A DNA stretch of 64,000 bases from Chloroflexota bacterium (GTDB lineage Bacteria > Chloroflexota > Anaerolineae > Anaerolineales > Anaerolineaceae), in contig CP069394.1 of assembly GCA_016887485.1 (NCBI GenBank), positions 1,240,001 to 1,304,000 of the forward strand. The letters run 5' to 3'. The notes under the pieces were generated by a model. That model was not told the origin of the DNA. It searched no databases and was given only the letters and a program-made list of their open reading frames with translations. The position numbers were made by a program, and so were the translations under genes. Shown here piece by piece: positions 1 to 64,000 of the stretch (the stretch's first letter is position 1; each line of letters opens with the position of its first letter).

Positions 1-1
1 G

Positions 2-1966
2 GATCTGGCCGTCATCCTGGTCTCCATGCCGCAGGGAACCGCAGCTTACCCGGACCGGGAAGGGATCAATCAGATCATCTCGGGGCACACCAAGGATCTC
101 TCCCCAGTACTGTTCATGACGGGCGGCCCCTCAGCGGTCAGCAGCCCCTATCCCGCCCTGTCCATCCCCATCCACCTGACAGCCGGCCAATCACGCAAGC
201 TGACCTGGGCGCTGGCAACCAAAGAAACCCGTGAAGCGTCTCTCGACGCGGCTCGTAAGGTCGCTGCCTCACCCTGGCAAGAAACGGTCCAAAAGCATGC
301 CAAGTTCCATGCTGCAAGGACCATCCTGGTACAAACCGGAAACCCGGATTGGGATTCCACGTTCACACTGGCCCAGACCGAAGCCCAGCGCCATTGGATC
401 GGCCAGCCTGAAAATCAACAGTCTCCCTTTTTCCTGCGCTCCCGCCTGCCGGATGACGCGCCAAACAGCATCACCCAACAGACACGCAGGGATGATCTCT
501 CACTGCTTGAAACGCTACATTTAAAGCAGGTTCTGCTACCCACCAGACCAGACCAGCTCTCAACCATCCTGGCCACCTTCCTCACCCGTCAAAAAGAGGA
601 CGGCTCCATTTATTCCGAGGGGAACTCCTTTGCCTTCAGCCGGCCTTTTCACGAATGCCCGCTGCTGGCCAGCCTGGCATTGAAAGCCTTTGAAATTGAC
701 GGGAACAGCGACCGTCTCAGCCGGACCTTCCCTGCCCTTTGCAAATCTATTGAACCCTGGCTGCCAGTGGAGAATTTCGCCTGGGAGGATACCCGCCAGC
801 TGCAAATGGATACCGGTGTGTTCAACTTTGACATCTGGGAAGATACCGGGCACGGCCTCGATATCCGCACAGCGAAAAGTCCTGCCTTATTGGCGATGCT
901 GTTGATGGAAGTGACAGCGCTGGCTCGGATCGCATCGTTGATTGGTGAGGAGGCTGCCGCAGGTAAATATCAATCCCTGGCAAATCAAATCACTCACCAT
1001 ATACACCAGTGCTGGGATGAGCGTAATAATTCCTTCATCTATAGGGATATCGAATCAGGTCTAACCCCCGACCGTGAACTTTTCTACCCGGGTCGGGTCC
1101 AGAAGGAACTGACTATTAGCAAAGCCTTCCTCAAGCCGCAGCGGCTGCAGTTACACTTGTTTGCCGCTGATGAACATACCCGGGCTTGCATCATTCGCCT
1201 GAAAGGAACTGATCCCCAGGGCAACCCCATTGAGGAAGTCATCAAATCTAGAGATTTACGCTGGGTGTTGGGAAAGGCCCATCTGACCAGCCACCAACTC
1301 TATCAATCCATCCAGTCCATCACCTTTGAAGGACTGCAGCCGGAGGACCGTTTCGTTCTGGAGACAGCGGATTTCTCCCAGCCGGATATTTCCTGCTTAT
1401 TACCCTTACTCACCCAATCCGCCACACCGGAAATGATCGAGAGCATTATTGCGAACCCTGCATTAATGGTTGAAAATGAGCGCTTTTTTGGCCTGGCTGA
1501 AACCTGGAAAGGCCGCCACGAGCTGCCGCCAGCACTCACGGTTCGAATCAATGTGCTCTGGAATACCCTCCTCATTGAGGGATTGCTCCACTCCGGACAA
1601 ACAGAGCTTGCCGCTGATCTCTTCACCCATTTGATGACGACGATCACAGCCGGGCTGGCTCATCATGATGGCTTCTTTCCGTTTTATAATAAGAGTGATG
1701 GATTACCGGCGGGAAACCGGAACGCCATTGCCGGGCTGGCCCCCCTGGGGCTGTTGTTGGAACTGGCTGGGATTCGGATCCTCTCGCCAAACCGTGTGAT
1801 CCTATGGGGCCACTTCCCCTTCGCAAACCCACTCAAGGTCCACTGGCAGGGATTATCCATCTATAAGGACAGCTCTCTGGTGAAGGTTATCTTCCCGGAT
1901 GGGACGAATTACACCGGCACCATAGAGGAACCGGTGGTTATATCAGCGGAATCGGATAAGAGGTGA
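2..1966 (+). CDS. Six-hairpin glycoside hydrolase-like protein, 5' end outside window
   Basis: The reading frame is open from base 2 with no start, so at least 655 residues of a longer protein are seen. The first ~90 residues look like the end of a beta-sandwich domain (hydrophobic strands closing with LTAGQSRKLTWALAT). The rest is helical and reads like an (alpha/alpha)6 barrel: acidic/aromatic motifs such as FAWEDTRQLQMDTG and FDIWEDTGHGLDIR, and a closing GLLLELAGIR followed by a small beta module. This resembles MGH1-like/GH63-like or glycogen-debranching-type glucosidases. No signal peptide can be judged. The WD40 lipoprotein starts 3 bases after its stop, suggesting co-transcription. 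The exact family and substrate are uncertain. Confidence 0.6.
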   Translation, partial: DLAVILVSMPQGTAAYPDREGINQIISGHTKDLSPVLFMTGGPSAVSSPYPALSIPIHLTAGQSRKLTWALATKETREASLDAARKVAASPWQETVQKHAKFHAARTILVQTGNPDWDSTFTLAQTEAQRHWIGQPENQQSPFFLRSRLPDDAPNSITQQTRRDDLSLLETLHLKQVLLPTRPDQLSTILATFLTRQKEDGSIYSEGNSFAFSRPFHECPLLASLALKAFEIDGNSDRLSRTFPALCKSIEPWLPVENFAWEDTRQLQMDTGVFNFDIWEDTGHGLDIRTAKSPALLAMLLMEVTALARIASLIGEEAAAGKYQSLANQITHHIHQCWDERNNSFIYRDIESGLTPDRELFYPGRVQKELTISKAFLKPQRLQLHLFAADEHTRACIIRLKGTDPQGNPIEEVIKSRDLRWVLGKAHLTSHQLYQSIQSITFEGLQPEDRFVLETADFSQPDISCLLPLLTQSATPEMIESIIANPALMVENERFFGLAETWKGRHELPPALTVRINVLWNTLLIEGLLHSGQTELAADLFTHLMTTITAGLAHHDGFFPFYNKSDGLPAGNRNAIAGLAPLGLLLELAGIRILSPNRVILWGHFPFANPLKVHWQGLSIYKDSSLVKVIFPDGTNYTGTIEEPVVISAESDKR

Positions 1967-1969
1967 GCA

Positions 1970-4186
1970 GTGTTTCGGTCAAAGATCAGGTTTTTACTTG
2001 CAGTATTAATCATGACCACCCTGGTGATCTCCGGCTGCCAAAAGACCCCCGAAGCCCCCAGCCTCACCGCCACACCCTTCACCCCCGGCCAAGCCACGGC
2101 CACTCCCCAGCCAACCCAATTCCCAACAGCCACATCCCCTGCCGCACAGGCCACCGCGACCAGCGCGCCCACTCAGGGCGGGCCGGTGACGGTCACCCAA
2201 TGGGATGATCTCACCCTGACCAACATGTCCCTGCTCGAACTGGCAGGCAAGATCACACCCGATAACGCCGCTCAAGTGGTCCCCCTCGCGGTCTGGGGAA
2301 ATCCCCGGGCCAATACCATTGCTATCTCTGCAGATGGTCAGATTCTGGCCGTGGGTAACGACCTGGGTGCAACGCTCTATGACAGCATCTCCTACGCGCA
2401 GATCGTCCAGATCCTGACTCCCTATCCTGTCAGCATGATCGCATTTTCAGCGGATAACCAGTACATCGCCTTCGGACAGCAAGAAGGTGTGATTGATATC
2501 GTTTCCAAAGCGGATATGACTTTACTGAACCGGCTTAATTTCGATCAGCCGGAGGATTTTCTTAATAAGGATATCCAGTTAGCGTTCTCACCAAAAAGTG
2601 ACAGCCTGTTGCTGATGGCCCAATCCGCAGAACAGATCCATTTAATCCGCTGGGATACCACAACCTGGTACGTCTCCGTCAACTTGACGCTCCAACAGGG
2701 CCTGGCAGCTTATCTAAGTGCGGAACTGGACCTGGCCGGCGTGATCTATAACCAGCCTGATCTCCTGCTGCAATCGCTTTCTTATACAGAAGAAAGCGAC
2801 CTTTTGGACATGCCATCATCCATTTCGCCCGGATTCTGGAATACTTTTGAGACTTATGGAGCACAAGTTGTCCCATCCAGTGACGGCACCTTTATTCTGA
2901 TCAATAACGGCCAATCCATCCTGTCCTGGGAGATCCTCTCAGACGAATACGACTTCCTTTTGGATAATTATCCCAAGAGTATCCCCGATCCCTGCACGCA
3001 GGCACCCGCAAGCTGCCAAAACAGCAGCGGCGTGATCTCCTGGTCCTGCGATTCCAGCCAGCCTATCCCCCCTATCGGATTGATCGCCCTGACCCCGGAT
3101 GATGTGATGGTTCTGATCTCACGTAATGATGGCCTGACCGAATTCAGAAGCACCACGGATACTACTGTGCTCTGGACGATTGACGTGACCTACACCAATG
3201 TCACTTTTTCGTCCGGCAGCGAGTTCTTCTTTGGACTTCGTCCAGATGGCATTATTGAGAAACGCGCAACCCAGGATGGCGAGCTGATCAACTTCATTGA
3301 CCAAACGCCTGGTGAATTGACCGATATGGTCTTCTCACCGGATGGTACGATCCTGGCCGCAAGTTACAGCGATGGCTGGATTCGGGTCTATAGCATCAGC
3401 AACGGCCAGCTGCTTGGCGTGCTGGATGGCAATGCCAGTTCTTTAGTCTTCTCCCGGGATGGCAGTCTTCTGACTGCAGGCCTGGCAAACGGTGGCATCC
3501 GAATTTTTGACCTCAATAATGGCAGCCACACCGATCTGCCCTCAAGTCATCAGGCCGCGGTTACCGCCCTGGCTTTTTCTTCGGATGGCCGTCAGCTCAT
3601 TGCAGGCAGCGATGATTGCACCTCCAGCCTCTGGCAGGTGGATGACTCTTTCCGGATCCGGCTGTTGAATCCTGAAAGTCAAAACCCCTTCCAAATCACT
3701 GGAGTTGCCCAAAACATGGATGGGAGCTGGTTCCTCACCGCAGGTAATCAGGTAGATGCAGTTGCCTTCAACCGGACAGATTTCACCCCTTCACAGTTCT
3801 TGGAGAACGGCCCCTTCACGGACCTTACCCTATCAACCGATGATATTTATCTGGCTGTTGCAGGCGAACAGGTTTGGGTTTATCCCCTCACCAGAAATCA
3901 ATTCATTCTGGACTCGATAGCAATCACTGATGAGAACAATGGCACGGGCTATCAACTCGCTTTCAACCCAACCAACTCAATTCTCGCCTATGTCTCAGAA
4001 GATAACCTGTCCCTCTGGGGAGTTACGGAGCAAGAGACTCTCTCCGTTGTTATCTATCCCCTGGCTGGAAATTTCCTCGGTCAACCGGTCAGCCTGGATT
4101 TCTCACCTTATGGTAACCTGATCGGTCTGGGCATGGATAACGGGCTGATCCTCATTTTTGGCATCCCAGCCCTCGGCGCTGAGTGA
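1970..4186 (+). CDS. WD40-repeat-like lipoprotein
   Basis: 738 residues with a GTG start, preceded by a GAGGTG-like ribosome site that overlaps the previous gene's stop. The N-terminus is a lipoprotein signal (FLLAVLIMTTLVISGC, Cys at ~23), followed by a Pro/Thr/Ala-rich spacer to ~70 and then a long repetitive beta-propeller region. Repeats contain phrases such as AISADGQILAVGND, AFSADNQYIAFGQQ, VFSPDGTILAASYSDG and AFSSDGRQLIAGSDD, typical of WD40 blades; two seven-bladed propellers would fit the length. It is expected to be anchored outside the membrane as a binding scaffold. The partner is unknown; tight coupling to the upstream glycosidase suggests a shared envelope or carbohydrate role. 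Confidence 0.75.
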   Translation: MFRSKIRFLLAVLIMTTLVISGCQKTPEAPSLTATPFTPGQATATPQPTQFPTATSPAAQATATSAPTQGGPVTVTQWDDLTLTNMSLLELAGKITPDNAAQVVPLAVWGNPRANTIAISADGQILAVGNDLGATLYDSISYAQIVQILTPYPVSMIAFSADNQYIAFGQQEGVIDIVSKADMTLLNRLNFDQPEDFLNKDIQLAFSPKSDSLLLMAQSAEQIHLIRWDTTTWYVSVNLTLQQGLAAYLSAELDLAGVIYNQPDLLLQSLSYTEESDLLDMPSSISPGFWNTFETYGAQVVPSSDGTFILINNGQSILSWEILSDEYDFLLDNYPKSIPDPCTQAPASCQNSSGVISWSCDSSQPIPPIGLIALTPDDVMVLISRNDGLTEFRSTTDTTVLWTIDVTYTNVTFSSGSEFFFGLRPDGIIEKRATQDGELINFIDQTPGELTDMVFSPDGTILAASYSDGWIRVYSISNGQLLGVLDGNASSLVFSRDGSLLTAGLANGGIRIFDLNNGSHTDLPSSHQAAVTALAFSSDGRQLIAGSDDCTSSLWQVDDSFRIRLLNPESQNPFQITGVAQNMDGSWFLTAGNQVDAVAFNRTDFTPSQFLENGPFTDLTLSTDDIYLAVAGEQVWVYPLTRNQFILDSIAITDENNGTGYQLAFNPTNSILAYVSEDNLSLWGVTEQETLSVVIYPLAGNFLGQPVSLDFSPYGNLIGLGMDNGLILIFGIPALGAE

Positions 4187-4328
4187 CCACTGCAAAAATT
4201 TAATAATTTATTATTATTACGATCATCAACAAATCCGATTCAAATTCCGCTTTACTCAACGGATTCTTGAAGCCGAGAATAAGCACAAACCACGAATTCT
4301 AATTTAGTAATATCAAAGGACATTCTCT

Positions 4329-5879
4329 ATGAAACCCTCCGAATTAAAGACAGCCAGCGGCATCCTCTTCACCGACCAATATCAACTGACCATGTCCCAG
4401 CTTTATTTCAAGCTTGGATTGCATGAGATCAATGCCCAATTCGATCATTTCTTCCGCAGCACCCCCAATTACGGCATCCATAAGGCCGGTTACTGCGTCA
4501 ATGCCGGGCTGGAAACCCTAACCGATTGGTTAGATGAAGCGAGCTTCGGAGAGGAAGAGATCCAATTCCTCAGCCAACAGAAAAGCAGCTCAGGGAAGCC
4601 GCTCTTTGAACAGGATTTCCTCAAATGGCTGAAGGATGATTTTTCCTCCCTGGCCATCAACCTCTATGCCATGCAGGAAGGCCGGGTGGTGCATCCCAAT
4701 GTGCCAATCCATGTAGTTGAGGGCCCTTTAGCTGTCGGGCAGATCATCGAAACCGGTCTCCTCAACATTGTCAACTATCAAACCCTGGTAGCAACCAAAG
4801 CCGCCCGAATCAAACACAGCGCCCAAGGGCAACTCTTGATGGAATTTGGGTTAAGACGGGCGCAAGGTCTCGGTGCCATCCAGGGCACCCGAGCCGCGCT
4901 GATCGGTGGAGCGGATTTCTCATCTAATGTCGGCGCATCCCACATCCTCGGTTTCTCACCCAAAGGCACGCACGCCCACAGCTATGTACAGGTCTTCCTG
5001 GCACTGGGACAAGGCGAACTGGCAGCGTTTGAAGCCTATGCCGATCTATACCCGGATGACTGCCTCTTGCTGGTCGATTCCATCGATACCCTCGGTTCCG
5101 GTGTCCCAAATGCCATCAAGGTCTTTGAGAAGCTCAAAAAGAATGGGCACCGTCCGGTTGGCATCCGGCTGGATTCAGGCGATCTTGCCCATATCTCCAT
5201 CAAAGCTGCCAAGATGCTGAACGATGCCGGCTTCCCGGACGTCTCCATCGTGCTCTCCAACGACCTCGATGAGATGGTCATCTGGCAGATCATCACCCAG
5301 GTGCAGGAGGAAGCCACTCGTTATGGCGTGGACCCGGACAGTCTCATAAAGCGCCTGGCCTACGGCGTGGGCACCAAGCTGATCACCTCAGGCGGCGATT
5401 CAGCTCTGGATGGGGTCTATAAACTGGTTGCCATCCAGCAGGGCCAGGAATGGACACCCACTCTCAAGATATCCGAGAACATCGACAAGACCCTCAACCC
5501 CGGCAATAAGCGGGCCTGGCGGATCTATGACGCCCGCGGCAAAGCGACGGCGGACCTGATATCCCTTTATGATGAGGACATCCGCATTCAATCCCCGCTT
5601 GAGCTCTGCCACCCCACCCTGGCGACCAAACGCCGGACACTGGCGGCCGCGGATATCTCTCAAATTGAGAAACTGCTGATCCCAGTCATTCAGGAGGGAA
5701 AATTGGTTGTTGATCATCCAGAGATCGCTGAGATGCGGGCCATGCGGGAAAAAGATATTGAAGCGCTGGATCCCGGTGTTCTGCGAATCATGAACCCCCA
5801 CACCTACCATGTGTCCGTCTCCAGGAATCTTTGGGATTTGAAGCAGGCTATGATCAAGAAGACGAAGGGTGAAATTTAA
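4329..5879 (+). CDS. pncB: Nicotinate phosphoribosyltransferase
   Basis: 516 residues. The enzyme joins nicotinate and PRPP to give nicotinate mononucleotide in the NAD salvage (Preiss-Handler) pathway, in the cytosol. Family signs are the N-terminal [27 protein letters not shown] with the histidine expected to be phosphorylated, the [11 protein letters not shown] phosphate-binding stretch, and [20 protein letters not shown]. The length is within the family range. The ATG follows a short AAAGGA site. A 140-bp AT-rich gap separates it from the lipoprotein upstream, so it probably has its own promoter. A 9-bp hairpin ends the transcript. Confidence 0.93.
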
Positions 5880-5911
5880 TCAAATTACTTGATCAAATTT
5901 AGAATTATAAA

Positions 5912-5933
5912 AGGCGTTGACTGATCAACGCCT
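5912..5933. terminator. Bidirectional terminator between pncB and the APH-like kinase
   Basis: A perfect 9-bp stem (5912-5920 with 5925-5933, loop CTGA) is followed by ATTTTATTTT on the plus strand and preceded by an A-rich stretch that gives Ts on the minus strand. It sits between two convergent genes. Confidence 0.75.
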
Positions 5934-5970
5934 ATTTTATTTTACATATTATCTATTCATCCTGCTGTTT

Positions 5971-6849
5971 TCAGCGCATGATATCCTTGGCTTCGCCCAA
6001 GTGAGAAGTGAACCAATAGGTCTCGCCGGATTCAACCCCCAACAGCACCCAATGCACTTCCGCCGCTTCAGCGTAAAACCTGGCCCGTTGAATAAGAGCA
6101 TCATAGCGGGGATAAAACGGTCGCAGCTTGCTGATCAGAGTTTCACCATAATAACTGATCAGGCTGCCCAGGTCTGCGGCTGGGTCACCAATGCCGGCCA
6201 TGGCAAAGTCAATCACCCCATTGACGTGTTGCGCTTCGCGGTCAAAAAGCAGGTGATAAGGGCCCAGATCGCCATGGATCATCGCGGGCTCAAAATCAAA
6301 GAAGTCCTTCTGGTCCAGTGCCGGACCGAACAAATTCGACAGCCACTCCACCTGATGGGGTAAAAGAACCGGGCAGACTTTTTCCTGCACCCGGTCATAA
6401 ATATCCAGCCAGGTCTCCCGGGTCACAGGGGCCAGGGTCAGGGGAATATCCCAACCGGGATTCTGGATCGGGGCCTCATTCAGTTCCTTTAAGAATGTTC
6501 CGAGCTGTTTTGCTATCTCAACTTGCTGGGCTTCACTCACATTTTGCCAGTCATGCCGCAGGAAATCATCTCCATCCAGCAAATCATAGACCAGCATGCC
6601 ATCTTCGTGCTCCACAGGAAACGGCAAGTTCATGGAGATCATTGGATTCAAGAAACGCATCAAGCGCGCCTCCAGTGCCATCATCTCCTTGCCATAATCC
6701 GTTTTGGTGAAGCGGATCACCCATTTGCGGTTGACGATCAATACGTCATTAACCAGCCCTTCATGAAATAGATCAACCTCCCCAATCTCAATGTCGGGCA
6801 AGATCCGATGGATCTGTTCCTGCCAATATGTTTCAGAATAAATCATCAA
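5971..6849 (-). CDS. Aminoglycoside/choline kinase-like phosphotransferase (APH family)
   Basis: 292 residues with a protein-kinase-like small-molecule kinase fold. Visible motifs are an N-lobe strand with VIRFTK and a following Glu-rich helix, the catalytic-loop signature MIHGDLGPYHLLFD (Asp of HGD as base) and the Mg-binding GVIDFAMAGIGDPAADLG. Such enzymes phosphorylate aminoglycosides, choline, homoserine or sugars; nothing here fixes the substrate, and a resistance role should not be assumed. It is monocistronic and convergent with pncB; about 170 bp upstream lies the terminator of the ferredoxin gene. Confidence 0.85.
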   Translation of the reverse strand: MMIYSETYWQEQIHRILPDIEIGEVDLFHEGLVNDVLIVNRKWVIRFTKTDYGKEMMALEARLMRFLNPMISMNLPFPVEHEDGMLVYDLLDGDDFLRHDWQNVSEAQQVEIAKQLGTFLKELNEAPIQNPGWDIPLTLAPVTRETWLDIYDRVQEKVCPVLLPHQVEWLSNLFGPALDQKDFFDFEPAMIHGDLGPYHLLFDREAQHVNGVIDFAMAGIGDPAADLGSLISYYGETLISKLRPFYPRYDALIQRARFYAEAAEVHWVLLGVESGETYWFTSHLGEAKDIMR

Positions 6850-6957
6850 AGTGGTTCCTTCCTACGTTAAGTTATAGTGTATTTCCTGTCGATTAATCAA
6901 GACATTTCATAGGAATTTTCCGACTTTAGGATGAAACTCATGCAATAATTAGCAAAA

Positions 6958-6977
6958 CCGCCAGGTTTCTCTGGCGG
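6958..6977 (-). terminator. Terminator after sufE-ferredoxin
   Basis: A 7-bp GC-rich stem (CCGCCAG at 6958-6964 with CTGGCGG at 6971-6977) is followed on the minus strand by TTTTGCTAATT. It lies 40 bp downstream of the ferredoxin stop. Confidence 0.7.
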
Positions 6978-7019
6978 GATGGATCATTGTTTTTTATATT
7001 TCCAGGTCGTTTGTGTAGA

Positions 7020-7550
7020 TTAGGTTGCGTGACGCTGACCGTGACGGTAATGATCGAGCATGGACTTCTCCGGCATCAGGATCGCCTGTGGATCACAGGC
7101 ACTTTTGCAGAAACAACAGCCGACAATGCAGGCAAAGGGCTCCACAACCTCAACCACATTCGCATCCGTCATAACGAAGACATCCTTCGGACAGACCTCA
7201 ATACATTTCCCACATCCATTGCATAAAGCAGCCGAGACAGTGGGGAACCATGGAATTTGTTCACGCGGAATTCCTTGCCAGACGCCATAGTTCTTCGGCT
7301 TCACGTCCTGCCCCTGGGTGCGATGTTCGTAATAACGGAGATATTCTCGACTCAGAACGCTTTTATACTCTTCACGGGCCGGTTTGGCAATAAAATTATG
7401 CTGCCGGACTGTTTTGAGGAGGCGTTCTTTCGTCTCGGGCAACTCAGGGTCGCAGCCCTCTGCAAATAGGTCTGCAAAGACCTCATCCAGGCCAAGAAGT
7501 CCGGCTGGCGCACCACCAATTTGAAGCATCCGGTAACTTAGTTTAGCCAT
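7020..7550 (-). CDS. Ferredoxin-type 4Fe-4S protein
   Basis: 176 residues from the chosen start. The C-terminal half has one classical cluster motif, CNGCGKCIEVCP, and a second unusual one, CIVGCCFCKSACDP, whose first spacing is CxxxC rather than CxxC. The N-terminal ~90 residues are a helical extension of unknown role. An upstream TTG would add 23 residues, but they lie inside the preceding sufE frame and look unlike protein, so the ATG at 7550, which overlaps sufE by 8 bases, is preferred. Translational coupling to SufE suggests an electron-transfer partner linked to Fe-S assembly or a sulfur-related enzyme; this is inference. Confidence 0.8.
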   Translation of the reverse strand: MAKLSYRMLQIGGAPAGLLGLDEVFADLFAEGCDPELPETKERLLKTVRQHNFIAKPAREEYKSVLSREYLRYYEHRTQGQDVKPKNYGVWQGIPREQIPWFPTVSAALCNGCGKCIEVCPKDVFVMTDANVVEVVEPFACIVGCCFCKSACDPQAILMPEKSMLDHYRHGQRHAT

Positions 7551-7974
7551 GTGCAGCCTTTTTGCTCTGCAGCTCAGCGGCCTGACGCTTGAGATGTTCC
7601 AGCATCGCCACCAGGCCATTATTCCGCTCAGAGGCCAGCTTCCAGATCTTCAATTCATCGATGAATTCCAAATTCAGATCCTGAAGTTCCCCTGGTGGGA
7701 TATTTTCCACCACACGCACCAAGAGCGCTGAAATCGCTTTGATCACCGATGAATCCGAATCTGCTTGAAGATGGAAATGGTCATCCTTCCACTGCAGTTG
7801 GAACCAAAGTTTGGATTGGCAACCCTGCACTCGGTTGACCTCATTCTTTAATGAAGGGTCCATCGGCGGCAGGGAATCTCCCAGCGTGAATAAATGGACA
7901 TATTTTTCATCCACCGAGTCGAACTGTGCAAACTCAGCAACGATCTCCTGTGTAATGGCGTCAATAGTTTTCAT
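7543..7974 (-). CDS. sufE: SufE-family sulfur acceptor
   Basis: 143 residues matching the SufE/CsdE fold: an N-terminal helix (ITQEIVAEFAQFDS), then the active-site loop NRVQGCQSKLWFQ whose Cys accepts persulfide sulfur from a SufS-type cysteine desulfurase, and a C-terminal helical segment (FIDELKIWKLASERNNGLVAML). SufE passes sulfur to the SUF scaffold in Fe-S cluster assembly. No sufS, sufB, sufC or sufD is nearby. It is the first gene of a two-gene unit with the overlapping ferredoxin. The ATG one codon inside the longest frame is chosen over TTG. Confidence 0.88.
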   Translation of the reverse strand: MKTIDAITQEIVAEFAQFDSVDEKYVHLFTLGDSLPPMDPSLKNEVNRVQGCQSKLWFQLQWKDDHFHLQADSDSSVIKAISALLVRVVENIPPGELQDLNLEFIDELKIWKLASERNNGLVAMLEHLKRQAAELQSKKAAHG

Positions 7975-8205
7975 CAAGTCAATATCCTTCTTTCAGTACC
8001 CGCATTATATCAATATATGCGTTTTTCTGCATATCAGTTTTTTCCTATCAACCATTTTCATTGTTCTGAGGAGGTTCGTAATGAATTAAGAGGATGTTTA
8101 TTTAATGAGCGTATGGTCAATAGAACAAAATCTGCGATACAATTAATACCCTCAAGGGAATAAAGCAGTAACAAAAGATTTCAACATCAACTATTGGAGA
8201 ATACA

Positions 8206-9117
8206 ATGCAGTGGATCCGGGATTATGAACCCAATCCGGGTAGAACAAAAGCATATCGAACAGCCCTCATCATCACCCTGGCAGGCAACGTCCTGTTAGC
8301 GGTGGCGAAAGGCCTCGCCTCTTACTTCACAGGCAGTGTCGCCCTTTATGCTGACACAGCAAATTCCGTTTCCGACGTAATCTACTCGCTGGCTATGGTC
8401 GTGGGTCTCTGGGTTGCCCTTCAACCTCCAGACATTACTCACCCCCAGGGACATTCCCGCTTTGAACCATTAGTGGGTCTTGTGGTTGCAGTAATGATGA
8501 CCCTGGCAGGCTATGAAGCCCTGCGCTCATCCATTGCCCGGTTCCTTGCCGGTGGTGAGGTGATCGAGATAGATCTGCCAATGATCATCCTGCTGGCAAG
8601 TGCAGCGGTCAAAGCTGCGATGTTCTTCATCATTACTAAGATATCCAAAGAAGTCGAAAGCCCCACTCTGCGCGCCACCGCCAAGGACCATCTCAGTGAT
8701 GTTCTGACTTCAATAGCCGCTTTCATCGGCATTCTCGGCTCCAACTGGATCGGACCGTTGCTGGACCCGATCGCTGGTGTGCTGGTGGCCCTATGGATCT
8801 TCCGGGCAGCTTTTGATGCCGGCAAAGAAAACCTGGCCTATCTGACCGGCGCCGGAGCTGACAAAGAATTGCGTGAGAAAATTATTGAAAAAGCCAGGAA
8901 TGTCCCCGGCGTCGAAAATGTCCACCACATGATGAGCGATTATGTCGGGCCCAAGTTGATCGTGGATATGCACATCAACCTACCCGGTGATAAAACCCTG
9001 GACGAGGTTCACGATATCAATGACCGCGTGATTGAAGCGCTGGAATCCATGCCTGAGATTGACCGGGCCTATGTTCATGTAGAACCGGATAACAATCCCC
9101 CTGAACCTTCACCATAG
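8206..9117 (+). CDS. Cation diffusion facilitator metal exporter
   Basis: 303 residues. Six membrane segments occupy residues ~15-205, with the CDF signature DTANSVSDVIYSLAMVVGL in TM2 and HPQGHSRFEPLVGL after TM3, supplying the Asp/His residues of the transport metal site; TM5 has the partner KDHLSDVLTS. The C-terminal ~90 residues form the cytoplasmic dimerisation domain (ENVHHMMSDYVGPKL, ends VHVEPD). It exports Zn, Fe, Mn or similar ions against protons. The ATG at 8206 has TTGGAGA 7 bases upstream, whereas an in-frame TTG at 8194 would sit inside that ribosome site. It is monocistronic. Confidence 0.9.
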   Translation: MQWIRDYEPNPGRTKAYRTALIITLAGNVLLAVAKGLASYFTGSVALYADTANSVSDVIYSLAMVVGLWVALQPPDITHPQGHSRFEPLVGLVVAVMMTLAGYEALRSSIARFLAGGEVIEIDLPMIILLASAAVKAAMFFIITKISKEVESPTLRATAKDHLSDVLTSIAAFIGILGSNWIGPLLDPIAGVLVALWIFRAAFDAGKENLAYLTGAGADKELREKIIEKARNVPGVENVHHMMSDYVGPKLIVDMHINLPGDKTLDEVHDINDRVIEALESMPEIDRAYVHVEPDNNPPEPSP

Positions 9118-9152
9118 GAATTCTGAAGTTACTTGCTCTTTTTTTATGAAAA

Positions 9153-9182
9153 ACCGGGAATGGCATTTAGTCCATTCCCGGT
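9153..9182. terminator. Bidirectional terminator between CDF exporter and S9 peptidase
   Basis: An 11-bp stem (9153-9163 with 9172-9182, 8-base loop) is flanked by CATTTTTA on the plus side and, on the minus side, TTTTCATAAAAAAAG. It lies between convergent genes. Confidence 0.8.
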
Positions 9183-9190
9183 CATTTTTA

Positions 9191-11059
9191 TCAACCGTAG
9201 ATCACATTCTGTAGCAGGAATCGGTCAATGGCCTTATAGAAGGCTTTGAGTGTTTCTGACTTGCGGAATCCGTGCCCCTCACCTGGATATAAATGATATT
9301 CATAGGTCACGCCGTTCGCCCGAAGGGCGTTTACGATTTCCTCGGATTGGCTGGGTGGGACCACCTTATCGTCTTCACCCTGAAAGACGATCACCGAATC
9401 CCTGATCTGACTGGCATGGAAAACCGGCGACCACGCACGGTACTTCTCAGCGGCTTCCGGCAGTGCACCCACCAGAGAATCGGTGTAACGTTCCTCGAAT
9501 TTATGGGTATCCATCGCCAGCGTGAAGAGGTTGCTGACGCCATAGGAACAAATCCCGGCCTTGAATAAACCTGGATGATGGATCAGCGCATTCAGCACCG
9601 TATAGCCGCCTGCGCTGCCACCTTTGATGATCAGTTTATTAAGATCTGCCAATCCTTGGTGAACCAAGGCCTGAGCACCTTCTACGGCATCCAGCACATC
9701 CACTGACCCCCAATTGTCTTTGAGAGCCTCCTGATAAGTCCGGCCATAGCCTGTGCTGCCGCGGTAATTCACTTCCAGATAGCCAAAGCCGCGGCTGGTG
9801 AAAAAGGCCGCATCCAGATGGTAGCCAATGCCGACCGCGCTGGTCGGCCCACCATGGATATAGATAACCGCAGGCGGCAGCCCGATGCCCTCATAGCGCC
9901 CATTGGCCGGCGGTGAATAAATGCCATAGACCGTCTCACCATCGCTGCTGGTCCACTGGATTTCATAGGGCTCTGGCAGGTCAACTTCCGGAATAGATTC
10001 ATCCGTGCTTCGTTTATGGATCGTCAAAGCACCATCCATAATGCTAATTACTCGGGTTGATGCCTGAGGGGAACTGGCCAGAAGGGCAATCCTGCCCTCC
10101 GAACTGACATGAGGCTGCCCCAGAGAGGTGTATCCCGGTAACGCCAAATCCTCTATCTCACCAGATTGGATATCGACCTGCTTCAACAGGGTCTTGCCTG
10201 AATCACCTTGAAGGAAGACGATCCTCCGGCTGTCAGGCATCCACCCCTGCACCACCACCCCCTGAACCCAGGCCGGTGCCAGCAGAGAGGCGTCTTTCAC
10301 CAAGGTCTTTACTACACCCGTTTCCAAATCCCGTAGTACAAGTTGGTCCCATTCACCCTCATTTTGAAGATAGCTGAGAAAGCGACCATCGGGCGAAAAG
10401 GCGGGTTGGAGAATTGGCGTTTCTTCGTCGCCTGCCAATTGTGTCACAGTCAAGACATCCTCCGCAAGTTCCGCCATCATCAATCTGGTGCCATCCCAGG
10501 GCATATTGGGAAGATCCCACTCCACCCAGGCTAACTGTTTCCCGGAGAGGTGCCACAAGGGCTGCATATAGAAATCCGCGCCGAAAGCCAGCTTTTTCGG
10601 CCAGGTATTGCCCTCCACATCCACAATGCCAAGGACATCCTTTCCTTCATAAGTGTGGACGAAGACGACCTTTTCACCATCCGGTGAAATCACCGGGCTG
10701 GCCACGCCGCCAAAGGCGGGAGTGATGGGCCGGGGAAAGCCCTTGCCCAGGTTTCGCCGATAAAGCCGCCCGTCGCTGCCGGTAAAGATCACCAGTCCAT
10801 CTTGAACAGTGAACTCACCGCCGCCATAACCTACCCCGCCGCGTACATTCACATCGCCGGAAAGGTCATAGGGCGCTTCACCCAAAGGCTGCGCAGCCAG
10901 GACACCCTTCCCGGAGCGGCCCTCAAGCCACAAAAGAGTCTGGCCATCCGTATCCCATTGCACATCGCTCAGCCGGATGGCTGCACCGATCAGTTCAGGT
11001 GTGATGGGGCTTTTCCAGGTACCAAATGCCTGGCGGGTCTTTTTCTGGGCTTTATCCAT
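9191..11059 (-). CDS. S9-family prolyl oligopeptidase-like serine peptidase
   Basis: 622 residues. The N-terminal ~360 residues are a beta-propeller with TolB/WD-like phrases (ISPDGEKVVFVH, FSPDGRFLSYLQNEG). The C-terminal ~250 residues are an alpha/beta hydrolase catalytic domain: oxyanion region IYIHGGPTSA, nucleophile motif GGSAGGYT, acid in GEDDKVVPPSQ and base in GEGHGFR. This is the acylaminoacyl-peptidase/dipeptidyl-peptidase branch. No signal peptide is seen, so a cytosolic oligopeptidase role is likely. The thioredoxin gene lies just upstream on the same strand with a ~30-bp gap, so the two may be co-transcribed. Confidence 0.92.
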   Translation of the reverse strand: MDKAQKKTRQAFGTWKSPITPELIGAAIRLSDVQWDTDGQTLLWLEGRSGKGVLAAQPLGEAPYDLSGDVNVRGGVGYGGGEFTVQDGLVIFTGSDGRLYRRNLGKGFPRPITPAFGGVASPVISPDGEKVVFVHTYEGKDVLGIVDVEGNTWPKKLAFGADFYMQPLWHLSGKQLAWVEWDLPNMPWDGTRLMMAELAEDVLTVTQLAGDEETPILQPAFSPDGRFLSYLQNEGEWDQLVLRDLETGVVKTLVKDASLLAPAWVQGVVVQGWMPDSRRIVFLQGDSGKTLLKQVDIQSGEIEDLALPGYTSLGQPHVSSEGRIALLASSPQASTRVISIMDGALTIHKRSTDESIPEVDLPEPYEIQWTSSDGETVYGIYSPPANGRYEGIGLPPAVIYIHGGPTSAVGIGYHLDAAFFTSRGFGYLEVNYRGSTGYGRTYQEALKDNWGSVDVLDAVEGAQALVHQGLADLNKLIIKGGSAGGYTVLNALIHHPGLFKAGICSYGVSNLFTLAMDTHKFEERYTDSLVGALPEAAEKYRAWSPVFHASQIRDSVIVFQGEDDKVVPPSQSEEIVNALRANGVTYEYHLYPGEGHGFRKSETLKAFYKAIDRFLLQNVIYG

Positions 11060-11089
11060 TTACCTTCATCCTTCCTAAATATGAATACC

Positions 11090-11413
11090 TTAAAGTTTTG
11101 CCAGGAATAACTTCTCAACAGCTTTGCGCGGCCGAAAACCGGTCATCCGCTCCAGAAGCTTGCCCTCCTTGAAGAGCATCACGGTTGGCACCCCCATCAC
11201 GGAATGCTGCATCACCAACTCGGAGGATTGATCCACATCCACAGTGTAAAAGTCCACCCGGTCACCGTATTCTGCGGCCAGTTCTTCCAATACAGGCTCC
11301 AGCAGTCGGCACGGTCCGCACCATGGCGCGCCAAATTCCACCAACACCGGCTTTTCCGCCAGTAACACCTTCGCTTCAAATTCACTCTGTCCCAATGGGG
11401 TCAATACTGTCAT
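11090..11413 (-). CDS. trxA: Thioredoxin
   Basis: 107 residues with the active site WCGPC after strand VLVEFGAP and the cis-proline loop GVPTVMLFKEG. It is a general cytosolic disulfide reductase. The start is the ATG at 11413 because AAAGGAG lies 6 bases upstream; the longer frame from a TTG would include that ribosome site. It lies immediately upstream of the S9 peptidase and no thioredoxin reductase is in the window. Confidence 0.93.
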   Translation of the reverse strand: MTVLTPLGQSEFEAKVLLAEKPVLVEFGAPWCGPCRLLEPVLEELAAEYGDRVDFYTVDVDQSSELVMQHSVMGVPTVMLFKEGKLLERMTGFRPRKAVEKLFLAKL

Positions 11414-11568
11414 TCCTGCTCCTTTCAACAACGTCAATGTTTTCCAACGCCGCCAAATTCATTAATGACTTCTAGGTTTGTTATCTCCGAGTCTCTTCAT
11501 AATTCTATTCGACATTAGAGAGAATATCCACTCTAAAGGGTAAATAACTTCCTGAAGAAATTGTCTTG

Positions 11569-12537
11569 ATGAATATTCCACGAAATATATTCCCCCTCTT
11601 AACAAAAATATATTATGATAATGGAGCAGAATCTAAATCCATATTTAATAATCAGGGTGAAATCAGACTTATGAGAGAACAAGACATTATCAATTCAAGT
11701 AAGGATCAACTCCGCATTTGGAAGCACAGCCTGGAATCCGCCAATCGGTGGAAGCGGCTATCCTTCAAAGACGTGCCTCCCATATTTGGCAACGCCTTCC
11801 AAAAATCGGGGTCACATTTATTATTGCAAATCCTTTATGGCGTGATGAAAATTGCCCCCTATCGGCATCTGGAGCAGGCTCCGGTGAGAATGATTACAGC
11901 CGAGGGACGCCAGCGCAGCTTGCCGGAGATAATGCATGATCTCTCAAAATTAAAACCCGGTATCATCGAATGGGGCTATCTGAGCTATCAGCCTGAATTT
12001 GTGGACTTCTTTGAACAAAACCCACAAGTCGTCCCACTTTTTATCTATCGCGACCCCCGGGATCAACTCATCTCCAGTATCTTCTACGCCGTTGATATTC
12101 ATAAACAGCATGCCCAGCATGACTACTACGCCAGCGTTAGCATGGATGATTGTATCAAAACGGCCATCAGGGGACGAGAGGTGCCTGGCCTGGAATTTCT
12201 CCCCAGCATCAAGGTGCAATATGACCGCATCCTTGGCTGGCTGAGCAATCCCGGCATGCTATCCTTCCGTTTTGAGGATCTGGTCAACGATCCCTGCCCT
12301 CAATTGGAACGCCTGTTGGATTTCCTCGAAGCCAAACACGTTCCAATCCAAATGGGCCGGGAGACAGCCGTTGAGACTATCCTCGATGCCATCCAACCCG
12401 AAAAATCTCCAACTTTCCGTAAGGGAAAAACCGGCGGCTGGCACAACCACTTCTCCGACGAACATATCCAGATCTTCAAAGACGTCACTGGCGATCTGTT
12501 GATCGAGTTAGGCTACGAATCCAATAATGACTGGTAA
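11569..12537 (+). CDS. Sulfotransferase-domain protein
   Basis: About 322 residues. The 5'-phosphosulfate-binding loop is FQKSGSHLLLQIL (residues ~84-96) and the 3'-phosphate site is FIYRDPRDQLISSIFYAVD, both as in PAPS-dependent sulfotransferases; a C-terminal PTFRKGKTGGWHNHF matches the conserved RKGxxGxWKxxF motif. It should transfer sulfate from PAPS to a hydroxyl group of an unknown acceptor. The start is uncertain: TTG 11566, ATG 11569 and ATG 11671 are all in frame without a strong ribosome site. It overlaps the next sulfotransferase by 11 bases, implying coupling. Confidence 0.82.
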   Translation: MNIPRNIFPLLTKIYYDNGAESKSIFNNQGEIRLMREQDIINSSKDQLRIWKHSLESANRWKRLSFKDVPPIFGNAFQKSGSHLLLQILYGVMKIAPYRHLEQAPVRMITAEGRQRSLPEIMHDLSKLKPGIIEWGYLSYQPEFVDFFEQNPQVVPLFIYRDPRDQLISSIFYAVDIHKQHAQHDYYASVSMDDCIKTAIRGREVPGLEFLPSIKVQYDRILGWLSNPGMLSFRFEDLVNDPCPQLERLLDFLEAKHVPIQMGRETAVETILDAIQPEKSPTFRKGKTGGWHNHFSDEHIQIFKDVTGDLLIELGYESNNDW

Positions 12538-13276
12538 GGGCAAGACCGAGATTATCCTTTCAGCGGGGATGCCTCGGGCGGGCAGTGCGTGGTTCTATAA
12601 CCTCACGCTGGATATCTGGCTGGCGGCTGGACGAGGGAATATCAGGGAATATCGGGAGAAATATCCTCTGAAAACGGTCCTCACAGAAGTCAATCACAAT
12701 ATTGACAACTTCACATTGAGGAAGACCATGCTGTTGATGCTCCCCTACCTGTTGGGCAGGTCCTTCACGATCAAAATCCACTTCGCCCCCTACCCGTTGG
12801 GCAAGCAGCTCATTCGGGCTGGCGTGATCCGACCCGCCTTCATCTACCGTGACCCACGAGATGCGCTGCTCTCGGCGTATGAATATGGCAAACGGCGAAA
12901 AGACGCCGGTCACCCCAATGCCTTCAGCCACCTCGACACCATCGACAAGGCCATTGATTTCATGCACGGCTATATGCGGGATTGGGAAATCTGGGTGGAC
13001 ATCGCAGCCCCCCATATCTTCCGCTATGAAGACCTGCTAATGGATTATGACAGCCAGGTCGAACGCCTGCTGGCATTTCTGCAGCTGGACGAAATCAACG
13101 AAGGCATCACCGAAGCAATTGAAAAAAGCCGTCCCAAAGGCGCCGCTCAAAAAGAAGGCAATCACTTCTTCAAGGGCCGGATCGGACGCCACAAAGAAGC
13201 CTTCACCGAGGAGCATCTGGCCCGATGTGAAAAGCTCTTCGGCCCCTACCTTGTGCGGATGGGTTACGAAACTTAA
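12527..13276 (+). CDS. Second sulfotransferase-family protein
   Basis: 249 residues. It keeps a PAPS-loop-like GMPRAGSAWFYNLTLDIW, the 3'-phosphate motif FIYRDPRDALLSAYEYG, and a C-terminal HFFKGRIGRHKEAFTEEH resembling the family's last motif. It is shorter than and only distantly similar to the gene it overlaps, so this is a diverged pair rather than a recent duplication. The ATG lies inside the last codons of the upstream gene (ATGACTGGTAA). Together they may modify the same or successive positions on an extracellular polymer; the acceptor is unknown. Confidence 0.75.
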   Translation: MTGKGKTEIILSAGMPRAGSAWFYNLTLDIWLAAGRGNIREYREKYPLKTVLTEVNHNIDNFTLRKTMLLMLPYLLGRSFTIKIHFAPYPLGKQLIRAGVIRPAFIYRDPRDALLSAYEYGKRRKDAGHPNAFSHLDTIDKAIDFMHGYMRDWEIWVDIAAPHIFRYEDLLMDYDSQVERLLAFLQLDEINEGITEAIEKSRPKGAAQKEGNHFFKGRIGRHKEAFTEEHLARCEKLFGPYLVRMGYET

Positions 13277-13302
13277 ATCATGAATTAAACCAGCCCCCAA
13301 TA

Positions 13303-13331
13303 TTGACGCTGAGTGCCTCGCGTGCTACAAT
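13303..13331 (+). promoter_or_regulatory. Promoter of tRNA-Lys
   Basis: TTGACG (13303-13308), a 17-base spacer and TACAAT (13326-13331), 14 bases before the mature tRNA 5' end. This is a near-consensus housekeeping sigma promoter. Confidence 0.7.
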
Positions 13332-13345
13332 AATGACCTGATTAT

Positions 13346-13417
13346 GGGCGTGTAGCTCAATGGTAGAGCAGTGGCCTTTTAAGCCATTGGTTGGGAGTTC
13401 GAGCCTCCCCACGCTCA
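13346..13417 (+). tRNA. tRNA-Lys(UUU)
   Basis: A 72-base cloverleaf. The acceptor pairs GGGCGTG with CACGCTC (one G-U), the D arm is GCTC/GAGC, the anticodon loop is CTTTTAA with anticodon TTT, the T arm is GGGAG-TTCGAGC-CTCCC, and the discriminator is A. CCA is not encoded. Its 3' half is repeated at 35.1 kb (see the repeat entries). Confidence 0.95.
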
Positions 13418-13418
13418 T
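13374..13418 (+). repeat. Left copy of tRNA-Lys 3'-end direct repeat (putative attL)
   Basis: From the anticodon stem through one base past the discriminator, 45 bases match 35099-35143 at 41 positions. The last 26 bases (13393-13418) are identical. This copy is part of the intact tRNA gene. Confidence 0.75.
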
Positions 13419-13427
13419 TGGAAATTT

Positions 13428-13453
13428 CCCCTAAATAAGGGGGTTTTTCTTTT
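13428..13453 (+). terminator. Terminator after tRNA-Lys
   Basis: A short CCCCT/AGGGG stem (13428-13442) is followed by TTTTTCTTTT. It lies just beyond the att-like repeat, so if the island model is right it belongs to the island side. Confidence 0.6.
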
Positions 13454-13689
13454 ATTGAGCGTATATATAGGGGGCAAATTGATTAATGAGGGTTTCAGTG
13501 AAAGTTTTGGGTGCAGTTAGCATGGAAACCCTGCAATTTATGGACAGAATGGACATGAAAATTGTCCATACGAAGGGAATTTCTACTCTTTTCAGACTCT
13601 GGGTATACCTTTTAAGCCCTCTGTCGCGAGTTTAAATTTCATTATTGCCATTTTTTTAATGCCTCCGGTGGGCTACTAGGAATAAAGCG

Positions 13690-14496
13690 CTAAGTGGATG
13701 TAAATAAACCATACCCTGATTCCACCAATGAGGTCAGGCAAGTAGCAAAATGAGTGATGGGAGCACCATCCACGACATCATGGTCAAACACAAAAGACAA
13801 ATATAGGTATTCCCGGATCAAAATCTTTTCGTCAATCACACCTGGTTTCCGTACAATCCCACCTAAAGAAAAATAGAGCGGTTGGGGGCTGATAGGGATC
13901 ACCCACCCGTTAAAGTTTCCCATCATACCAACCGCGCTGATCCCAACTGTTCCTGTTTTTTTCTTGATATAGAATGGATCATGGGTAATCAGACGGCCAA
14001 GTGCGCTGCGGAGGAATTTTGGTATCCAGAGATATGACCTAGCAAACCAGGGGTTGGATCCTAGCATGATAGCCCCTTTTGCCACGGACTGTGACTGGGC
14101 AGAACGGATTTCGCTGTTAATCTGTTCAACAGATTTCTCGTTTGCTTTTCGCACAACAAAAGGAAGCGGGATTTCTTCCCCGTTGATGGTCTTTTGCACA
14201 GTGATTAGGATATCCACATCCTTAAACAGGATCATTGAGGTATGACCGTGTCTGAGAGCGTGAACTTGTGGGTTCTCGCTGACTGCCTGGGCAATGCACT
14301 TCGCCATCCAACCAGTAAAGGAAAGGCTCACACCCTGTTTTTCTTTATAGACGCGCAAATACTCTCGCGCTAGGGTGACGTCCAGTTCTAGTAACACCTT
14401 TACATGATGTTTTAATAACCCTTGCTCAACAACATCAATGACCAATTCCCGGATTTTGGAAAACGGCACCTTTTGATATTTCCCAATGGTATCCAT
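13690..14496 (-). CDS. Stand-alone 2-oxoacid dehydrogenase E2-like acyltransferase domain
   Basis: 268 residues covering only the catalytic (CAT-like) domain of dihydrolipoamide acyltransferases. The terminal FVFDHDVVDGAPITHF carries the His and Asp of the HxxxDG active-site motif. There is no lipoyl domain, no E3-binding domain and no E1/E3 gene nearby. It starts at residue 1 with the fold's own first helix (KIRELVIDVVEQGL), so it is not obviously a truncation. A free-standing trimeric acyltransferase, like chloramphenicol acetyltransferase in fold, is one possibility. It lies 10 bases after a multi-pass membrane protein gene; the two form an operon. Confidence 0.75.
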   Translation of the reverse strand: MDTIGKYQKVPFSKIRELVIDVVEQGLLKHHVKVLLELDVTLAREYLRVYKEKQGVSLSFTGWMAKCIAQAVSENPQVHALRHGHTSMILFKDVDILITVQKTINGEEIPLPFVVRKANEKSVEQINSEIRSAQSQSVAKGAIMLGSNPWFARSYLWIPKFLRSALGRLITHDPFYIKKKTGTVGISAVGMMGNFNGWVIPISPQPLYFSLGGIVRKPGVIDEKILIREYLYLSFVFDHDVVDGAPITHFATCLTSLVESGYGLFTST

Positions 14497-14505
14497 TATA
14501 TGAAT

Positions 14506-15261
14506 CTACCCTCTTCCAAAACTCGATTGATCCAACTCAATTTCAGTTTGGCTGACCACTTTTCGGAATTGGTAAATGTCGCGTCGGAACATAACGGCTA
14601 GAAGAATCGGAGCAAGGGTTAGGAAAATACTACCAGCGATTCCATCCACCATTAGAAAAGCAATGGGTAGACGGAAGAGAGGATCGATAAAGACGACCAA
14701 TCCGGTAATACCCGTTCCTACAAACATCCAATGGACCCATCGCCGAAGTTTTTCTTTTGTAAATATCTGAGCTGCAAATAGAAAGGATACACACATAAAG
14801 CCATACGCAACACCTTCGAAGGCACCCGGAAAAGAGCGCGGGTAAGGATACGCATACAACCACAGGGATAGGCCATCCGGTTTTCCATTGCTCAGGTTAT
14901 ACTGAACAACTGTCATCTGAATATAGTAGTTTACACTCATGAGAGTTGTGTAGATAACAGCGAATACAACTGCTAAAAAACTCCACATAATTTTCTCTGC
15001 TCCTGTCCATATATGCAAGCAGCTGATCATGATCAGGAAAATTGGGGCTAATAAGAAACAAGGAATGACCCAAGCAAGCAACGGTAAGGGTTGATATGAG
15101 GATACATAATCTGTCAAGCCACGCCAGGGTGATAACTGGATAGATTGATAGAGACCATAAGCTATATAAAACCAGATATTCAGAACTGCGACCAATAGGG
15201 CTGACCAAAAGCCTATGGCCACCGCTAACTTTCTATTGTCTCCCTGCTTGATGAAAGGCAT
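14506..15261 (-). CDS. Multi-pass membrane protein of unknown function
   Basis: 251 residues with about seven hydrophobic helices (starting near 14, 57, 86, 126, 151, 181 and 203). The N-terminus MPFIKQGDNRK is cytoplasm-like and the C-terminus is polar. I recognise no family. The ATG has AGGAGG 5 bases upstream, a strong ribosome site, so it is well translated. The E2-like acyltransferase follows after 10 bases; the pair may act together, for example acylating a membrane or envelope substrate, but this is inference. Confidence 0.7.
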   Translation of the reverse strand: MPFIKQGDNRKLAVAIGFWSALLVAVLNIWFYIAYGLYQSIQLSPWRGLTDYVSSYQPLPLLAWVIPCFLLAPIFLIMISCLHIWTGAEKIMWSFLAVVFAVIYTTLMSVNYYIQMTVVQYNLSNGKPDGLSLWLYAYPYPRSFPGAFEGVAYGFMCVSFLFAAQIFTKEKLRRWVHWMFVGTGITGLVVFIDPLFRLPIAFLMVDGIAGSIFLTLAPILLAVMFRRDIYQFRKVVSQTEIELDQSSFGRG

Positions 15262-15462
15262 GACAACCTCCTACATTAGGGGTGAACCTGATCTAGAAAT
15301 CTACATTCGGACACCATAAGTGACTAATCGTCTAACATTATCCGGGTTTGAATGGCATATATCCAAACCGTCTCCTAAATCTCGAAACAAGTCATTTATT
15401 ATAATTTTTTCTCCTCCAACGAATTAAAAATTTACTAATGAGGCAGTGATTGTGTTAGTTTA

Positions 15463-16950
15463 TTAATTAGTGAGTCTCGTCATTTTAAGCTTTGCCATTA
15501 TCCAAATTTTCATTAATAATTGTAATAAATCGTCCAATACAAGCGTTCCAACGATGATAGCAATATCTGGCAGAAATCCTACGAACCATCTCCAACTAAA
15601 TCCACGATTTAGAAAGGCGGGAGCAATGACAACCACGACTAAGAGGGTAATTGAAATCGACAAGATATGTGAAAGAATACTCATCCAGCGGTGCCGTGTA
15701 TCCAATGCCCTCATCTTAGCCCAACTTTTTGGAAGCAACACAAATTTGCGTATTGCTAGTACCAGGACGAGTATCCATAGTAGGAATAATCCCCACCCGA
15801 TCAAAACAGAAGACAAACTCGCCTTTGGAATAGGGTTATCAGTTAGGATTGCTGACAATCCCTTAAACATCGAGTCGTATTCGTTAAAATCTTTGAGCAA
15901 GTGATTCCCATTAATCAGCATGACAAAACATTTATTACTTTCAGGCAATATCAATACACTTGTGTGGAATCGTTCCGTATCCCCGCCATGGAAAATTTTT
16001 GTTTCCCCCGCAACCTCCGAAATAAACCAACCAAAGCCATATGTGCTCTGTATGGCTGTGTTAGGGGTGAAAATCATTTCGACGTTTTCAGGGTTGAGAA
16101 CGCGGACACTCTCCAACTCACCGCCATTCACTAAAGCCATCAAGTACCGAGCCATATCATTGGCGGATGATATGATGTAACCTGCAGGTAAATCGTAATG
16201 AATAAAAGGTTGATCAAGGGGTATAGCTAACATAAAAACTTGTGAAAAGCCCTGCGCGAGACCTGCTGCTTTCGCAGAAATTGGATCGGTAAAGGTACTC
16301 GTCATCTTTAATGGGGTAAAGATATTATCACGTAGATAGTCGCCATAAGATTTCCCTGATACAGTTTCGACTATTAGCCCCAAGGTGCTGTAACCCGGAT
16401 TGAAATATTGCATTTTAGTCCCTACAGGAGTGGAAAGTTCTGCTCGAGACAAATCACGAACCAGCATTTCAAGCGTTGCTTCCGGCGGCAGAGTTGAAAC
16501 ATAACTTGATTCGGACAGCCCACTGGTATGTTGCAGCAAATGACGTATTGTTATCTGTTGTGAAGCCTGAGAATCAGCTACTCTGAACCATGGCAGGTAA
16601 GTCTGAACCGGTGTATCCAAATCAAGTTTACCTTGCTCCACCAACTGCATAATCGCCAGAGCCGTGAAAGATTTGCTTTGTGAACCGATGTAAAATGGTG
16701 TGTCTGGCGTCACATTCCGTCCAGATCCAGCAGTGCCATAACCTTTACTGAAAGATATATTGTCGCCCTGTGTAATCGCCACAGCCATACCAGGTATATT
16801 GTAACGCTGCATAGCAGAGGCTAAATAATTGTCGATATCTACGAATTCTCCAACCGCATGTACCTGCCGAGGACTCCACGGACTAAGGATTGATACCAAA
16901 AGGAGACTTAAGATAAGAGTAACACCAGAATATTTCTTTCTTTTGAGCAT
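15463..16950 (-). CDS. Serine hydrolase (class C beta-lactamase/D-peptidase fold) with membrane tail
   Basis: 495 residues. A signal peptide (ILSLLLVSILSPWS) leads to a beta-lactamase-like domain with the SxxK nucleophile in YIGSQSKSFTALAIM, a Tyr-x-Asn-like YFNPGYSTLG, and HGGD in place of KTG. The C-terminal ~110 residues add about three membrane helices. Such penicillin-binding-protein-related hydrolases act outside the membrane on D-peptides or esters; beta-lactam resistance is not implied. AAAGGTGG lies 7 bases before the ATG at 16950, which decides the start over an upstream TTG. Confidence 0.85.
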   Translation of the reverse strand: MLKRKKYSGVTLILSLLLVSILSPWSPRQVHAVGEFVDIDNYLASAMQRYNIPGMAVAITQGDNISFSKGYGTAGSGRNVTPDTPFYIGSQSKSFTALAIMQLVEQGKLDLDTPVQTYLPWFRVADSQASQQITIRHLLQHTSGLSESSYVSTLPPEATLEMLVRDLSRAELSTPVGTKMQYFNPGYSTLGLIVETVSGKSYGDYLRDNIFTPLKMTSTFTDPISAKAAGLAQGFSQVFMLAIPLDQPFIHYDLPAGYIISSANDMARYLMALVNGGELESVRVLNPENVEMIFTPNTAIQSTYGFGWFISEVAGETKIFHGGDTERFHTSVLILPESNKCFVMLINGNHLLKDFNEYDSMFKGLSAILTDNPIPKASLSSVLIGWGLFLLWILVLVLAIRKFVLLPKSWAKMRALDTRHRWMSILSHILSISITLLVVVVIAPAFLNRGFSWRWFVGFLPDIAIIVGTLVLDDLLQLLMKIWIMAKLKMTRLTN

Positions 16951-17268
16951 TGAAGGACCACCTTTCAAAATTATTACTTTGTTTCACGAACGCAAGCTCA
17001 GCGCACAATTACAACTGCTTCTTTACCACATGGGCTAGTTCCAAGGCAAAAATCGTTAAGACTGTCTCCTCAACCCCTAGCACCATGAGAAAATTGAGCA
17101 AACTAACCAAATCCGCGAGTTGACTACCCTCGTTATTTATCCATAAACCGTTGTTATAAGTGCTAGCAATAAACAACAAAGAAAAATCAAACAAATCCAA
17201 AAATATCGTTTTCTTTTTTCTCTAAATTTTCTAGCGCATTCTTCATCAGTAATTATTCTTTATGGTTA

Positions 17269-18354
17269 TTATTTATCGTCAGCATGGTAAATCACACCTT
17301 CCAAAACATCCTCAGCCATAATTCGTTGAAACAATGATGGTTCTTCGAACATAGGACTGTGTGCAGAATACTCAAAAGTATAGAATCCCTTCACCGGAGC
17401 CTGAAGTTTTTCAAAATAATCCTTCGCCAATGAATAAGAACATGTATAGTCATAAATCCCATGAAAGAAGTAAACAGGTATGGCCAATTCAGGCACTAAC
17501 GAGGACAAATCAGTGATTAACATTTGATCCCAAACAACACTCACACCCGCTTGAGACTTGCCTCGCCACAAATTTATCTTCTCCATCAGGGTGTATTCCG
17601 GAATAAAAAGGGAAGGCAAAAATATACCTGTTATAACAGAATCCATTTCATGCATCGTACCTATCCCAAGCGAATGCATAGCTTGATCCCGAATTTTAAT
17701 GTACCCAGCTGGTGTACCGCCTGTCATTGAAACTGGATTTACTTCAAGTTTTTCCACCATTTGAGCGTTCCCATTTTCAATAAATTGTTCAAGCATGTAA
17801 TCATAAGCCAGTTTTTCTGACGCTAGCTGGTATGACATCTGTGCCTCCCCCAAATAGGCATGGTATAGTTCGGGTGCTTCTGCTGCTGCCTGAATCCCGA
17901 TAAATGTTCCACCCGAATGACCCATGATGTAGATCTTTTCTTGACCGAAGCGCTCTCGCAAGTAATTTGTCACGGAAAGGGTATCTGCGACAAGTTGATC
18001 CATTGTCATTGTCTCACGGGGGATATCAGGACTATACGATATGCCAGACCCGCGTTGTTCCCACCAGACGACAGTGAAAAGGTCTTCTAATCCCGTAGGG
18101 TATTTATTGGTCAGGAAATAATCCGGCATACCGCCATGAAGGTATAACAATACAGGATTGGATGTATCCATACTTTGGATAAACATCCCTTGCCTGACAC
18201 CATTGATCGTAACAAAGACCTTTTCTGAAAGGCTATTTGGAAGTGGATTCCCAGAATCATCAACGTATTGTTCAAGTTTCCCTGGACTTAAAGCCAGCAA
18301 CACGCCAAAAATGACAACCAAACTTATTCCAATGCCAGTAAAAGTTTTCCACAT
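17269..18354 (-). CDS. Alpha/beta hydrolase, proline iminopeptidase-like
   Basis: 361 residues with an N-terminal membrane anchor or signal (FTGIGISLVVIFGVLLAL). The alpha/beta hydrolase domain shows the oxyanion segment LYLHGGMPDYF, WWEQRGSGISY, the nucleophile GHSGGTFIG and a late His in EYSAHSPMFEEP. The HGG-P and WWEQRGSG phrases are like prolyl iminopeptidases. It probably works at the outer face of the membrane on a small ester or peptide. It lies on the same strand as two further hydrolase/lipoprotein genes but with gaps of 180 bp or more, so a single operon is not certain. Confidence 0.82.
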   Translation of the reverse strand: MWKTFTGIGISLVVIFGVLLALSPGKLEQYVDDSGNPLPNSLSEKVFVTINGVRQGMFIQSMDTSNPVLLYLHGGMPDYFLTNKYPTGLEDLFTVVWWEQRGSGISYSPDIPRETMTMDQLVADTLSVTNYLRERFGQEKIYIMGHSGGTFIGIQAAAEAPELYHAYLGEAQMSYQLASEKLAYDYMLEQFIENGNAQMVEKLEVNPVSMTGGTPAGYIKIRDQAMHSLGIGTMHEMDSVITGIFLPSLFIPEYTLMEKINLWRGKSQAGVSVVWDQMLITDLSSLVPELAIPVYFFHGIYDYTCSYSLAKDYFEKLQAPVKGFYTFEYSAHSPMFEEPSLFQRIMAEDVLEGVIYHADDK

Positions 18355-18537
18355 AACAAGTCACAGCTTTCATTATTTTTTTATTAGAAATTCGTTACGA
18401 TTCAATTATGGTTATTTCCTGACCTTTAATTTATCGTTTCTTCGGCTTAAATCATTAAGATTTTAAGCCTGGTCATTTACAGCATTATGATCCACTTTTT
18501 ATAAATTTCTTTTCCAGTAGCCGGTTAACAGTTTTGA

Positions 18538-19563
18538 CTATTCATTTGTACTATTTGCAAGCAAAAATGCATTAGTAAGTTCGACAATAAGGTCTGCATT
18601 TTGAATGTATATAAAGTGGTTACCATTAATAATTTTGTATTCTGCTTGTTCACCAATCCGCGCGAGATGATCATATTGGTATTCTTGTGGGGTCATATTC
18701 ATCTGCCTAAGTTGCGGATTGGATGTCTCAAATGTCTGTCTAGAGATCAACTTCAGATATGGTATATTTTCAGGAAAAGGCATTTCCATGGTTTCTTTAA
18801 TAAACTCTGCTGAATTTGCAATTTGCTCAAAAGTAGTAGCATTCATTGTGAAACCCGCAAAGATAAGCGAGTCTTGAATTTCTTTTTCTGTATATCCATT
18901 AGCAAGCAGATCCTGTTTGTTAATTATTAATGGCCCGAGAATTGAAGGGATTCCTAATACCTGCTGGATTTTTGCAACGGGAAGTATCGATTTCACAAAA
19001 GCTGGCATTTCTGCATAATGTGCAGTTGACGTACTATCCAGAGAAATAATTGCTTTCACTTCATCCGGGTATTTTGATGCATAATACTCACTATAAACAC
19101 CAGATATTGAATGTGGCATTAATACATACGGCGGCTCAAAACCGGCTTGTTTTAGGGCTTCCCTAATTTCTTCAACGTAGTTTTCAGTGGTTCGGGGTTT
19201 TGAAGTCTCGGTACTAAAACCCATTCCAAAATACTCTATACAAACCACCGTATACTTGGTACTGAGTTTTCGCATGAGGGGAGAAGAGTCGGCAGACGGA
19301 AGTGATAAACCTAATCCCGGTAGAAAAACAATTGTCTGTTCGCCTGACCCCATAGAATAAACATGCATCTTTCCATCTTCCACATTGACTAATTGGCCAT
19401 AGGGCTGAATATCTTCTTTTTTTGTTCTGAAATATGTGGAGTGAAGAATTGCTCCAATAAATAAGAAAACAGCAACCCCAGCAGCCATTATTCCAAAAAT
19501 TTTAAGTATCATTCTTTTTCCTTTTTTTGATTTGTGTAAACTTGCTTCATTTTTTATATTCAT
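18538..19563 (-). CDS. Membrane-anchored alpha/beta hydrolase
   Basis: 341 residues. After a basic N-terminus comes one membrane helix (FGIMAAGVAVFLFIGAIL) and an alpha/beta hydrolase domain: QTIVFLPGLGLSLPS, YFGMGFSTE, and a nucleophile elbow VLMPHSISGVYSEYY that reads H-S-I-S-G, with a late NGNHFIY histidine. The start could instead be the ATG at 19512, which has AAAGGA 6 bases upstream. It resembles the 17.3-18.4 kb gene only in fold. The substrate is unknown. Confidence 0.8.
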   Translation of the reverse strand: MNIKNEASLHKSKKGKRMILKIFGIMAAGVAVFLFIGAILHSTYFRTKKEDIQPYGQLVNVEDGKMHVYSMGSGEQTIVFLPGLGLSLPSADSSPLMRKLSTKYTVVCIEYFGMGFSTETSKPRTTENYVEEIREALKQAGFEPPYVLMPHSISGVYSEYYASKYPDEVKAIISLDSTSTAHYAEMPAFVKSILPVAKIQQVLGIPSILGPLIINKQDLLANGYTEKEIQDSLIFAGFTMNATTFEQIANSAEFIKETMEMPFPENIPYLKLISRQTFETSNPQLRQMNMTPQEYQYDHLARIGEQAEYKIINGNHFIYIQNADLIVELTNAFLLANSTNE

Positions 19564-19673
19564 TCTTTAATTGCCTTTTATCTATCCAACAAATTTATGA
19601 AATGTAATTCGTACCATCTAACCATAGCCATTGGTACCTTATAGATAGGAAAATTTCTGTAGAGGGGCGTAAT

Positions 19674-20297
19674 CTAGTTTCCTTCCGGTAATTCCAGCAC
19701 GAGATCTTCAGTGAATACAATTTCTCCCTGGGCGTCATAGGCTGTAATCGTCGTCATGTGAGATTCGCCATTGCGCACAATGAAATAAGTGCTCATATAC
19801 ACCTCAACCGCCTGCTCCTGGCCATCATCCCACATGACAGCGACCTTAACAATCTGTGGATCGCACACATAGCCAAAGACGGTGGAGTACCGATCCCCAA
19901 ATAGTGATGAATAGCCCCAGCTGCTGACCACGGTTATGGGCGCAGGATTCTCTGAGTTGTTAATTTCATGGCAGAGTCCAGCACCGTTATTAATTTTCCA
20001 GCCTGCAATTGAATTATGTTTGACCTCAAGCACCACTTCGCATTTCTCTTGACCAACTCCCTGGCGTTCGCCATCATATTGAACCAAGATCAGCGCTGCA
20101 TCATTATGTTCGATGGTTTGAATAGATTTCACAGAGTCTATTGTGACCGTAAAACCATCTTCGCGATTCTCTTGGATATAGCGAGTAGCTATTTCTTCCG
20201 GTGAGGAAATAAAAATCTGCAATTGTTTAGAACACCCGATTGATAGCATCGGTAGGAAAATAAGTAATGCAACGAAATAAATCTGTCTCTTAATCAT
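19674..20297 (-). CDS. Lipoprotein of unknown function
   Basis: 207 residues with a lipoprotein signal ending LPMLSIGC (Cys ~22). The mature part (ATRYIQENREDGF onward) looks like a small alpha/beta secreted domain followed by a beta-rich half with SSWGYSSLFGD and VFGYVCDPQ. I recognise no family. A decayed paralogue lies 2.2 kb upstream on the same strand (22.26-22.57 kb) and keeps gapless alignment over ~70 residues, so the gene was duplicated once within the island and this is the intact copy. Confidence 0.7.
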   Translation of the reverse strand: MIKRQIYFVALLIFLPMLSIGCSKQLQIFISSPEEIATRYIQENREDGFTVTIDSVKSIQTIEHNDAALILVQYDGERQGVGQEKCEVVLEVKHNSIAGWKINNGAGLCHEINNSENPAPITVVSSWGYSSLFGDRYSTVFGYVCDPQIVKVAVMWDDGQEQAVEVYMSTYFIVRNGESHMTTITAYDAQGEIVFTEDLVLELPEGN

Positions 20298-21389
20298 CTT
20301 TCTTTTTAATCCTTATAATAGTTTTTTAATTAATTTTACGAGCAGCATTCCCTTAGCATTATCATGGGCCTCTACCACTTTCCCCATCATATCCTTCGGG
20401 AGGGCTTGTCGTCGACTATCAAAAGATAGGGATAGGGTTTGTTATTTCTAGAAATGGTAGATCCTACCAAAAATGATAAGAGGTTAATTATGTGAGTCGA
20501 TGACTGAGTACTTCCCCAAAAAGCATACCAACAAAAATATTTGCTGTTTATGGATCAATTCCTTTTTTTAAGTTGATTAAATTCGAACTTCGCTCTGGTT
20601 TTAAATCATGTGAAATCCAACCCAAGTCCGGCAAACTAGTAAATAAATTTCTTGTCTTCTCCTCTTTTCCGAGTCACTACCTTAACCTTTCGATAAAAAT
20701 GTCCAAGTTTTTAAATTTTGGTTTAGTGAAATTAATTACTCGAAAGTTCCGAATGATCAAGAAATAATTTTTATATTCAAAATGATGTGTGTTAAAAATT
20801 TTCATAAAGCTATAGTAAATCTTCTATAGTCTGCTTCTGCATAACCTAGAAAGAATTGGATTTTCTATTTACGAAAGCCAATTAATGTAATTTGTTCTTA
20901 TCGGATATCTGACTATTCAAAACAATTTTGCAAAGAAACTAGCGACAGATCAACTGATTGATCTTTACCCACCTTGATCTTCAACCTATTGATTAGCTCT
21001 CTAGTAAACAGCTTGAATCGCCGCAGGATCATGGTGTACTCCAATCCTGGCAACAATTATTTTATGCCTTATTCGCCATGAAATTGGCGGTGTTCTGACA
21101 GTATTTCAGAATTGGTCCAAGATTCAAAGATGCAGCTATTCTCATCTCCTCAGGATTAAGATGTAATGGCAAACGGCATACTCAAGCCGATTAATATTTC
21201 CTCAATTCAATTCTATCGCTTATCATTAGTGACCGCGTTCGTGATAGAAATCGACGAGAAGGAGGAAATCTGTAGAATTTTTGTAAATATTTTTCCACAT
21301 TAATAAGTGTCAACGGTTCCTCCAGAGAGATTGTTGGATAGATCTGCTGTTATTGGAATTTATGGATTGCAATGCAAAATTTAGGTATT
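20298..21389. other. Gene-poor 1.1-kb stretch
   Basis: AT-rich with no convincing gene. The segment 20391-20440 resembles 22635-22690, the equivalent upstream region of the decayed lipoprotein paralogue. A 40-codon open stretch on the minus strand ending at 21069 (with LNPEEMRIAASLNLGPILKYC) looks protein-like and may be the tail of a lost gene. Confidence 0.5.
21069..21190 (-). pseudogene. Possible C-terminal gene remnant
   Basis: An open stretch of about 40 codons encoding LHLNPEEMRIAASLNLGPIL and ending TANFMANKA-stop, with a stop just before it and no gene-length frame around it. The residue pattern is protein-like and helical but I cannot name the family. Confidence 0.25.
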
Positions 21390-22019
21390 TTATTTAGTAA
21401 AGGACTCAAATATTGCTATTGAAAATAGCAGAAACTGTATTGTGTACACAACGAGTCGTTCCGTAAATCCCATCACATCTAACCCCATACCCATTGCTAT
21501 TGGGTTGAACAACCCAAAAATGGTAACCAATACAGCCATCACAAAAAGGTATTTACCAAACTTTTTTGTCGTTTCCTCTTTTTTATAGCCAGTAGCAACC
21601 AAGAAGGAAAATACTATTGTAGAAATAACAACAATCACAGTAACTACTATGTGCATCTTGTTTTGAAATGTCATAACTGTCTTGTCGCTTGTCAGTGGAA
21701 ACAATTTGTACCCTACCAGTGATACTACCTCCATAAACATTAGCACGAGGTAACCGGATTTTATCAACTTGTTATATTTTCTAAATGCTCTTATTAACAT
21801 ACCCGCTACAAAAAATATACTACAAAAGCCATAAATAGCCGTAAAAACGTTAAGCAATCCAGCATTAGGCGCGCCTACAGCAGTTAAAGCACTGATATCT
21901 GTGGTTATTGGATTGTATTCATTCCACAAGATGTTTCCAAGTACTGTATGTGTGGCGTAAAAGAAAATGGCCAATAATCCAAAGAATATCAGAACTTTCT
22001 CGATTTTTTGTCTATTCAT
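21390..22019 (-). CDS. DUF998-like membrane protein
   Basis: 209 residues with six hydrophobic helices. The first ends THTVLGNILWNEYNPITTDISALTA, and a conserved-looking loop before TM4 reads YKLFPLTSD. This layout and the NP/D-S motif after TM1 fit the DUF998 family, whose function is unknown. The ATG at 22019 has AGGTGG 8 bases upstream; a GTG four codons earlier is the alternative. It sits between the intact lipoprotein gene and its decayed copy, all on the minus strand. Confidence 0.65.
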   Translation of the reverse strand: MNRQKIEKVLIFFGLLAIFFYATHTVLGNILWNEYNPITTDISALTAVGAPNAGLLNVFTAIYGFCSIFFVAGMLIRAFRKYNKLIKSGYLVLMFMEVVSLVGYKLFPLTSDKTVMTFQNKMHIVVTVIVVISTIVFSFLVATGYKKEETTKKFGKYLFVMAVLVTIFGLFNPIAMGMGLDVMGFTERLVVYTIQFLLFSIAIFESFTK

Positions 22020-22259
22020 GAAATTTTCCACCTATTCATTGTTATATTAATTTATTAAAAAACTAATTCTAGTGATTTCAATCACTTTTTAGTATTAGTG
22101 TAGATATTCCAAATTTAGTATCACATTGAAGTGAAAACCTTTAAGAACAGCCAATTATGCTATGCCCCTCACCTAGGGCATCTGATTATACCTATCGTTT
22201 TATATGGTAATGAATTTCACAATTTGGGGGCCCAGCGGATAACCAAGAACGGTTGAATA

Positions 22260-22570
22260 ATTATTTTCAAAAAGTGAGTATCCACAATTGCGAAATACTG
22301 AAATAAGTATATTGTCCATAGAGTTGTCAACCACACAAAAGAGTCTGGAACCATTATTTATTTATTTTTCAGCCAGTAACCAGGTTACTCTTTACCTCCG
22401 ATGCCATTTCTCATTTCTCTGGCCCACTCTCATGTCGTGCTCCGCTGTACTAGACCAAGGTCAGCACAAACCCTTTCTTATAGACGGGTTGAGTGGTTTT
22501 CATAGAGCTCTTTATGATGGTAAAGTCATCATTAGACATCTCTTGAATAAAATGAATGACCGTTTCTAAG
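22260..22570 (-). pseudogene. Decayed paralogue of the 19.7-20.3 kb lipoprotein
   Basis: On the minus strand one frame gives VIHFIQEMSNDDF ... V*YSGARHESGPEK*EMASEVK ... G*KIN, which aligns without gaps to the intact protein from RYIQENREDGF to GWKIN. Three stop codons replace Gln (22450-22452), Cys (22411-22413) and Trp (22369-22371). The region upstream (22635-22690) still resembles the intact gene's upstream DNA, but about 125 bp that would encode the start and signal peptide are missing. The match fades below 22360. Confidence 0.75.
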
Positions 22571-23031
22571 TACAAAAGCACTAGAGCTTGTACATCCTTT
22601 GGGTATTTTCAGGGCTGCTCCCATAATTCAAAGCATATCCTCCCTAATAGCCTCTCGTCTACTATCAAAGGATATGGATAGAGTTAGTCTTTCTCACAGA
22701 TATTTTCAACAAAATCGGAAAGTGAAAACTCCAGGTAATAGTTTCCTGGGAAATTCGGTCAAACTAAAAAACATAAAAATTCCCACTTTTCGATTTTCGC
22801 TTTTATAACTTCCCACATAATCAGGTTATCTACTGTTTCGACAATCAAAGGCTTAACCACTCGGACCCAGAGATCAGCCCTTTACCTTTTTCTCATTCTT
22901 CTTTATCTATGTTACTCCCCCAGATGACAAATTAAACTATCCCCGCAATATATCTTTTGATAGGCGAGATAAATTGCGCAGCTCTCTAATATATATAAGA
23001 AAACATTCTCTTTAAATTTAAGGAAACAAAT
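22571..23031. other. Intergenic region before the MFS gene
   Basis: AT-rich, with no gene. It holds the duplicated upstream segment of the decayed lipoprotein (22635-22690) and, near its right end, the start region of the plus-strand MFS gene (AAGGAAAC just before its ATG). Confidence 0.5.
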
Positions 23032-24315
23032 ATGGCAAAGCAATTCTCAATTAATGATGGAAAAAAATGGAAAACAAAATTTTTTACGATCTGGGGAGGT
23101 CAAGCATTATCAATTTTAGGTAGTCAATTGGTGCAATTTGCACTTATCTGGTATCTAACCATACAAACCAGTTCAGCAACAGTGTTGGCAACAGCTCAAT
23201 TGATTGGCATTTTACCTAGTGTGATCCTCGGCCCATTCATCGGCACTATGGTAGATCGCTTGAACCGCCGCTGGATTATGATCATTGCGGATAGTGTAAT
23301 AGCGCTCGCCACAATCACTCTGGCGGTGTTGTTCGCAATAGATTTAGCGACAATCTGGCATATATACGGTGTACTGTTTATTCGATCCGTGGCTGGTTGC
23401 TTCCATGGATTTGCGATGAGTACTTCAACTTCACTTATGGTTCCAGTGGAGAGCTTGACGCGCATCCAGGGAATCAATCAAATGATGACTGGCGGCATGA
23501 ATATCATCTCCGCCCCGATGGGTGCGTTGCTTATTTCAGCAATGTCACTACAAAACATCCTTGCAATTGATGTGATCACCGCAATAATTGCAATTCTCCC
23601 TTTATGTTTCATTTCAATACCTCAACCTGAATCCATTGAAAGCGGAGAAATCAAATCTAGAACACAAACAACAATTTGGCAAGATTTCAAGACTGGTCTT
23701 CGTTATTTATTAGGTTTCCAGGGATTATTGATAGTTGGTTTAATGTCGGTAATCTTAAATTTCACAATAATCCCCGCTTTTTCACTTTTACCTTTGATGG
23801 TCAAGGAATATTTCAGAGGTAATGCCATCCACCTCAGCTGGCTAGAATCAGCGATGGGTATTGGGATGCTTTTGGGAGGGTTTCTTCTGAGCACATGGGG
23901 TGGGTTTAAGAAGAAAATCATCACTTCGATGATGGGTGTAATTGGCATGGGGGTTGGTGCGTTGATACTTGCTTTTGCGCCATCATCATTGATTTATATC
24001 GCAGTTTTCGGCACTCTGCTTGTAGGTTTTATGCATCCAATCACAAATGGCCCATTATTTGCAGTGATCCAGACCACCGTCAATCCAGAAATGCAGGCCC
24101 GGGTAATTTCTCTCTTGACCAGTGTTTGCGGAGCAATGTCACCCATTGGATTGATGATAGCAGGCGCTACATCAGATAAGTTTGGAATTCAAACATGGTT
24201 TTTTATCGGTGGTTTACTTTGTGTTCTGATGGGCATCACGGGATTCTTAATCCCAGCAGTTATGAAAATTGAACAGGGACATCATCAATTGACAACCATT
24301 GAGGATCAAGCCTAA
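23032..24315 (+). CDS. MFS transporter, macrolide-efflux (Mef)-like
   Basis: 427 residues with 12 predicted helices. The N-terminal FFTIWGGQALSILGSQLVQF and the loop GTMVDRLNRRWIMI are typical of the Mef/enterobactin-exporter-like MFS_3 group; the second half repeats the pattern (GGFKKKIITSMMG, ISLLTSVCGAMSPIGLM). These are proton-driven drug or siderophore exporters; the substrate here is unknown. AAGGAAAC precedes the ATG. It is monocistronic and convergent with the acetyltransferase gene downstream. Confidence 0.88.
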   Translation: MAKQFSINDGKKWKTKFFTIWGGQALSILGSQLVQFALIWYLTIQTSSATVLATAQLIGILPSVILGPFIGTMVDRLNRRWIMIIADSVIALATITLAVLFAIDLATIWHIYGVLFIRSVAGCFHGFAMSTSTSLMVPVESLTRIQGINQMMTGGMNIISAPMGALLISAMSLQNILAIDVITAIIAILPLCFISIPQPESIESGEIKSRTQTTIWQDFKTGLRYLLGFQGLLIVGLMSVILNFTIIPAFSLLPLMVKEYFRGNAIHLSWLESAMGIGMLLGGFLLSTWGGFKKKIITSMMGVIGMGVGALILAFAPSSLIYIAVFGTLLVGFMHPITNGPLFAVIQTTVNPEMQARVISLLTSVCGAMSPIGLMIAGATSDKFGIQTWFFIGGLLCVLMGITGFLIPAVMKIEQGHHQLTTIEDQA

Positions 24316-24333
24316 TAAACACCTTTAATCCAA

Positions 24334-24367
24334 AAACAGGGGCTGCCTATTTAGACAGCTCCTGTTT
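24334..24367. terminator. Terminator between MFS gene and GNAT gene
   Basis: A 12-bp stem with one G-U (24334-24345 with 24356-24367) and a 10-base loop, between convergent genes. It is flanked by A-rich sequence on the left and TTTGATTCTT on the right. Confidence 0.7.
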
Positions 24368-24443
24368 GATTCTTACATGCCCAACTAGATAATTTAGAAG
24401 AGAGATAAAACACAGAAGGTAGTGAAATTTGTCAACCTGTGTT

Positions 24444-25046
24444 TTATTTATTAACTCGTTTGAGTTGTTTTCTCATGATAAGCCCATGTTCAGTTTCTGC
24501 TGACACAGTGAATCCCCTTTTCTCGTACATCTCAAAATAACCACCGAAATCCGAAGATTGATAGCTGGCTTCTTTGTATGGATAAGCCTCCACAAAGTCA
24601 AAGCCATCATCTTCTGCATCCTTACACACACGCTCCAATAGAAGCGTAGCAATGCCCTGGCGTTTCATCTCCGGCGCAATCATGAAGCAGAATATGGACT
24701 TCACCTTTATACCCCTGCCAGGCTCCTCCAAAGGCACATGACTCATCAATCTTCGCCAACCTGCACATTTCAAGCAATCTGATTTCGTATTGGCATTACA
24801 CCATCCCACGATGGCATCATCACTATAAGCAAGATATCCTTGAATATTATTATCCCTAATATATTGTAGGGCCCATTGACTTCTTTTCTCCGCTGTTGAA
24901 AAATCTTTACCCTGACAATCATCGTTGCACCAACATACACAATAGCATTTATGTTCATCTACATAATTATCATGTGGTGTAGCAGTAAAAAATTGTACAT
25001 ATTCTGCTGCAAGGTCAGGGATTAACTTTTTTATCTCAATATCCAT
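24444..25046 (-). CDS. GNAT-family N-acetyltransferase with a Cys-rich insert
   Basis: 200 residues. The acetyl-CoA site is visible as FMIAPEMKRQGIATLLLERV, followed by a C-terminal YEKRGF-type strand (MYEKRGFTVSAETEHGL). Unusually, residues ~30-42 contain CYCVCWCNDDC, six cysteines in about a dozen residues, plus a CLKCAGW further on, which could bind a metal. GGAGG lies 7 bases before the chosen ATG at 25046. It is followed upstream by an alpha/beta hydrolase gene on the same strand (gap ~55 bp), a likely two-gene unit. The acceptor is unknown. Confidence 0.82.
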   Translation of the reverse strand: MDIEIKKLIPDLAAEYVQFFTATPHDNYVDEHKCYCVCWCNDDCQGKDFSTAEKRSQWALQYIRDNNIQGYLAYSDDAIVGWCNANTKSDCLKCAGWRRLMSHVPLEEPGRGIKVKSIFCFMIAPEMKRQGIATLLLERVCKDAEDDGFDFVEAYPYKEASYQSSDFGGYFEMYEKRGFTVSAETEHGLIMRKQLKRVNK

Positions 25047-25101
25047 TAATGGTCCTCCGCTTTTGTCTTTGGGACATGCTGCCATTAGTATCCACAATCG
25101 G

Positions 25102-26040
25102 TTATGGTAATTCTACTTCTTCAAGGAAGCCTAATATCTGTTCTCGATAAATTTGATCTTCCAATGAATTTCCCATGCCATCCTCCGCAAAGATAAGGTG
25201 ATCAGCACCTTCAATAAAGGAAAAGGTCACGTTATCGCCAGCCACTTCTTGTAACCAATATGCGTTTTCTACAGGAATTTGGCTGTCCAAAGTTCCATGC
25301 ATAACAAATACTGGGCGATTTTCAATTTTTGGTAAATCCGCCAATGGAGATTCGTTTACCGGCCAAACCCCATACACCGTCATAATACCGACTTTCATAA
25401 AAGGCTCAAAGATTTTTATGCCAACCTCAGGAAAGCCCATCATGCGCATCCCGCCACCCACCATTTTATCAATAGAAGAAAAAGCACTCACACTGATAAC
25501 CGCATCCACATCTGGGCGATACGCGGCAGTACGGATGGCCGTAGCGCCACCCATTGACAGTCCTAATAAAATGACAGGTTCATCAGCCAGGGTTGGATCG
25601 GAAAGGATCCAATCCAATACTGCTTCAACGTCTTGGGGCTCTTCAAAGGCCAGGCCGATCCTTTCTCCGCCACTCCGTCCGTGCGCCCGCATATCCAGAA
25701 CAAAAACCGAATACCCGGCATCATTTAGAAAAATAGCCTGCGGCAGCAGAATAGAAGCATCCATACCATCCATCCCATGTAATAAGATGATTATTCCCTT
25801 CATTTCCTCTTGCGGTATCCACCAACCCTCTAATTCAATCCCATCGCGACTTGTCAATTCAACGGTCTCAGCGCTTAATCCAAGCTCTTCCGGAGTATTA
25901 GCAAATTTTTCCACTCGATGCTCAAACGCCCCTTTAACAAACACAACTGATAAGGCATATAAACCAATTGCCAATACAACTAGGACCGCAACTAGCGTAA
26001 ATGTTAATCTTTTCCATGAAATAACTTTTCTTTTGTTCAT
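25102..26040 (-). CDS. Alpha/beta hydrolase (lysophospholipase-like), membrane-anchored
   Basis: 312 residues: an N-terminal membrane helix (LTFTLVAVLVVLAIGLYALSV), then the fold with IILLHGMDGMDAS, DMRAHGRSGG, the nucleophile LLGLSMGGATAI, VMHGTLDSQIPV (acid) and GADHLIF (base). The spacing is that of the serine aminopeptidase S33/BAAT-like hydrolases. The ATG at 26040 has GGGAG 8 bases upstream; the longer frame from the ORF start would cover that site. It is the first gene of the unit with the GNAT gene. Confidence 0.85.
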   Translation of the reverse strand: MNKRKVISWKRLTFTLVAVLVVLAIGLYALSVVFVKGAFEHRVEKFANTPEELGLSAETVELTSRDGIELEGWWIPQEEMKGIIILLHGMDGMDASILLPQAIFLNDAGYSVFVLDMRAHGRSGGERIGLAFEEPQDVEAVLDWILSDPTLADEPVILLGLSMGGATAIRTAAYRPDVDAVISVSAFSSIDKMVGGGMRMMGFPEVGIKIFEPFMKVGIMTVYGVWPVNESPLADLPKIENRPVFVMHGTLDSQIPVENAYWLQEVAGDNVTFSFIEGADHLIFAEDGMGNSLEDQIYREQILGFLEEVELP

Positions 26041-26726
26041 CACTTCTGCTCCCAAGACCATTATTCCTCAGTAAATCAACGGTTCTTCAAAATATTTTTT
26101 CAATTCACTTTGTCACAAAATTTAAATTCCACCATAGGGCAACCCCAGAAAATAATGCGTTATCGTCCCAGTATCTTTGACTTATATACGACTTCCTTCT
26201 TGCCAGTTTGATTGAAGCAATCTAAAAAATATGCTCAAAGAAAATGTTATTGAGTTTGAAATATTCATGGCGCATGCCTTCTTGCTGAAATCCCAACCTG
26301 TGAGCCAACCGATCCGTTTCTACTCCTGAAAACAACTCGGCAGTTTCTGTCAATTTTCTATTCTCCAAAACTCATTTCTAATTTGGACAATCCACAACCA
26401 CCTGGGATTACGCCATTTACTTCATAATATATTAATAACATGTTCCTAATTTGTTTCCGTTAAAAAATCGTTACAAAACATAAAAACAGGATGATCTACA
26501 GGTATTTTATGGACATTTTTTAGGCTGCCCGACTCCAATGAGATTTATTATCGGTTGTATAATTGGATTATTCTAAATATTGAAGTAATTTGAATAGAGC
26601 CATAAGATGTTTGTTTATTGGGGGTTTTTATATTTTTTCCGTGAACAGTCTTCGTCCTATCTTCTTGAGATAGACAAAGATACCGTCGTTAAGTAAACAT
26701 TTATATCAAATCAAGATAATTGAATT
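26041..26726. other. Intergenic region with an acetyltransferase remnant
   Basis: About 690 bp without an intact gene. The minus strand at 26222-26380 holds a GNAT-like C-terminal remnant (separate entry). The rest is AT-rich upstream DNA for the divergent hydrolase and the LuxR regulator. I see no clear operator. Confidence 0.5.
26222..26380 (-). pseudogene. C-terminal remnant of a GNAT acetyltransferase
   Basis: An open minus-strand stretch of about 50 codons ends FSGVETDRLAHRLGFQQEG then MRHEYFKLNN and a stop at 26222-26224. The RLAHRLGFQQEGMR pattern is the usual last helix and strand of GNAT enzymes. The N-terminal acetyl-CoA-binding part is absent and a stop precedes the stretch. Confidence 0.5.
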
Positions 26727-29700
26727 ATGACCGATTTAGAGTTCTTCTGGCTAGGGCCACCAATAATCAAACGTAATACCAGTGCCGTTCACATGGAAAC
26801 TCGGAAAGCCACTGCACTCCTCGCTTTCATAAGTCTATCTACTTCCCCCCTATCACGAGAAAAACTGGCAACCCTTTTTTGGCCTAATTCTGATCAAACT
26901 CACGCACAGGCAAATTTTCGAAGAGCGCTTTTCTCAATTAACCAATCAATAGGCTATAACGCCTTGCTAAGCTCTACTGAAAGTATAGGCATTGATCCCA
27001 ACTCGCTCATTTTGCAGGATGTCAATACTTTCCAGACTTTATCGGAATCCGTGATTTCACATCTACATACCAAAATCGCCTCCTGCCCAGAGTGTATCAA
27101 TAATCTTGAGATAGCTATTGCCCATTATCGTGGGGATTTTCTGGAAGGATTGAATTTACGAGAATGCCCTGAATTTGATCAGTGGCAGAATATCCAACGA
27201 GTCAATTTTCAACTGACTTTAGCATCCAATTTAGAGAAACTTAGTGCTGCTTATACTTCGCTTAGTGAATGGGAGAAAGCGATCCAAATAGCCCATCAGT
27301 GGGTCAGCTTGGATCCCTTAAACGAAAATGCACAACGAATGCTAATTAAGGCAAATATTCAGGCAGGTTATCGTGGTGCTGCAATAAACCAGTTCGAAGA
27401 ATTCTCTAACTTGCTGCAAAATGATGTTGGATTCACTCCGGAAGAAGCAACAGTTGCCTTACTTCAAGAGATCCGACCCAATGCAATAGGGAAACAAGAT
27501 AAAAGCACTGAGGAGCCGGCGCAGCTCCCCCTGAAACAATCGGCAAAACAGCCTATTCTCAAGACAAAACTCTATGTACCCCATCCACGTGCGAAAATTG
27601 TCTCCAGACAGGGCTTAATGGATAAAATGGATCGAGGCACACAGGGTGCACTTACCATAATCAGCGCTCCTGCCGGCTATGGGAAAACAACATTAATTTC
27701 TGAATGGATCAGTACCCGCAATACCCAATCTCATCCCTGGGCTTTCTGTTGGTTATCTTTGGATCCGGGAGATAATGACCCAACACGTTTTCTAACTTAC
27801 TTGACAGCAGCCTTAATGAAGAACATCCCGGAATTTAGCTCAGAAACGCAAACTCTTCTTCAATCAAATCAACCCATTCTCGCAACCACACCCTTGTCTA
27901 TGTTGATAAACGATTTGGAAGAGCTGCCGAAATCAATCCTCCTCGTTCTGGACGATTATCAATTTATTAGCAACCAGGCTATCCATGAAGGAATAACTTT
28001 TCTTCTTGAGCATATACCACCCAATGTTCATATTGTGATCGCTACACGCTCCGATCCACCACTGCCCTTAGCACGTCTCAGAGCTCTTAACCAATTAACT
28101 GAAATCAGAGCAAGTCATTTGCAGTTCACCTCTTTGGAAACGACAGAGTTCTTAAATTCTATTTTTGATCTCATGTTAACACCCCAACAAATTCAGTTAC
28201 TTGAAAATAGAACAGAAGGCTGGATCGCAGGTTTGCAGATGGCGGCAATTTCCTTGCAAGACCGTACTGATGTCAACCAGTTTATTGAAAAATTCTCTGG
28301 TAGTCATAGATATATTATGGACTACCTTGCAGAGGAAGCCTTGAACAATCAAACTACTGAAGTCCAAGAATTCCTCTTACAAACTTCGATACTGGGCCAG
28401 CTGTGCGATTCATTATGCCGTTATATCCTTGAAATCGACCCACAGCATCAAGATAATGATCCGCAAACAGTCGCATCATCAAATTCGTGGCCTAAAGAGC
28501 ATTGCAAACTTGTTGACCTCGAACTGTCAAATTTATTCATCGTGCCGTTAGATGACGACCGTATCTGGTACCGATATCATCACCTTTTTGCAGACCTTTT
28601 ACGTTCTCGCCTAAAACAAAAGTCTCCTGGAATAATCCCCATTCTTCATTCCCGAGCATCAAGGTGGTTTGAAATGAATGGGTGGGTGGAAGAATCAATT
28701 AACCATGCTTTGGCAGCTAAGGATTGGGCAAACGCCACTCGTTTGATCACCCACCATTTTATCGAAATGCTCGATAATGGACAGATGGCAACACTCCTTG
28801 ACTGGATCAAGGACCTTCCACAAGAAGTCATCTTCCAGAATCCGCTACTCTGTGAGCAGGTGGCGGAAATTTATTCCCAAGCTGGCATGATTGAACAAAT
28901 TGACCCATATCTGGATAAAGCAGAAGAACTACTTTCATCCAAGCCATCTCAAGAAGAAGATGCCATTATGGTTCGGTCTATGGTTGCCATTCTTAGAGGC
29001 TTAAAGGCTGTTTGCATGAATAGCCCTGAGGAAGCATTGACTTTCACCCAACAAGCCCTGATCGAATATCCTCAAATGAAATTAAAGGAACAGGCTGTTT
29101 TACTATGGGTCGAGGGATGGGCCAAGCGGAATTTGGGGCAATTAAAAGATGCATTAGAGACCTTCACGAAGGCCAACAACATAGCGAGTTTAGCGGGAGT
29201 TTTCCTTCGTGATATCTGGACTGATTTAGCATTTACAAATCGAATGGTTGGAAATCTTAATCAGGCGAAAGAGATCCTGACAACCGCATTGGGAATTGCT
29301 TCTACTCACGGGATTAACGAACAAGGGAATTTATCGAGAGGGGAATCGTTCCTGAGTTTCATATATCTTGAACAAAACCAGCTTGATCTTGCTTTATTGT
29401 ATGCAAATCGGGCAATCTCTCATACCCATTGGTGGCCTAGTCACAATATTATTGCTACGGCATACACCAGTTTAGCTCAGATTCGACTTGCCCAGAATGA
29501 CCAAAGGGGTAGTTTACAGGCAATAGAGAAAGCTGATCGTGAACGGAAGAACCGGATAATGACTCCTTTTGTTCATACACTCGTTGAGGTAACACAAGTT
29601 CAAATCTGGTTGGCTAACGATGATTGGGAGTTGATTAATGAATGGTCTACAGGTTTGGTTTCAGCACTTCCACCAAGTGATGAAGAACTACCGCTGATTG

Positions 29701-30311
29701 ATGATTGTCTGGAAATGCGCCTGATCATGTTAATCCGTGTTTGGATAAATCAAACGAAATTCGATAGGAAAATCAACAGGTATTACAGTTGCCTAACTTA
29801 CTTAAATTGGTTGGAAGAAAATGCAACAAAGATTGGCCAGCTGAATTCATTGGTCGAGATACTATTTTTGCAAGCGACCATTTATTTCGAATTAAATAAA
29901 GTCAAAGAGTCGATTGACTGTCTAGAAAGGTGCCTTCAAATTGCGGAACCGGGTGGGTATAAAAGAATAATTCTTATAACAGGCAAGCCCGCCTATGAAT
30001 TATTATCTTCGACAATTGAGGACATAAACCCCAAATATCGCGCCTATGCGAAAAATCTTCTCAACGAATTTGGAGAAAACAAGGATTCTCACTACTCAAT
30101 TGCAGATTCACCCGAAACAATTACTGAACGTGAAATGGAAGTCCTCAACCTCCTCGCCCTGGGTTATTCCAACCGGCGAATAGCAGAAGAACTCACGCTA
30201 TCGGAAGGGACAATCAAATTTCATGTTCACAACCTTTTAGGAAAGCTTCAAGTGGAAAACCGGACTCAAGCAATAGTCAAATCAAAAGCCATAGGCCTCT
30301 TGGGAGAATAA
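26727..30311 (+). CDS. SARP/BTAD-MalT-like ATPase-LuxR transcriptional regulator
   Basis: 1194 residues. Residues ~1-250 look like a SARP module: a winged-helix-like start (KATALLAFISLSTSPLSREKLATLFWP) and a BTAD TPR region (IAHYRGDFLEGLNL). Residues ~280-620 are a STAND/MalT ATPase with Walker A APAGYGKTT near 315 and Walker B SILLVLDDYQF near 408. Residues ~650-1090 are TPR-like helices. The C-terminus is a LuxR HTH (TEREMEVLNLLALGYSNRRIAEELTL). It therefore has a possible DNA-binding domain at each end. It probably senses a ligand through the TPR region. It stands alone, with long AT-rich gaps on both sides. Confidence 0.85.
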   Translation: MTDLEFFWLGPPIIKRNTSAVHMETRKATALLAFISLSTSPLSREKLATLFWPNSDQTHAQANFRRALFSINQSIGYNALLSSTESIGIDPNSLILQDVNTFQTLSESVISHLHTKIASCPECINNLEIAIAHYRGDFLEGLNLRECPEFDQWQNIQRVNFQLTLASNLEKLSAAYTSLSEWEKAIQIAHQWVSLDPLNENAQRMLIKANIQAGYRGAAINQFEEFSNLLQNDVGFTPEEATVALLQEIRPNAIGKQDKSTEEPAQLPLKQSAKQPILKTKLYVPHPRAKIVSRQGLMDKMDRGTQGALTIISAPAGYGKTTLISEWISTRNTQSHPWAFCWLSLDPGDNDPTRFLTYLTAALMKNIPEFSSETQTLLQSNQPILATTPLSMLINDLEELPKSILLVLDDYQFISNQAIHEGITFLLEHIPPNVHIVIATRSDPPLPLARLRALNQLTEIRASHLQFTSLETTEFLNSIFDLMLTPQQIQLLENRTEGWIAGLQMAAISLQDRTDVNQFIEKFSGSHRYIMDYLAEEALNNQTTEVQEFLLQTSILGQLCDSLCRYILEIDPQHQDNDPQTVASSNSWPKEHCKLVDLELSNLFIVPLDDDRIWYRYHHLFADLLRSRLKQKSPGIIPILHSRASRWFEMNGWVEESINHALAAKDWANATRLITHHFIEMLDNGQMATLLDWIKDLPQEVIFQNPLLCEQVAEIYSQAGMIEQIDPYLDKAEELLSSKPSQEEDAIMVRSMVAILRGLKAVCMNSPEEALTFTQQALIEYPQMKLKEQAVLLWVEGWAKRNLGQLKDALETFTKANNIASLAGVFLRDIWTDLAFTNRMVGNLNQAKEILTTALGIASTHGINEQGNLSRGESFLSFIYLEQNQLDLALLYANRAISHTHWWPSHNIIATAYTSLAQIRLAQNDQRGSLQAIEKADRERKNRIMTPFVHTLVEVTQVQIWLANDDWELINEWSTGLVSALPPSDEELPLIDDCLEMRLIMLIRVWINQTKFDRKINRYYSCLTYLNWLEENATKIGQLNSLVEILFLQATIYFELNKVKESIDCLERCLQIAEPGGYKRIILITGKPAYELLSSTIEDINPKYRAYAKNLLNEFGENKDSHYSIADSPETITEREMEVLNLLALGYSNRRIAEELTLSEGTIKFHVHNLLGKLQVENRTQAIVKSKAIGLLGE

Positions 30312-30526
30312 CCCCTCCGATAATTGTTTTGAATAATTTGAAATTGGGGGTAATTGCGATATCTCTCATTCAAACGCACAACCTTATCTAAAGATAGTTC
30401 CAAACAAGCCTTCTAATATATATGATTGATTTATCTTGAGCGGCAAACGCTTTGACTGACCGTGACGATATCATCTATTACGGTTTTTAACAAGCTCAAT
30501 CATTGACCAATTAAGTGAGATCGAAA

Positions 30527-31066
30527 ATGTGCTTTCTCTACCTTCAAACAGATCGTTTTTGGATCCGCCAATGGAAATCTGACGATGCTTCAGATCTATG
30601 GCAAATTATGTCAGATAGTCGTGTTCATACCTACACTGGCGATTCGCCTTGGACTAAGGAACGAGCTAAAGATTATATCCAACTGATGCTCAACAAAGAT
30701 TTTCGGACTCTTGAAGTATTCCATGGAGCATGTATTCTAAAAAAAGACAATATATTAATTGGCTTTACCGGATTGAATCCTTACCTTCCAAAACAGCCCG
30801 AACTTGAATGGCAGTTCGGTGTGCCCTATTGGGGCCAAGGCTATGCAACTGAAATTGGAAAAGCAGTGATCAAAGCTGCGTTTACTTCAACAGACATTAG
30901 AGCGATTTATGGCATGGTGAATCCCCAGAACAAAGCCTCCATGCGTGTCATGAAAAAGATTGGAATGACTAATTTGGGATTGCACGAATTTCGAGGCGAG
31001 TTGGATATGATGTACAAAATCAACCGCGATATTTATTCCGTTCAATCTCCACCCAAGAATAATTGA
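30527..31066 (+). CDS. RimJ/RimL-type GNAT acetyltransferase
   Basis: 179 residues from the ATG at 30527 (a GTG four codons upstream is possible). Starts LQTDRFWIRQWKSDDASDLW, typical of RimJ/RimL relatives; the acetyl-CoA region is VPYWGQGYATEIGKAVIKAA and the tail reads NPQNKASMRVMKKIGM. It acetylates an unknown amine. The next gene follows after ~40 bp and five genes run in the same direction to 33.5 kb, suggesting one transcript. Confidence 0.85.
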   Translation: MCFLYLQTDRFWIRQWKSDDASDLWQIMSDSRVHTYTGDSPWTKERAKDYIQLMLNKDFRTLEVFHGACILKKDNILIGFTGLNPYLPKQPELEWQFGVPYWGQGYATEIGKAVIKAAFTSTDIRAIYGMVNPQNKASMRVMKKIGMTNLGLHEFRGELDMMYKINRDIYSVQSPPKNN

Positions 31067-31104
31067 TTCTTTCAGATACCCTATTACCTTTAAGGAATAT
31101 TCAT

Positions 31105-31932
31105 ATGTTATTACTTCGAAAAATAATAATTATTACTGCTTGTGTCATCCTTGGGATTGGTGTTATCGGCTTTTTGGGTTTGCAAATCAAGCCGAAATCA
31201 TTCCCTGTCTATCCAGAAAAGCAACAGGACATCGGCTCTATCGTTCTCCCGGAAGGTCTGCCTGAACCAGTAGATCGTTTCTATCGGACGCTATATGGTG
31301 ATGAGATTCCAGTTATTGAAACTGTGGTTATTCAAGGTCGGGCAACTATGAAACCATTCCTGAATATTCCCATCCCGGCCCGTTATGTTTTTGTGCACAA
31401 TACCGGAAAAGATTATCGGCATTATTTTGAAGCAACTCTTTTTGGGATCCCCCTTTTGAAAATTGATGAGGGATATATTGACTCTGAGAGCTTTTTCGAA
31501 AGCCCTATGGCAAACAATTACAACGAAGAAAAGATGAATCAAGGTGCGAATCTTGCCCTTTGGGCTGAAGCGATTTGGTTTCCATCCGTATGGATAACCG
31601 ATCTCAATACCCATTGGGAACCTGTAGATGAAAACACTGCATTGCTCTATGTGCCTTTTGAAGACAATGAAGAAACTTTGATAGTTCGGTTCAATCCTGA
31701 GACGGGTTTGATTGATTCTATTGAAGCCATGCGTTATCGAGATATTGGCGAGGACAGTCCCAAAATTCTCTGGATCTGTCGTAATGATAAAAGTGAGCAA
31801 AATCAGACTGATTTCATTTCTGTAGGATCAGCGATGTGGCTTGATCAAGGCAAACCTTGGGCTTACTTCTATACTGAAGAGCTGGCTTTCAACGTAGATA
31901 TCTCCTCCTTCCTCAACCAGCGTGGTCGTTGA
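31105..31932 (+). CDS. DUF6544-like membrane-anchored protein
   Basis: 275 residues with an N-terminal membrane helix (IIIITACVILGIGVIGFLGL) and an extracytoplasmic domain with PVDRFYRTLYGD, a strand-rich core (FVHNTGKDYRHYFEATLFGIPLLK) and FPSVWITDLNTHWEPVDENT. This resembles the DUF6544/DUF6920 family, which has no known function. AAGGA 8 bases upstream fixes the ATG at 31105; the frame before it overlaps the acetyltransferase. It is the second gene of the 30.5-33.5 kb run. Confidence 0.65.
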   Translation: MLLLRKIIIITACVILGIGVIGFLGLQIKPKSFPVYPEKQQDIGSIVLPEGLPEPVDRFYRTLYGDEIPVIETVVIQGRATMKPFLNIPIPARYVFVHNTGKDYRHYFEATLFGIPLLKIDEGYIDSESFFESPMANNYNEEKMNQGANLALWAEAIWFPSVWITDLNTHWEPVDENTALLYVPFEDNEETLIVRFNPETGLIDSIEAMRYRDIGEDSPKILWICRNDKSEQNQTDFISVGSAMWLDQGKPWAYFYTEELAFNVDISSFLNQRGR

Positions 31933-31978
31933 GGTAAACAGATATAAAAACAAATCAAGTTAATAAGGAATAAAGGAA

Positions 31979-32182
31979 ATGAAAACTATTGAAATCATTA
32001 TGTATCTACTCTCTATCTTGCTCAACATCGGTACCATCGTGATGAGCTTGCTCGCAATCTCCCAGGGTAGCCAATTTGTTTTTGGCTCGATTTACTTCCA
32101 GATAATTTTCACTGTTGGTGCTGTTGGATTAACTTTTACAGCGCTATTAATTTCTCTTGTCCGGAAGTACAAAGGCAACTAA
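31979..32182 (+). CDS. Small two-helix membrane protein
   Basis: 67 residues with two hydrophobic helices (IIMYLLSILLNIGTIVMSLL and IIFTVGAVGLTFTALLISLV) and a basic tail VRKYKGN. I recognise no family. AAAGGAA lies just before the ATG. It is kept because it is in line with its neighbours, 46 bp after one gene and 40 bp before the next. Confidence 0.55.
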   Translation: MKTIEIIMYLLSILLNIGTIVMSLLAISQGSQFVFGSIYFQIIFTVGAVGLTFTALLISLVRKYKGN

Positions 32183-32222
32183 ATAATTAAGTTAAATAAT
32201 TAATCATATTTAGGAATCCAAA

Positions 32223-32468
32223 ATGACAATAAACTCAGCAAATGAAATCATTGAAAGTGGAAGATCAGCTTACATGATACAGGTGAAAGACCACCTTGAT
32301 ACTTCCTGGACTCATTACTTTGAAGGCTGGTCTGTTAGAAACTTAGAGAATGGCGAAGTACTTCTCACCATCCCAACTATTGATCAGGCCGGATTACATG
32401 GTGTATTAAACAAGATAAGAGACCTGAACCTAATCATTATTACAGTGAAAAGACTAGCAGAGTTATAG
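32223..32468 (+). CDS. Small conserved-looking soluble protein
   Basis: 81 residues, soluble, with a strand-turn-strand-helix look: YMIQVKDHLDTSWTHYFEGW, then LENGEVLLTIPTIDQAGLHG and VLNKIRDLNLIIITVKRL. The pattern (ligand or DNA independent, ending in a predicted helix with I/LRDLxLxIITVxR) recurs in short proteins of uncharacterised function, often next to regulators or membrane proteins; I cannot assign one. AGGAA lies 7 bases before the ATG. Confidence 0.6.
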   Translation: MTINSANEIIESGRSAYMIQVKDHLDTSWTHYFEGWSVRNLENGEVLLTIPTIDQAGLHGVLNKIRDLNLIIITVKRLAEL

Positions 32469-32643
32469 AAAAACTGCTTAATACTTTTAATTACCAATAG
32501 GAAATACCAATTTTCTTTTTTCTTGAAGGGCGTAACCCAGCAGATATCCATTTCATGAGTGATGAAAGCGCACTGATGTGTTTAGGACCAACGAAAACAC
32601 TTTTTAATTATTGATTTTTTTAGAAAAGGACAAGGAGTCCACA

Positions 32644-33516
32644 ATGAAAAAGAGCATTTCTCTGACATGGCTAGTGCCAATCATAGTTATCTTGTCAGCT
32701 ATTTTGGCAATCGTTGGCTTAATCACAGCCAACGATGGTTTTGTTTATTCTTTTACGAATGTCCATGGTCAAACCATTCAAATGGACGGTCGCGGCATTT
32801 ATAAATATGATTCACTTCTCGCAGCAGCTGGTTTCAGGGGTACAAATGCCGTCATGTTATTATTTGCAATTCCATTGTTAGTCATTGCATATATTGCCTA
32901 CCTTAAAGGGTCTATAAAAGGTGGGATTTTATTACTTGGTGCTTTATTGCCCTTTTTGTACTGTGGTGCTTCCATGACCTTTTCCGCTGCTTTTTCCGAT
33001 CTCTTTCTAGGCTACACAGCATTACTTTCCACCAGTTTTTTTGCCACAATTACTGTGATATCGTCCATCAATCTTCAACTTGTCGATAAAAGAATCAAAC
33101 CAGGTTTCCCTTATAAAGGAATAGGCATAATCTTGATTATCGCGGGTTTTGGCACACTATTTATTTGGATGAGTGAATTGCTACCAGCATTATTTTCTGG
33201 TTCAGTACCTGAGACGCTTGGGCCTTATACAACCATGTTCACCCACGGATTTGACTCTGCGATTATCTCACCAGCCTTCATTCTGATTGGTATATATTCA
33301 CTTAAGCATAAACCTCTGGGAGTGGTGCTGGCTGCTCCATTTTTGATCTTATGTGTTTTGGTTGGCTTTTTTGTGATTGGTCAATCCATTGCTCAGTACC
33401 TGGCTGGTCTTATTTTCCCGATCAATGTCTATATTGGCTTGGTGGGTTCTTGGGTATTATTAGGCGTGATTGCAATTGGATTCACGATAACCTATTTTCG
33501 TAACATTCAAGATTAA
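32644..33516 (+). CDS. Multi-pass membrane protein of unknown function
   Basis: 290 residues with about eight hydrophobic helices and an extracytoplasmic loop after the first (ITANDGFVYSFTNVHGQTIQ, MDGRGIYKYDSLLAAAGFRG). I recognise no family. AAGGAG 7 bases upstream fixes the ATG at 32644. It is the last gene of the 30.5-33.5 kb run; the earlier genes are an acetyltransferase, a DUF6544-like protein and two small proteins, so the run may be one envelope-related operon. Confidence 0.65.
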   Translation: MKKSISLTWLVPIIVILSAILAIVGLITANDGFVYSFTNVHGQTIQMDGRGIYKYDSLLAAAGFRGTNAVMLLFAIPLLVIAYIAYLKGSIKGGILLLGALLPFLYCGASMTFSAAFSDLFLGYTALLSTSFFATITVISSINLQLVDKRIKPGFPYKGIGIILIIAGFGTLFIWMSELLPALFSGSVPETLGPYTTMFTHGFDSAIISPAFILIGIYSLKHKPLGVVLAAPFLILCVLVGFFVIGQSIAQYLAGLIFPINVYIGLVGSWVLLGVIAIGFTITYFRNIQD

Positions 33517-34185
33517 ATGATTAGAATAGGAAACCTTATGTTGGATCTCGGCTTTTAATCTCTCACATCCTTGATGTTTCATAAACAAGGATGGTTAGGA
33601 GAGATACCAGGTTTGTAAAGCAGCTTGATCAGAAAATCCAACATATGCAAATAATGATATCGAATATGGTATAGACAAAACCTTTACCGTCATTAAATCT
33701 GTCGGTTGCGCGTTCGAATCGCACCGGGAATGCTATTTATAGTCTCAATCCCTGTTGGACTATCATAAAGATTGGAACAAATTAAGGGATCAGGTCGCTA
33801 GTTTGTATTATTAACCAATAATGAAGGATAAACATTTGAAAACCTTCGGGATCTCCGAATAGGATCAGATATGGAAAAAATCTATTGCTACAAACTGTTT
33901 TCCTTTTATTAATCACATTCGAAAAATTCGTTGTTCATATTTACCCTTTTAATTATTTAGCGATCAATCTTCGATCGTGCAGCACGGAAATGTAAACATA
34001 CATGTGATTTTATCGTCAAGAAAATATTGTCAAATTATTTGGCATAAAGATCATCTTGTTCATAGTATTCGCAAAATAAATGTCAACCCCCTTGACTGAT
34101 CTTTGGATAGAAGACAGATTAATTAAATTCACCTAGAATCAAATCAGATTGGAAACTAAAGGAAAAATGATTAGGTAGGAGATTA
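33517..34185. other. 670-bp gene-free stretch with a tRNA relic
   Basis: AT-rich with no coding stretch of note. It contains an imperfect hairpin (33566-33593) shortly after the membrane protein gene and the tRNA-like 3' end at 33705-33734. Confidence 0.5.
33705..33734 (+). repeat. tRNA 3'-end relic of unknown parent
   Basis: The sequence reads as a tRNA T arm and acceptor 3' strand: a T loop GTTCGAATC with near-complementary flanks (GCGCG and CGCAC, one mismatch), then CGGGAATGC. No 5' half precedes it. It does not match the three tRNAs in this window. It could be an old attachment site. Confidence 0.4.
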
Positions 34186-34908
34186 ATGAATCAAAAACAG
34201 ATGGAAAAGCACTCAAATGGACAATCAATATTTTTTCACTTAATGCCTGGCATATTGATTAGTGTCTTTTGTTTCCTGATACGTCCTACTGTAAATAATT
34301 TTGGATATCCAGCGATCTTTGCCCTGGTTTTGGCTGTCATGTTTATCCTCGTTCCTACCGAACTCGGATACTTGTTGTATCAAGGAAAGAAAAAAACTGG
34401 CCATTATACATTAAAGGGAATAATTGATTTAAACAAAATGACCCCTTGGTGGCAACACCTTATCTGGGCGTTGATTGCTTTTGGTGCAATTGGTGGCTTA
34501 ATGGCTCTACTGAAACCAGTGGAAGTTTTCTTGAAGACAAATCTATTATTCTGGATTCCTGATCTCGAAAGCGGTCTTGATGGGAATTTCTCCAGAGCGA
34601 AACTCGTAGTAACTTATTTTCTATATTTAATATTTGTTGTACTTATTGGCCCTATAGTAGAAGAGTTATACTTTCGTGGATATTTACTACCCAGGATAAA
34701 GGGGAGATATGCTGCATTAATTCATAGCTTCCTGTTTGCAACATATCATTTTTTTACGCCGTGGATGATTATTTCAAGAACTGTAGGTTTTTTACCTCTG
34801 ATCTTTGTGGCGAAAAAGAAAAGTGTCCTAACAGGAATGATAATTCACATTTTATGTAACTCAATAAATTTTATTACAGCTGTTGTTTTCATAATAAACA
34901 TGAAATAG
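34186..34908 (+). CDS. CPBP-family intramembrane metalloprotease
   Basis: 240 residues, multi-pass. The family motifs are present: IVEELYFRGYLLPRI (EExxxR with the two Glu), FLFATYHFF (FxxxH) and IIHILCNSINF (HxxxN/B). The enzymes are CAAX-protease/bacteriocin-processing relatives that cut in the membrane and often serve bacteriocin self-immunity or prenyl-type processing; no bacteriocin gene is recognisable here. It has its own 670-bp upstream gap and is the last gene before the island's right repeat. Confidence 0.85.
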   Translation: MNQKQMEKHSNGQSIFFHLMPGILISVFCFLIRPTVNNFGYPAIFALVLAVMFILVPTELGYLLYQGKKKTGHYTLKGIIDLNKMTPWWQHLIWALIAFGAIGGLMALLKPVEVFLKTNLLFWIPDLESGLDGNFSRAKLVVTYFLYLIFVVLIGPIVEELYFRGYLLPRIKGRYAALIHSFLFATYHFFTPWMIISRTVGFLPLIFVAKKKSVLTGMIIHILCNSINFITAVVFIINMK

Positions 34909-35098
34909 TTATTGTCGTGATTTTCTTCAAACATAAAACACATCAGTGAGAAATAGAAAAATAAAAAAAGGCCTTTCATCCGAGAAAAGAGTAGGAGATT
35001 AATTTTTATATGTGATCCTTATTTGTGGTTTAATTTCACCCAATGAGTGAAAGTGACCTGACCTTTAAGATTCTTAACAAATTTCATACCCTGGTTAT

Positions 35099-35143
35099 GC
35101 CTTTTCCGCCATTGTTAGGGAGTTCGAGCCTCCCCACGCTCAT
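35099..35143 (+). repeat. Right copy of tRNA-Lys 3'-end repeat (putative attR)
   Basis: 45 bases with 41 identities to 13374-13418. Positions 35118-35143 (T arm, acceptor 3' strand, discriminator plus one base) are identical over 26 bases; the four differences lie in the anticodon-loop and variable-loop part. No tRNA 5' half precedes it, so it is not a tRNA gene. Confidence 0.75.
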
Positions 35144-35169
35144 ATTTGTATTTAATTAACCTCCCCTTT

Positions 35170-35514
35170 TTAACTTATGCCTGCCCCACTACTTCCTTCC
35201 AATAATTCTCTCCCATTCTCCGTCATCATTTCCAACCGCACAAACTGACAATATAGGACCTTTTTCCCCTTTTCTGTGATTTTATAATATTTTCTCCTGG
35301 TCTCAACATGGTCCACCATAATTAATTCTTCTTTCTCCAATGTTGAAAATGCGCCATAAAGAGTCCCCGGCCCAATCACAACCTGCCCGCCCGTCAATGC
35401 CTCAACTTTTTGCATCACGCCATAGCCGTGCAGGGGCTCTAAAAGGATCAATAAAATATAATAGGTGCTTTCGCTCAAAGGCATATACTTCTCAATGTTA
35501 TTGTCAATGCTCAT
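35170..35514 (-). CDS. PadR-family transcriptional regulator
   Basis: 114 residues. The PadR winged helix is clear: SESTYYILLILLEPLHGYGV, then VVIGPGTLYGAFSTLEKEEL and RRKYYKITEKGKKVL, with a short C-terminal helix. The ATG at 35514 has AGGCGG 8 bases upstream. It follows the DUF2812 gene on the minus strand with a ~35-bp gap and should repress the shared promoter, which is overlapped by palindromes. PadR regulators paired with DUF2812 proteins are common, and the DUF2812 partner is thought to work at the membrane. Confidence 0.88.
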   Translation of the reverse strand: MSIDNNIEKYMPLSESTYYILLILLEPLHGYGVMQKVEALTGGQVVIGPGTLYGAFSTLEKEELIMVDHVETRRKYYKITEKGKKVLYCQFVRLEMMTENGRELLEGSSGAGIS

Positions 35515-35548
35515 AATATATCCGCCTACATTCAAATTAGCTCCAAAA

Positions 35549-36091
35549 CTAGATAATTCGCTTCTGCCTAAGCTCCCGAATACGCTGAGAAACTTTCAAG
35601 AAATTTATGGCGAGAAAAATAAAATACAAAACATAAAGGGAAATTGTGGAAATAACCACCCATTGCGGATGCCTGCCAGGGAAACGCTTGAACATGCCCA
35701 ACACAACTACAAAGGTCGGAGTTGGCACGGACAGACTGGCGAGAAATCGTTTATATTTACTTATCTTTGATTCGGCATCGGTGAATAATTCTGTTGTCCT
35801 GCCATCAACTGTCTCCTTGCGCCAATATTGCCATCCCATAATCCCAATGACGTGATCCCAGCCAGCATCTTCAAGAAGATTATAGTAATCTCTGTCTTTA
35901 CCCGAAGACTGATCAAAATCCATCCTATAGGCAAATCCTCGCGGCTCCCCAACTTCGAATACATAACGCCCAAACGGTTTGAAGTCTCTCAGATGCAGAC
36001 CCTCCTGCGACATCTCCTCCAACCAGGCTTCTTGTTTATCATCTTGCCAGGCCCAAAACCACCGAAATTTCGTTACCCGGACAGCGCCCAT
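35549..36091 (-). CDS. DUF2812 domain membrane protein
   Basis: 180 residues. The soluble N-terminal part (KFRWFWAWQDDKQEAWLEEM through GHGLH-like LHLRDFKPFGRYVFEVG) is the DUF2812 pattern of aromatic strands; a Trp-rich middle (GIMGWQYWRKE) leads to one or two C-terminal membrane helices (VVISTISLYVLYFIFLAINF). Function unknown; it is normally found with a PadR regulator, as here. AAGGAG sits 7 bases before the ATG. It is the first gene of the pair. Confidence 0.8.
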   Translation of the reverse strand: MGAVRVTKFRWFWAWQDDKQEAWLEEMSQEGLHLRDFKPFGRYVFEVGEPRGFAYRMDFDQSSGKDRDYYNLLEDAGWDHVIGIMGWQYWRKETVDGRTTELFTDAESKISKYKRFLASLSVPTPTFVVVLGMFKRFPGRHPQWVVISTISLYVLYFIFLAINFLKVSQRIRELRQKRII

Positions 36092-36118
36092 AATAAACTC
36101 CTTTTTATATCGCCTTAC

Positions 36119-36165
36119 AATATATCGTATACCGATATATTAGCATACGATATATTATTTGTCAA
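36119..36165 (-). promoter_or_regulatory. Promoter and probable PadR operator of the DUF2812-PadR pair
   Basis: On the minus strand TTGACA (36160-36165), a 17-base spacer and TAATAT (36137-36142) form a near-perfect sigma70-type promoter. Two arms of a 12-bp inverted repeat (36119-36130 and 36145-36156) and an inner ATATCG-n5-CGATAT overlap it. This is the kind of palindrome PadR proteins bind; autoregulation is inferred. Confidence 0.65.
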
Positions 36166-36289
36166 GTCTGTTAAATTTCAAACGGATAATTATAAAAATT
36201 GAAATGGTTAATTTGGGAAGTATTGTCAATTTCTTGAATAGCATATTGCACTATAATTTTATTAAGGGTTATTCTCAGAGAGGTGGAAA

Positions 36290-36925
36290 ATGCACAATCG
36301 CATGCCGCGGGTTTGGGTTGACTTGTTCATAATCCTTATACTCCTTGTGTCACTCGCCTGTTCGCTCCCCTCCGTTCTCACTTCCAGATCGCAGACCATC
36401 CACCATATCTCCCCCACCTCAGAGCCAACCGCGCAATGGACCATTGGTAAATGTGACGCGATAGAAAATGTTGCCATCACTCTGAGCGATTTTGAAGAAG
36501 TGGTCTACAACGAAGACGGGAATATCAACTGTAATTACACCCACGAAATCCTAAATCCGGGTTCCCAACCCATTCGGGTTTTCTATTACAAGCAATGGTA
36601 TTACGGTGAAATTGAGCCGCCCAATGATACGGCGTTTGGCTGGAATAAAATCAGGGCGATCCAACCTGGCGAATCCTGGCCCCTGTCCAGTTCCTTTTCA
36701 TATTGTGCCGAATGCACGCCGCCGCAGTATGAATCCTTTACCTTCAGCCTGGTGGTTGTCTATGATATCCCCGAGTGCAGCTGGATCGCGGAAGGAGACA
36801 ACCTCCATTTAGATATTCTGCATATCGCTGCCGAGGATCTCACTTTCCCGCCCTGCGAATTGATTTATCCATTGAGTTTTTCCGAGGAGGCTGTCCCAGA
36901 TATTTCCGAAGGCCTGAGCCAATAA
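36290..36925 (+). CDS. Lipoprotein of unknown function
   Basis: 211 residues with a lipoprotein signal (FIILILLVSLAC, Cys ~24), followed by a secreted domain with several cysteines (GKCDAIENVAITL, NINCNYTHEIL, YCAECTPPQYESF, CSWIAEGDN, PPCELIYP). The strand pattern suggests an Ig- or FN3-like beta-sandwich. I recognise no family. AGAGGTGG stands just before the ATG. It is monocistronic, convergent with the small membrane protein gene to its right. Confidence 0.65.
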   Translation: MHNRMPRVWVDLFIILILLVSLACSLPSVLTSRSQTIHHISPTSEPTAQWTIGKCDAIENVAITLSDFEEVVYNEDGNINCNYTHEILNPGSQPIRVFYYKQWYYGEIEPPNDTAFGWNKIRAIQPGESWPLSSSFSYCAECTPPQYESFTFSLVVVYDIPECSWIAEGDNLHLDILHIAAEDLTFPPCELIYPLSFSEEAVPDISEGLSQ

Positions 36926-36953
36926 TTTTTTCAGGTGCGCTTACCCAAAAAGC

Positions 36954-36980
36954 GCCTGAAAGACAACCTGTCTTTCAGGC
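36954..36980. terminator. Bidirectional hairpin after the 36.3-36.9 kb lipoprotein
   Basis: A perfect 12-bp stem (36954-36965 with 36969-36980, loop ACC). Its left arm can instead pair with 36930-36941, so two hairpins compete. It lies between convergent genes. The T-run is weak on the plus strand. Confidence 0.5.
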
Positions 36981-37026
36981 ACACATCATGGCAGCATCAA
37001 ATAACCCAAAATTGCGCTGCTAGCGG

Positions 37027-37344
37027 CTAATGGGGAAAAGCGATTTCGAGAATCAGGAAGACGATGAGAGCAGCACCGATTATGGTGGAGCCATATACCA
37101 GCAGGGCGCGTTCTTTCTGTTTGAGAATGCCGACCAAACCGGTCACAAAGGCCGTAACACCCGCGCCAAACCCTGCCAACATCGCAAGAGCTAACAAGGG
37201 CCGATTGCCGATATCCTGAAACAGGGTATTCCCCGCTGACACCCCCTCATACAAGGTGGTCGAGAGTGACGGCCCAAGGTAGAAGAGCACAAACATCACA
37301 GGAATCAACCAAACTGACCATTTACCTAATTTTGTCTTTGGCAT
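37027..37344 (-). CDS. Small membrane protein of unknown function
   Basis: 105 residues with three hydrophobic segments (WLIPVMFVLFYLGPSL, LALAMLAGFGAGVTAFVTGL, VYGSTIIGAALIVFLILEI). GAGGAGG lies 4 bases before the ATG at 37344, which fixes the start over a longer frame. I recognise no family. It is monocistronic. Confidence 0.6.
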   Translation of the reverse strand: MPKTKLGKWSVWLIPVMFVLFYLGPSLSTTLYEGVSAGNTLFQDIGNRPLLALAMLAGFGAGVTAFVTGLVGILKQKERALLVYGSTIIGAALIVFLILEIAFPH

Positions 37345-37559
37345 GGGACCTCCTCCTCTGTTTATATACCCATTATACAACTTTCAGCCTGACCAAATAA
37401 TCCTTGACCTGTGTCTCTCTTTCTTTTATTTAGTAGCGTGTTAATTACACTTTCCCGAGGTAAATATTGAATTTTTTAGTCATGTACTTTATTATGAAGT
37501 ACAAGTGTTTATTGTGAACCTAATTATCTACCTCTTTGTTATCATATCTTTGAGGTTTT

Positions 37560-38906
37560 ATGAAAACATCACCTGATAAGTCAAACCGCATAAAAGAGCT
37601 GCCGAAATATGTTTTTGTTGTTTCTCTGTGTATTATTTCATTGCTCTATGGCTTCATCGCCTTCCCAATGGAGTGGTTCCCCTTTTCACTGCTAACCAAT
37701 GCAGCAAAAACTTATAATGAATTATTCGTTGAATCGTGGGAAAAGAAAGTATATGGCAAAACCGAATACACAACTTTCATTCCTGTTTATAATGAGAGTC
37801 TAGCCTATAATGGCCTTACGTTGGTCACATCAATCATTGAAGACAAACAGCTTTCTGCCCGTGTCATTGATATGGATGGTCAAAGTGTTCATGAGTGGGA
37901 AATTGATTGGTTCGACCTCTGGCCAAACGCAACCCATTTATCAGAGACTGATCCATTTTATCCAAAATCACGTCCGGGAGTCCTCATTCATGGTGCAATA
38001 TTAATAGAAAACGGTGATTTGATCTTTAATTTTACTAACCTTGGAATGGTCAGGCTGGATGTTTGCGGCAATGTCATCTGGCGACTGCCCTATCAAACCC
38101 ACCATACCATCTATCGAGATGAACATGATATATTGTGGGTGCCAGGAATAGTTTATCACGAAGAAACCCTGCCTGATTTCCCTGGGCTCGAACCGCCATT
38201 TTATGAGCCAACTGTCCTTAAGGTTTCGTTGGATGGCGAAATTCTCAAGGAAATTTCCATTTTCGACCTGCTCCAACAAAATGACCTTATGGGCCTCCTT
38301 TACCTATCAGGAGATATCAAGGATACTGTCAGTATCACTAAAGACCCCTTGCACCTGAACGATGTGGAGCCCTTTCCCAGCACGATGGAAGAAGGCGTTT
38401 TCTCTGCCGGGGATATTATGATATCTCTGCGAAACAGAAACACAATCCTCATCTTCCGAGAAGAGGACCTCAAAGTCACCCAGGTGATCACAGGTGGATT
38501 CATCCGGCAGCATGACCCCGACTTTATTGATGGCAACACCATCTCCATCTTCGACAACAATGCCTACGATCCACATAATCCTGATAATCAAAGCAAAATC
38601 ATCATCGAGTCATTGGCGGATGGAGAACGCACCGTCTATTACACTGGCGACGAGGATAATCCTTTCTATACTGCCACAATGGGCAATCACCAATGGCTTC
38701 CCAATGGGAACCTGTTGATCACGGAAACACGGAGTGGCCGGGCCTTTGAAGTAGATGGGTATGGCCAGATCGTTTGGGAATATATCAATCTTGTAGGCAA
38801 TGGCACCGCCGGCTGGATCTCGGATGTCCAACGGCTGCCCCAGTCGTTCACAGAAGAGTTTTTCAATCAATTAACCAGGCGGTGTGAAACCCAAGCTGCT
38901 CCTTGA
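37560..38906 (+). CDS. Arylsulfotransferase (ASST)-like protein
   Basis: 448 residues with a single N-terminal membrane helix (YVFVVSLCIISLLYGFIAF), then an extracytoplasmic beta-propeller: repeats such as RVIDMDGQSVHEWEIDW, VRLDVCGNVIWRLPYQTHHT, and WLPNGNLLITETRSGRAFEV with GYGQIVWEYIN. This is the ASST/Arylsulfotran_2 pattern of PAPS-independent aryl sulfotransferases or related propellers; the catalytic His cannot be assigned with confidence. A small YIGPG protein and a PAPS-type sulfotransferase follow on the same strand with gaps of about 50-60 bp, suggesting a sulfation-related unit. Confidence 0.7.
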   Translation: MKTSPDKSNRIKELPKYVFVVSLCIISLLYGFIAFPMEWFPFSLLTNAAKTYNELFVESWEKKVYGKTEYTTFIPVYNESLAYNGLTLVTSIIEDKQLSARVIDMDGQSVHEWEIDWFDLWPNATHLSETDPFYPKSRPGVLIHGAILIENGDLIFNFTNLGMVRLDVCGNVIWRLPYQTHHTIYRDEHDILWVPGIVYHEETLPDFPGLEPPFYEPTVLKVSLDGEILKEISIFDLLQQNDLMGLLYLSGDIKDTVSITKDPLHLNDVEPFPSTMEEGVFSAGDIMISLRNRNTILIFREEDLKVTQVITGGFIRQHDPDFIDGNTISIFDNNAYDPHNPDNQSKIIIESLADGERTVYYTGDEDNPFYTATMGNHQWLPNGNLLITETRSGRAFEVDGYGQIVWEYINLVGNGTAGWISDVQRLPQSFTEEFFNQLTRRCETQAAP

Positions 38907-38965
38907 TTGATTATTCGCAAAAATGGACTGATATCGGTTAACTTTTTAGTAAAGGAAAAAATCGT

Positions 38966-39208
38966 ATGAAGCGGTCAAAACAGTGGTTGAAAATCCCGGC
39001 CTTCCTTCTGGCTGTTTTTAGCCTACGAAAGTTGCCCTTTGCCTATATCGGCCCTGGCATCGGTCTATCCGCGATCGGCGCAATCATCGCCGTGATTGCA
39101 GGGGTTGCTGGCACCATTTTTGGTCTGCTCTGGTACCCAATCAAGAGATTGTTCGGGAAGAATAGACAATCCCAGGAACCCGAGCCAGAACCGGATGACG
39201 AAGAATAA
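38966..39208 (+). CDS. Small membrane protein with YIGPG motif
   Basis: 80 residues: a first hydrophobic segment ending LPFAYIGPGIGLSAIGA, a second helix (IAVIAGVAGTIFGLLWYPIK) and an acidic tail EPEPEPDDEE. Short proteins with a (A)YIGPG motif after the signal-like segment are often found beside arylsulfotransferase-like or GT genes; their role is unknown. AAAGGA precedes the ATG. It sits between the ASST-like gene and a sulfotransferase. Confidence 0.65.
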   Translation: MKRSKQWLKIPAFLLAVFSLRKLPFAYIGPGIGLSAIGAIIAVIAGVAGTIFGLLWYPIKRLFGKNRQSQEPEPEPDDEE

Positions 39209-39258
39209 AAGGTCTCTATTGGTTTATTAAAACCTATTGGTAGATCGTTACAGGATTC

Positions 39259-40335
39259 ATGGTGAAAGAATATTCAGAACAACACACAAAAACCGAACAG
39301 CTTCTGCATAATCTGGCATTCACGCCCTGGTATCCGCGCTTACCCTTATCCAATATGGAGAGCAGCCTCCACAAGAAACAGCTCGCTGGTATTTCCACTG
39401 AGCGACCTGTTTTCATCACCGCCCTCCCCCGGGCAGGGACGACGCTGCTCTTGAAGCTCTGTGTGGAGACAGGTGAATTTGCCTCTCACGCCTATCGGGA
39501 TATGCCCTTCCTCTTCACCCCGATCTTTTGGAACCGCCTCTCCCATCACTTCCGAAAGTCAAGCATGCTCACTGAGCGGGTTCACGGGGATGGTGTCCTG
39601 GTAAACGAAGACAGCCCCGAATCCTTCGAAGAGATCATTTGGAAGGAGTTCTGGCCGTCGCATTACAAGAAAGACCGAGTTGTCCCCTGGAAAGCTCTCA
39701 ATTACCCCGATTTTGAGGCTTTTTTCCGGGAGCATATGCGAAAAATCATCCATCTCAAGGGAAATGGCAGCAATGCCCGTTATGTGTCGAAGAACAATCT
39801 CAACATTGCCCGGATCAGCTACCTGAGCCAGGCCTTTTCTGATGCCACCATCCTGATCTTATTCCGCTCACCCCTCCAGCAAGCATCCTCCCTGCTGAAG
39901 CAGCACCGAAATTTCCTGGTAATCCATCAGGAAGATCCCTTCGCAAGTAAATATATGGAAGACACGGGTCACTTTGATTTTGGTGACAATCTACGCCCCG
40001 TGGATTTCAATGGCTGGTATTCAAAGGGGAAAAACCTCGATCCCAATACACTCACTTTTTGGCTGACATATTGGACTGAAGCTTATCAATATCTATTGGA
40101 TCAGGCAGGTGATCAGGTGAGATTCTTATCTTTTGATGCGTTTTGTGAGAACCCTCAAAAGGGGCTGAAGAAACTAGCGGAGATAATAAACCTGAACGAC
40201 AGCAGATCCCTGACCAGCAAGGCAGAGCAGATCAGGCAGCCGAAACCTTATTCTGTAGACGCAAACGAGGCACCGAAAGCGCTGCTCGATCAAGCAGAAG
40301 ATGTCTTTGACCGGCTGATGAAAGCGGAGAATTAA
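39259..40335 (+). CDS. Sulfotransferase family protein
   Basis: 358 residues. The PAPS-binding loop is PVFITALPRAGTTLLLKL (residues ~50-67), followed by RDMPFLFTP and the 3'-phosphate site ILILFRSPLQQASSLLKQH, as in the Sulfotransfer_3 group. Third PAPS-type sulfotransferase in the window, not closely similar to the pair at 11.6-13.3 kb. Last gene of the ASST-YIGPG-sulfotransferase run. Its stop codon overlaps that of the convergent TIR gene (40332-40335), so there is no spacer for a terminator. Confidence 0.82.
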   Translation: MVKEYSEQHTKTEQLLHNLAFTPWYPRLPLSNMESSLHKKQLAGISTERPVFITALPRAGTTLLLKLCVETGEFASHAYRDMPFLFTPIFWNRLSHHFRKSSMLTERVHGDGVLVNEDSPESFEEIIWKEFWPSHYKKDRVVPWKALNYPDFEAFFREHMRKIIHLKGNGSNARYVSKNNLNIARISYLSQAFSDATILILFRSPLQQASSLLKQHRNFLVIHQEDPFASKYMEDTGHFDFGDNLRPVDFNGWYSKGKNLDPNTLTFWLTYWTEAYQYLLDQAGDQVRFLSFDAFCENPQKGLKKLAEIINLNDSRSLTSKAEQIRQPKPYSVDANEAPKALLDQAEDVFDRLMKAEN

Positions 40336-41831
40336 TAATCCGCTGGATCCTCCCCGGCACGCTCAAACAAGTCCCGCAGGTCAGCATAATAATAGTCATT
40401 GATCTCAACCATTTTCTGCGTCACATAGGTATCAAGATACCCGGAAATGAGCGCCAGGCTGGCATTATCTGTAGAAAGCGAAATGAAGAAGGTCTCCAAC
40501 TGGTCAACCAAAGCTGGATCCAATTCATTGGAAAAAGTGATATTCGGCTGAGGGACAAAAGTCGTCCTCGCCAGGATAATCACATCATCCATAATATATG
40601 GATAATCAGTCATGCCTTCTCGGACATCGTAATAAGCCGTACCCACATCACAATCCCCTCGATATACGGCCAAGGGTACTTCATTATGGCCCCCAGCTTC
40701 AATGATCTCACGAAAAACAACTTCCGGATCGCCAAGGGCAGCCTTAATTTCAAGGGATGGAATAACCCAGCCACTGGTGCTGGAATAATCCGGGATGCAA
40801 AGTGTTTTCCCTTCGATATCAGCAAGCTCCTGGATACTGGTATCGGAAGCGCGTATTAGGAACTCCCCACCCCATTTGATATCTTCATAGGCTGACCAAA
40901 CCAATCCTGCTTCTACTGGACAGGCTTCCTGGGTGATCTCTAAATAGGTAAAAGAATCCAATATCCCTACATGAGCATCCCCATTGCACATCGCGTCCCT
41001 GATGCTATCCATATTGTAGGTCGGCAGCAACTTAATCGTCAGGTCCTCATATTCCTGATGAAACAGGTTCTCAATTTCTTCAGAAGCTGCGTCAATATCC
41101 GCAAATTCAGCCTCTTCAGGTGAGAGATACATCATTACGATCGGGTTATCGGCCGACCCAATAGCCGGTCCGGATGTCGTCGGTGTGACCGTCTCAACCA
41201 CCTGGGCGGTCTCAGTTGGCGCCTCCGCCACTTCCGCTGTCATCGTTGGCGACTCCACTACCTCGCCACCTTGAAGTGACTTCCACAACCCTGGGCCAAA
41301 CAGAACTGCCGCAACGCCGATAATCACCACCAGAGCGGCGGCAATCACCACGCCCAGGTTCTTGCCCTTTTTCTTCCTGGCTGATTGGCGTTTGGCAGGT
41401 CTAAAAATATCCTTCAGTTCATTTTCGTTACCTTCTAACACTGCCGAAATTGCTTTGACAAGCCTATCGGTGTAATGCTGCCAAGAGGGATCAAAGGCAT
41501 CCAGCCAATGCCTGGCCGAAAGGTGAAGCTGCATGGCCCCAACCGGATCGAGGTTCTCGATTCTGAACGGGAGAATGACTGCCTCCCTGCTAATTGCCAG
41601 GTTGAGCTCGTCCAGCACCCGTTGGGAGCGGTTGGCATTTCCCGAAAATATCAATAAAAATACCGAGCCCTCCTTAATGGCGGCAACAATTTCTTTTGCC
41701 CAATCTCCCCCAGGTCGAATATCGCGAGGCGCATACCAGCATCGAATCCCCGCACCCTCCAGTGAAGCAACGATGAAATCCGCGACTGTTTTATCCTTGC
41801 TGGAAAAACTCACAAACACATCGTGGCTCAT
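40332..41831 (-). CDS. TIR domain - transmembrane helix - PhnD-like periplasmic-binding fusion
   Basis: 499 residues. Residues 1-140 are a TIR domain: DVFVSFSSKDKTVADFI, GIRCWYAPRDIRPGGDW, VFLLIFSGNANRSQRVLDEL, the last Glu being the likely NADase-equivalent residue. Then a basic stretch (RQSARKKKGK), one membrane helix (LGVVIAAALVVIIGVAAVLF), a Thr/Glu/Pro-rich linker and, from ~230, a PhnD/phosphonate-type substrate-binding domain (VMMYLSPEEAEFADIDA, DAHVGILDSFTYLE, GKTLCIPDYSSTSGWVIP). Topology predicts the TIR inside and the ligand domain outside. The ATG at 41831 has GGGAGG 5 bases upstream. No ABC transporter gene is beside it. Confidence 0.85.
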   Translation of the reverse strand: MSHDVFVSFSSKDKTVADFIVASLEGAGIRCWYAPRDIRPGGDWAKEIVAAIKEGSVFLLIFSGNANRSQRVLDELNLAISREAVILPFRIENLDPVGAMQLHLSARHWLDAFDPSWQHYTDRLVKAISAVLEGNENELKDIFRPAKRQSARKKKGKNLGVVIAAALVVIIGVAAVLFGPGLWKSLQGGEVVESPTMTAEVAEAPTETAQVVETVTPTTSGPAIGSADNPIVMMYLSPEEAEFADIDAASEEIENLFHQEYEDLTIKLLPTYNMDSIRDAMCNGDAHVGILDSFTYLEITQEACPVEAGLVWSAYEDIKWGGEFLIRASDTSIQELADIEGKTLCIPDYSSTSGWVIPSLEIKAALGDPEVVFREIIEAGGHNEVPLAVYRGDCDVGTAYYDVREGMTDYPYIMDDVIILARTTFVPQPNITFSNELDPALVDQLETFFISLSTDNASLALISGYLDTYVTQKMVEINDYYYADLRDLFERAGEDPADY

Positions 41832-42106
41832 CAATCCCTCCCAAAAGAATTTAGGTCAGCAATTCTCTAATGATGTATTAATTATTTTACAGTAACAGCG
41901 CTCTAATTTTCAATTCTCTGGATATCCCATATTCACAAAATTGATGTTTGTCCAATTCATCAGTACATATTGCATCAAATTGATTGTTTCCAAAAATATT
42001 GTTGTATATCAACTACTTTTTACTGTTCTTCGATAAGTTTTTATTGACTTTCAGTATAATACTTGGTAAACTATCCCCATAATCAACCTAACAATGGAGG
42101 CTTATA

Positions 42107-42610
42107 ATGCCAAAGCATCAAACCAAAAAGAATCCTTTGCGTTGGAGAGCAAACATCATGCTGCTCGGAATGGTGGTCGTGGTGGCCATAACACTCCTTG
42201 CGTCCTATTTCCTGATTGTGATCAGTCATGATGTCGCCAACTATGAAAGCTACCAATACCTCGCTTATATGCGGCTCCCCGTCTTGCTCCTTCTCGAAAG
42301 CATTGTTCTCCTCTTCCTGATCGCCTGCTTTCTCGCCTTTCCGGTCTTGATAGAGATATCTCAGGGAAAACCCTTCACAAGAAAATCAGTCCGTCTACTC
42401 CGAATCATGGCGATTTGTTTCCTCCTGATGATCGCCCCCCTGCTGGGTTTGGTGATCTACACCGAAAGCCAGGTGCCGGGATCCATTACCAACCTCTATG
42501 CCGTTTTGGGTATGGGAATCGCTTTTCTGGTCAGTAACATCTTCGGCTTACTGGCCTCGCTGATCGAAAAGGCCTCGGAGTTCGAAGAAGAAGTCAACCT
42601 GACGATCTAA
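42107..42610 (+). CDS. DUF2975 membrane protein
   Basis: 167 residues with four hydrophobic helices (LGMVVVVAITLLASYFLIVI and three more). The segment FPVLIEISQGKPFTRKSVRLLR is the DUF2975 pattern. Function unknown; it is typically partnered with a small YozG-like HTH protein, which follows here after 11 bases. GGAGG precedes the ATG. The pair ends at a clear hairpin terminator. Confidence 0.85.
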   Translation: MPKHQTKKNPLRWRANIMLLGMVVVVAITLLASYFLIVISHDVANYESYQYLAYMRLPVLLLLESIVLLFLIACFLAFPVLIEISQGKPFTRKSVRLLRIMAICFLLMIAPLLGLVIYTESQVPGSITNLYAVLGMGIAFLVSNIFGLLASLIEKASEFEEEVNLTI

Positions 42611-42621
42611 GGAGAGAGACC

Positions 42622-42843
42622 ATGCCGATTATTATCAACCTTGATGTTATGCTTGCCAAACGCAAGATGAGCCTGACTGAGCTGGCGGAATCTGTGGGGA
42701 TCACCATAGGCAATTTGTCGGTTCTGAAAACCGGAAAAGCCAAAGCCGTTCGGTTTTCAACACTGGAAGCGATTTGCCAGACGCTTGATTGCCAACCAGG
42801 AGACATCCTCGAATTTCAATCCGATTCGGACCCAGACCAGTAA
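42622..42843 (+). CDS. YozG-like HTH (XRE/Cro) regulator
   Basis: 73 residues consisting almost wholly of a Cro/C1-type helix-turn-helix: VMLAKRKMSLTELAESVGIT, then NLSVLKTGKAKAVRFSTLEA and CQTLDCQPGDILEF. Short proteins of this kind accompany DUF2975 genes and probably regulate the pair. GGAGAGAG lies 6 bases upstream of the ATG. Confidence 0.9.
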   Translation: MPIIINLDVMLAKRKMSLTELAESVGITIGNLSVLKTGKAKAVRFSTLEAICQTLDCQPGDILEFQSDSDPDQ

Positions 42844-42892
42844 ACTCAAAGTTTATTTCCAAGCGACATTTTAATATTCAATCCATTAAACT

Positions 42893-42920
42893 ATGGCGAC
42901 ACGCGTAAACGTGTCGCTAT
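42893..42920 (+). terminator. Terminator after DUF2975-HTH
   Basis: Stem 42893-42903 with 42910-42920 (perfect GCGACACG/CGTGTCGC core, outer A-T and G-U pairs), loop CGTAAA, followed by TTATTGTTCTC. Confidence 0.75.
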
Positions 42921-43084
42921 TATTGTTCTCATATCTCTTACCCTCATCTTAAACTCACAATTGGTAAGATTTCAATGTGATTAATTCGGGGGCATTTATT
43001 TGCCTCTTTTTTGTGGATAGCCGGGTGGGTTAATTTCTCCCCATACTGCTCATTTGGCCAATACCCTTTACATTACGGTGAGTT

Positions 43085-45193
43085 ATGGATGCAATTCTAA
43101 ATTTCATGGTTAATTTGATGGTATCTCTATACCAACCAATGCACTTCCTGGCCGTGTTTGTTGGCGTCGTCTTCACTATCAGCGGTGTGATGGACCTCTA
43201 TATTGATTTCACACACATCGCCTGGAAGATCCGCCGATTTATCAACCGCAAGGATATCAAGCCCCTGACCATTGAACGCCTGAAAGCTCGGGAACAACAG
43301 CGCATCGCCATTTTTATCGCTGCCTGGCACGAATCGGACGTAATTGCGAAGACTCTCACCAATGCCTGCCAAACTATTCACTATAACAACTACGACATTT
43401 TCGTTGGCACCTATCCCAACGATCCCGAGACCCAACGTGAGGTCGATAAGGTCGCCCGAGTCAACGACCGTGTCCATAAGGTCATCACGCCGGACCCCGG
43501 GCCAACCAACAAAGCCGCCAACCTTAACCATGTTTTCAATGCGATCCTGGATTACGAAACCAGGACATCTTCATATTTCGATATCATCCTGATGCATGAC
43601 TCCGAGGATGTCATCCATCCCTATTCCCTGCTGGTCTATAACTACCTAATGCCTCGCAAGGACATGGTCCAGATCCCGGTCTTCCCGCTGCCACTGCCGT
43701 TAAATAAAGTGACCCATTGGACTTATGCGGATGAATTTGCCGAGAATCACACCAAGATCCTGCGGGTGCGTGAATTGAATGATGGCTTCGTGCCTTCCGC
43801 TGGTGTGGGCACAGGCTTCACCAAACGAGCCTTCCAGCAACTGGCCATTTCCACCCAGGAGATCTTTTCACCCAACACACTCACCGAAGACTACCAACTC
43901 GGTTTGCGGATGAACCTGCAAGGGATGAAAGCAGCCTTTGTCAATATCCGAGTCCCTCCTTCAGAAGAACACCCCACCGAGAAAGACCCAACCGAATGGG
44001 TTGCCACCCGTGCGCTCTTCCCGACGGATTTCAAACATGCCGTCAAACAGAAGACCCGCTGGAATATTGGCATCGTCCTGCAGGGCTGGGCCAATCTTGG
44101 TTGGAAAGGTTCTCTGGGCGTCAAATGGGACCTGCTGCAGGATCGCAAGGCCCTGATTTCAACACCGGTCAACTTCCTCGGCTATCTGATCTTTCTATAT
44201 TTCCTGTTTTACCAGATCGTCCAATATTACTCAAGCTTAACGATGCCGGTGCTCATTCCGAATCCGTCCTTCTTATATATCCTTGTTCTGATTTCCACCG
44301 TCTTCATGGTCTGGCGTATGCTGAACCGGGCATTGGCAGTAAATAAAATTTATGGCTTCTGGCCGGCGGTCACCTCCGCTCCGCGATCCATCTGGGGCAA
44401 TGTGATCAACTTCGCTGCGCTCACCCGGGCTGTATATCAGTATTTCGTCAATAAAGCTAGGAAACGCGAAGTCGCCTGGGACAAGACTGCCCATGAATTC
44501 CCATCCATCGTAGCGGATGAAGAGACGGTTGAGAAGACAAAGAAAAAGAAAACCCCAAACGATCTCTTCCACCTGCCCATTGACCTTCCCGAAAAAAATT
44601 TTATTCGGATGTTCTGTGACCGAATGGATGCGGAGGATAAATGGGGCAAGATCAAGCTGCTAGAAAGCATTCCCCATGAATATGGGAATCTACTCTTCCC
44701 ATATTTCCACACCTACCTCTCAGATCCAGAATGGGAAGTCCGTGCAGCGACCTGCCGCAGCCTGAGCTTCCTGCGGTTACCCCAATCCATCCCCTACCTC
44801 AAAGCAGCCGCCAGCGACAAAGACTGGGTGGTTCGCAGCAATGCCGTCAGAGCGCTGGGTAAATTTAACGAGGACGGCGAATCTGCCCTACTGAGCCTTT
44901 TGGATATAGATGATAACTATGCCCGCGATGCCTCTCGGACCATTTTGGAGCAGCAGGGCTTCTTGGATAAACACCTTAACGCTCTGGATGGTGAAGATTT
45001 CAAAGCAAAGAGCCGTGCCCGTCACTTCTTTATTAAAATGGCTGAGCATGGCGGTTCACATATCGCCAAAGAAGTCGTAAAGAAATATCACCTGGAGGAA
45101 AGCCCCAACACCAAAATTCCTCAGATGATTGATACGGAGTTGAATGAATATACCGTCCCTGAACAGGCGCTGAGTGACCAGGAAAGTTCCTAA
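43085..45193 (+). CDS. NfrB-like glycosyltransferase with C-terminal HEAT repeats
   Basis: 702 residues. After one N-terminal membrane helix comes a GT2 domain: RIAIFIAAWHESDVIAKTL, the DxD-like ILMHDSEDVIHPYS, the ED acceptor-site motif TLTEDYQLGLRM and the QTRWNIGIVLQGW (Q/RxxRW-like) helix; two further membrane helices follow (~360-430). Residues ~540-640 add HEAT-like repeats (DPEWEVRAATCRSL, DKDWVVRSNAVRAL). The GT resembles the phage-N4-receptor NfrB group. It should polymerise or export an envelope polysaccharide; the HEAT addition on the cytoplasmic side suggests a partner-binding role. It is monocistronic. Confidence 0.82.
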   Translation: MDAILNFMVNLMVSLYQPMHFLAVFVGVVFTISGVMDLYIDFTHIAWKIRRFINRKDIKPLTIERLKAREQQRIAIFIAAWHESDVIAKTLTNACQTIHYNNYDIFVGTYPNDPETQREVDKVARVNDRVHKVITPDPGPTNKAANLNHVFNAILDYETRTSSYFDIILMHDSEDVIHPYSLLVYNYLMPRKDMVQIPVFPLPLPLNKVTHWTYADEFAENHTKILRVRELNDGFVPSAGVGTGFTKRAFQQLAISTQEIFSPNTLTEDYQLGLRMNLQGMKAAFVNIRVPPSEEHPTEKDPTEWVATRALFPTDFKHAVKQKTRWNIGIVLQGWANLGWKGSLGVKWDLLQDRKALISTPVNFLGYLIFLYFLFYQIVQYYSSLTMPVLIPNPSFLYILVLISTVFMVWRMLNRALAVNKIYGFWPAVTSAPRSIWGNVINFAALTRAVYQYFVNKARKREVAWDKTAHEFPSIVADEETVEKTKKKKTPNDLFHLPIDLPEKNFIRMFCDRMDAEDKWGKIKLLESIPHEYGNLLFPYFHTYLSDPEWEVRAATCRSLSFLRLPQSIPYLKAAASDKDWVVRSNAVRALGKFNEDGESALLSLLDIDDNYARDASRTILEQQGFLDKHLNALDGEDFKAKSRARHFFIKMAEHGGSHIAKEVVKKYHLEESPNTKIPQMIDTELNEYTVPEQALSDQESS

Positions 45194-45218
45194 ATCGAAG
45201 TCCAGTTATTAATGTAAA

Positions 45219-45257
45219 AAACGAGCTTATAGTGAGGGAGACACTATAGGCTCGTTT
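45219..45257. terminator. Bidirectional terminator
   Basis: A 16-bp stem with one G-U (45219-45234 with 45242-45257), loop AGGGAGA, with A-rich left flank and TTTCCTAT on the right, between convergent genes. Confidence 0.8.
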
Positions 45258-45276
45258 CCTATGTACGATATACTAC

Positions 45277-46188
45277 TTAGTTGCAATCGCTGTAATCAAG
45301 AATGAAATATTCATCTCCATCCCAACCCTGATAAAGAACAACAATACCTTCAAGCTCAAAATATAAAGTCATTGTCTGGCCAGGGCCGATACTGGAGATC
45401 AATTGTCCCAAGGGGGAGAATTTCAATGTATGGGTATTGCCGTTTCCATCCATGTATCTGCTGATTGCCCACTCACTCTCAGGGAGATACCCATCCAGCT
45501 TATCGGTGTTCTCAACTTCAACTTGCGCATAAAAGCGACCGGAGTTATCCGTCATGCATTTCCCAGTGAATTCAGCTTTGAGAGCATCATCCTGCATAGG
45601 AATCGAATCACCCTTAAGCTGTTTGATAGTTTTTATGGGTTGTTTCCCATAATACATCTCCCCACCCTCATATGTTGAATCAGTCAAGTCAATATTGGTA
45701 TAAACATGGAAACTACCGCTATCAATCCCTTCATGACCATCTGCAAAGAGGATCTCAATTGGCGTCGCTGCCTCAGCAAATTGATACTCTAATTTGATAT
45801 AGGTATCATTTTGGCCAAAAGCGTAGAGTTTGAAACCTGGTGGGAATCTTGTAAAATCATCCAAAGGGATCTTGTAGTCCGAAGCGATGCTATACAAGCC
45901 ACCAATTTCGACATCCACCGGATATTCCTTACCTTCCTTGGTTACCAAAACTGGGTCTTGCTGGATTAAATACTCCCATAAACCATCAGCCTGGACTTTA
46001 CTATCATTTAATAGCCCGATGTACGTCTCACCAGCCATCCAACCATTTCCAATGGATTCGTACGTCGTATGAACATTGACAAATCGTAGATCGCCTTCTG
46101 TCTTTACTTGTTGAGCCTTTGCACATCCTGTCACCAACAAAATAATCAAAAGTGTGAATAAGACGATAGTTCGTTTATGTTTCTCCAT
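45277..46188 (-). CDS. Lipoprotein of unknown function
   Basis: 303 residues with a lipoprotein signal (IVLFTLLIILLVTGC, Cys ~22), then a beta-rich secreted domain (VNVHTTYESIGNGWMAGETY, GLYSIASDYKIPLDDF, LKAEFTGKCMTDNSGRFYAQ). The latter half resembles the DUF4352-like/Ig-like domains of Gram-positive and Chloroflexota lipoproteins but I cannot name a family with confidence. GAGGAGA lies 4 bases before the ATG. It is monocistronic. Confidence 0.7.
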   Translation of the reverse strand: MEKHKRTIVLFTLLIILLVTGCAKAQQVKTEGDLRFVNVHTTYESIGNGWMAGETYIGLLNDSKVQADGLWEYLIQQDPVLVTKEGKEYPVDVEIGGLYSIASDYKIPLDDFTRFPPGFKLYAFGQNDTYIKLEYQFAEAATPIEILFADGHEGIDSGSFHVYTNIDLTDSTYEGGEMYYGKQPIKTIKQLKGDSIPMQDDALKAEFTGKCMTDNSGRFYAQVEVENTDKLDGYLPESEWAISRYMDGNGNTHTLKFSPLGQLISSIGPGQTMTLYFELEGIVVLYQGWDGDEYFILDYSDCN

Positions 46189-46358
46189 AGTCTCCTCGAT
46201 GCGTTAATAAGGTTCAATATTTTCATATTTATACCACCCATTCCCCCGTACTCATAAAAAAAAGCATAAGATTTTCCTAATTTCAGACAAATCGACTGCT
46301 CGTATCCTGATAATCTCCCCGAACCGAAACCTCTCCACTCCCCATTTCATTAAATAAA

Positions 46359-46398
46359 ATACAGATGCGAATGGCTGTTTCATCATTCACATCTGTAT
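46359..46398 (-). terminator. Terminator after the Na/Pi cotransporter
   Basis: A 15-bp stem with one mismatch (46359-46373 with 46384-46398) followed on the minus strand by ATTTTATTTA, 37 bp past the stop. Confidence 0.75.
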
Positions 46399-46434
46399 AG
46401 ATGGACTATCCTACTCATTAGTAAAATACTATTT

Positions 46435-48054
46435 TCATACTTGTTTTGCTGGATTATTTCTTAATACACTGATTCCAATATTGTCGGCATGGTCACTGAT
46501 CCGCTCCAGCAACCGCAACACCTCAGTAAACATCACATCCGCTCTGGCCTTACAAGTTCCCATTTCCAAACGGTCAATATGACGCTGTCGGGCTACCAAA
46601 TAAGCGGTGTCAAATTCGCTCTCCACCTCACACACCTTTTTTGCCAGGTCATGATCTTTTGTCTCAAGCGCCTGCAAGGACATTCGATAAGTTGAGAGCG
46701 AATCATGCCAAAGTGACTCGAAATCCTGAATGGCAATATCAGTAAAAGGGACTTCATTCAATGCTCGATCCTGAGCAAACTGAGCAATATCTTCCGCCAT
46801 ATCTCCAACCCGCTCAATATCGGTCAGCAGGTTCTTGACCTGAAAGCTTCTGCGCTGTTGAGCATGGCTCAGGTCAGATTGCATTAAAGTGGTCACAAAG
46901 GTATCAAGCTCATTAGTTACAGGATCAACGAAAGAATCTTCTAATTTCAGCACCTGATCAGCAAGATCCATATCCTTCTGAAGCAGAGCTTTGCAACTTT
47001 TCTCAACCATATCAGCCGTAATTTTGCCCAGGTGGACCAATTCCTTTAATGCTTCATTGATGGCAACAGACGGAACAGCCAGCTGCCCCTCATCAATAAA
47101 GGTCGTCAGCTTCTGCTTTTCTTGTTCCGGCTTGAGCGGTGACACCTTCTCAACAAATTTCGCTATCGGCTTTACAAAGGGGAACATCACAGCACTGACA
47201 ACGATATTGAAAATCGTATGCGCATTCGCAATTTGCCTCGATAAAATCAGAGAGGTACCTTCCACCAGGGCTGTGAACGGTGTTATGAACGGGAGAAAGA
47301 CCAAAACACCGACGATATTAATCACAATTTGGGCAAGTGACGCCTGACGTGCGGTGGGCGACAAACGTAAAGAAGCTAATAATCCGGTAATGCAGGTGCC
47401 AATATTCGCGCCAAGGATGATCCCGATAGCGCCTTGCAGAGTAATCACCTGGCTTAGCCCCATCGCGATCACCAGGCTTGTAACAGCAGAGCTGCTTTGA
47501 GTGACGGCAGTTAGCACAACGCCGGACAATATACCAATCCAGGTGTACTCTCCCATCAACAGCAGGATATCCGCTACCCAGGGAATGACAACCAGGGCGT
47601 CCAAAGCACTGGCCATTGTTTCCATGCCAATGAAGATGATCCCCATCCCCATGAAAATCTCACCAAACTTTTTCCAGTCTCGTTTTGGGAAAAACTCTAT
47701 GAAAGCGAGACCGAGAATGACCAAAACCAAGCGGTAATCCCCGACATTAAAAGAAACGAGCTGGGCAGTCATGGTTGTGCCAATTTCCTGACCCAGCATC
47801 ACCCCGATGGCTTGTTCAACGGACATTAGGTTGGCGTTAATCAAACCAATCATTGTGACCATTAACAAACTACTGCTCTGAACAAGAGCAGTAGCGATGG
47901 CACCAAAGAGGGCGCTCTTAAATCGATTGTTGGTGACTTTTTCCAGCCAAACCTGAATCTGATCCCCAGCCAGTTTCTCGATACCGGAACTCAGCAGCTT
48001 GATCCCATATAGAAACAGTGCCATCCCACCCAGGATTTGGATTAATCCAGCCAT
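46435..48054 (-). CDS. Na/Pi cotransporter family protein with PhoU-like tail
   Basis: 539 residues. The N-terminal ~310 residues contain the paired inverted QSSS motifs of the family (ALVQSSSLLMVTMIGL and AVTQSSSAVTSLVIAM) and about eight membrane helices beginning GGMALFLYGIKLLSSG. The C-terminal ~210 residues are a PhoU-like helical domain (LLTDIERVGDMAEDIAQF, LERISDHADNIGISVL) on the cytoplasmic side. It takes up phosphate with sodium, or modulates phosphate uptake. AAGGAG lies 6 bases before the ATG. It is monocistronic. Confidence 0.9.
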   Translation of the reverse strand: MAGLIQILGGMALFLYGIKLLSSGIEKLAGDQIQVWLEKVTNNRFKSALFGAIATALVQSSSLLMVTMIGLINANLMSVEQAIGVMLGQEIGTTMTAQLVSFNVGDYRLVLVILGLAFIEFFPKRDWKKFGEIFMGMGIIFIGMETMASALDALVVIPWVADILLLMGEYTWIGILSGVVLTAVTQSSSAVTSLVIAMGLSQVITLQGAIGIILGANIGTCITGLLASLRLSPTARQASLAQIVINIVGVLVFLPFITPFTALVEGTSLILSRQIANAHTIFNIVVSAVMFPFVKPIAKFVEKVSPLKPEQEKQKLTTFIDEGQLAVPSVAINEALKELVHLGKITADMVEKSCKALLQKDMDLADQVLKLEDSFVDPVTNELDTFVTTLMQSDLSHAQQRRSFQVKNLLTDIERVGDMAEDIAQFAQDRALNEVPFTDIAIQDFESLWHDSLSTYRMSLQALETKDHDLAKKVCEVESEFDTAYLVARQRHIDRLEMGTCKARADVMFTEVLRLLERISDHADNIGISVLRNNPAKQV

Positions 48055-48331
48055 TAACGCTCCTTATGCTCTCTTGCAAAAAAAAGCAAACCGCCCTCTT
48101 TCATGTTGGTCTGCAAAATTTAATTCTATGAATTTTCACCAAGGAAAATCACATATGATGTAATTCACTTCTTTTATACCATAGATAACCGAAGCGTTCA
48201 TAACATTTTTATGAAAAAGCAGATCAATTCTTCAGCTATCAATAAGTATCAATTTAAAAAGATCAGAATTCAAATTCTGTTATTTTTTCCCAGGAAAATT
48301 GCCTAAAAAGTATTTCCTATCATTCATTTTC

Positions 48332-48748
48332 TTAATCCGTGAAATTTGGCTGTGGTGCTGCACCTTTCATGATTTCGAATACCTGAGTTTCCGGCGAGTT
48401 CATATACAGGATATACCGACCGTCAATCCGTGTGCCCAACAATACCAAAGGCGTGACCCCTTCCTCATGCTGCCCTTTCACAGAGTAGGTCACAGCACCG
48501 CCGCCCGGGCAGTCATGGAAGTAGATCGTCCCGGTGACCGCCCCGCTGTCATCCTCTTTCAGGTCCACTCCCCACCGATAAGGTTCATCCTCATTTTCCT
48601 CGCAGGCAACTTTACTATGCCATTGCCCGGTATAATCACTCGCCAACGGTGAGACCCCGGTGATAAACCTCATTAGGTCATTGCAAAAACAAGCTTGAAA
48701 GAGCAGAAAAGCCAAACAAGCCAATAGCACGATCAGAAATTTCTTCAA
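48332..48748 (-). CDS. Putative lipoprotein of unknown function
   Basis: 138 residues with a signal ending LAFLLFQAC, so probably lipid-anchored, followed by a small beta-rich domain (DYTGQWHSKVACEENED, GTIYFHDCPGGGAVTY, YILYMNSPETQVFEI) with three more cysteines. I recognise no family. It starts with TTG one base after the upstream gene's TGA, with GGAAGG just before, so translation is coupled to that gene. Confidence 0.6.
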   Translation of the reverse strand: MKKFLIVLLACLAFLLFQACFCNDLMRFITGVSPLASDYTGQWHSKVACEENEDEPYRWGVDLKEDDSGAVTGTIYFHDCPGGGAVTYSVKGQHEEGVTPLVLLGTRIDGRYILYMNSPETQVFEIMKGAAPQPNFTD

Positions 48749-48749
48749 G

Positions 48750-49094
48750 TCAGCCCTTCCTTTCCAGCTGCATCCCCCATAACAACAACAAACTACTTAA
48801 CAATGCGCCCCCGGCAGGGATCATCGCGATGATGCGATTGCCACCTGCCGTTAACAAAGCGAAAATCGCGAATAGCAGCCCCGAAACCAACATCATCCAC
48901 GCGCCGATCTTGACTTTGAACCAGGCGAAAATCGCACTAACCGTCGTAAGAATTGCTAACGCAACGATTCCTATATCCTCAAACGTGAATGGGTTTGAAT
49001 TGTTTTCAAAAATGCCGCCAACAGAAAATGCCAAAAAAATTCCTGCGACAATGGATGCGATAATCAACCCAAGAATTCTCGGAACCTTTTTCAT
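48750..49094 (-). CDS. Small four-helix membrane protein
   Basis: 114 residues with four hydrophobic helices (LGLIIASIVAGIFLAFSVGG, IVALAILTTVSAIFAWFK, WMMLVSGLLFAIFALLTAGG, GGALLSSLLLLWGMQL). Family unknown (DUF-type small membrane protein). GGAGG lies 6 bases before the ATG. It is the first of a two-gene unit with the lipoprotein gene. Confidence 0.65.
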   Translation of the reverse strand: MKKVPRILGLIIASIVAGIFLAFSVGGIFENNSNPFTFEDIGIVALAILTTVSAIFAWFKVKIGAWMMLVSGLLFAIFALLTAGGNRIIAMIPAGGALLSSLLLLWGMQLERKG

Positions 49095-49313
49095 CTTTGC
49101 CTCCTAACTGGAACACTCCAAATCTCGGCTATATTCTTATTTCATCACATTGGATTTTTTTCGGATCTCTACTTTCGATTAACTTCATTATATAAAAAAC
49201 AGGATTTGAATCGCAAGCCCCGCCTTCGCCAGGACTGCCAGATAATTCCGTTGGCCCTCATCTTGCAACATGATTTACAGCAAGGTTTAACTGTTGAAAA
49301 ATCAGGAGCAAGC

Positions 49314-50246
49314 ATGATTCCTTTTCGTAAAAATGTTGCCATAGCCATCGATGGCGGCGGACTTCGGGGTGCAATCGTCACGCAGGCACTTGCCGTGTTG
49401 GAAGATTACCTGCGTAAACCGCTGCATGAAATCTTCCGTCTGGCTGTCGGCACGTCCACAGGTTCGATCATCTCCGCAGGGATCGGCGCCGGACTGTCCG
49501 GGCGCCAAATGACCCGCCTCTATCGGGAAATTGGATCATCTGTATTCCCCAGCACCTGGCGCAAATGGTTCTTCCCCCTCACCCGTTACCGTTACCCAGC
49601 CCGGCCGCTCAGCCATGCACTGATAGAGCATTTCGGCTCGATGAAAATGTCCGAATTCTGGGTTGCCCCCAAACCACTTGATGTGGTGATCACGTCCTAT
49701 GACCTGGCGGAAAACCGAACCCGTTTCATCAAACCCTGGAAAGAAGAATACAAAAATTGGTCTGTCAGCAAGGCCGTCCGGGCTTCCTGTACGGTGCCAA
49801 CCTACTTCCCCGTGGTCGAAAACCGTTTCATTGATGGCGGCGTGGGTGCCTACAGCAATCCCTGTTATGTGGCGGCCTATGAAGCGCAGGAATGCCTAAA
49901 TTGGGACCCGAGCGAGACCACCCTGATCAGCATCGGCACCGGCCGCTCACCTTATGCCTATGACGGGCGTAGAATTGCCAAGTTTCATTCCTGGGACTGG
50001 ATCGGCAAAGCAACCGACATCTTCCTGCAATCCGCCTATGACCAGCAAGTGCATCTGGTGGAGACGCATTTCAAGGAACTGGATTTCCGTCGGTTCCAGA
50101 TTGATCTGCAGGAAGAAATAAAAATGGATGACACCACACAGATGGATAAGCTGGTAGCGTATGGCGCGGCTCTGGGCAGGATGATCATCAATGACCAGGT
50201 GGACCCCATTCAGGGAATTAATTTAAAGGAAAGCCTCGGCAGTTAA
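49314..50246 (+). CDS. Patatin-like phospholipase
   Basis: 310 residues. The catalytic dyad is visible: the glycine-rich oxyanion loop AIDGGGLRGAIVTQ, the nucleophile elbow GTSTGSIISAG and the DGG motif FIDGGVGAYSNPC. Patatins hydrolyse acyl esters of phospholipids in the cytosol or membrane face. AGGAG 5 bases upstream decides the ATG at 49314; the open frame extends 36 codons farther upstream to a TTG but without a ribosome site. It is monocistronic. Confidence 0.9.
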   Translation: MIPFRKNVAIAIDGGGLRGAIVTQALAVLEDYLRKPLHEIFRLAVGTSTGSIISAGIGAGLSGRQMTRLYREIGSSVFPSTWRKWFFPLTRYRYPARPLSHALIEHFGSMKMSEFWVAPKPLDVVITSYDLAENRTRFIKPWKEEYKNWSVSKAVRASCTVPTYFPVVENRFIDGGVGAYSNPCYVAAYEAQECLNWDPSETTLISIGTGRSPYAYDGRRIAKFHSWDWIGKATDIFLQSAYDQQVHLVETHFKELDFRRFQIDLQEEIKMDDTTQMDKLVAYGAALGRMIINDQVDPIQGINLKESLGS

Positions 50247-50271
50247 TTTCAACCCCGAGGCTCGAATGGAC

Positions 50272-50796
50272 TTAGGATGCGTCAGGCGTTTTTCCCTGGC
50301 GCATTTTTCTTTTACGGATGATGAACAGAATAACCCATAGAACGCTCCCTATTAAGCCGCTCAGCAGGCAAAAACCATACATTTCAAGGGATGAAACACC
50401 TATCCGTAAGGGATTACCTGCCATGAAAGGCCAAAAGAAGTCCATATCCGGATAGATCAACGCGTCCAGTAGAACATGACTGGGGGTGCCGAAATAGGCA
50501 CTGATGAACACGACCTTCCATGAAAGCACCCCACTCTTGAGATACTTCCAGTTCACAATCTTCCCGGCCAGTTCAAGCAGATACCTACCGCTGACAGCTG
50601 CGACCAGCCCCAGCACAATCGCACCTATAAAGGTATGCGTAATGCCGTGGGTACGTCCGTGATGCGTAAGGATCACGATCAGCGGCTGGATATCCATCAC
50701 AACCTGCGCCCAGGCGAAGATCATGAGGTGAAATTTTTTATTCGAGACAGCTTTGACTGGAGCGGCAATTCCCAAGTGAATGGGTGTGAACGGCAT
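50272..50796 (-). CDS. YdjM/YbcI-like membrane-bound metal-dependent hydrolase (DUF4184-like)
   Basis: 174 residues. Starts MPFTPIHLGIAAPVK, with His residues in HHGRTHGITHTF and SHVLLDALIYPDMDFFWPF, the pattern of the inner-membrane metal-dependent hydrolase family (YdjM/DUF4184). Four membrane helices. The natural substrate is not known. It is monocistronic and convergent with the patatin. Confidence 0.75.
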   Translation of the reverse strand: MPFTPIHLGIAAPVKAVSNKKFHLMIFAWAQVVMDIQPLIVILTHHGRTHGITHTFIGAIVLGLVAAVSGRYLLELAGKIVNWKYLKSGVLSWKVVFISAYFGTPSHVLLDALIYPDMDFFWPFMAGNPLRIGVSSLEMYGFCLLSGLIGSVLWVILFIIRKRKMRQGKTPDAS

Positions 50797-51053
50797 GAGT
50801 TCTCTGGCTCCTTTTGAATCTGAAATTTTCCCGCTAGAATCCGATGCTTCCAGAAATAATCAAACCCCGCACAAGAGATTATAACAAACTTCAACCTATG
50901 GAAAACATTCAGGATAATTATTATCCAAATTCCATCCCCTTTTCATAATTCCTACACATTTTCTTCACAACCCATCCTTATACTAATTACAGCTTGAACG
51001 AATAAAACAAAACATCCGCTGAAGCGGATTTACTGAAATAACAAGGAGTTAAG

Positions 51054-51869
51054 ATGAACAACAAAAAGCCAACCACATTGAAAATTTTAGGCCTGGCCGC
51101 ACTGATCAGCCTTGCCTTGACGGCCTGCTCCACGGCCATCCCCACCAGCAAACCAGTTTCCGCTGAACCTGTCGCCGTTGAAGAGACATTTGCAATTAAC
51201 GATGACACTGCCACCGACACAGAAACCGTCGCAGGTGTTGAACCCTCAACCGAAGACGATCCAACCGTGGTCGTCGCCAGCGCCGCCGCCAGCACCCTGC
51301 ATGCCAGTGGGCTGACCGAAGCTGAAGTCGAAGGTCTGCTGTATATGCGTGAAGAGGAAAAACTGGCTCATGATGTCTACGTCACCCTCTACGGAATCTG
51401 GGGTACGCCTGTTTTCCAGAACATCGCCAACAGCGAACAGACCCACACCGAAGCGGTCAAGAACCTTCTGGATATTTACGGCCTGGAAGACCCAGCCATC
51501 AGCTCCCCCGTTGGCGTCTTCGTCAACCCTGACCTGCAAGCCCTCTATGACCAGTTGGTTGACCTTGGCAGCAAATCCCAGGCTGATGCCCTCAAGGTCG
51601 GCGCTGCCATCGAGGAAATTGATATCCTTGACCTGCAGGCCAATCTGGAGATCGTGACCGCTGCGGATGTCCGCCAGGTCTATGAGAACCTCCTGTTTGG
51701 CTCAGAGAACCACCTGCGGGCTTTCACCTCCGTGCTGGCCCAGCAGACCGGTGAGATCTACGAACCGCAATACATGGACCAGACTGCCTATGACGCCATC
51801 GTGGCGGAAAGCATCCAGTCCGGTGCCGGCCTCAGCCAGGGTGGACGTGGTGGCGGCCGAAGGCCGTAA
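51054..51869 (+). CDS. DUF2202 (ferritin-like) lipoprotein
   Basis: 271 residues with a lipoprotein signal (LGLAALISLALTACS), a Thr/Ala/Glu spacer to ~80, then the DUF2202 domain: GLLYMREEEKLAHDVYVTLY and IANSEQTHTEAVKNLL give the Glu/His ligand pattern of a ferritin-like four-helix bundle, and FGSENHLRAFTSVLA provides the second half. It may bind iron or a di-metal centre outside the membrane. The C-terminus is Gly/Arg-rich (GLSQGGRGGGRRP). AAGGAG 8 bases before the ATG. Confidence 0.85.
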   Translation: MNNKKPTTLKILGLAALISLALTACSTAIPTSKPVSAEPVAVEETFAINDDTATDTETVAGVEPSTEDDPTVVVASAAASTLHASGLTEAEVEGLLYMREEEKLAHDVYVTLYGIWGTPVFQNIANSEQTHTEAVKNLLDIYGLEDPAISSPVGVFVNPDLQALYDQLVDLGSKSQADALKVGAAIEEIDILDLQANLEIVTAADVRQVYENLLFGSENHLRAFTSVLAQQTGEIYEPQYMDQTAYDAIVAESIQSGAGLSQGGRGGGRRP

Positions 51870-51898
51870 CAAAACATTTCAATAAAAATTACAAAACA

Positions 51899-51928
51899 AA
51901 AAACCACCCACAATAACGAGTGGTTTTT
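51899..51928 (-). terminator. Hairpin 4 of the tRNA-Ser array
   Basis: Stem of about 9 bp (51899-51907 with 51920-51928) followed on the minus strand by an A/T-rich run. It closes the most distal unit and is less perfect than the other three. Confidence 0.6.
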
Positions 51929-51995
51929 CTATGGAGCGGAGAGGGTGGGATTCGAACCTGAAATACCTCGCGGAGTAGTCCATCAATATTTAACC

Positions 51996-52025
51996 AAAAA
52001 CCACCTACTGGTGCAGGTGGTTTTT
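51996..52025 (-). terminator. Hairpin 3 of the tRNA-Ser array
   Basis: An 11-bp perfect stem (51996-52006 with 52015-52025) with the T-run made by its own A-rich left arm when read on the minus strand. Confidence 0.75.
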
Positions 52026-52095
52026 CTATGGAGCGGAGAGGGTGGGCTTCGATCCTGAAACACCTCGCGGAGTAGTCCGTCAATATTTAACTAAA

Positions 52096-52121
52096 AAACC
52101 ACCTGCATTCACAGGTGGTTT
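52096..52121 (-). terminator. Hairpin 2 of the tRNA-Ser array
   Basis: A 10-bp perfect stem (52096-52105 with 52112-52121) followed on the minus strand by TTTAG. Confidence 0.75.
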
Positions 52122-52193
52122 CTTTATGGAGCGGAGAGGGTGGGCTTCGATCCTGAAATACCTCGCGGAGTAGTCCGTCAATATTTAACTAAA

Positions 52194-52219
52194 AAACCAC
52201 CTGCATTTACAGGTGGTTT
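52194..52219 (-). terminator. Hairpin 1, terminator of tRNA-Ser
   Basis: A 10-bp perfect stem (52194-52203 with 52210-52219) 10 bases past the tRNA 3' end, followed on the minus strand by TTTAGTTAAA. Nearly identical to hairpin 2. Confidence 0.8.
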
Positions 52220-52228
52220 CTTTATGGA

Positions 52229-52316
<88 letters not shown>

Positions 52317-52319
52317 ATA

Positions 52320-52341
52320 GTCGCTCTAACAACAGAGCGAC
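52320..52341 (-). promoter_or_regulatory. Leader hairpin between promoter and tRNA-Ser
   Basis: A perfect 8-bp stem (52320-52327 with 52334-52341) fills the space between the -10 box and the mature tRNA 5' end. It may be a processing signal for the tRNA leader. Confidence 0.45.
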
Positions 52342-52345
52342 CGCT

Positions 52346-52374
52346 ATTATACCAGATATGCGAAAATGTGTTAA
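52346..52374 (-). promoter_or_regulatory. Promoter of tRNA-Ser
   Basis: On the minus strand TTAACA (52369-52374), a 17-base spacer and TATAAT (52346-52351). Confidence 0.7.
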
Positions 52375-52485
52375 TCCCAATTCGGGAAATTCATTAGCAT
52401 TAATTTACATCTACCTTTTTCCTAAAGCCCTTCAGTGGTTGAAACTTTTTACCCAAAACCCCGTATATTGTTAATGGAGGTATAA

Positions 52486-52710
52486 ATGACTGAAGATAAA
52501 AAACACGTTCCCCTGCTTCTCTATCCCTTCTACCTGATTTGGCGTCTGGTGGTCTGGATCATCAAACTGACAGGTCGACTGGTTGGCGCGATCCTTGGCC
52601 TGGTGTTGCTCATCGTCGGGATCGTCGTCTCATTGACGATTGTCGGCGCGGTCGTTGGAGTCCCCCTGGCCATGTTTGGCTTCCTGCTGATCATGCGCAG
52701 CTTGTTCTAA
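52486..52710 (+). CDS. Small two-helix membrane protein
   Basis: 74 residues; a juxtamembrane start (MTEDKKHVPLLLYPFYLIW) and two long hydrophobic segments (LVGAILGLVLLIVGIVVSLT and VGAVVGVPLAMFGFLLIMRSLF) separated by a short turn. I recognise no family, though small proteins of this shape are frequent. GGAGG lies 6 bases before the ATG. Monocistronic with a terminator after it. Confidence 0.65.
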   Translation: MTEDKKHVPLLLYPFYLIWRLVVWIIKLTGRLVGAILGLVLLIVGIVVSLTIVGAVVGVPLAMFGFLLIMRSLF

Positions 52711-52727
52711 TAGAACTTAAATTATAA

Positions 52728-52750
52728 AGAGGTGTGATACTCACACCTCT
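52728..52750. terminator. Bidirectional terminator
   Basis: A 10-bp perfect stem (52728-52737 with 52741-52750, loop TAC) followed by ATTTTG on the plus strand and preceded by AATTATAA, between convergent genes. Confidence 0.75.
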
Positions 52751-52776
52751 ATTTTGATTCCCTGTCATTTTTTTGC

Positions 52777-53808
52777 TTACGGAATGGACCAGGTCAAATA
52801 ATCCAGGTTCAGGCTTTCACCGCTGGCACTGTCCAACATGAGCCGGCCATACAGGTCGCCTGAGGTCTGATAACAGATATAAGTCCCCTCTGGCACAACC
52901 TCAAATCCAATCGCATTACCCGTCAGGGTCATCGTGCTGCAATCGCCAAAGCCAGGCGCTTCCAAGCCAAAGACGGCCCAGACCGCCCCGTTCTTTGCCG
53001 TTAACAGGTATTGCGGTTCACCGCCAAAAGCATAACTCAGGTCAACAATCGCCCCATTGCCCGGATTTACCGTAGCGGCATCCAGGTCAAACTGATCGCT
53101 GTTCTGCAGGGTGATGCTCCCCTCCTGATAAGCCACAGGTGTGACTGTGGTTGTCGGGGTAATGGTCGGCGTGCTGGTCACCAAATCGGAAACCTCGATC
53201 CGAACCCAAAACGGCGCATCCCCATTCGGACCAATCCCAAATAAACGCCCTTCCGGATCACTGATCATCCAGTTACTCTGATAGCTCCCGACCTTGTTGG
53301 GCGCCACCATATCCACAGTCACGTCAATCGCCTGTCCCGGTGCCACCTCATCCGCCAGCGCATGGCTCTGATAGGCGCTCAGGCTGTTACCGGAGAAAAA
53401 GACAATCGTGTAGGCTCTGGACCAGGTACACGTACCGACATTCTCCAGCCGCCAGGTCTTCGAGAAATTCTCGCCCGGTGCCAGGATCGTGTCATCCGGG
53501 ATGGTAATATCAAAGGGATGTCCGGCTGCCGCCTGATTGCAGGCGGCTGCACTGGTTGGGGTCTGGATGGCCCCCCGGGTGCGGTCAATGGTCGGCTCCG
53601 GAGTCCAACTGCTAATCGGGGTCAGGGTTGGGGCTGGGAGGGCTGTTTTCGTCTGCGCAGCGTCCTGCGTGGTCAGGTAAACGGCGGTTTGAAGCAATTC
53701 AGTGGCATCCGGCACCACAACTTCGGTTTCCGCGTCTGGCTGCCGGCAGGCGGAGACCGTTGCCAGCAGTATTATGGCTAAAAGAATACTTAAATTTCGT
53801 TTTTTCAT
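52777..53808 (-). CDS. Lipoprotein with NBR1-type Ig-like domain
   Basis: 343 residues. Signal peptide with lipobox LATVSAC (Cys ~21), a Thr/Pro-rich spacer to ~85, then an NBR1-Ig-like domain at ~95-205 (FDITIPDDTILAPGENFSKT, WRLENVGTCTWSRAY, VAPNKVGSYQSNWMISDPEG). The last ~110 residues are another beta domain. Such Ig-like domains are common on Chloroflexota surface proteins and probably bind partners; no enzymatic motif is visible. Monocistronic. Confidence 0.8.
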   Translation of the reverse strand: MKKRNLSILLAIILLATVSACRQPDAETEVVVPDATELLQTAVYLTTQDAAQTKTALPAPTLTPISSWTPEPTIDRTRGAIQTPTSAAACNQAAAGHPFDITIPDDTILAPGENFSKTWRLENVGTCTWSRAYTIVFFSGNSLSAYQSHALADEVAPGQAIDVTVDMVAPNKVGSYQSNWMISDPEGRLFGIGPNGDAPFWVRIEVSDLVTSTPTITPTTTVTPVAYQEGSITLQNSDQFDLDAATVNPGNGAIVDLSYAFGGEPQYLLTAKNGAVWAVFGLEAPGFGDCSTMTLTGNAIGFEVVPEGTYICYQTSGDLYGRLMLDSASGESLNLDYLTWSIP

Positions 53809-53971
53809 TCGTTCTAAATTCTACCTTATTCATTCCAATTCAAAGCGCACAATTATAATACAATTGAGATGACTTGTCAGGAATTGTAGATTAAAGTATA
53901 GTTCTAAAATCATAAGGGAAAATACGTATTCCATATTAAATGAAATAATCACCAAACCAGAAGAAAAAAAT

Positions 53972-56900
53972 ATGATGACTTCAAACACGAAAATTAATGC
54001 CTGGTTGGATCGGCCGGTTTTCTCATTTTGGCCGCGTTTCACAATTTACCACCTGATCGTTGCCCTGATCCTGATCACCACCGTCCTCAGCCGCTTCATC
54101 ATGCTGGGTGACAGGACCATGAGCCACGACGAGACGAACCATGTGGTCCCCGCTTATGACTTCTATCAGGGCAACGGATACCTTTATGACCCAGTGACGC
54201 ATGGTCCGCTGCAATTCCATCTACTCGCGCTATCCTACACGCTCTTTAGCGACAGTGACTTTTCAGCGCGGGTGCCGGATGCCGTTTTTGGCATCGCGGT
54301 GGTGGTGTTTGCAATATTTGCCTTCAAGCGCTATATTGGCCGGCTGGGTGGTCTAATTGCCGGTTTTCTCTTCACTATTTCACCCTACATTTCATATTAT
54401 AGCCGCTATACCCGCAATGAGATTTATATCGTCTTTTGGGGCATGGCGCTGCTTTGGGGCATCCTGCGATACCTTGAACTGGGGAAAAAGCGGACGCTGA
54501 TCTTCATCACGATCATCACCGCCCTGCATTTTACCGATAAAGCGACATCTTACATCTTCACCGCTGAACTGCTGATCTTCCTGGCGCTGGTTTTCGTCAT
54601 CAGGCTCCTCTCAAAAGCCTGGAAGAAGGACCTCTTCAAGCTGTTATTTATCATCGCAGTTGGGCTCACCATAGTGTTCGGCCTGCTAGCCTTTGGGTTC
54701 GGATACACAGCCCTCTCCAACACCACTGACACTGACAGCGACATTGGCGTCTTGCTCAATGCGATCTCATTAACAACCCGAATTGAGATCGGCGTGTTTG
54801 GGGTACTGGCAATCGTCAGTCTGGTTGGCGCGGGGATCTTCCTGGTCAAAGGCCTCGGTTGGAAGGGTATCCGGGATGAGCGCACATTTGACCTGCTCAT
54901 CCTGCAGGGGACCTTCGTACTGCCGCTGCTGGCCGCCCTCCCGATGGCGATCATCGGTCTCAACCCGCTGGACTATTCCAATCCCGGCATCCTCAACGCC
55001 CTTATGTTCCTGGTGCCGCTCTTCATCATTTCTGTGTTAATCGGCATTTGGTGGAACGGGAAAATCTGGCTGATCAACACCGGTATCTTCTGGGCTATTT
55101 TCATTTTGTTCTATACCACCCTGTTCACCCAGGGTGTCGGCTTCGCCAAGGGCTTGATGGGCGCGCTGGGCTACTGGCTGGCCCAACAAGGCGTCACCAG
55201 AGGCGGACAACCTAAATACTATTACGCCCTGATTCAAATTCCAATCTATGAATTCCTGCCAGCCTTTGGAACGATCATGGCCGCTATCATGGGCGCTTCT
55301 CTGAGCATCAAATCCCTGTTGAAGGGTAAAAAGGACCAAGAGGCGGATAGTGAGCCATTGGAATTTGAGACCGAGGTTGAAGAACCGGTCATTTCGGAAG
55401 AGCCTTTCCCAACCAAAGAAGAAAAGAGACAGTCCCGCCTGGTGGATAATGAGGGTGAGGAACGCAAACCACCCGTTTTGGCTTTATTGCTCTATTGGTC
55501 GGTGATGAGCCTGCTCGCTTTCAGCTTTGCCGGCGAAAGAATGCCCTGGCTGACTACCCATATCACCATGCCGATGATCCTGGCTTCAGGCTGGAGCTTC
55601 AGCCACTTGCTGGAGTCCTTCGAGTGGGACAAGTTCAAACGCTATCGCGGCTGGCTGGTCCTGCTGGCAGGAACGGTCTTCCTCCTGACCCTTTTCCAGA
55701 CCTTCGGCAGCCTGCTGGGCGCCACGCCACCCTTCCAGGGCAACACCCTGACCGAACTCCAGGCAACCAGCACCTTCCTGATGGCAAGCGTTGGCATGAT
55801 CGCCTCTGCTGTAGGCTTGGGCTTCCTTCTGAAAGACTGGAAGTTCAACCAGCTTGCTAAACTGGGGCTGATCATATTCGTCGGGATCCTTTCCATAATA
55901 ACCATCCGCACTGCCTATCGGGCCAACTTCATCCTCTACAATACCGCTGAGGAATATCTGGTCTATGCCCATTCCACAGCCGACCCGAAGGAGGCCCTTG
56001 CCCAAATTGATGAGATCAGCAACCGGCTGACAGGCGGCAAGAACCTCGAAGTGGCCTATGACAATGACCTGCTCTATCCCTATTGGTGGTATTTCCGCGA
56101 CTGGCCCAATAAACGCTATTACGCCGAGACGCCAACCAAGGATTTGCGTAACGCCCCGATCATCCTGGTCGGCTCGGATAACTACGGCAAGATTGAAGCC
56201 GTTGTCCAGGATAATTACGTTCAATATGATTACTTCCGCCTTTGGTGGCCGATGCAGGATTATTACAACCTGACCGTCAAAAGGGTCTGGAATGCCTTCA
56301 CCGACCCACAAATGCGTTCTGCACTGTGGCAGATCTGGCTGAACAGGGATTATACGGAATATGCCGCCCTAAAGGGCAGTACATCCCTGACCCCCGAAAC
56401 CTGGCAGCCCTCCGCTGGTTTCCGAATGTATATCCGCAAGGACGTTGTCTCGGAAATCTGGGAATACGGTGCAGCACCGGTCACCCTGGAGCCCTCCGTG
56501 GATCCCTATGAAGCGGGCACGATCACCCTGGATGCCGGCATGATCATCACTGGCAATGCGGATTATGCCCTTGATACCCCTCGTGACATCGCCTTTGCAG
56601 AAGACGGCACCTTCTATGTGACCGATTCCGCTAACAACCAGATCCTCCATCTTGACCAGGAAGGCAACCTGATCGATTCCTGGGGGAGCTTCGGCGCCAG
56701 CGATTTCAACCTGAATATTGCAGCCCCCGCTGGGACCTTTAGTGAGCCCTGGGGCATTGCAGTTGGCCCCGATGGTTCTGTTTATGTAGCAGATACCTGG
56801 AACCACCGAATCCAGAAATTCACCGCTGACGGCGAATTTATCACCATGTGGGGAGATTTCGGCGCAGCTGAAACCCTCTATTCCTTCTGGGGCCCCCGCG

Positions 56901-57544
56901 GCGTGGCTGTGGACGATGAAGGACGTGTTTTCATCACGGATACCGGCAATAAGCGGGTCGTGATTTTCGATAGTAATGGAAACGCCCTGACCTCCTTCGG
57001 CGGCGCCGGGCTGGAAGTCGGCCAGTTTGATGAACCGGTCGGTATTGATGTTGACGATCAGGGACGGGTCTATATCGCCGATACATGGAATGACCGCATA
57101 CAGGTGATGATCCCGGATGGCGATTCACTCACCTATTCAACTAATATCGAATGGGAGATTGAAGGCTGGTACGGGGATTCGTTGGATAACAAACCCTTCC
57201 TGACGGTGGATAAGGACTACAACGTCTACGTCTCCGATCCCATCCTGGGACGTGTCCTCGAATTCACCGGGGACGGCACCTTCCTGCGGACCTGGGGCAC
57301 CTATGGCATTGCAGCCTCCGAGATCGGCGTGGCTGGCGGCCTGGCTGTGGACCCTGAGGGCCGGGTGTGGGTGGCAGATTCACTCAACAGCCGCCTGATG
57401 ATCTTCACCCTGCCGGAATTACCCATTGTGGATGAAACCAATGTGGACACCGAGACTGAGGAAGGCCAAAATCTCGACAATCCCTTTGGAGAAGAAACCC
57501 AGGTTGAAGAAGAAACCCAGGTGGATGTCGAACCGACCAATTGA
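53972..57544 (+). CDS. Agl23/TIGR03663-type membrane glycosyltransferase with NHL propeller
   Basis: 1190 residues. The N-terminal ~700 residues carry a dozen or more membrane helices and the PMT/GT39-like first loop MSHDETNHVVPAYDF plus YDPVTHGPLQFH and YYSRYTRNEIYIVFWG, the TIGR03663 signature. A charged insert (~440-500) breaks the helices. Residues ~860-1150 are NHL repeats (GIAVGPDGSVYVADTWNHRI, GVAVDDEGRVFITDTGNKRV), followed by a Glu/Thr-rich tail. It likely transfers sugar from a lipid carrier to proteins or glycans at the outer face, with the propeller for substrate binding. Fusion of the two parts is typical for Chloroflexota. Confidence 0.85.
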   Translation: MMTSNTKINAWLDRPVFSFWPRFTIYHLIVALILITTVLSRFIMLGDRTMSHDETNHVVPAYDFYQGNGYLYDPVTHGPLQFHLLALSYTLFSDSDFSARVPDAVFGIAVVVFAIFAFKRYIGRLGGLIAGFLFTISPYISYYSRYTRNEIYIVFWGMALLWGILRYLELGKKRTLIFITIITALHFTDKATSYIFTAELLIFLALVFVIRLLSKAWKKDLFKLLFIIAVGLTIVFGLLAFGFGYTALSNTTDTDSDIGVLLNAISLTTRIEIGVFGVLAIVSLVGAGIFLVKGLGWKGIRDERTFDLLILQGTFVLPLLAALPMAIIGLNPLDYSNPGILNALMFLVPLFIISVLIGIWWNGKIWLINTGIFWAIFILFYTTLFTQGVGFAKGLMGALGYWLAQQGVTRGGQPKYYYALIQIPIYEFLPAFGTIMAAIMGASLSIKSLLKGKKDQEADSEPLEFETEVEEPVISEEPFPTKEEKRQSRLVDNEGEERKPPVLALLLYWSVMSLLAFSFAGERMPWLTTHITMPMILASGWSFSHLLESFEWDKFKRYRGWLVLLAGTVFLLTLFQTFGSLLGATPPFQGNTLTELQATSTFLMASVGMIASAVGLGFLLKDWKFNQLAKLGLIIFVGILSIITIRTAYRANFILYNTAEEYLVYAHSTADPKEALAQIDEISNRLTGGKNLEVAYDNDLLYPYWWYFRDWPNKRYYAETPTKDLRNAPIILVGSDNYGKIEAVVQDNYVQYDYFRLWWPMQDYYNLTVKRVWNAFTDPQMRSALWQIWLNRDYTEYAALKGSTSLTPETWQPSAGFRMYIRKDVVSEIWEYGAAPVTLEPSVDPYEAGTITLDAGMIITGNADYALDTPRDIAFAEDGTFYVTDSANNQILHLDQEGNLIDSWGSFGASDFNLNIAAPAGTFSEPWGIAVGPDGSVYVADTWNHRIQKFTADGEFITMWGDFGAAETLYSFWGPRGVAVDDEGRVFITDTGNKRVVIFDSNGNALTSFGGAGLEVGQFDEPVGIDVDDQGRVYIADTWNDRIQVMIPDGDSLTYSTNIEWEIEGWYGDSLDNKPFLTVDKDYNVYVSDPILGRVLEFTGDGTFLRTWGTYGIAASEIGVAGGLAVDPEGRVWVADSLNSRLMIFTLPELPIVDETNVDTETEEGQNLDNPFGEETQVEEETQVDVEPTN

Positions 57545-57577
57545 CCGGCATTCATCATCCCAAGAATGAACTAACAA

Positions 57578-57606
57578 AAAACTGCCTCTCAATGAGAGGC
57601 AGTTTT
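57578..57606. terminator. Bidirectional terminator
   Basis: A 13-bp stem (57578-57590 with 57594-57606) with A-run left and TTTTCATATT right, between the convergent glycosyltransferase gene and rplT. Confidence 0.85.
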
Positions 57607-57631
57607 CATATTCAGTCAAACAGTCAAGTCT

Positions 57632-57979
57632 CTATTTAATCGCTTTTTCAACGACTGCAGAGAATGCTTCCGGTTCCCGGACAGCTAGGTCAGCCAGCAT
57701 CTTGCGATTGAGGTTGATATTGGCTTCCCTCATGCCGTGGATCAGCTTGCTGTAGGTTGTGCCATTCAGACGAGCTGCCGCATTGATACGGGCAATCCAC
57801 AGTTTGCGCAGGTCCCGTTTGCGATTCCGGCGGTCGCGATAAGCATACCATTGACTCTTGAGGTATTGCTCATTTGCCCGGCGGAAGAGCTTGCTCTTGG
57901 TGCCGTAATAGCCCTTGTTGAGCTTTAAGATTTTTTTGTGCCGCCTGTACCCAGACGGGCCACCTTTCACACGTGCCAT
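57632..57979 (-). CDS. rplT: 50S ribosomal protein L20
   Basis: 115 residues of the usual length; typical [20 protein letters not shown], then [33 protein letters not shown] and the C-terminal [16 protein letters not shown]. It binds 23S rRNA early in 50S assembly and, in E. coli and Bacillus, represses its own operon. Last gene of the thrS-infC-rpmI-rplT block. Confidence 0.97.
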
Positions 57980-58082
57980 TTTTCATCACTCCTTTGCGAA
58001 CCCCTGGGCGTCGGCGGCGACTTTCCAGCCACCCGTTGCGTACACCCAACAGCCGCAACCATAAAAATTAGTTCAACAATAC

Positions 58083-58319
58083 TTAGTCTTTTTTGCCCAT
58101 ATAAGGTGCGAGACGACGGACGTTCTTCTTCAGACTGCGGGTCTTGACCGGCAGCATCTTCTCAAACATCATCTTAGTTCGATCAGATGTCCGACGACGA
58201 AGGTGTCCTTTACCGATCTTGGTGCGCATAATCACGCCTGAACCGGTCATCTTGAATCGTTTCGAAGTCGCCTTATGGGTCTTCATCTTGAACTTGCCAT
58301 CTTTTTGCTTGCGTGGCAT
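58083..58319 (-). CDS. rpmI: 50S ribosomal protein L35
   Basis: 78 residues: KMKTHKATSKRFKMTGSGVI and a basic C-terminus (SLKKNVRRLAPYMGKKD). The N-terminus is ~11 residues longer than usual (MPRKQKDGKFK before MKTHKA); GAGGAG 9 bases before the ATG at 58319 supports this longer form. Second gene after infC, ~105 bp before rplT. Confidence 0.95.
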   Translation of the reverse strand: MPRKQKDGKFKMKTHKATSKRFKMTGSGVIMRTKIGKGHLRRRTSDRTKMMFEKMLPVKTRSLKKNVRRLAPYMGKKD

Positions 58320-58425
58320 CTTATAAAACTCCTCTCAAGAAAATCCTACGGCACAGGCTTGCAAGGCCGTAGGGCTTTTGATTGACTGAATATTTGATCG
58401 TTCTTCCGGTCAGAATATCGTTCAG

Positions 58426-58941
58426 TTACTTTTTCGGTGCGAGCATCATGAACATGGTTCGGCCTTCCAATTTGGGGGCCTGTTCGACGTCCGATACATC
58501 CGCCAACTGCTCTGCAATCTCTCTCAGATCTTCCAGGGCAAGTTCCGGGTAAGTGATCTCCCGGCCACGGAAGCGGATCGTGACACGAACCTTCATCCCA
58601 TGTTGAAGCCACCCGCGGGCATCTCGTACTTTAAAGCCCTTATGGTGGTCGGTTGTCTTTGGGCGCAGTTGAATCTCTTTAATCTCAATCTTGGTCTGCG
58701 CTTTCCGTGCTTCACGTTCCTTCTTTTCTTTCTCATAAAGGAACTTACCAAAGTTCATGATCCTTGCGACAGGTGGGTCGGCGTTTGGGGCCACCTCAAC
58801 CAGGTCAAGCTCTGCAGCTTCCGCCTTGGTCAGGGCATCCCGTAAACTCACAACACCAACATTGTCACCATTCTCATCGATCAAGCGAACTTTTGTGGCA
58901 CGGATCTGTTTATTGATTCGATATTCGTCTTTGTTACTTAT
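58426..58941 (-). CDS. infC: Translation initiation factor IF-3, non-canonical AUA start proposed
   Basis: 172 residues as proposed. The N-terminal domain RINKQIRATKVRLIDENGDN and the C-terminal domain (KTKIEIKEIQLRPKTTDHHK, LQHGMKVRVTIRFRGREI) match IF-3 end to end. Between the upstream in-frame stop (58972-58974) and the TTG at 58884, which lies inside the conserved VRLIDENG segment, there is no ATG, GTG or TTG. AAGGAGAGAG lies 6-10 bases before an ATA at 58939-58941, giving MSNKDEYRINKQIR. infC of E. coli and Bacillus relatives uses AUU, which IF-3 itself discriminates against; autoregulation of this kind is likely here. Confidence 0.9.
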   Translation of the reverse strand: MSNKDEYRINKQIRATKVRLIDENGDNVGVVSLRDALTKAEAAELDLVEVAPNADPPVARIMNFGKFLYEKEKKEREARKAQTKIEIKEIQLRPKTTDHHKGFKVRDARGWLQHGMKVRVTIRFRGREITYPELALEDLREIAEQLADVSDVEQAPKLEGRTMFMMLAPKK

Positions 58942-59013
58942 AGCGAACTCTCTCCTTCTGACACGATCAGTCTACTTAACACAAATAGCATTCCCGAATT
59001 GGGAACGAGTTAT

Positions 59014-59043
59014 ATCTTACCATACCAGCGGGTGAATCGTCAA
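59014..59043 (-). promoter_or_regulatory. Probable infC promoter
   Basis: On the minus strand TTGACG (59038-59043), an 18-base spacer and TAAGAT (59014-59019), about 75 bases before the infC start. A TTCCC/GGGAA hairpin (58990-59004) lies in the leader. Confidence 0.5.
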
Positions 59044-59126
59044 CCGGTGAACACCGAAAAGCAGCCCATTCACCCTCAAATCCAGGCCTTTTTCACCTAG
59101 ATTCTCTTACAAGTCATCCAAGCGGA

Positions 59127-59148
59127 GAGATGCCCCAACAGGCATCTC
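59127..59148 (-). terminator. Intercistronic hairpin after thrS
   Basis: An 8-bp GC-rich stem (59127-59134 with 59141-59148) 25 bp past the thrS stop. No T-run follows on the minus strand, so it may be a weak terminator or an mRNA-stability element. Confidence 0.35.
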
Positions 59149-59172
59149 CCTGGTGGTAAAAATCGTTAAAAA

Positions 59173-60960
59173 TTAGCCTTCCACCTTATTGGCGACATCT
59201 TCCAGTGCCAGGGCTTTGAAAGCGGCGACATCCATCGCGCCCAGCCGTTCCCGGCTTCGGCGGCGGACATCCACCTTTCCTTCTTCCATCTCGCGGTCGC
59301 CCACGATGAGCATGAAGGGCACTTTTTCCTTCTCGGCGTCCCGGATCTTAGCGTTCATCCGGTCACTGCGGTCATCCACATGAACCCGCAATCCGGCCTT
59401 TTTAAGATCAGTAGCGACTTCATAGGCAAAGTCATTATGCCGGTCGGCGATCGGAATGAGTTCCACTTGAATAGGTGACAACCAGACCGGGAATGCGCCG
59501 CCGTAATGCTCGATAAGGATACCGAAGAAGCGTTCAACGCTGCCCATCAGGGCCCGGTGGATCATGTAGGGTCGGTGGGGTTGACCGTCTTCGTCAATAT
59601 AGGACATATCGAAACGTTCCGGTTCGTTGAAATCGAACTGGATCGTTGAGAGCTGCCATTCACGTCCCAGTGCGTCATTGATCTTGAGGTCAATCTTGGG
59701 CCCATAGAATGCGCCGCCGCCCTCATCCACGTCATAAGGCAGGCCGGAGCGTTTCAACGAGGCTTCCAGAGCTTCCTGGGCATCTTCCCACATCTTGACA
59801 TCACCAACCGATTTCTCGGGGCGGGTGCTCAGATAAGCCTTGATGTCATTAAAGCCAAAGGAACGCAGAATGTGCAAGCTGAAGGAAAGCACGAAATCGA
59901 TTTCCTCGGGCATCTGGCTTGGTGCCACGAAGTGATGGGCGTCATCCTGTGTAAAGCCGCGCACCCGCATCAGGCCGTGCATCACGCCGCTGCGTTCATA
60001 GCGATAAACCGTCCCCTTTTCCGCATAGCGCAATGGCAGGTCACGGTAGGAGCGAATGCCGGATTTATAAATTTCGATGTGGAACGGGCAGTTCATCGGC
60101 TTGAGGAAGTACTTCTGGTTTTCAATCTCAATCGGTGAATACATATTCTCAGCATAGAAGCCCAGGTGCCCGCTCGTTTCCCAAAGCTGCGCCTTACCGA
60201 TATGTGGCGTGTAGACAAAGTCATAACCGTGGCTCAGGTGCTCATCTTCCCAGAACCGTTCGGCAAGATGGCGGATCATGGCCCCTTTCGGATGCCAGAG
60301 GATCAGCCCTGCACCAACTTCATCGCTGACGCTATAGAGGTCCAGCTCACGCCCCAGCTTCCGGTGGTCACGTTTCTTGGCCTCTTCCAGCCGCCAGAGA
60401 TATTGCTTCAAGTCTTTCGGTGAAAGCCAGGCCGTGCCATAGATGCGCTGAAGCATGGGATTTTTCTCATCACCGCGCCAATAAGCGCCGGCCACATTCA
60501 TCAATTTGATGGACTTCGGGTTGATTTTACCGGTGCTCTCCAAATGGGGGCCGCGGCAGAGATCAACAAATGTATCGTCCTTATAGATCGAAATGATCTG
60601 AGGTTCGTCGCTCGGGTTGCCGTGTTCATCCTCGCCGCCCTTTTCCAGCCCTTCAATCAGCTCCAGCTTATAGGGCTGGTCGGCAAAGATCTCACGAGCC
60701 TGGTCAGCGGACACCTCTTCGCGGACGAAGGGGCTGTCATTTTTGATGATCTCACGCATCCGCTCCTCGATCTCTTCGAGGTCTTCGGGGGTCAGTGGCC
60801 GGGGCAGGTCAAAGTCATAATAGAACCCATCCTCAATCGGTGGGCCAATGGCGACCTTGCCCTTGGGGAATTTTTCCAAAACGGCCTGGGCCATAACATG
60901 CGCTGCGGAGTGTCGAACTTTATATAATTTTGATTCTTCGTACTTTTCATTTTCAGCCAT
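59173..60960 (-). CDS. thrS: Threonyl-tRNA synthetase lacking the TGS domain
   Basis: 595 residues. Starts directly in the editing domain (YKVRHSAAHVMAQAVLEKFP, with HxxxH), then the class II core: MNCPFHIEIYKSG (zinc Cys), motif 2 TVYRYERSGVMHGLMRVRGF, FYGPKIDLKINDALGREWQL, motif 3 around MGSVERFFGILIEHYGGAFP, and the C-terminal anticodon-binding domain. The usual N-terminal TGS domain (~60 residues) is absent. AAGGAGG 5 bases before the ATG at 60960 fixes the start; the open frame extends into the T-box leader but is not coding. It charges tRNA-Thr. Controlled by the T-box upstream. Confidence 0.95.
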   Translation of the reverse strand: MAENEKYEESKLYKVRHSAAHVMAQAVLEKFPKGKVAIGPPIEDGFYYDFDLPRPLTPEDLEEIEERMREIIKNDSPFVREEVSADQAREIFADQPYKLELIEGLEKGGEDEHGNPSDEPQIISIYKDDTFVDLCRGPHLESTGKINPKSIKLMNVAGAYWRGDEKNPMLQRIYGTAWLSPKDLKQYLWRLEEAKKRDHRKLGRELDLYSVSDEVGAGLILWHPKGAMIRHLAERFWEDEHLSHGYDFVYTPHIGKAQLWETSGHLGFYAENMYSPIEIENQKYFLKPMNCPFHIEIYKSGIRSYRDLPLRYAEKGTVYRYERSGVMHGLMRVRGFTQDDAHHFVAPSQMPEEIDFVLSFSLHILRSFGFNDIKAYLSTRPEKSVGDVKMWEDAQEALEASLKRSGLPYDVDEGGGAFYGPKIDLKINDALGREWQLSTIQFDFNEPERFDMSYIDEDGQPHRPYMIHRALMGSVERFFGILIEHYGGAFPVWLSPIQVELIPIADRHNDFAYEVATDLKKAGLRVHVDDRSDRMNAKIRDAEKEKVPFMLIVGDREMEEGKVDVRRRSRERLGAMDVAAFKALALEDVANKVEG

Positions 60961-61040
60961 CTTATCCTCCTTCGGATAATTTCTTTTGAGCGGCAGCCAT
61001 TCCGAATGACGGCCGGAAGTGTGTTGAGCAGATTTTAAAC

Positions 61041-61284
61041 AAAAAACCCTCGCCCACTGGGGCGAGAGCATTCTCACGCGGTTCCACCCAGATTAGCCTG
61101 GACCTTACGGTCAGGGCCATCTCTTGGCGCTGCTAACGGGGCGAACCGATCACCATACTCAGCTTTCGCTTTTCCGGATCATGCCACCGGGGGGTTTTCA
61201 CCGGCTCAATCCTGGGAAGGCTTTCAGCCTCTGACCTTCCCTCTCTTTTGGTTGGGCACCGGTTAATCGTCCCGGTCTTTGCAT
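61041..61284 (-). promoter_or_regulatory. T-box leader of thrS
   Basis: The T-box core GGGTGGAACCGCG is present on the minus strand (61077-61089). Next comes a terminator stem CTCGCCC/GGGCGAG (61049-61066) followed by TTTTTT (61041-61046). Upstream are ~190 bases of stem-loops (e.g. GGGAAGG...CCTTCCC at 61214-61241). Uncharged tRNA-Thr should bind and block termination. I could not place the specifier codon with certainty. It starts only ~12 bases from the tRNA-Val 3' end. Confidence 0.9.
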
Positions 61285-61296
61285 TTTTTTATTCAG

Positions 61297-61370
61297 TGGG
61301 TGGTATAGGGCTCGAACCTACGACCTCCGCGATGTCAACGCGACGCTCTAACCAACTGAGCTAACCACCC
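61297..61370 (-). tRNA. tRNA-Val(GAC)
   Basis: 74 bases: acceptor GGGTGGT/ACCACCC, D arm GCTC/GAGC, anticodon loop TTGACAT with anticodon GAC, T arm GTAGG-TTCGAGC-CCTAT (one G-U) and discriminator A. CCA is not encoded. There is no terminator between it and the T-box. Confidence 0.95.
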
Positions 61371-61382
61371 GCAAGTCACTGC

Positions 61383-61411
61383 ATTATACAGTGTGAAGAA
61401 AGAAAAATCAA
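61383..61411 (-). promoter_or_regulatory. Promoter of tRNA-Val and probably of the T-box/thrS transcript
   Basis: On the minus strand TTGATT (61406-61411), a 17-base spacer and a perfect TATAAT (61383-61388), 12 bases before the tRNA 5' end. Confidence 0.75.
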
Positions 61412-61785
61412 GGGAAAAGGCTGATAAAAAATAAGTTATCTTCAAAATCTAAAAGGGATTGGAGTATTACAGATATCGAAGGATAATAATGCATTAATCC
61501 AGCACTCATTAACAAAATTATAAACCTATGGGAAACAACTTTATGATGAGGGGTAAAAAAAGTCAAATATGGACAAATTTATATTGATATTGCAGATTTC
61601 GGAAATACATTATTGAATTTCAATCCAGATTTGAAATATGGAGATGAAATTTATTCAACACAAATGTGATCATTCACTTAAAAACCCCCAATGGGTTGCA
61701 TAATTATCCTTGTCAGACAACACGCCCCATGTTACGATTAAACTAGTTTTGGAAACCACCTCACCCATAGCATAAGGAGCTATCT
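61412..61785. other. Divergent intergenic region
   Basis: About 370 bp, AT-rich, between the tRNA-Val promoter and the class V aminotransferase. I see no gene or RNA; a TAAGGAG ribosome site ends it 8 bases before the aminotransferase ATG. Confidence 0.5.
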
Positions 61786-62856
61786 ATGTCTCGTATGTTT
61801 GTTCCGGGTCCAGTTGATGTCGATCCTGATGTCCTCGAAGCCCAGGCCAAGCCTATGATCCCTCACCGATCAAAGGAATTTGATGAATTCTTTCGTGGGA
61901 CAGAAGCTAAACTGAAAAAAGTCTTTCTGACAGAAACACGTGTCTTCCAACCCCCAGCCACCGGCTCTGGGATGCAGGAAGCCGGGATCCGCAACCTGGT
62001 CCAAAAAGATGTCCTCTCATGCGTCAACGGCGCTTTTTCCGAACGCTGGTATAAAGTTGCCGTCAGCAATGGCAAACAGGCCGACCGCCTGGAAGCCACC
62101 TGGGGCCAGGCGATCCTCCCCGACCAAATGGCGGATGCCCTCAAGAAGAAACACTACGAAGCGGTCACCATCGTTCACAATGAAACCTCAACCGGTGTCG
62201 AGAATCCCTTGAAAGAACTCGCCCAGGTTATCCATGAGATCAGCCCCGACACGCTGATCCTGGTGGATGCCGTTTCCTCCATGGGCGGCGTCAAGGTCGA
62301 AACCGATGCCTGGGGACTGGATTTCGTGCTAACCTCCTCCCAGAAATGCTTCGCCATGCCGCCAGGGATGTCTTTTGCCGCCGTTTCGGACCGTGCGCTC
62401 AAGAAAGCCGAAACTGTTGACAACCGCGGCTGGTATTTCGACCTGCTGCTGTTGGAAAAACACCGCGTTAAGAATTCCACGCCCATGACCCCTTCAATTT
62501 CACTGATTTGGGCTTTGGACGCCGAATTGAACAAAATGATGGCAGAAGGTTTGGAAAATCGCTACGCCCGGCACATCGCCATGGCCGAACGGGTGCAGAA
62601 ATGGGCCGAAGAGCACGGCATGCCGCCGCTGGCCGACAAAGCCTACCGCTCCAAGACCGTGTCCTGCATCCAGAATCTGCCTGGGATCGATTTTGCCGAC
62701 TTCAACGCCTACCTGATGACCAAGGATATGCGCATGGCCAATGGTTACGGCGATCTGAAGAACAAGACCTTCCGCATCGCTCACATGGGCCAGACCCAAA
62801 TGCACCACATTGACGAACTGCTGGATGCCTTTGAGACCTATCTAAAAGAAATGTAG
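61786..62856 (+). CDS. Class V aminotransferase (alanine-glyoxylate/serine-pyruvate type)
   Basis: 356 residues of the PLP fold-type I class V group: MFVPGPVDVDPDVLEA at the N-terminus, the cofactor region PATGSGMQEAGIRN, VDAVSSMGGVKVETD (Asp to the pyridine N) and the Schiff-base lysine in LTSSQKCFAMPPG. It resembles alanine-glyoxylate and serine-pyruvate aminotransferases; phosphoserine aminotransferase is the alternative. AAGGAG lies 8 bases before the ATG. It is followed by an RNA methyltransferase gene after a hairpin. Confidence 0.88.
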   Translation: MSRMFVPGPVDVDPDVLEAQAKPMIPHRSKEFDEFFRGTEAKLKKVFLTETRVFQPPATGSGMQEAGIRNLVQKDVLSCVNGAFSERWYKVAVSNGKQADRLEATWGQAILPDQMADALKKKHYEAVTIVHNETSTGVENPLKELAQVIHEISPDTLILVDAVSSMGGVKVETDAWGLDFVLTSSQKCFAMPPGMSFAAVSDRALKKAETVDNRGWYFDLLLLEKHRVKNSTPMTPSISLIWALDAELNKMMAEGLENRYARHIAMAERVQKWAEEHGMPPLADKAYRSKTVSCIQNLPGIDFADFNAYLMTKDMRMANGYGDLKNKTFRIAHMGQTQMHHIDELLDAFETYLKEM

Positions 62857-62878
62857 CCTGACCACCACAGTTGAAACC

Positions 62879-62912
62879 ATGCCCGGCCAGCCCAATCGTG
62901 TTGACCGGGCAT
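62879..62912 (+). terminator. Hairpin after the aminotransferase gene
   Basis: An 8-bp stem ATGCCCGG/CCGGGCAT (62879-62886 with 62905-62912), extendable by 2-3 pairs after one mismatch, followed by TCTAATTT. Confidence 0.6.
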
Positions 62913-62938
62913 TCTAATTTCAGTAAGGATTGATGAAC

Positions 62939-64000
62939 ATGGCAGAGACCTATCAAGTGACAATGGAAAAACTGGTCTATGGCGGCGATTGTATGGGCCA
63001 CCTGCCCGATGGGCGCGCAGTCTTCGTGCCTTTTGTCCTGCCAGGTGAACTGGTCTCAGTGGAGATCGTGGAGGATAAGAAGCGCTTCGCCAAAGGGCGG
63101 GCGGTGAGCATTGTCACACCTTCTCCTGACCGGATCGACCCCCGCTGCCCACATTTTGGGATCTGCGGCGGCTGCCAATATCAATATCTTGACTATACGA
63201 AGCAGCTGGAGGCCAAACAGGCGGTCATGCTTGACCAGCTTCAGCGCATCGCTAAAATCGAGAATCCACCCCTCCAGCCGATTGTGCCCTCCCCTTCGCC
63301 CTGGAATTATCGCAATTACGTGCAGTTCCACCTTGGCCAGAAAGGTGAACTGGGGTACATCGCCGCAGATGGCGAACACCTGCTGCCGATCTCAGAATGC
63401 CACCTCCCCCTGGATGGGATTGGAACCCTCTGGCCGCAGCTCGAACTCGGTGAAGAATCGGGCGTTTTCCGGCTGGGCATGCGTCAGGATTCCTATGAAG
63501 AGATCATGCTGATTATGGAAGGTGAAGACCCCAAGCCGCCCGAGTTCAGCGAAGATATCCCCGTCTCGGCCGTTTACACCCCACCCGATTCCCGGCTGAC
63601 CGTCCTGGCAGGTGAAGATCACCTGGTGTTCACGCTGCTGGACCGCAATTTCCAGGTCTCAGCCCGTTCCTTCTTCCAGGTCAACACCCCCATTGCCGAG
63701 AAAATGATCCAGCACGTCCTGGATAACCTGGACTTCTCCAGCGAGCCTAACGCCGTGGAACTTTATGCCGGCGCAGGTTTGTTCAGCGCCTTCTTGGCTC
63801 CCCGTGTGGGGCAATTAACTGCCGTGGAAAGCGCTGGTTCCTCCTGTCATGACTTCGCTGTGAATCTGGATGAATTTGACAATGTGGCGCTCTACGAAGC
63901 CGAAGCGGAAGAAGTCATCCCCGCCCTGGAAGGGCCCGTGGATATCCTGGTGATGGATCCACCCCGGTCAGGGCTGGCCCCCGAAGTACATGATGCCCTC
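62939..64000 (+). CDS. RlmD/TrmA-type 23S rRNA or tRNA (uracil-5-)-methyltransferase, 3' end outside window
   Basis: At least 354 residues to the window edge. The N-terminal TRAM domain (MEKLVYGGDCMGHLPDGRAV) leads to a Fe-S cysteine set CPHFGICGGC and a linker, then the Rossmann methyltransferase with NAVELYAGAGLFSAFLAP and DILVMDPPRSGLAPEV. The catalytic Cys and Glu would lie beyond the window. It makes 5-methyluridine in rRNA or tRNA with SAM. AAGGA lies 9 bases before the ATG at 62939; the ATG at 62933 is possible but too close to that site. Confidence 0.88.
   Translation, partial: MAETYQVTMEKLVYGGDCMGHLPDGRAVFVPFVLPGELVSVEIVEDKKRFAKGRAVSIVTPSPDRIDPRCPHFGICGGCQYQYLDYTKQLEAKQAVMLDQLQRIAKIENPPLQPIVPSPSPWNYRNYVQFHLGQKGELGYIAADGEHLLPISECHLPLDGIGTLWPQLELGEESGVFRLGMRQDSYEEIMLIMEGEDPKPPEFSEDIPVSAVYTPPDSRLTVLAGEDHLVFTLLDRNFQVSARSFFQVNTPIAEKMIQHVLDNLDFSSEPNAVELYAGAGLFSAFLAPRVGQLTAVESAGSSCHDFAVNLDEFDNVALYEAEAEEVIPALEGPVDILVMDPPRSGLAPEVHDAL

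Follow-up and report, generated by a model that had tools for sequence, protein, structure and literature searches.

A 21.7-kb region downstream of tRNA-Lys(UUU) in the genome of an uncultured, anaerobic, Brevefilum-like member of the Anaerolineaceae was very probably an integrase-less genomic island, most likely inserted in the distant past by a phage-type integrase that has since disappeared. It spanned positions 13419 to 35098 of the window (the whole 64,000-nucleotide stretch analyzed). A preliminary description had proposed an integrase-less tRNA-Lys island with two copies of the tRNA 3' end as its bounds, and this proposal was borne out by (i) base composition, (ii) near-absence of the island from congeners, (iii) a displaced native flank, (iv) recurrent occupation of the locus, and (v) integrase-bearing elements elsewhere that used the same tRNA.

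The integration target tRNA-Lys (UUU; anticodon TTT; 13345 to 13418, plus strand) was matched at all 74 nt (100%) in G006, G009, G010, and G015, and its 3' part was presumed to be supplied by the element (attL). Its positions 30–74 constituted the left copy of a 45-bp repeat (13374 to 13418, plus strand), and a displaced tRNA-Lys 3' fragment (putative attR; 35099 to 35143, plus strand) was its direct repeat. The two copies, 21.7 kb apart and in the same direction as first described, matched at 41 of 45 bases with the final 26 identical; the mismatches were located at tRNA positions 37, 38, 46, and 48, and they looked like drift of a dead fragment, since the working tRNA was unchanged in four congeners. 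An exact 26-mer would be expected by chance about 3e-11 times per 64 kb, and in the own genome it was found at these two sites only (≤3 mismatches allowed); the fragment at 35.1 kb was thus no dispersed repeat.

The island had 39.7% GC, versus 50.5% in a 420-kb genome sample in which the minimum among 21 sampled 20-kb stretches was 0.459. GC fractions by segment were 0.518 (1–13344), 0.397 (island), 0.458 (35144–43000), and 0.502 (43001–64000), giving one composition step at 13.4 kb and another near 35–37 kb, coincident with the tRNA copies. GC-corrected tetranucleotide distances of the 5-kb windows starting at 12501–32501 fell at the 95th–99th percentile of 84 control windows, and one window outside the island (57501–62500) was likewise at the 98th percentile. 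The island therefore deviated in composition from its surroundings, as the AT-richness noted by eye had suggested, and equal composition on both sides was not seen. The region had also been called gene-poor, a weak point: with ORFs picked by hand, coding density was 75% in the island, 93% to its left, and 79% to its right.

The island harbored 16 ORFs, with cargo as follows: 2-oxoacid dehydrogenase acyltransferase-like protein, beta-lactamase-fold hydrolase, three alpha/beta hydrolases, DUF998 protein, MFS transporter, two GNATs, BTAD/MalT/LuxR regulator, DUF6544 protein, CAAX protease-like protein, and unknowns. Pfam was applied to all 16 ORFs (4 without match) and PHROGs to 8 of 16; together with the recombinase searches below, they recognized no recombinase, phage, integration, or transfer genes, conjugation genes included. 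A decayed second copy of the 19674–20297 gene was seen by eye in the translated frames near 22.2 kb, accompanied by a 70% DNA repeat (20366/22612). PADLOC, run on ten proteins (six from the island), recovered no defense genes beyond TIR matches at 40332–41834 and, in the large regulator, weak HTH matches.

The absence of a recombinase, initially noted from the letters and ORFs, held for the island, in which neither a tyrosine nor a serine recombinase was found. PF00589 matched the own genome at C1:90181 (under cut-off), 750629, 1385709, and C2:5487, and nowhere in the island. Of 38 PF00589 matches listed in congeners, 18 were examined with their surrounding DNA, and 16 of these were built into a profile, which found no integrase or relic in the six-frame open pieces (≥50 aa) of the window. 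PF00239 (serine recombinase) matched 0 of 11 congeneric genomes, and its single match among 13 genomes searched lay in G019 on another contig. The congener integrases so examined (18 of 38) were rejected as partners of the island: some adjoined tRNA-Arg or tRNA-Gly, and the best tRNA-Lys matches at these loci were (i) tRNA-Arg genes, (ii) 18-nt D-arm-like matches beside two integrase genes (L068 and L077; E = 0.056), and (iii) 12-base matches, one of which was the core of the G013 block.

The native flank of the tRNA was displaced. A position weight matrix (PWM) of the native 3' flank was learned from five single-copy congeners, G014 being left out after its sequence was seen, as its tRNA flank was non-native by eye, yet no 3' copy was found there. 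The 14 nt at 35143 to 35156 (plus strand), following the 35.1-kb copy, were identical to the flank directly after the G009 tRNA-Lys (PWM p = 3e-5), and the bases behind this copy matched those immediately 3' of tRNA-Lys in unoccupied congeners, while the window tRNA was followed by a different, non-native flank (13419 to 13450, plus strand; p = 0.11) with, by eye, a terminator-like hairpin plus T run. The same split was displayed by G012 (copy 15371, p = 2e-5; tRNA, p = 0.034), G002 (last copy, p = 3e-4; tRNA, p = 0.12), and, with two-base slippage allowed, G011 (copy, p = 1.4e-4; tRNA, p = 0.28). There were counterexamples: the G013 tRNA retained its native flank (p = 2e-5) despite downstream copies, and native flank was absent after G012 copies 18609 and 18736 and G013 copy 6060. 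The exact empty site predicted earlier, with the PadR/DUF2812 locus immediately after tRNA-Lys, was not found in congeners (in full, such a site would show TATTTGTATTTAAT and then PadR right behind the tRNA); nearest to it was G012, where PadR/DUF2812 lay 560 bp beyond an orthologous-looking att copy that a different 5.6-kb insert separated from the tRNA. A displaced native flank can thus support insertion in the absence of an exact empty-site strain.

Accessory DNA did not end at the right copy. It continued to about 43 kb, contrary to the initial view that ordinary genes resumed directly outside: accessory PadR regulator and DUF2812 genes (35170 to 36091, minus strand; arranged and oriented likewise behind an att copy of G012) were followed by further variable genes (36290 to 42610) for arylsulfotransferase, sulfotransferase, TIR plus phosphonate-binding protein, and DUF2975 protein. 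Relatives of window genes resumed in congeners at 43085 (G009) or 46435 (G010, G014, and G015), the first right-flank gene with a relative near a congener tRNA-Lys being that of a glycosyltransferase with HEAT repeats (43085 to 45193, plus strand).

To judge from the sequences, the tRNA-Lys locus is a hotspot at which congeners carry different inserts and extra tRNA fragments. Island DNA (19,891 of 21,680 bases searched) had matches in at least 7 of 15 congeners, none longer than 208 bp among those scored (18 first-look candidates per genome, making the match counts lower bounds); the flank at 43.1–62.9 kb had matches of >1 kb in 14 of 15. No relative with the same gene order was encountered, and the island was near-absent from congeners. 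Extra downstream copies of the tRNA-Lys 3' end occurred in 4 of 10 congeners with the gene found (G002, G011, G012, and G013), or at 5 of 11 congeneric loci when the window itself was counted; these counts excluded G001, G003, G005, G007, and G008 (66–79% complete; no full tRNA-Lys found).

Elements using tRNA-Lys were identified elsewhere: (i) G019, from another genus, had an integrase C-terminal relic between tRNA-Lys and a 42-bp copy; (ii) in G022, a tRNA-Lys was cut off after position 42, and some 90 bp away ended the gene of a 308-aa integrase; and (iii) the metagenomic phage contig L231 carried tRNA-Lys from position 24 to its end (49/51 to the G022 tRNA), with the gene of a 316-aa integrase at a distance of roughly 100 bp, and it also had excisionase-, replication-, and terminase-like genes. 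The two open integrase genes (another genus and metagenomic phage) shared only 30% identity. Two further candidates were set aside: L221 (G058), at first sight a tRNA-Lys half, was actually a tRNA interrupted by N bases, and viral contig L230 showed this core where its examined part ended, but no integrase was found in that part. By analogy, the G022 and L231 elements suggest a crossover in the anticodon arm; the earlier placement within the identical 26 bases is unlikely, because comparable junctions meet in that arm. In the favored model, the incoming DNA would have been a circular element bearing the 3' half of tRNA-Lys and, presumably next to it, the gene of a phage-type tyrosine integrase. 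It would have recombined with the tRNA, and in this genome too the crossover point probably lay in the anticodon arm. The incoming half would have made the tRNA gene whole again, and the native one, together with its own flank, would have ended up 21.7 kb downstream and there drifted at 4 of 45 positions. The integrase was then probably lost, rather than never carried, so that cargo remained between the two att sequences; a second right-end remnant may be present at 13506–13617, the 35.1–43 kb stretch would be other accessory DNA, and this order of events is the one we infer.

The alternative of a satellite that never had an integrase and was moved in trans, with a phage or other element that targets the same tRNA supplying the enzyme, was considered rather unlikely. 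It is consistent with the existence of a phage with tRNA-Lys attP (L231), with the finding that in none of 11 congeneric genomes did a Phage_integrase match share a contig with tRNA-Lys at a distance of 130 kb or less (some contigs short, e.g., 8.9 kb in G002), and with a sequence beside the core common to two window right ends and one in G012. The first of these, a dispersed right-end block (13506 to 13617, plus strand), ended at the CCTTTTAAGCC core and shared 78% identity with the block that lies to the left of an att copy in G012; it served to place a third, weak copy of the 3' part of the tRNA (13607 to 13651, plus strand; 27/45, not significant alone) and may be what is left of a second element (right) end. 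The second was a 15-nt right-end sequence (35085 to 35099, plus strand) that agreed with the end of the G012 block at 13/15 positions, a score reached at only 2 of 63,985 window positions. The block also had a copy without att end at G000:C1:1173718 (5 first-look candidates were scored per genome, so copy counts are lower bounds). A small G061 integrase (L170:10763-11350), adjoining a relative of this block, was rejected as the missing recombinase: G061 blocks occurred at several places without it, and its relic in the own genome (G000:C1:2036116) had no block adjoining. The block was treated as a dispersed repeat because the G061 integrase and block occurred apart. The right-end motif also matched, with two mismatches, at G000:C1:2266287, a site that looked unrelated, and neither this motif nor the exact tRNA 3' end matched in viral contigs. 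Against a satellite, no packaging, excision, or replication genes were recognized (Pfam, 16 ORFs; PHROGs, 8/16), and the decayed integrase inside the G019 insert favors loss over never having had one. An equally doubtful extension would make the tRNA-Lys inserts of the genus one integrase-less satellite lineage with a common right end (13506/35085/G012), integrated in trans by phages of the L231/G022 kind; one conserved tRNA would then serve as a communal cargo dock.

An origin without integration was very improbable, whether the tRNA 3' end had been duplicated (segmentally or in tandem) or homologous exchange had recurred at a variable locus. Small duplications do occur at tRNA-Lys, as G002 contained tandemly arranged 68-bp units that include the tRNA 3' end, and the native flank of the G013 tRNA also fits; however, the 35.1-kb copy began at the anticodon arm and carried the native flank, the flank of the tRNA was new, and the composition step coincided with the copies. 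An assembly or binning chimera joining foreign DNA at the tRNA repeat, conceivable in a 2-contig draft genome with 4.6% estimated contamination and with two G006 contigs ending at the tRNA, was just as improbable, as both junctions were internal to a 2.7-Mb contig and the right one had a counterpart of this type in G012, likewise followed by PadR/DUF2812.

The favored reading, an island whose phage-type integrase was lost, documents a tRNA-Lys integration hotspot for Anaerolineaceae, a group known mostly from metagenomes, and names candidate autonomous elements (G022 integrase and L231) for excision tests of integrase-less islands. No paper on Brevefilum and genomic islands was found, and Anaerolineae went unmentioned among the matches listed in a wider search. 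The island is of a known type, an integrase-less tRNA island resembling a cis-mobilizable element (CIME), and is a new case in a little-studied group. Dehalococcoides belongs to the same phylum as the host. Its ssrA islands, as characterized in PMC3146451, are arranged in tandem, with the RNA gene and directly repeated copies of its 3' end as boundaries, and 15 without an integration module were suggested to be possible CIMEs; they share with the present island the RNA-gene repeats, low GC, and strain-specific cargo. They differ in target (tmRNA T loop of ssrA versus tRNA-Lys) and enzyme (CcrB-type serine recombinase versus tyrosine recombinases in the comparable elements here), and the present island had neither integration at ssrA nor a DsiB-type serine recombinase module. 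As in Islander tDNA islands, an intact regenerated tRNA lay at one end and a displaced same-orientation 3' fragment at the other, and anticodon-centered crossover is one of the two site classes tabulated there (PMC4383910); Islander tests for an integrase gene within the island (PMC4383910), and the present one, in which none was found, would be filtered out. CIMEs, as reviewed in PMC5704250, are att-bounded cargo without integration or transfer genes, with accretion with other elements at the end of the target gene and a streptococcal tRNA-Lys example. For the present island, known from sequence, no ICE/IME parent was found, the integrases of relatives pointed to the phage type, and the only related element with clear viral genes was a phage; like CIMEs, it consisted of cargo between apparently retained attL and attR, showed no recognizable integration or transfer genes, and had other elements accreted at its target gene.

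The tRNA-Lys(TTT) gene was located by ARAGORN at 13345–13418, and its positions 30–74 were repeated in the same direction at 35099–35143 with 41/45 identity and a perfect match over the last 26 bases, bearing out the proposed tRNA-Lys 3′ repeat 21.7 kb apart; the differences fell at tRNA positions 37, 38, 46, and 48. The 26-mer (≤3 mismatches) was found at two sites only in the whole genome, the tRNA-Lys and the 35.1-kb copy, and so a dispersed repeat, named in the preliminary description as a ground for rejecting an island, was dismissed. A weak third copy of the tRNA 3′ part at 13607–13651 (27/45) was not significant alone, because unrelated window positions reached up to 25/45.

The island (13419–35098) had a GC content of 39.7% over 21.7 kb versus 50.5% across 420 kb sampled from its genome, in which 21 stretches of 20 kb spanned 45.9–54.2%; its GC-corrected tetranucleotide distance lay at the 95th–99th percentile of 84 control windows and reached normal values again at ~35–40 kb, and one window outside the island, 57501–62500, was equally high. 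The AT richness previously judged by eye was confirmed. The 16 accepted island ORFs were of accessory types (12 with and four without a Pfam match), including an acyltransferase-like protein, a beta-lactamase-fold hydrolase, three alpha/beta hydrolases, DUF998, an MFS transporter, two GNATs, a large BTAD/MalT/LuxR regulator, DUF6544, and a CAAX-protease-like protein. Coding density, from hand-picked ORFs, was 75% in the island, 93% in the left flank, and 79% in the right flank, and thus the wording "gene-poor" was true against the left flank but not the right. When 19,891 of the 21,680 island bases were used as the query, DNA matches of at most 208 bp were found in at least seven of 15 congeners (G001–G015, Brevefilum-like Anaerolineaceae), while the same search with the flank at 43.1–62.9 kb gave >1-kb matches in 14/15, the fifteenth, G004 (69% complete), giving short pieces only among the matches listed. 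Just within the island right end, 35001–35054 had a 54–63-bp counterpart in G012, G006, and G011 at 87–94% identity, possibly a small dispersed repeat; another short dispersed repeat (33751–33796) was common to several sites in G013 and G012.

Upstream of tRNA-Lys, a relative of the window gene starting at 9191 was present in eight congeners (G004, G006, G009, G010, G012, G013, G014, and G015), while the G002 and G011 contigs started too near tRNA-Lys to be judged. Downstream, window genes 43085 and 46435 were 29.7 and 33 kb from tRNA-Lys, and relatives of window genes resumed at different distances from it: (i) 1.9 kb (43085) in G009 and 1.8 kb (49206) in G011; (ii) 3.9, 5.2, and 5.7 kb (46435) in G015, G010, and G014, respectively; (iii) 11.2 kb (48750) and 16.2 kb (46435) in G013; and (iv) 12.2 kb in G006 and 23.4 kb (51054), beyond PadR/DUF2812, in G012. 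G004 had no downstream relative within 31 kb of tRNA-Lys, and in the 8 kb examined in G002 the sole match was a weak one (33%), to 34186.

The native flank (18 bases after tRNA-Lys) was modelled as a position weight matrix from the five single-copy congeners G004, G006, G009, G010, and G015, with exclusion of G014, whose flank appeared different. Scoring with this matrix gave p = 3e-5 downstream of the 35.1-kb copy and p = 0.11 downstream of the tRNA-Lys of the window itself, indicating that the native flank had moved from the tRNA to the copy, where it now lies as integration predicts; 14 bases of this flank were identical to G009. The same inversion of flanks was found in G012 (copy 15371), G002 (last copy), and G011 (two bases of slippage allowed), but by the matrix it failed for G012 copies 18609 and 18736 and G013 copy 6060. 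Nor did it apply to G013, with the native flank staying at the tRNA (p = 2e-5) and appearing weakly at copy 14482 (p = 0.008).

Extra 3′-end copies were found downstream of tRNA-Lys in four (G002, G011, G012, and G013) of the ten congeners with tRNA-Lys found. G013 had a second ARAGORN-accepted tRNA-Lys(UUU), 85% identical and 1 kb on (L037:13871–13942 and 14937–15008), possibly an element-borne arrival. The preliminary description expected PadR/DUF2812 directly after the tRNA at an empty site. This exact form was not found; in the nearest case, G012, PadR and DUF2812 lay 560 bp beyond copy 15371, arranged and oriented as at window 35170–36091, but the 5.6 kb before that copy differed, a 63-bp piece alone being common with the window island among the matches listed. 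DUF2812 is itself accessory, with close relatives in the own genome, G012, and G013 and a distant one in G001 among 16 genomes of the genus, and a 448-aa gene at 37560 was present in 1/61 genomes, namely the own one; the variable region therefore runs on to ~43 kb, and the statement that ordinary genes resume outside was wrong for 35.1–43 kb. Within this region, the protein encoded at 40332–41834 was a fusion of a TIR domain with a phosphonate-binding (periplasmic substrate-binding) domain, and PADLOC matched it weakly to defence proteins that carry TIR domains. Short tRNA-Lys copies that run from the T loop onward, with a hairpin-like stretch and the AGGGG(A)CRATGT motif in front of them, were observed in G002 (L051:1045–1180, two 68-bp tandem units), G011 (L046:14217–14234, minus strand, plus adjacent bases), and G012 (L034:18654–18755), and they may reflect another mode of integration into this tRNA.

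Of the 15 bases up to and including 35099, 13 matched those left of G012 copy 18609, a level reached at only 2/63,985 window positions; the second site adjoined the weak third copy at 13607 and extended leftward into a block (13506–13617) with 78% identity in G012. Relatives of this block were present in at least four of 147 genomes of the family: G012, G013, the own genome (C1:1173718, without the att end), and the further family genome G061 (shorter form). G013 carried the block plus the CTTTTAAGCC core alone, apart from any tRNA-Lys (L058:19192–19369; G013:C3:1489192–1489369), perhaps as an att site that has not recombined, or else as a secondary one. The window block is very tentatively taken for one end of another element, nearly all of which has been deleted. 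G061 (L170:10540–11350, L171, L172, and L173) harbored dispersed copies of GGTGCAATTTGGTGCAG...ATGGACACAATGGACAG, one directly preceding the gene for a 195-aa single-domain tyrosine recombinase; copy pairs 1.3 kb (one member variant) and 5.9 kb apart had ORFs between them, a faintly cassette-like arrangement.

Pfam Phage_integrase matches in the own genome were located at C1:90181, 750629, and 1385709 and C2:5487, none within the island (C1:1253419–1275098); a profile from 16 integrases of the genus had no match in six-frame open pieces (≥50 aa) of the window, and the claimed lack of a recombinase held in these searches. Pfam Resolvase had no match in 11/11 congeneric genomes, and a PHROGs search with ten window proteins (eight from the island) matched only 34186, weakly, to a family of unknown function.

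Relatives pointed to the mechanism. In G019, from another genus of the family, a broken integrase C-terminus that shared 51% identity with a G013 integrase (63 residues) lay between tRNA-Lys and its 42-bp copy, 3.4 kb off. In G022 (also another genus), an open 308-aa integrase gene faced the tRNA and ended ~90 bp past a broken tRNA-Lys, intact to position 42, with a whole tRNA-Lys elsewhere in the genome; three ORFs beyond this integrase had no PHROG match, making a prophage label a guess. The metagenomic viral contig L231 (IMGVR_UViG_3300018063_000516) contained tRNA-Lys positions 24 to end (49/51 identical to the G022 gene), with a 316-aa integrase gene ~100 bp away, plus excisionase-, replication-initiation-, and terminase-like genes; its integrase had its best match within the compared set in that of G022 (30% identity). 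The L231 fragment and the G022 junction (2–42) overlapped in the anticodon arm only, and tRNA homology began at positions 28–30 in the window copy and G012 copies 15371 and 18609, so that crossover would most likely have occurred in the anticodon arm; its earlier placement within the identical 26 bases is unlikely. The four mismatches would be drift of the dead 35.1-kb fragment, since the working tRNA-Lys was identical in four congeners.

The observation is genuine, has good support, and is of an ordinary kind; the new parts are local, namely the host group, the hotspot, and the candidate autonomous elements. A literature search for Brevefilum and genomic islands found no paper, and in a wider search Anaerolineae were unmentioned among the matches listed. 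Islander (PMC4383910) gives sublocation classes for integration into tRNA genes, and its definition of a tRNA island covers the arrangement save for the absent integrase; the arrangement likewise fits the description of cis-mobilizable elements (PMC5704250), with att function and ICE/IME origin being putative. The closest counterpart within the phylum is the Dehalococcoides ssrA islands, 15 of which are without an integration module (PMC3146451); those islands use ssrA and a serine recombinase, whereas the island here lies at tRNA-Lys.
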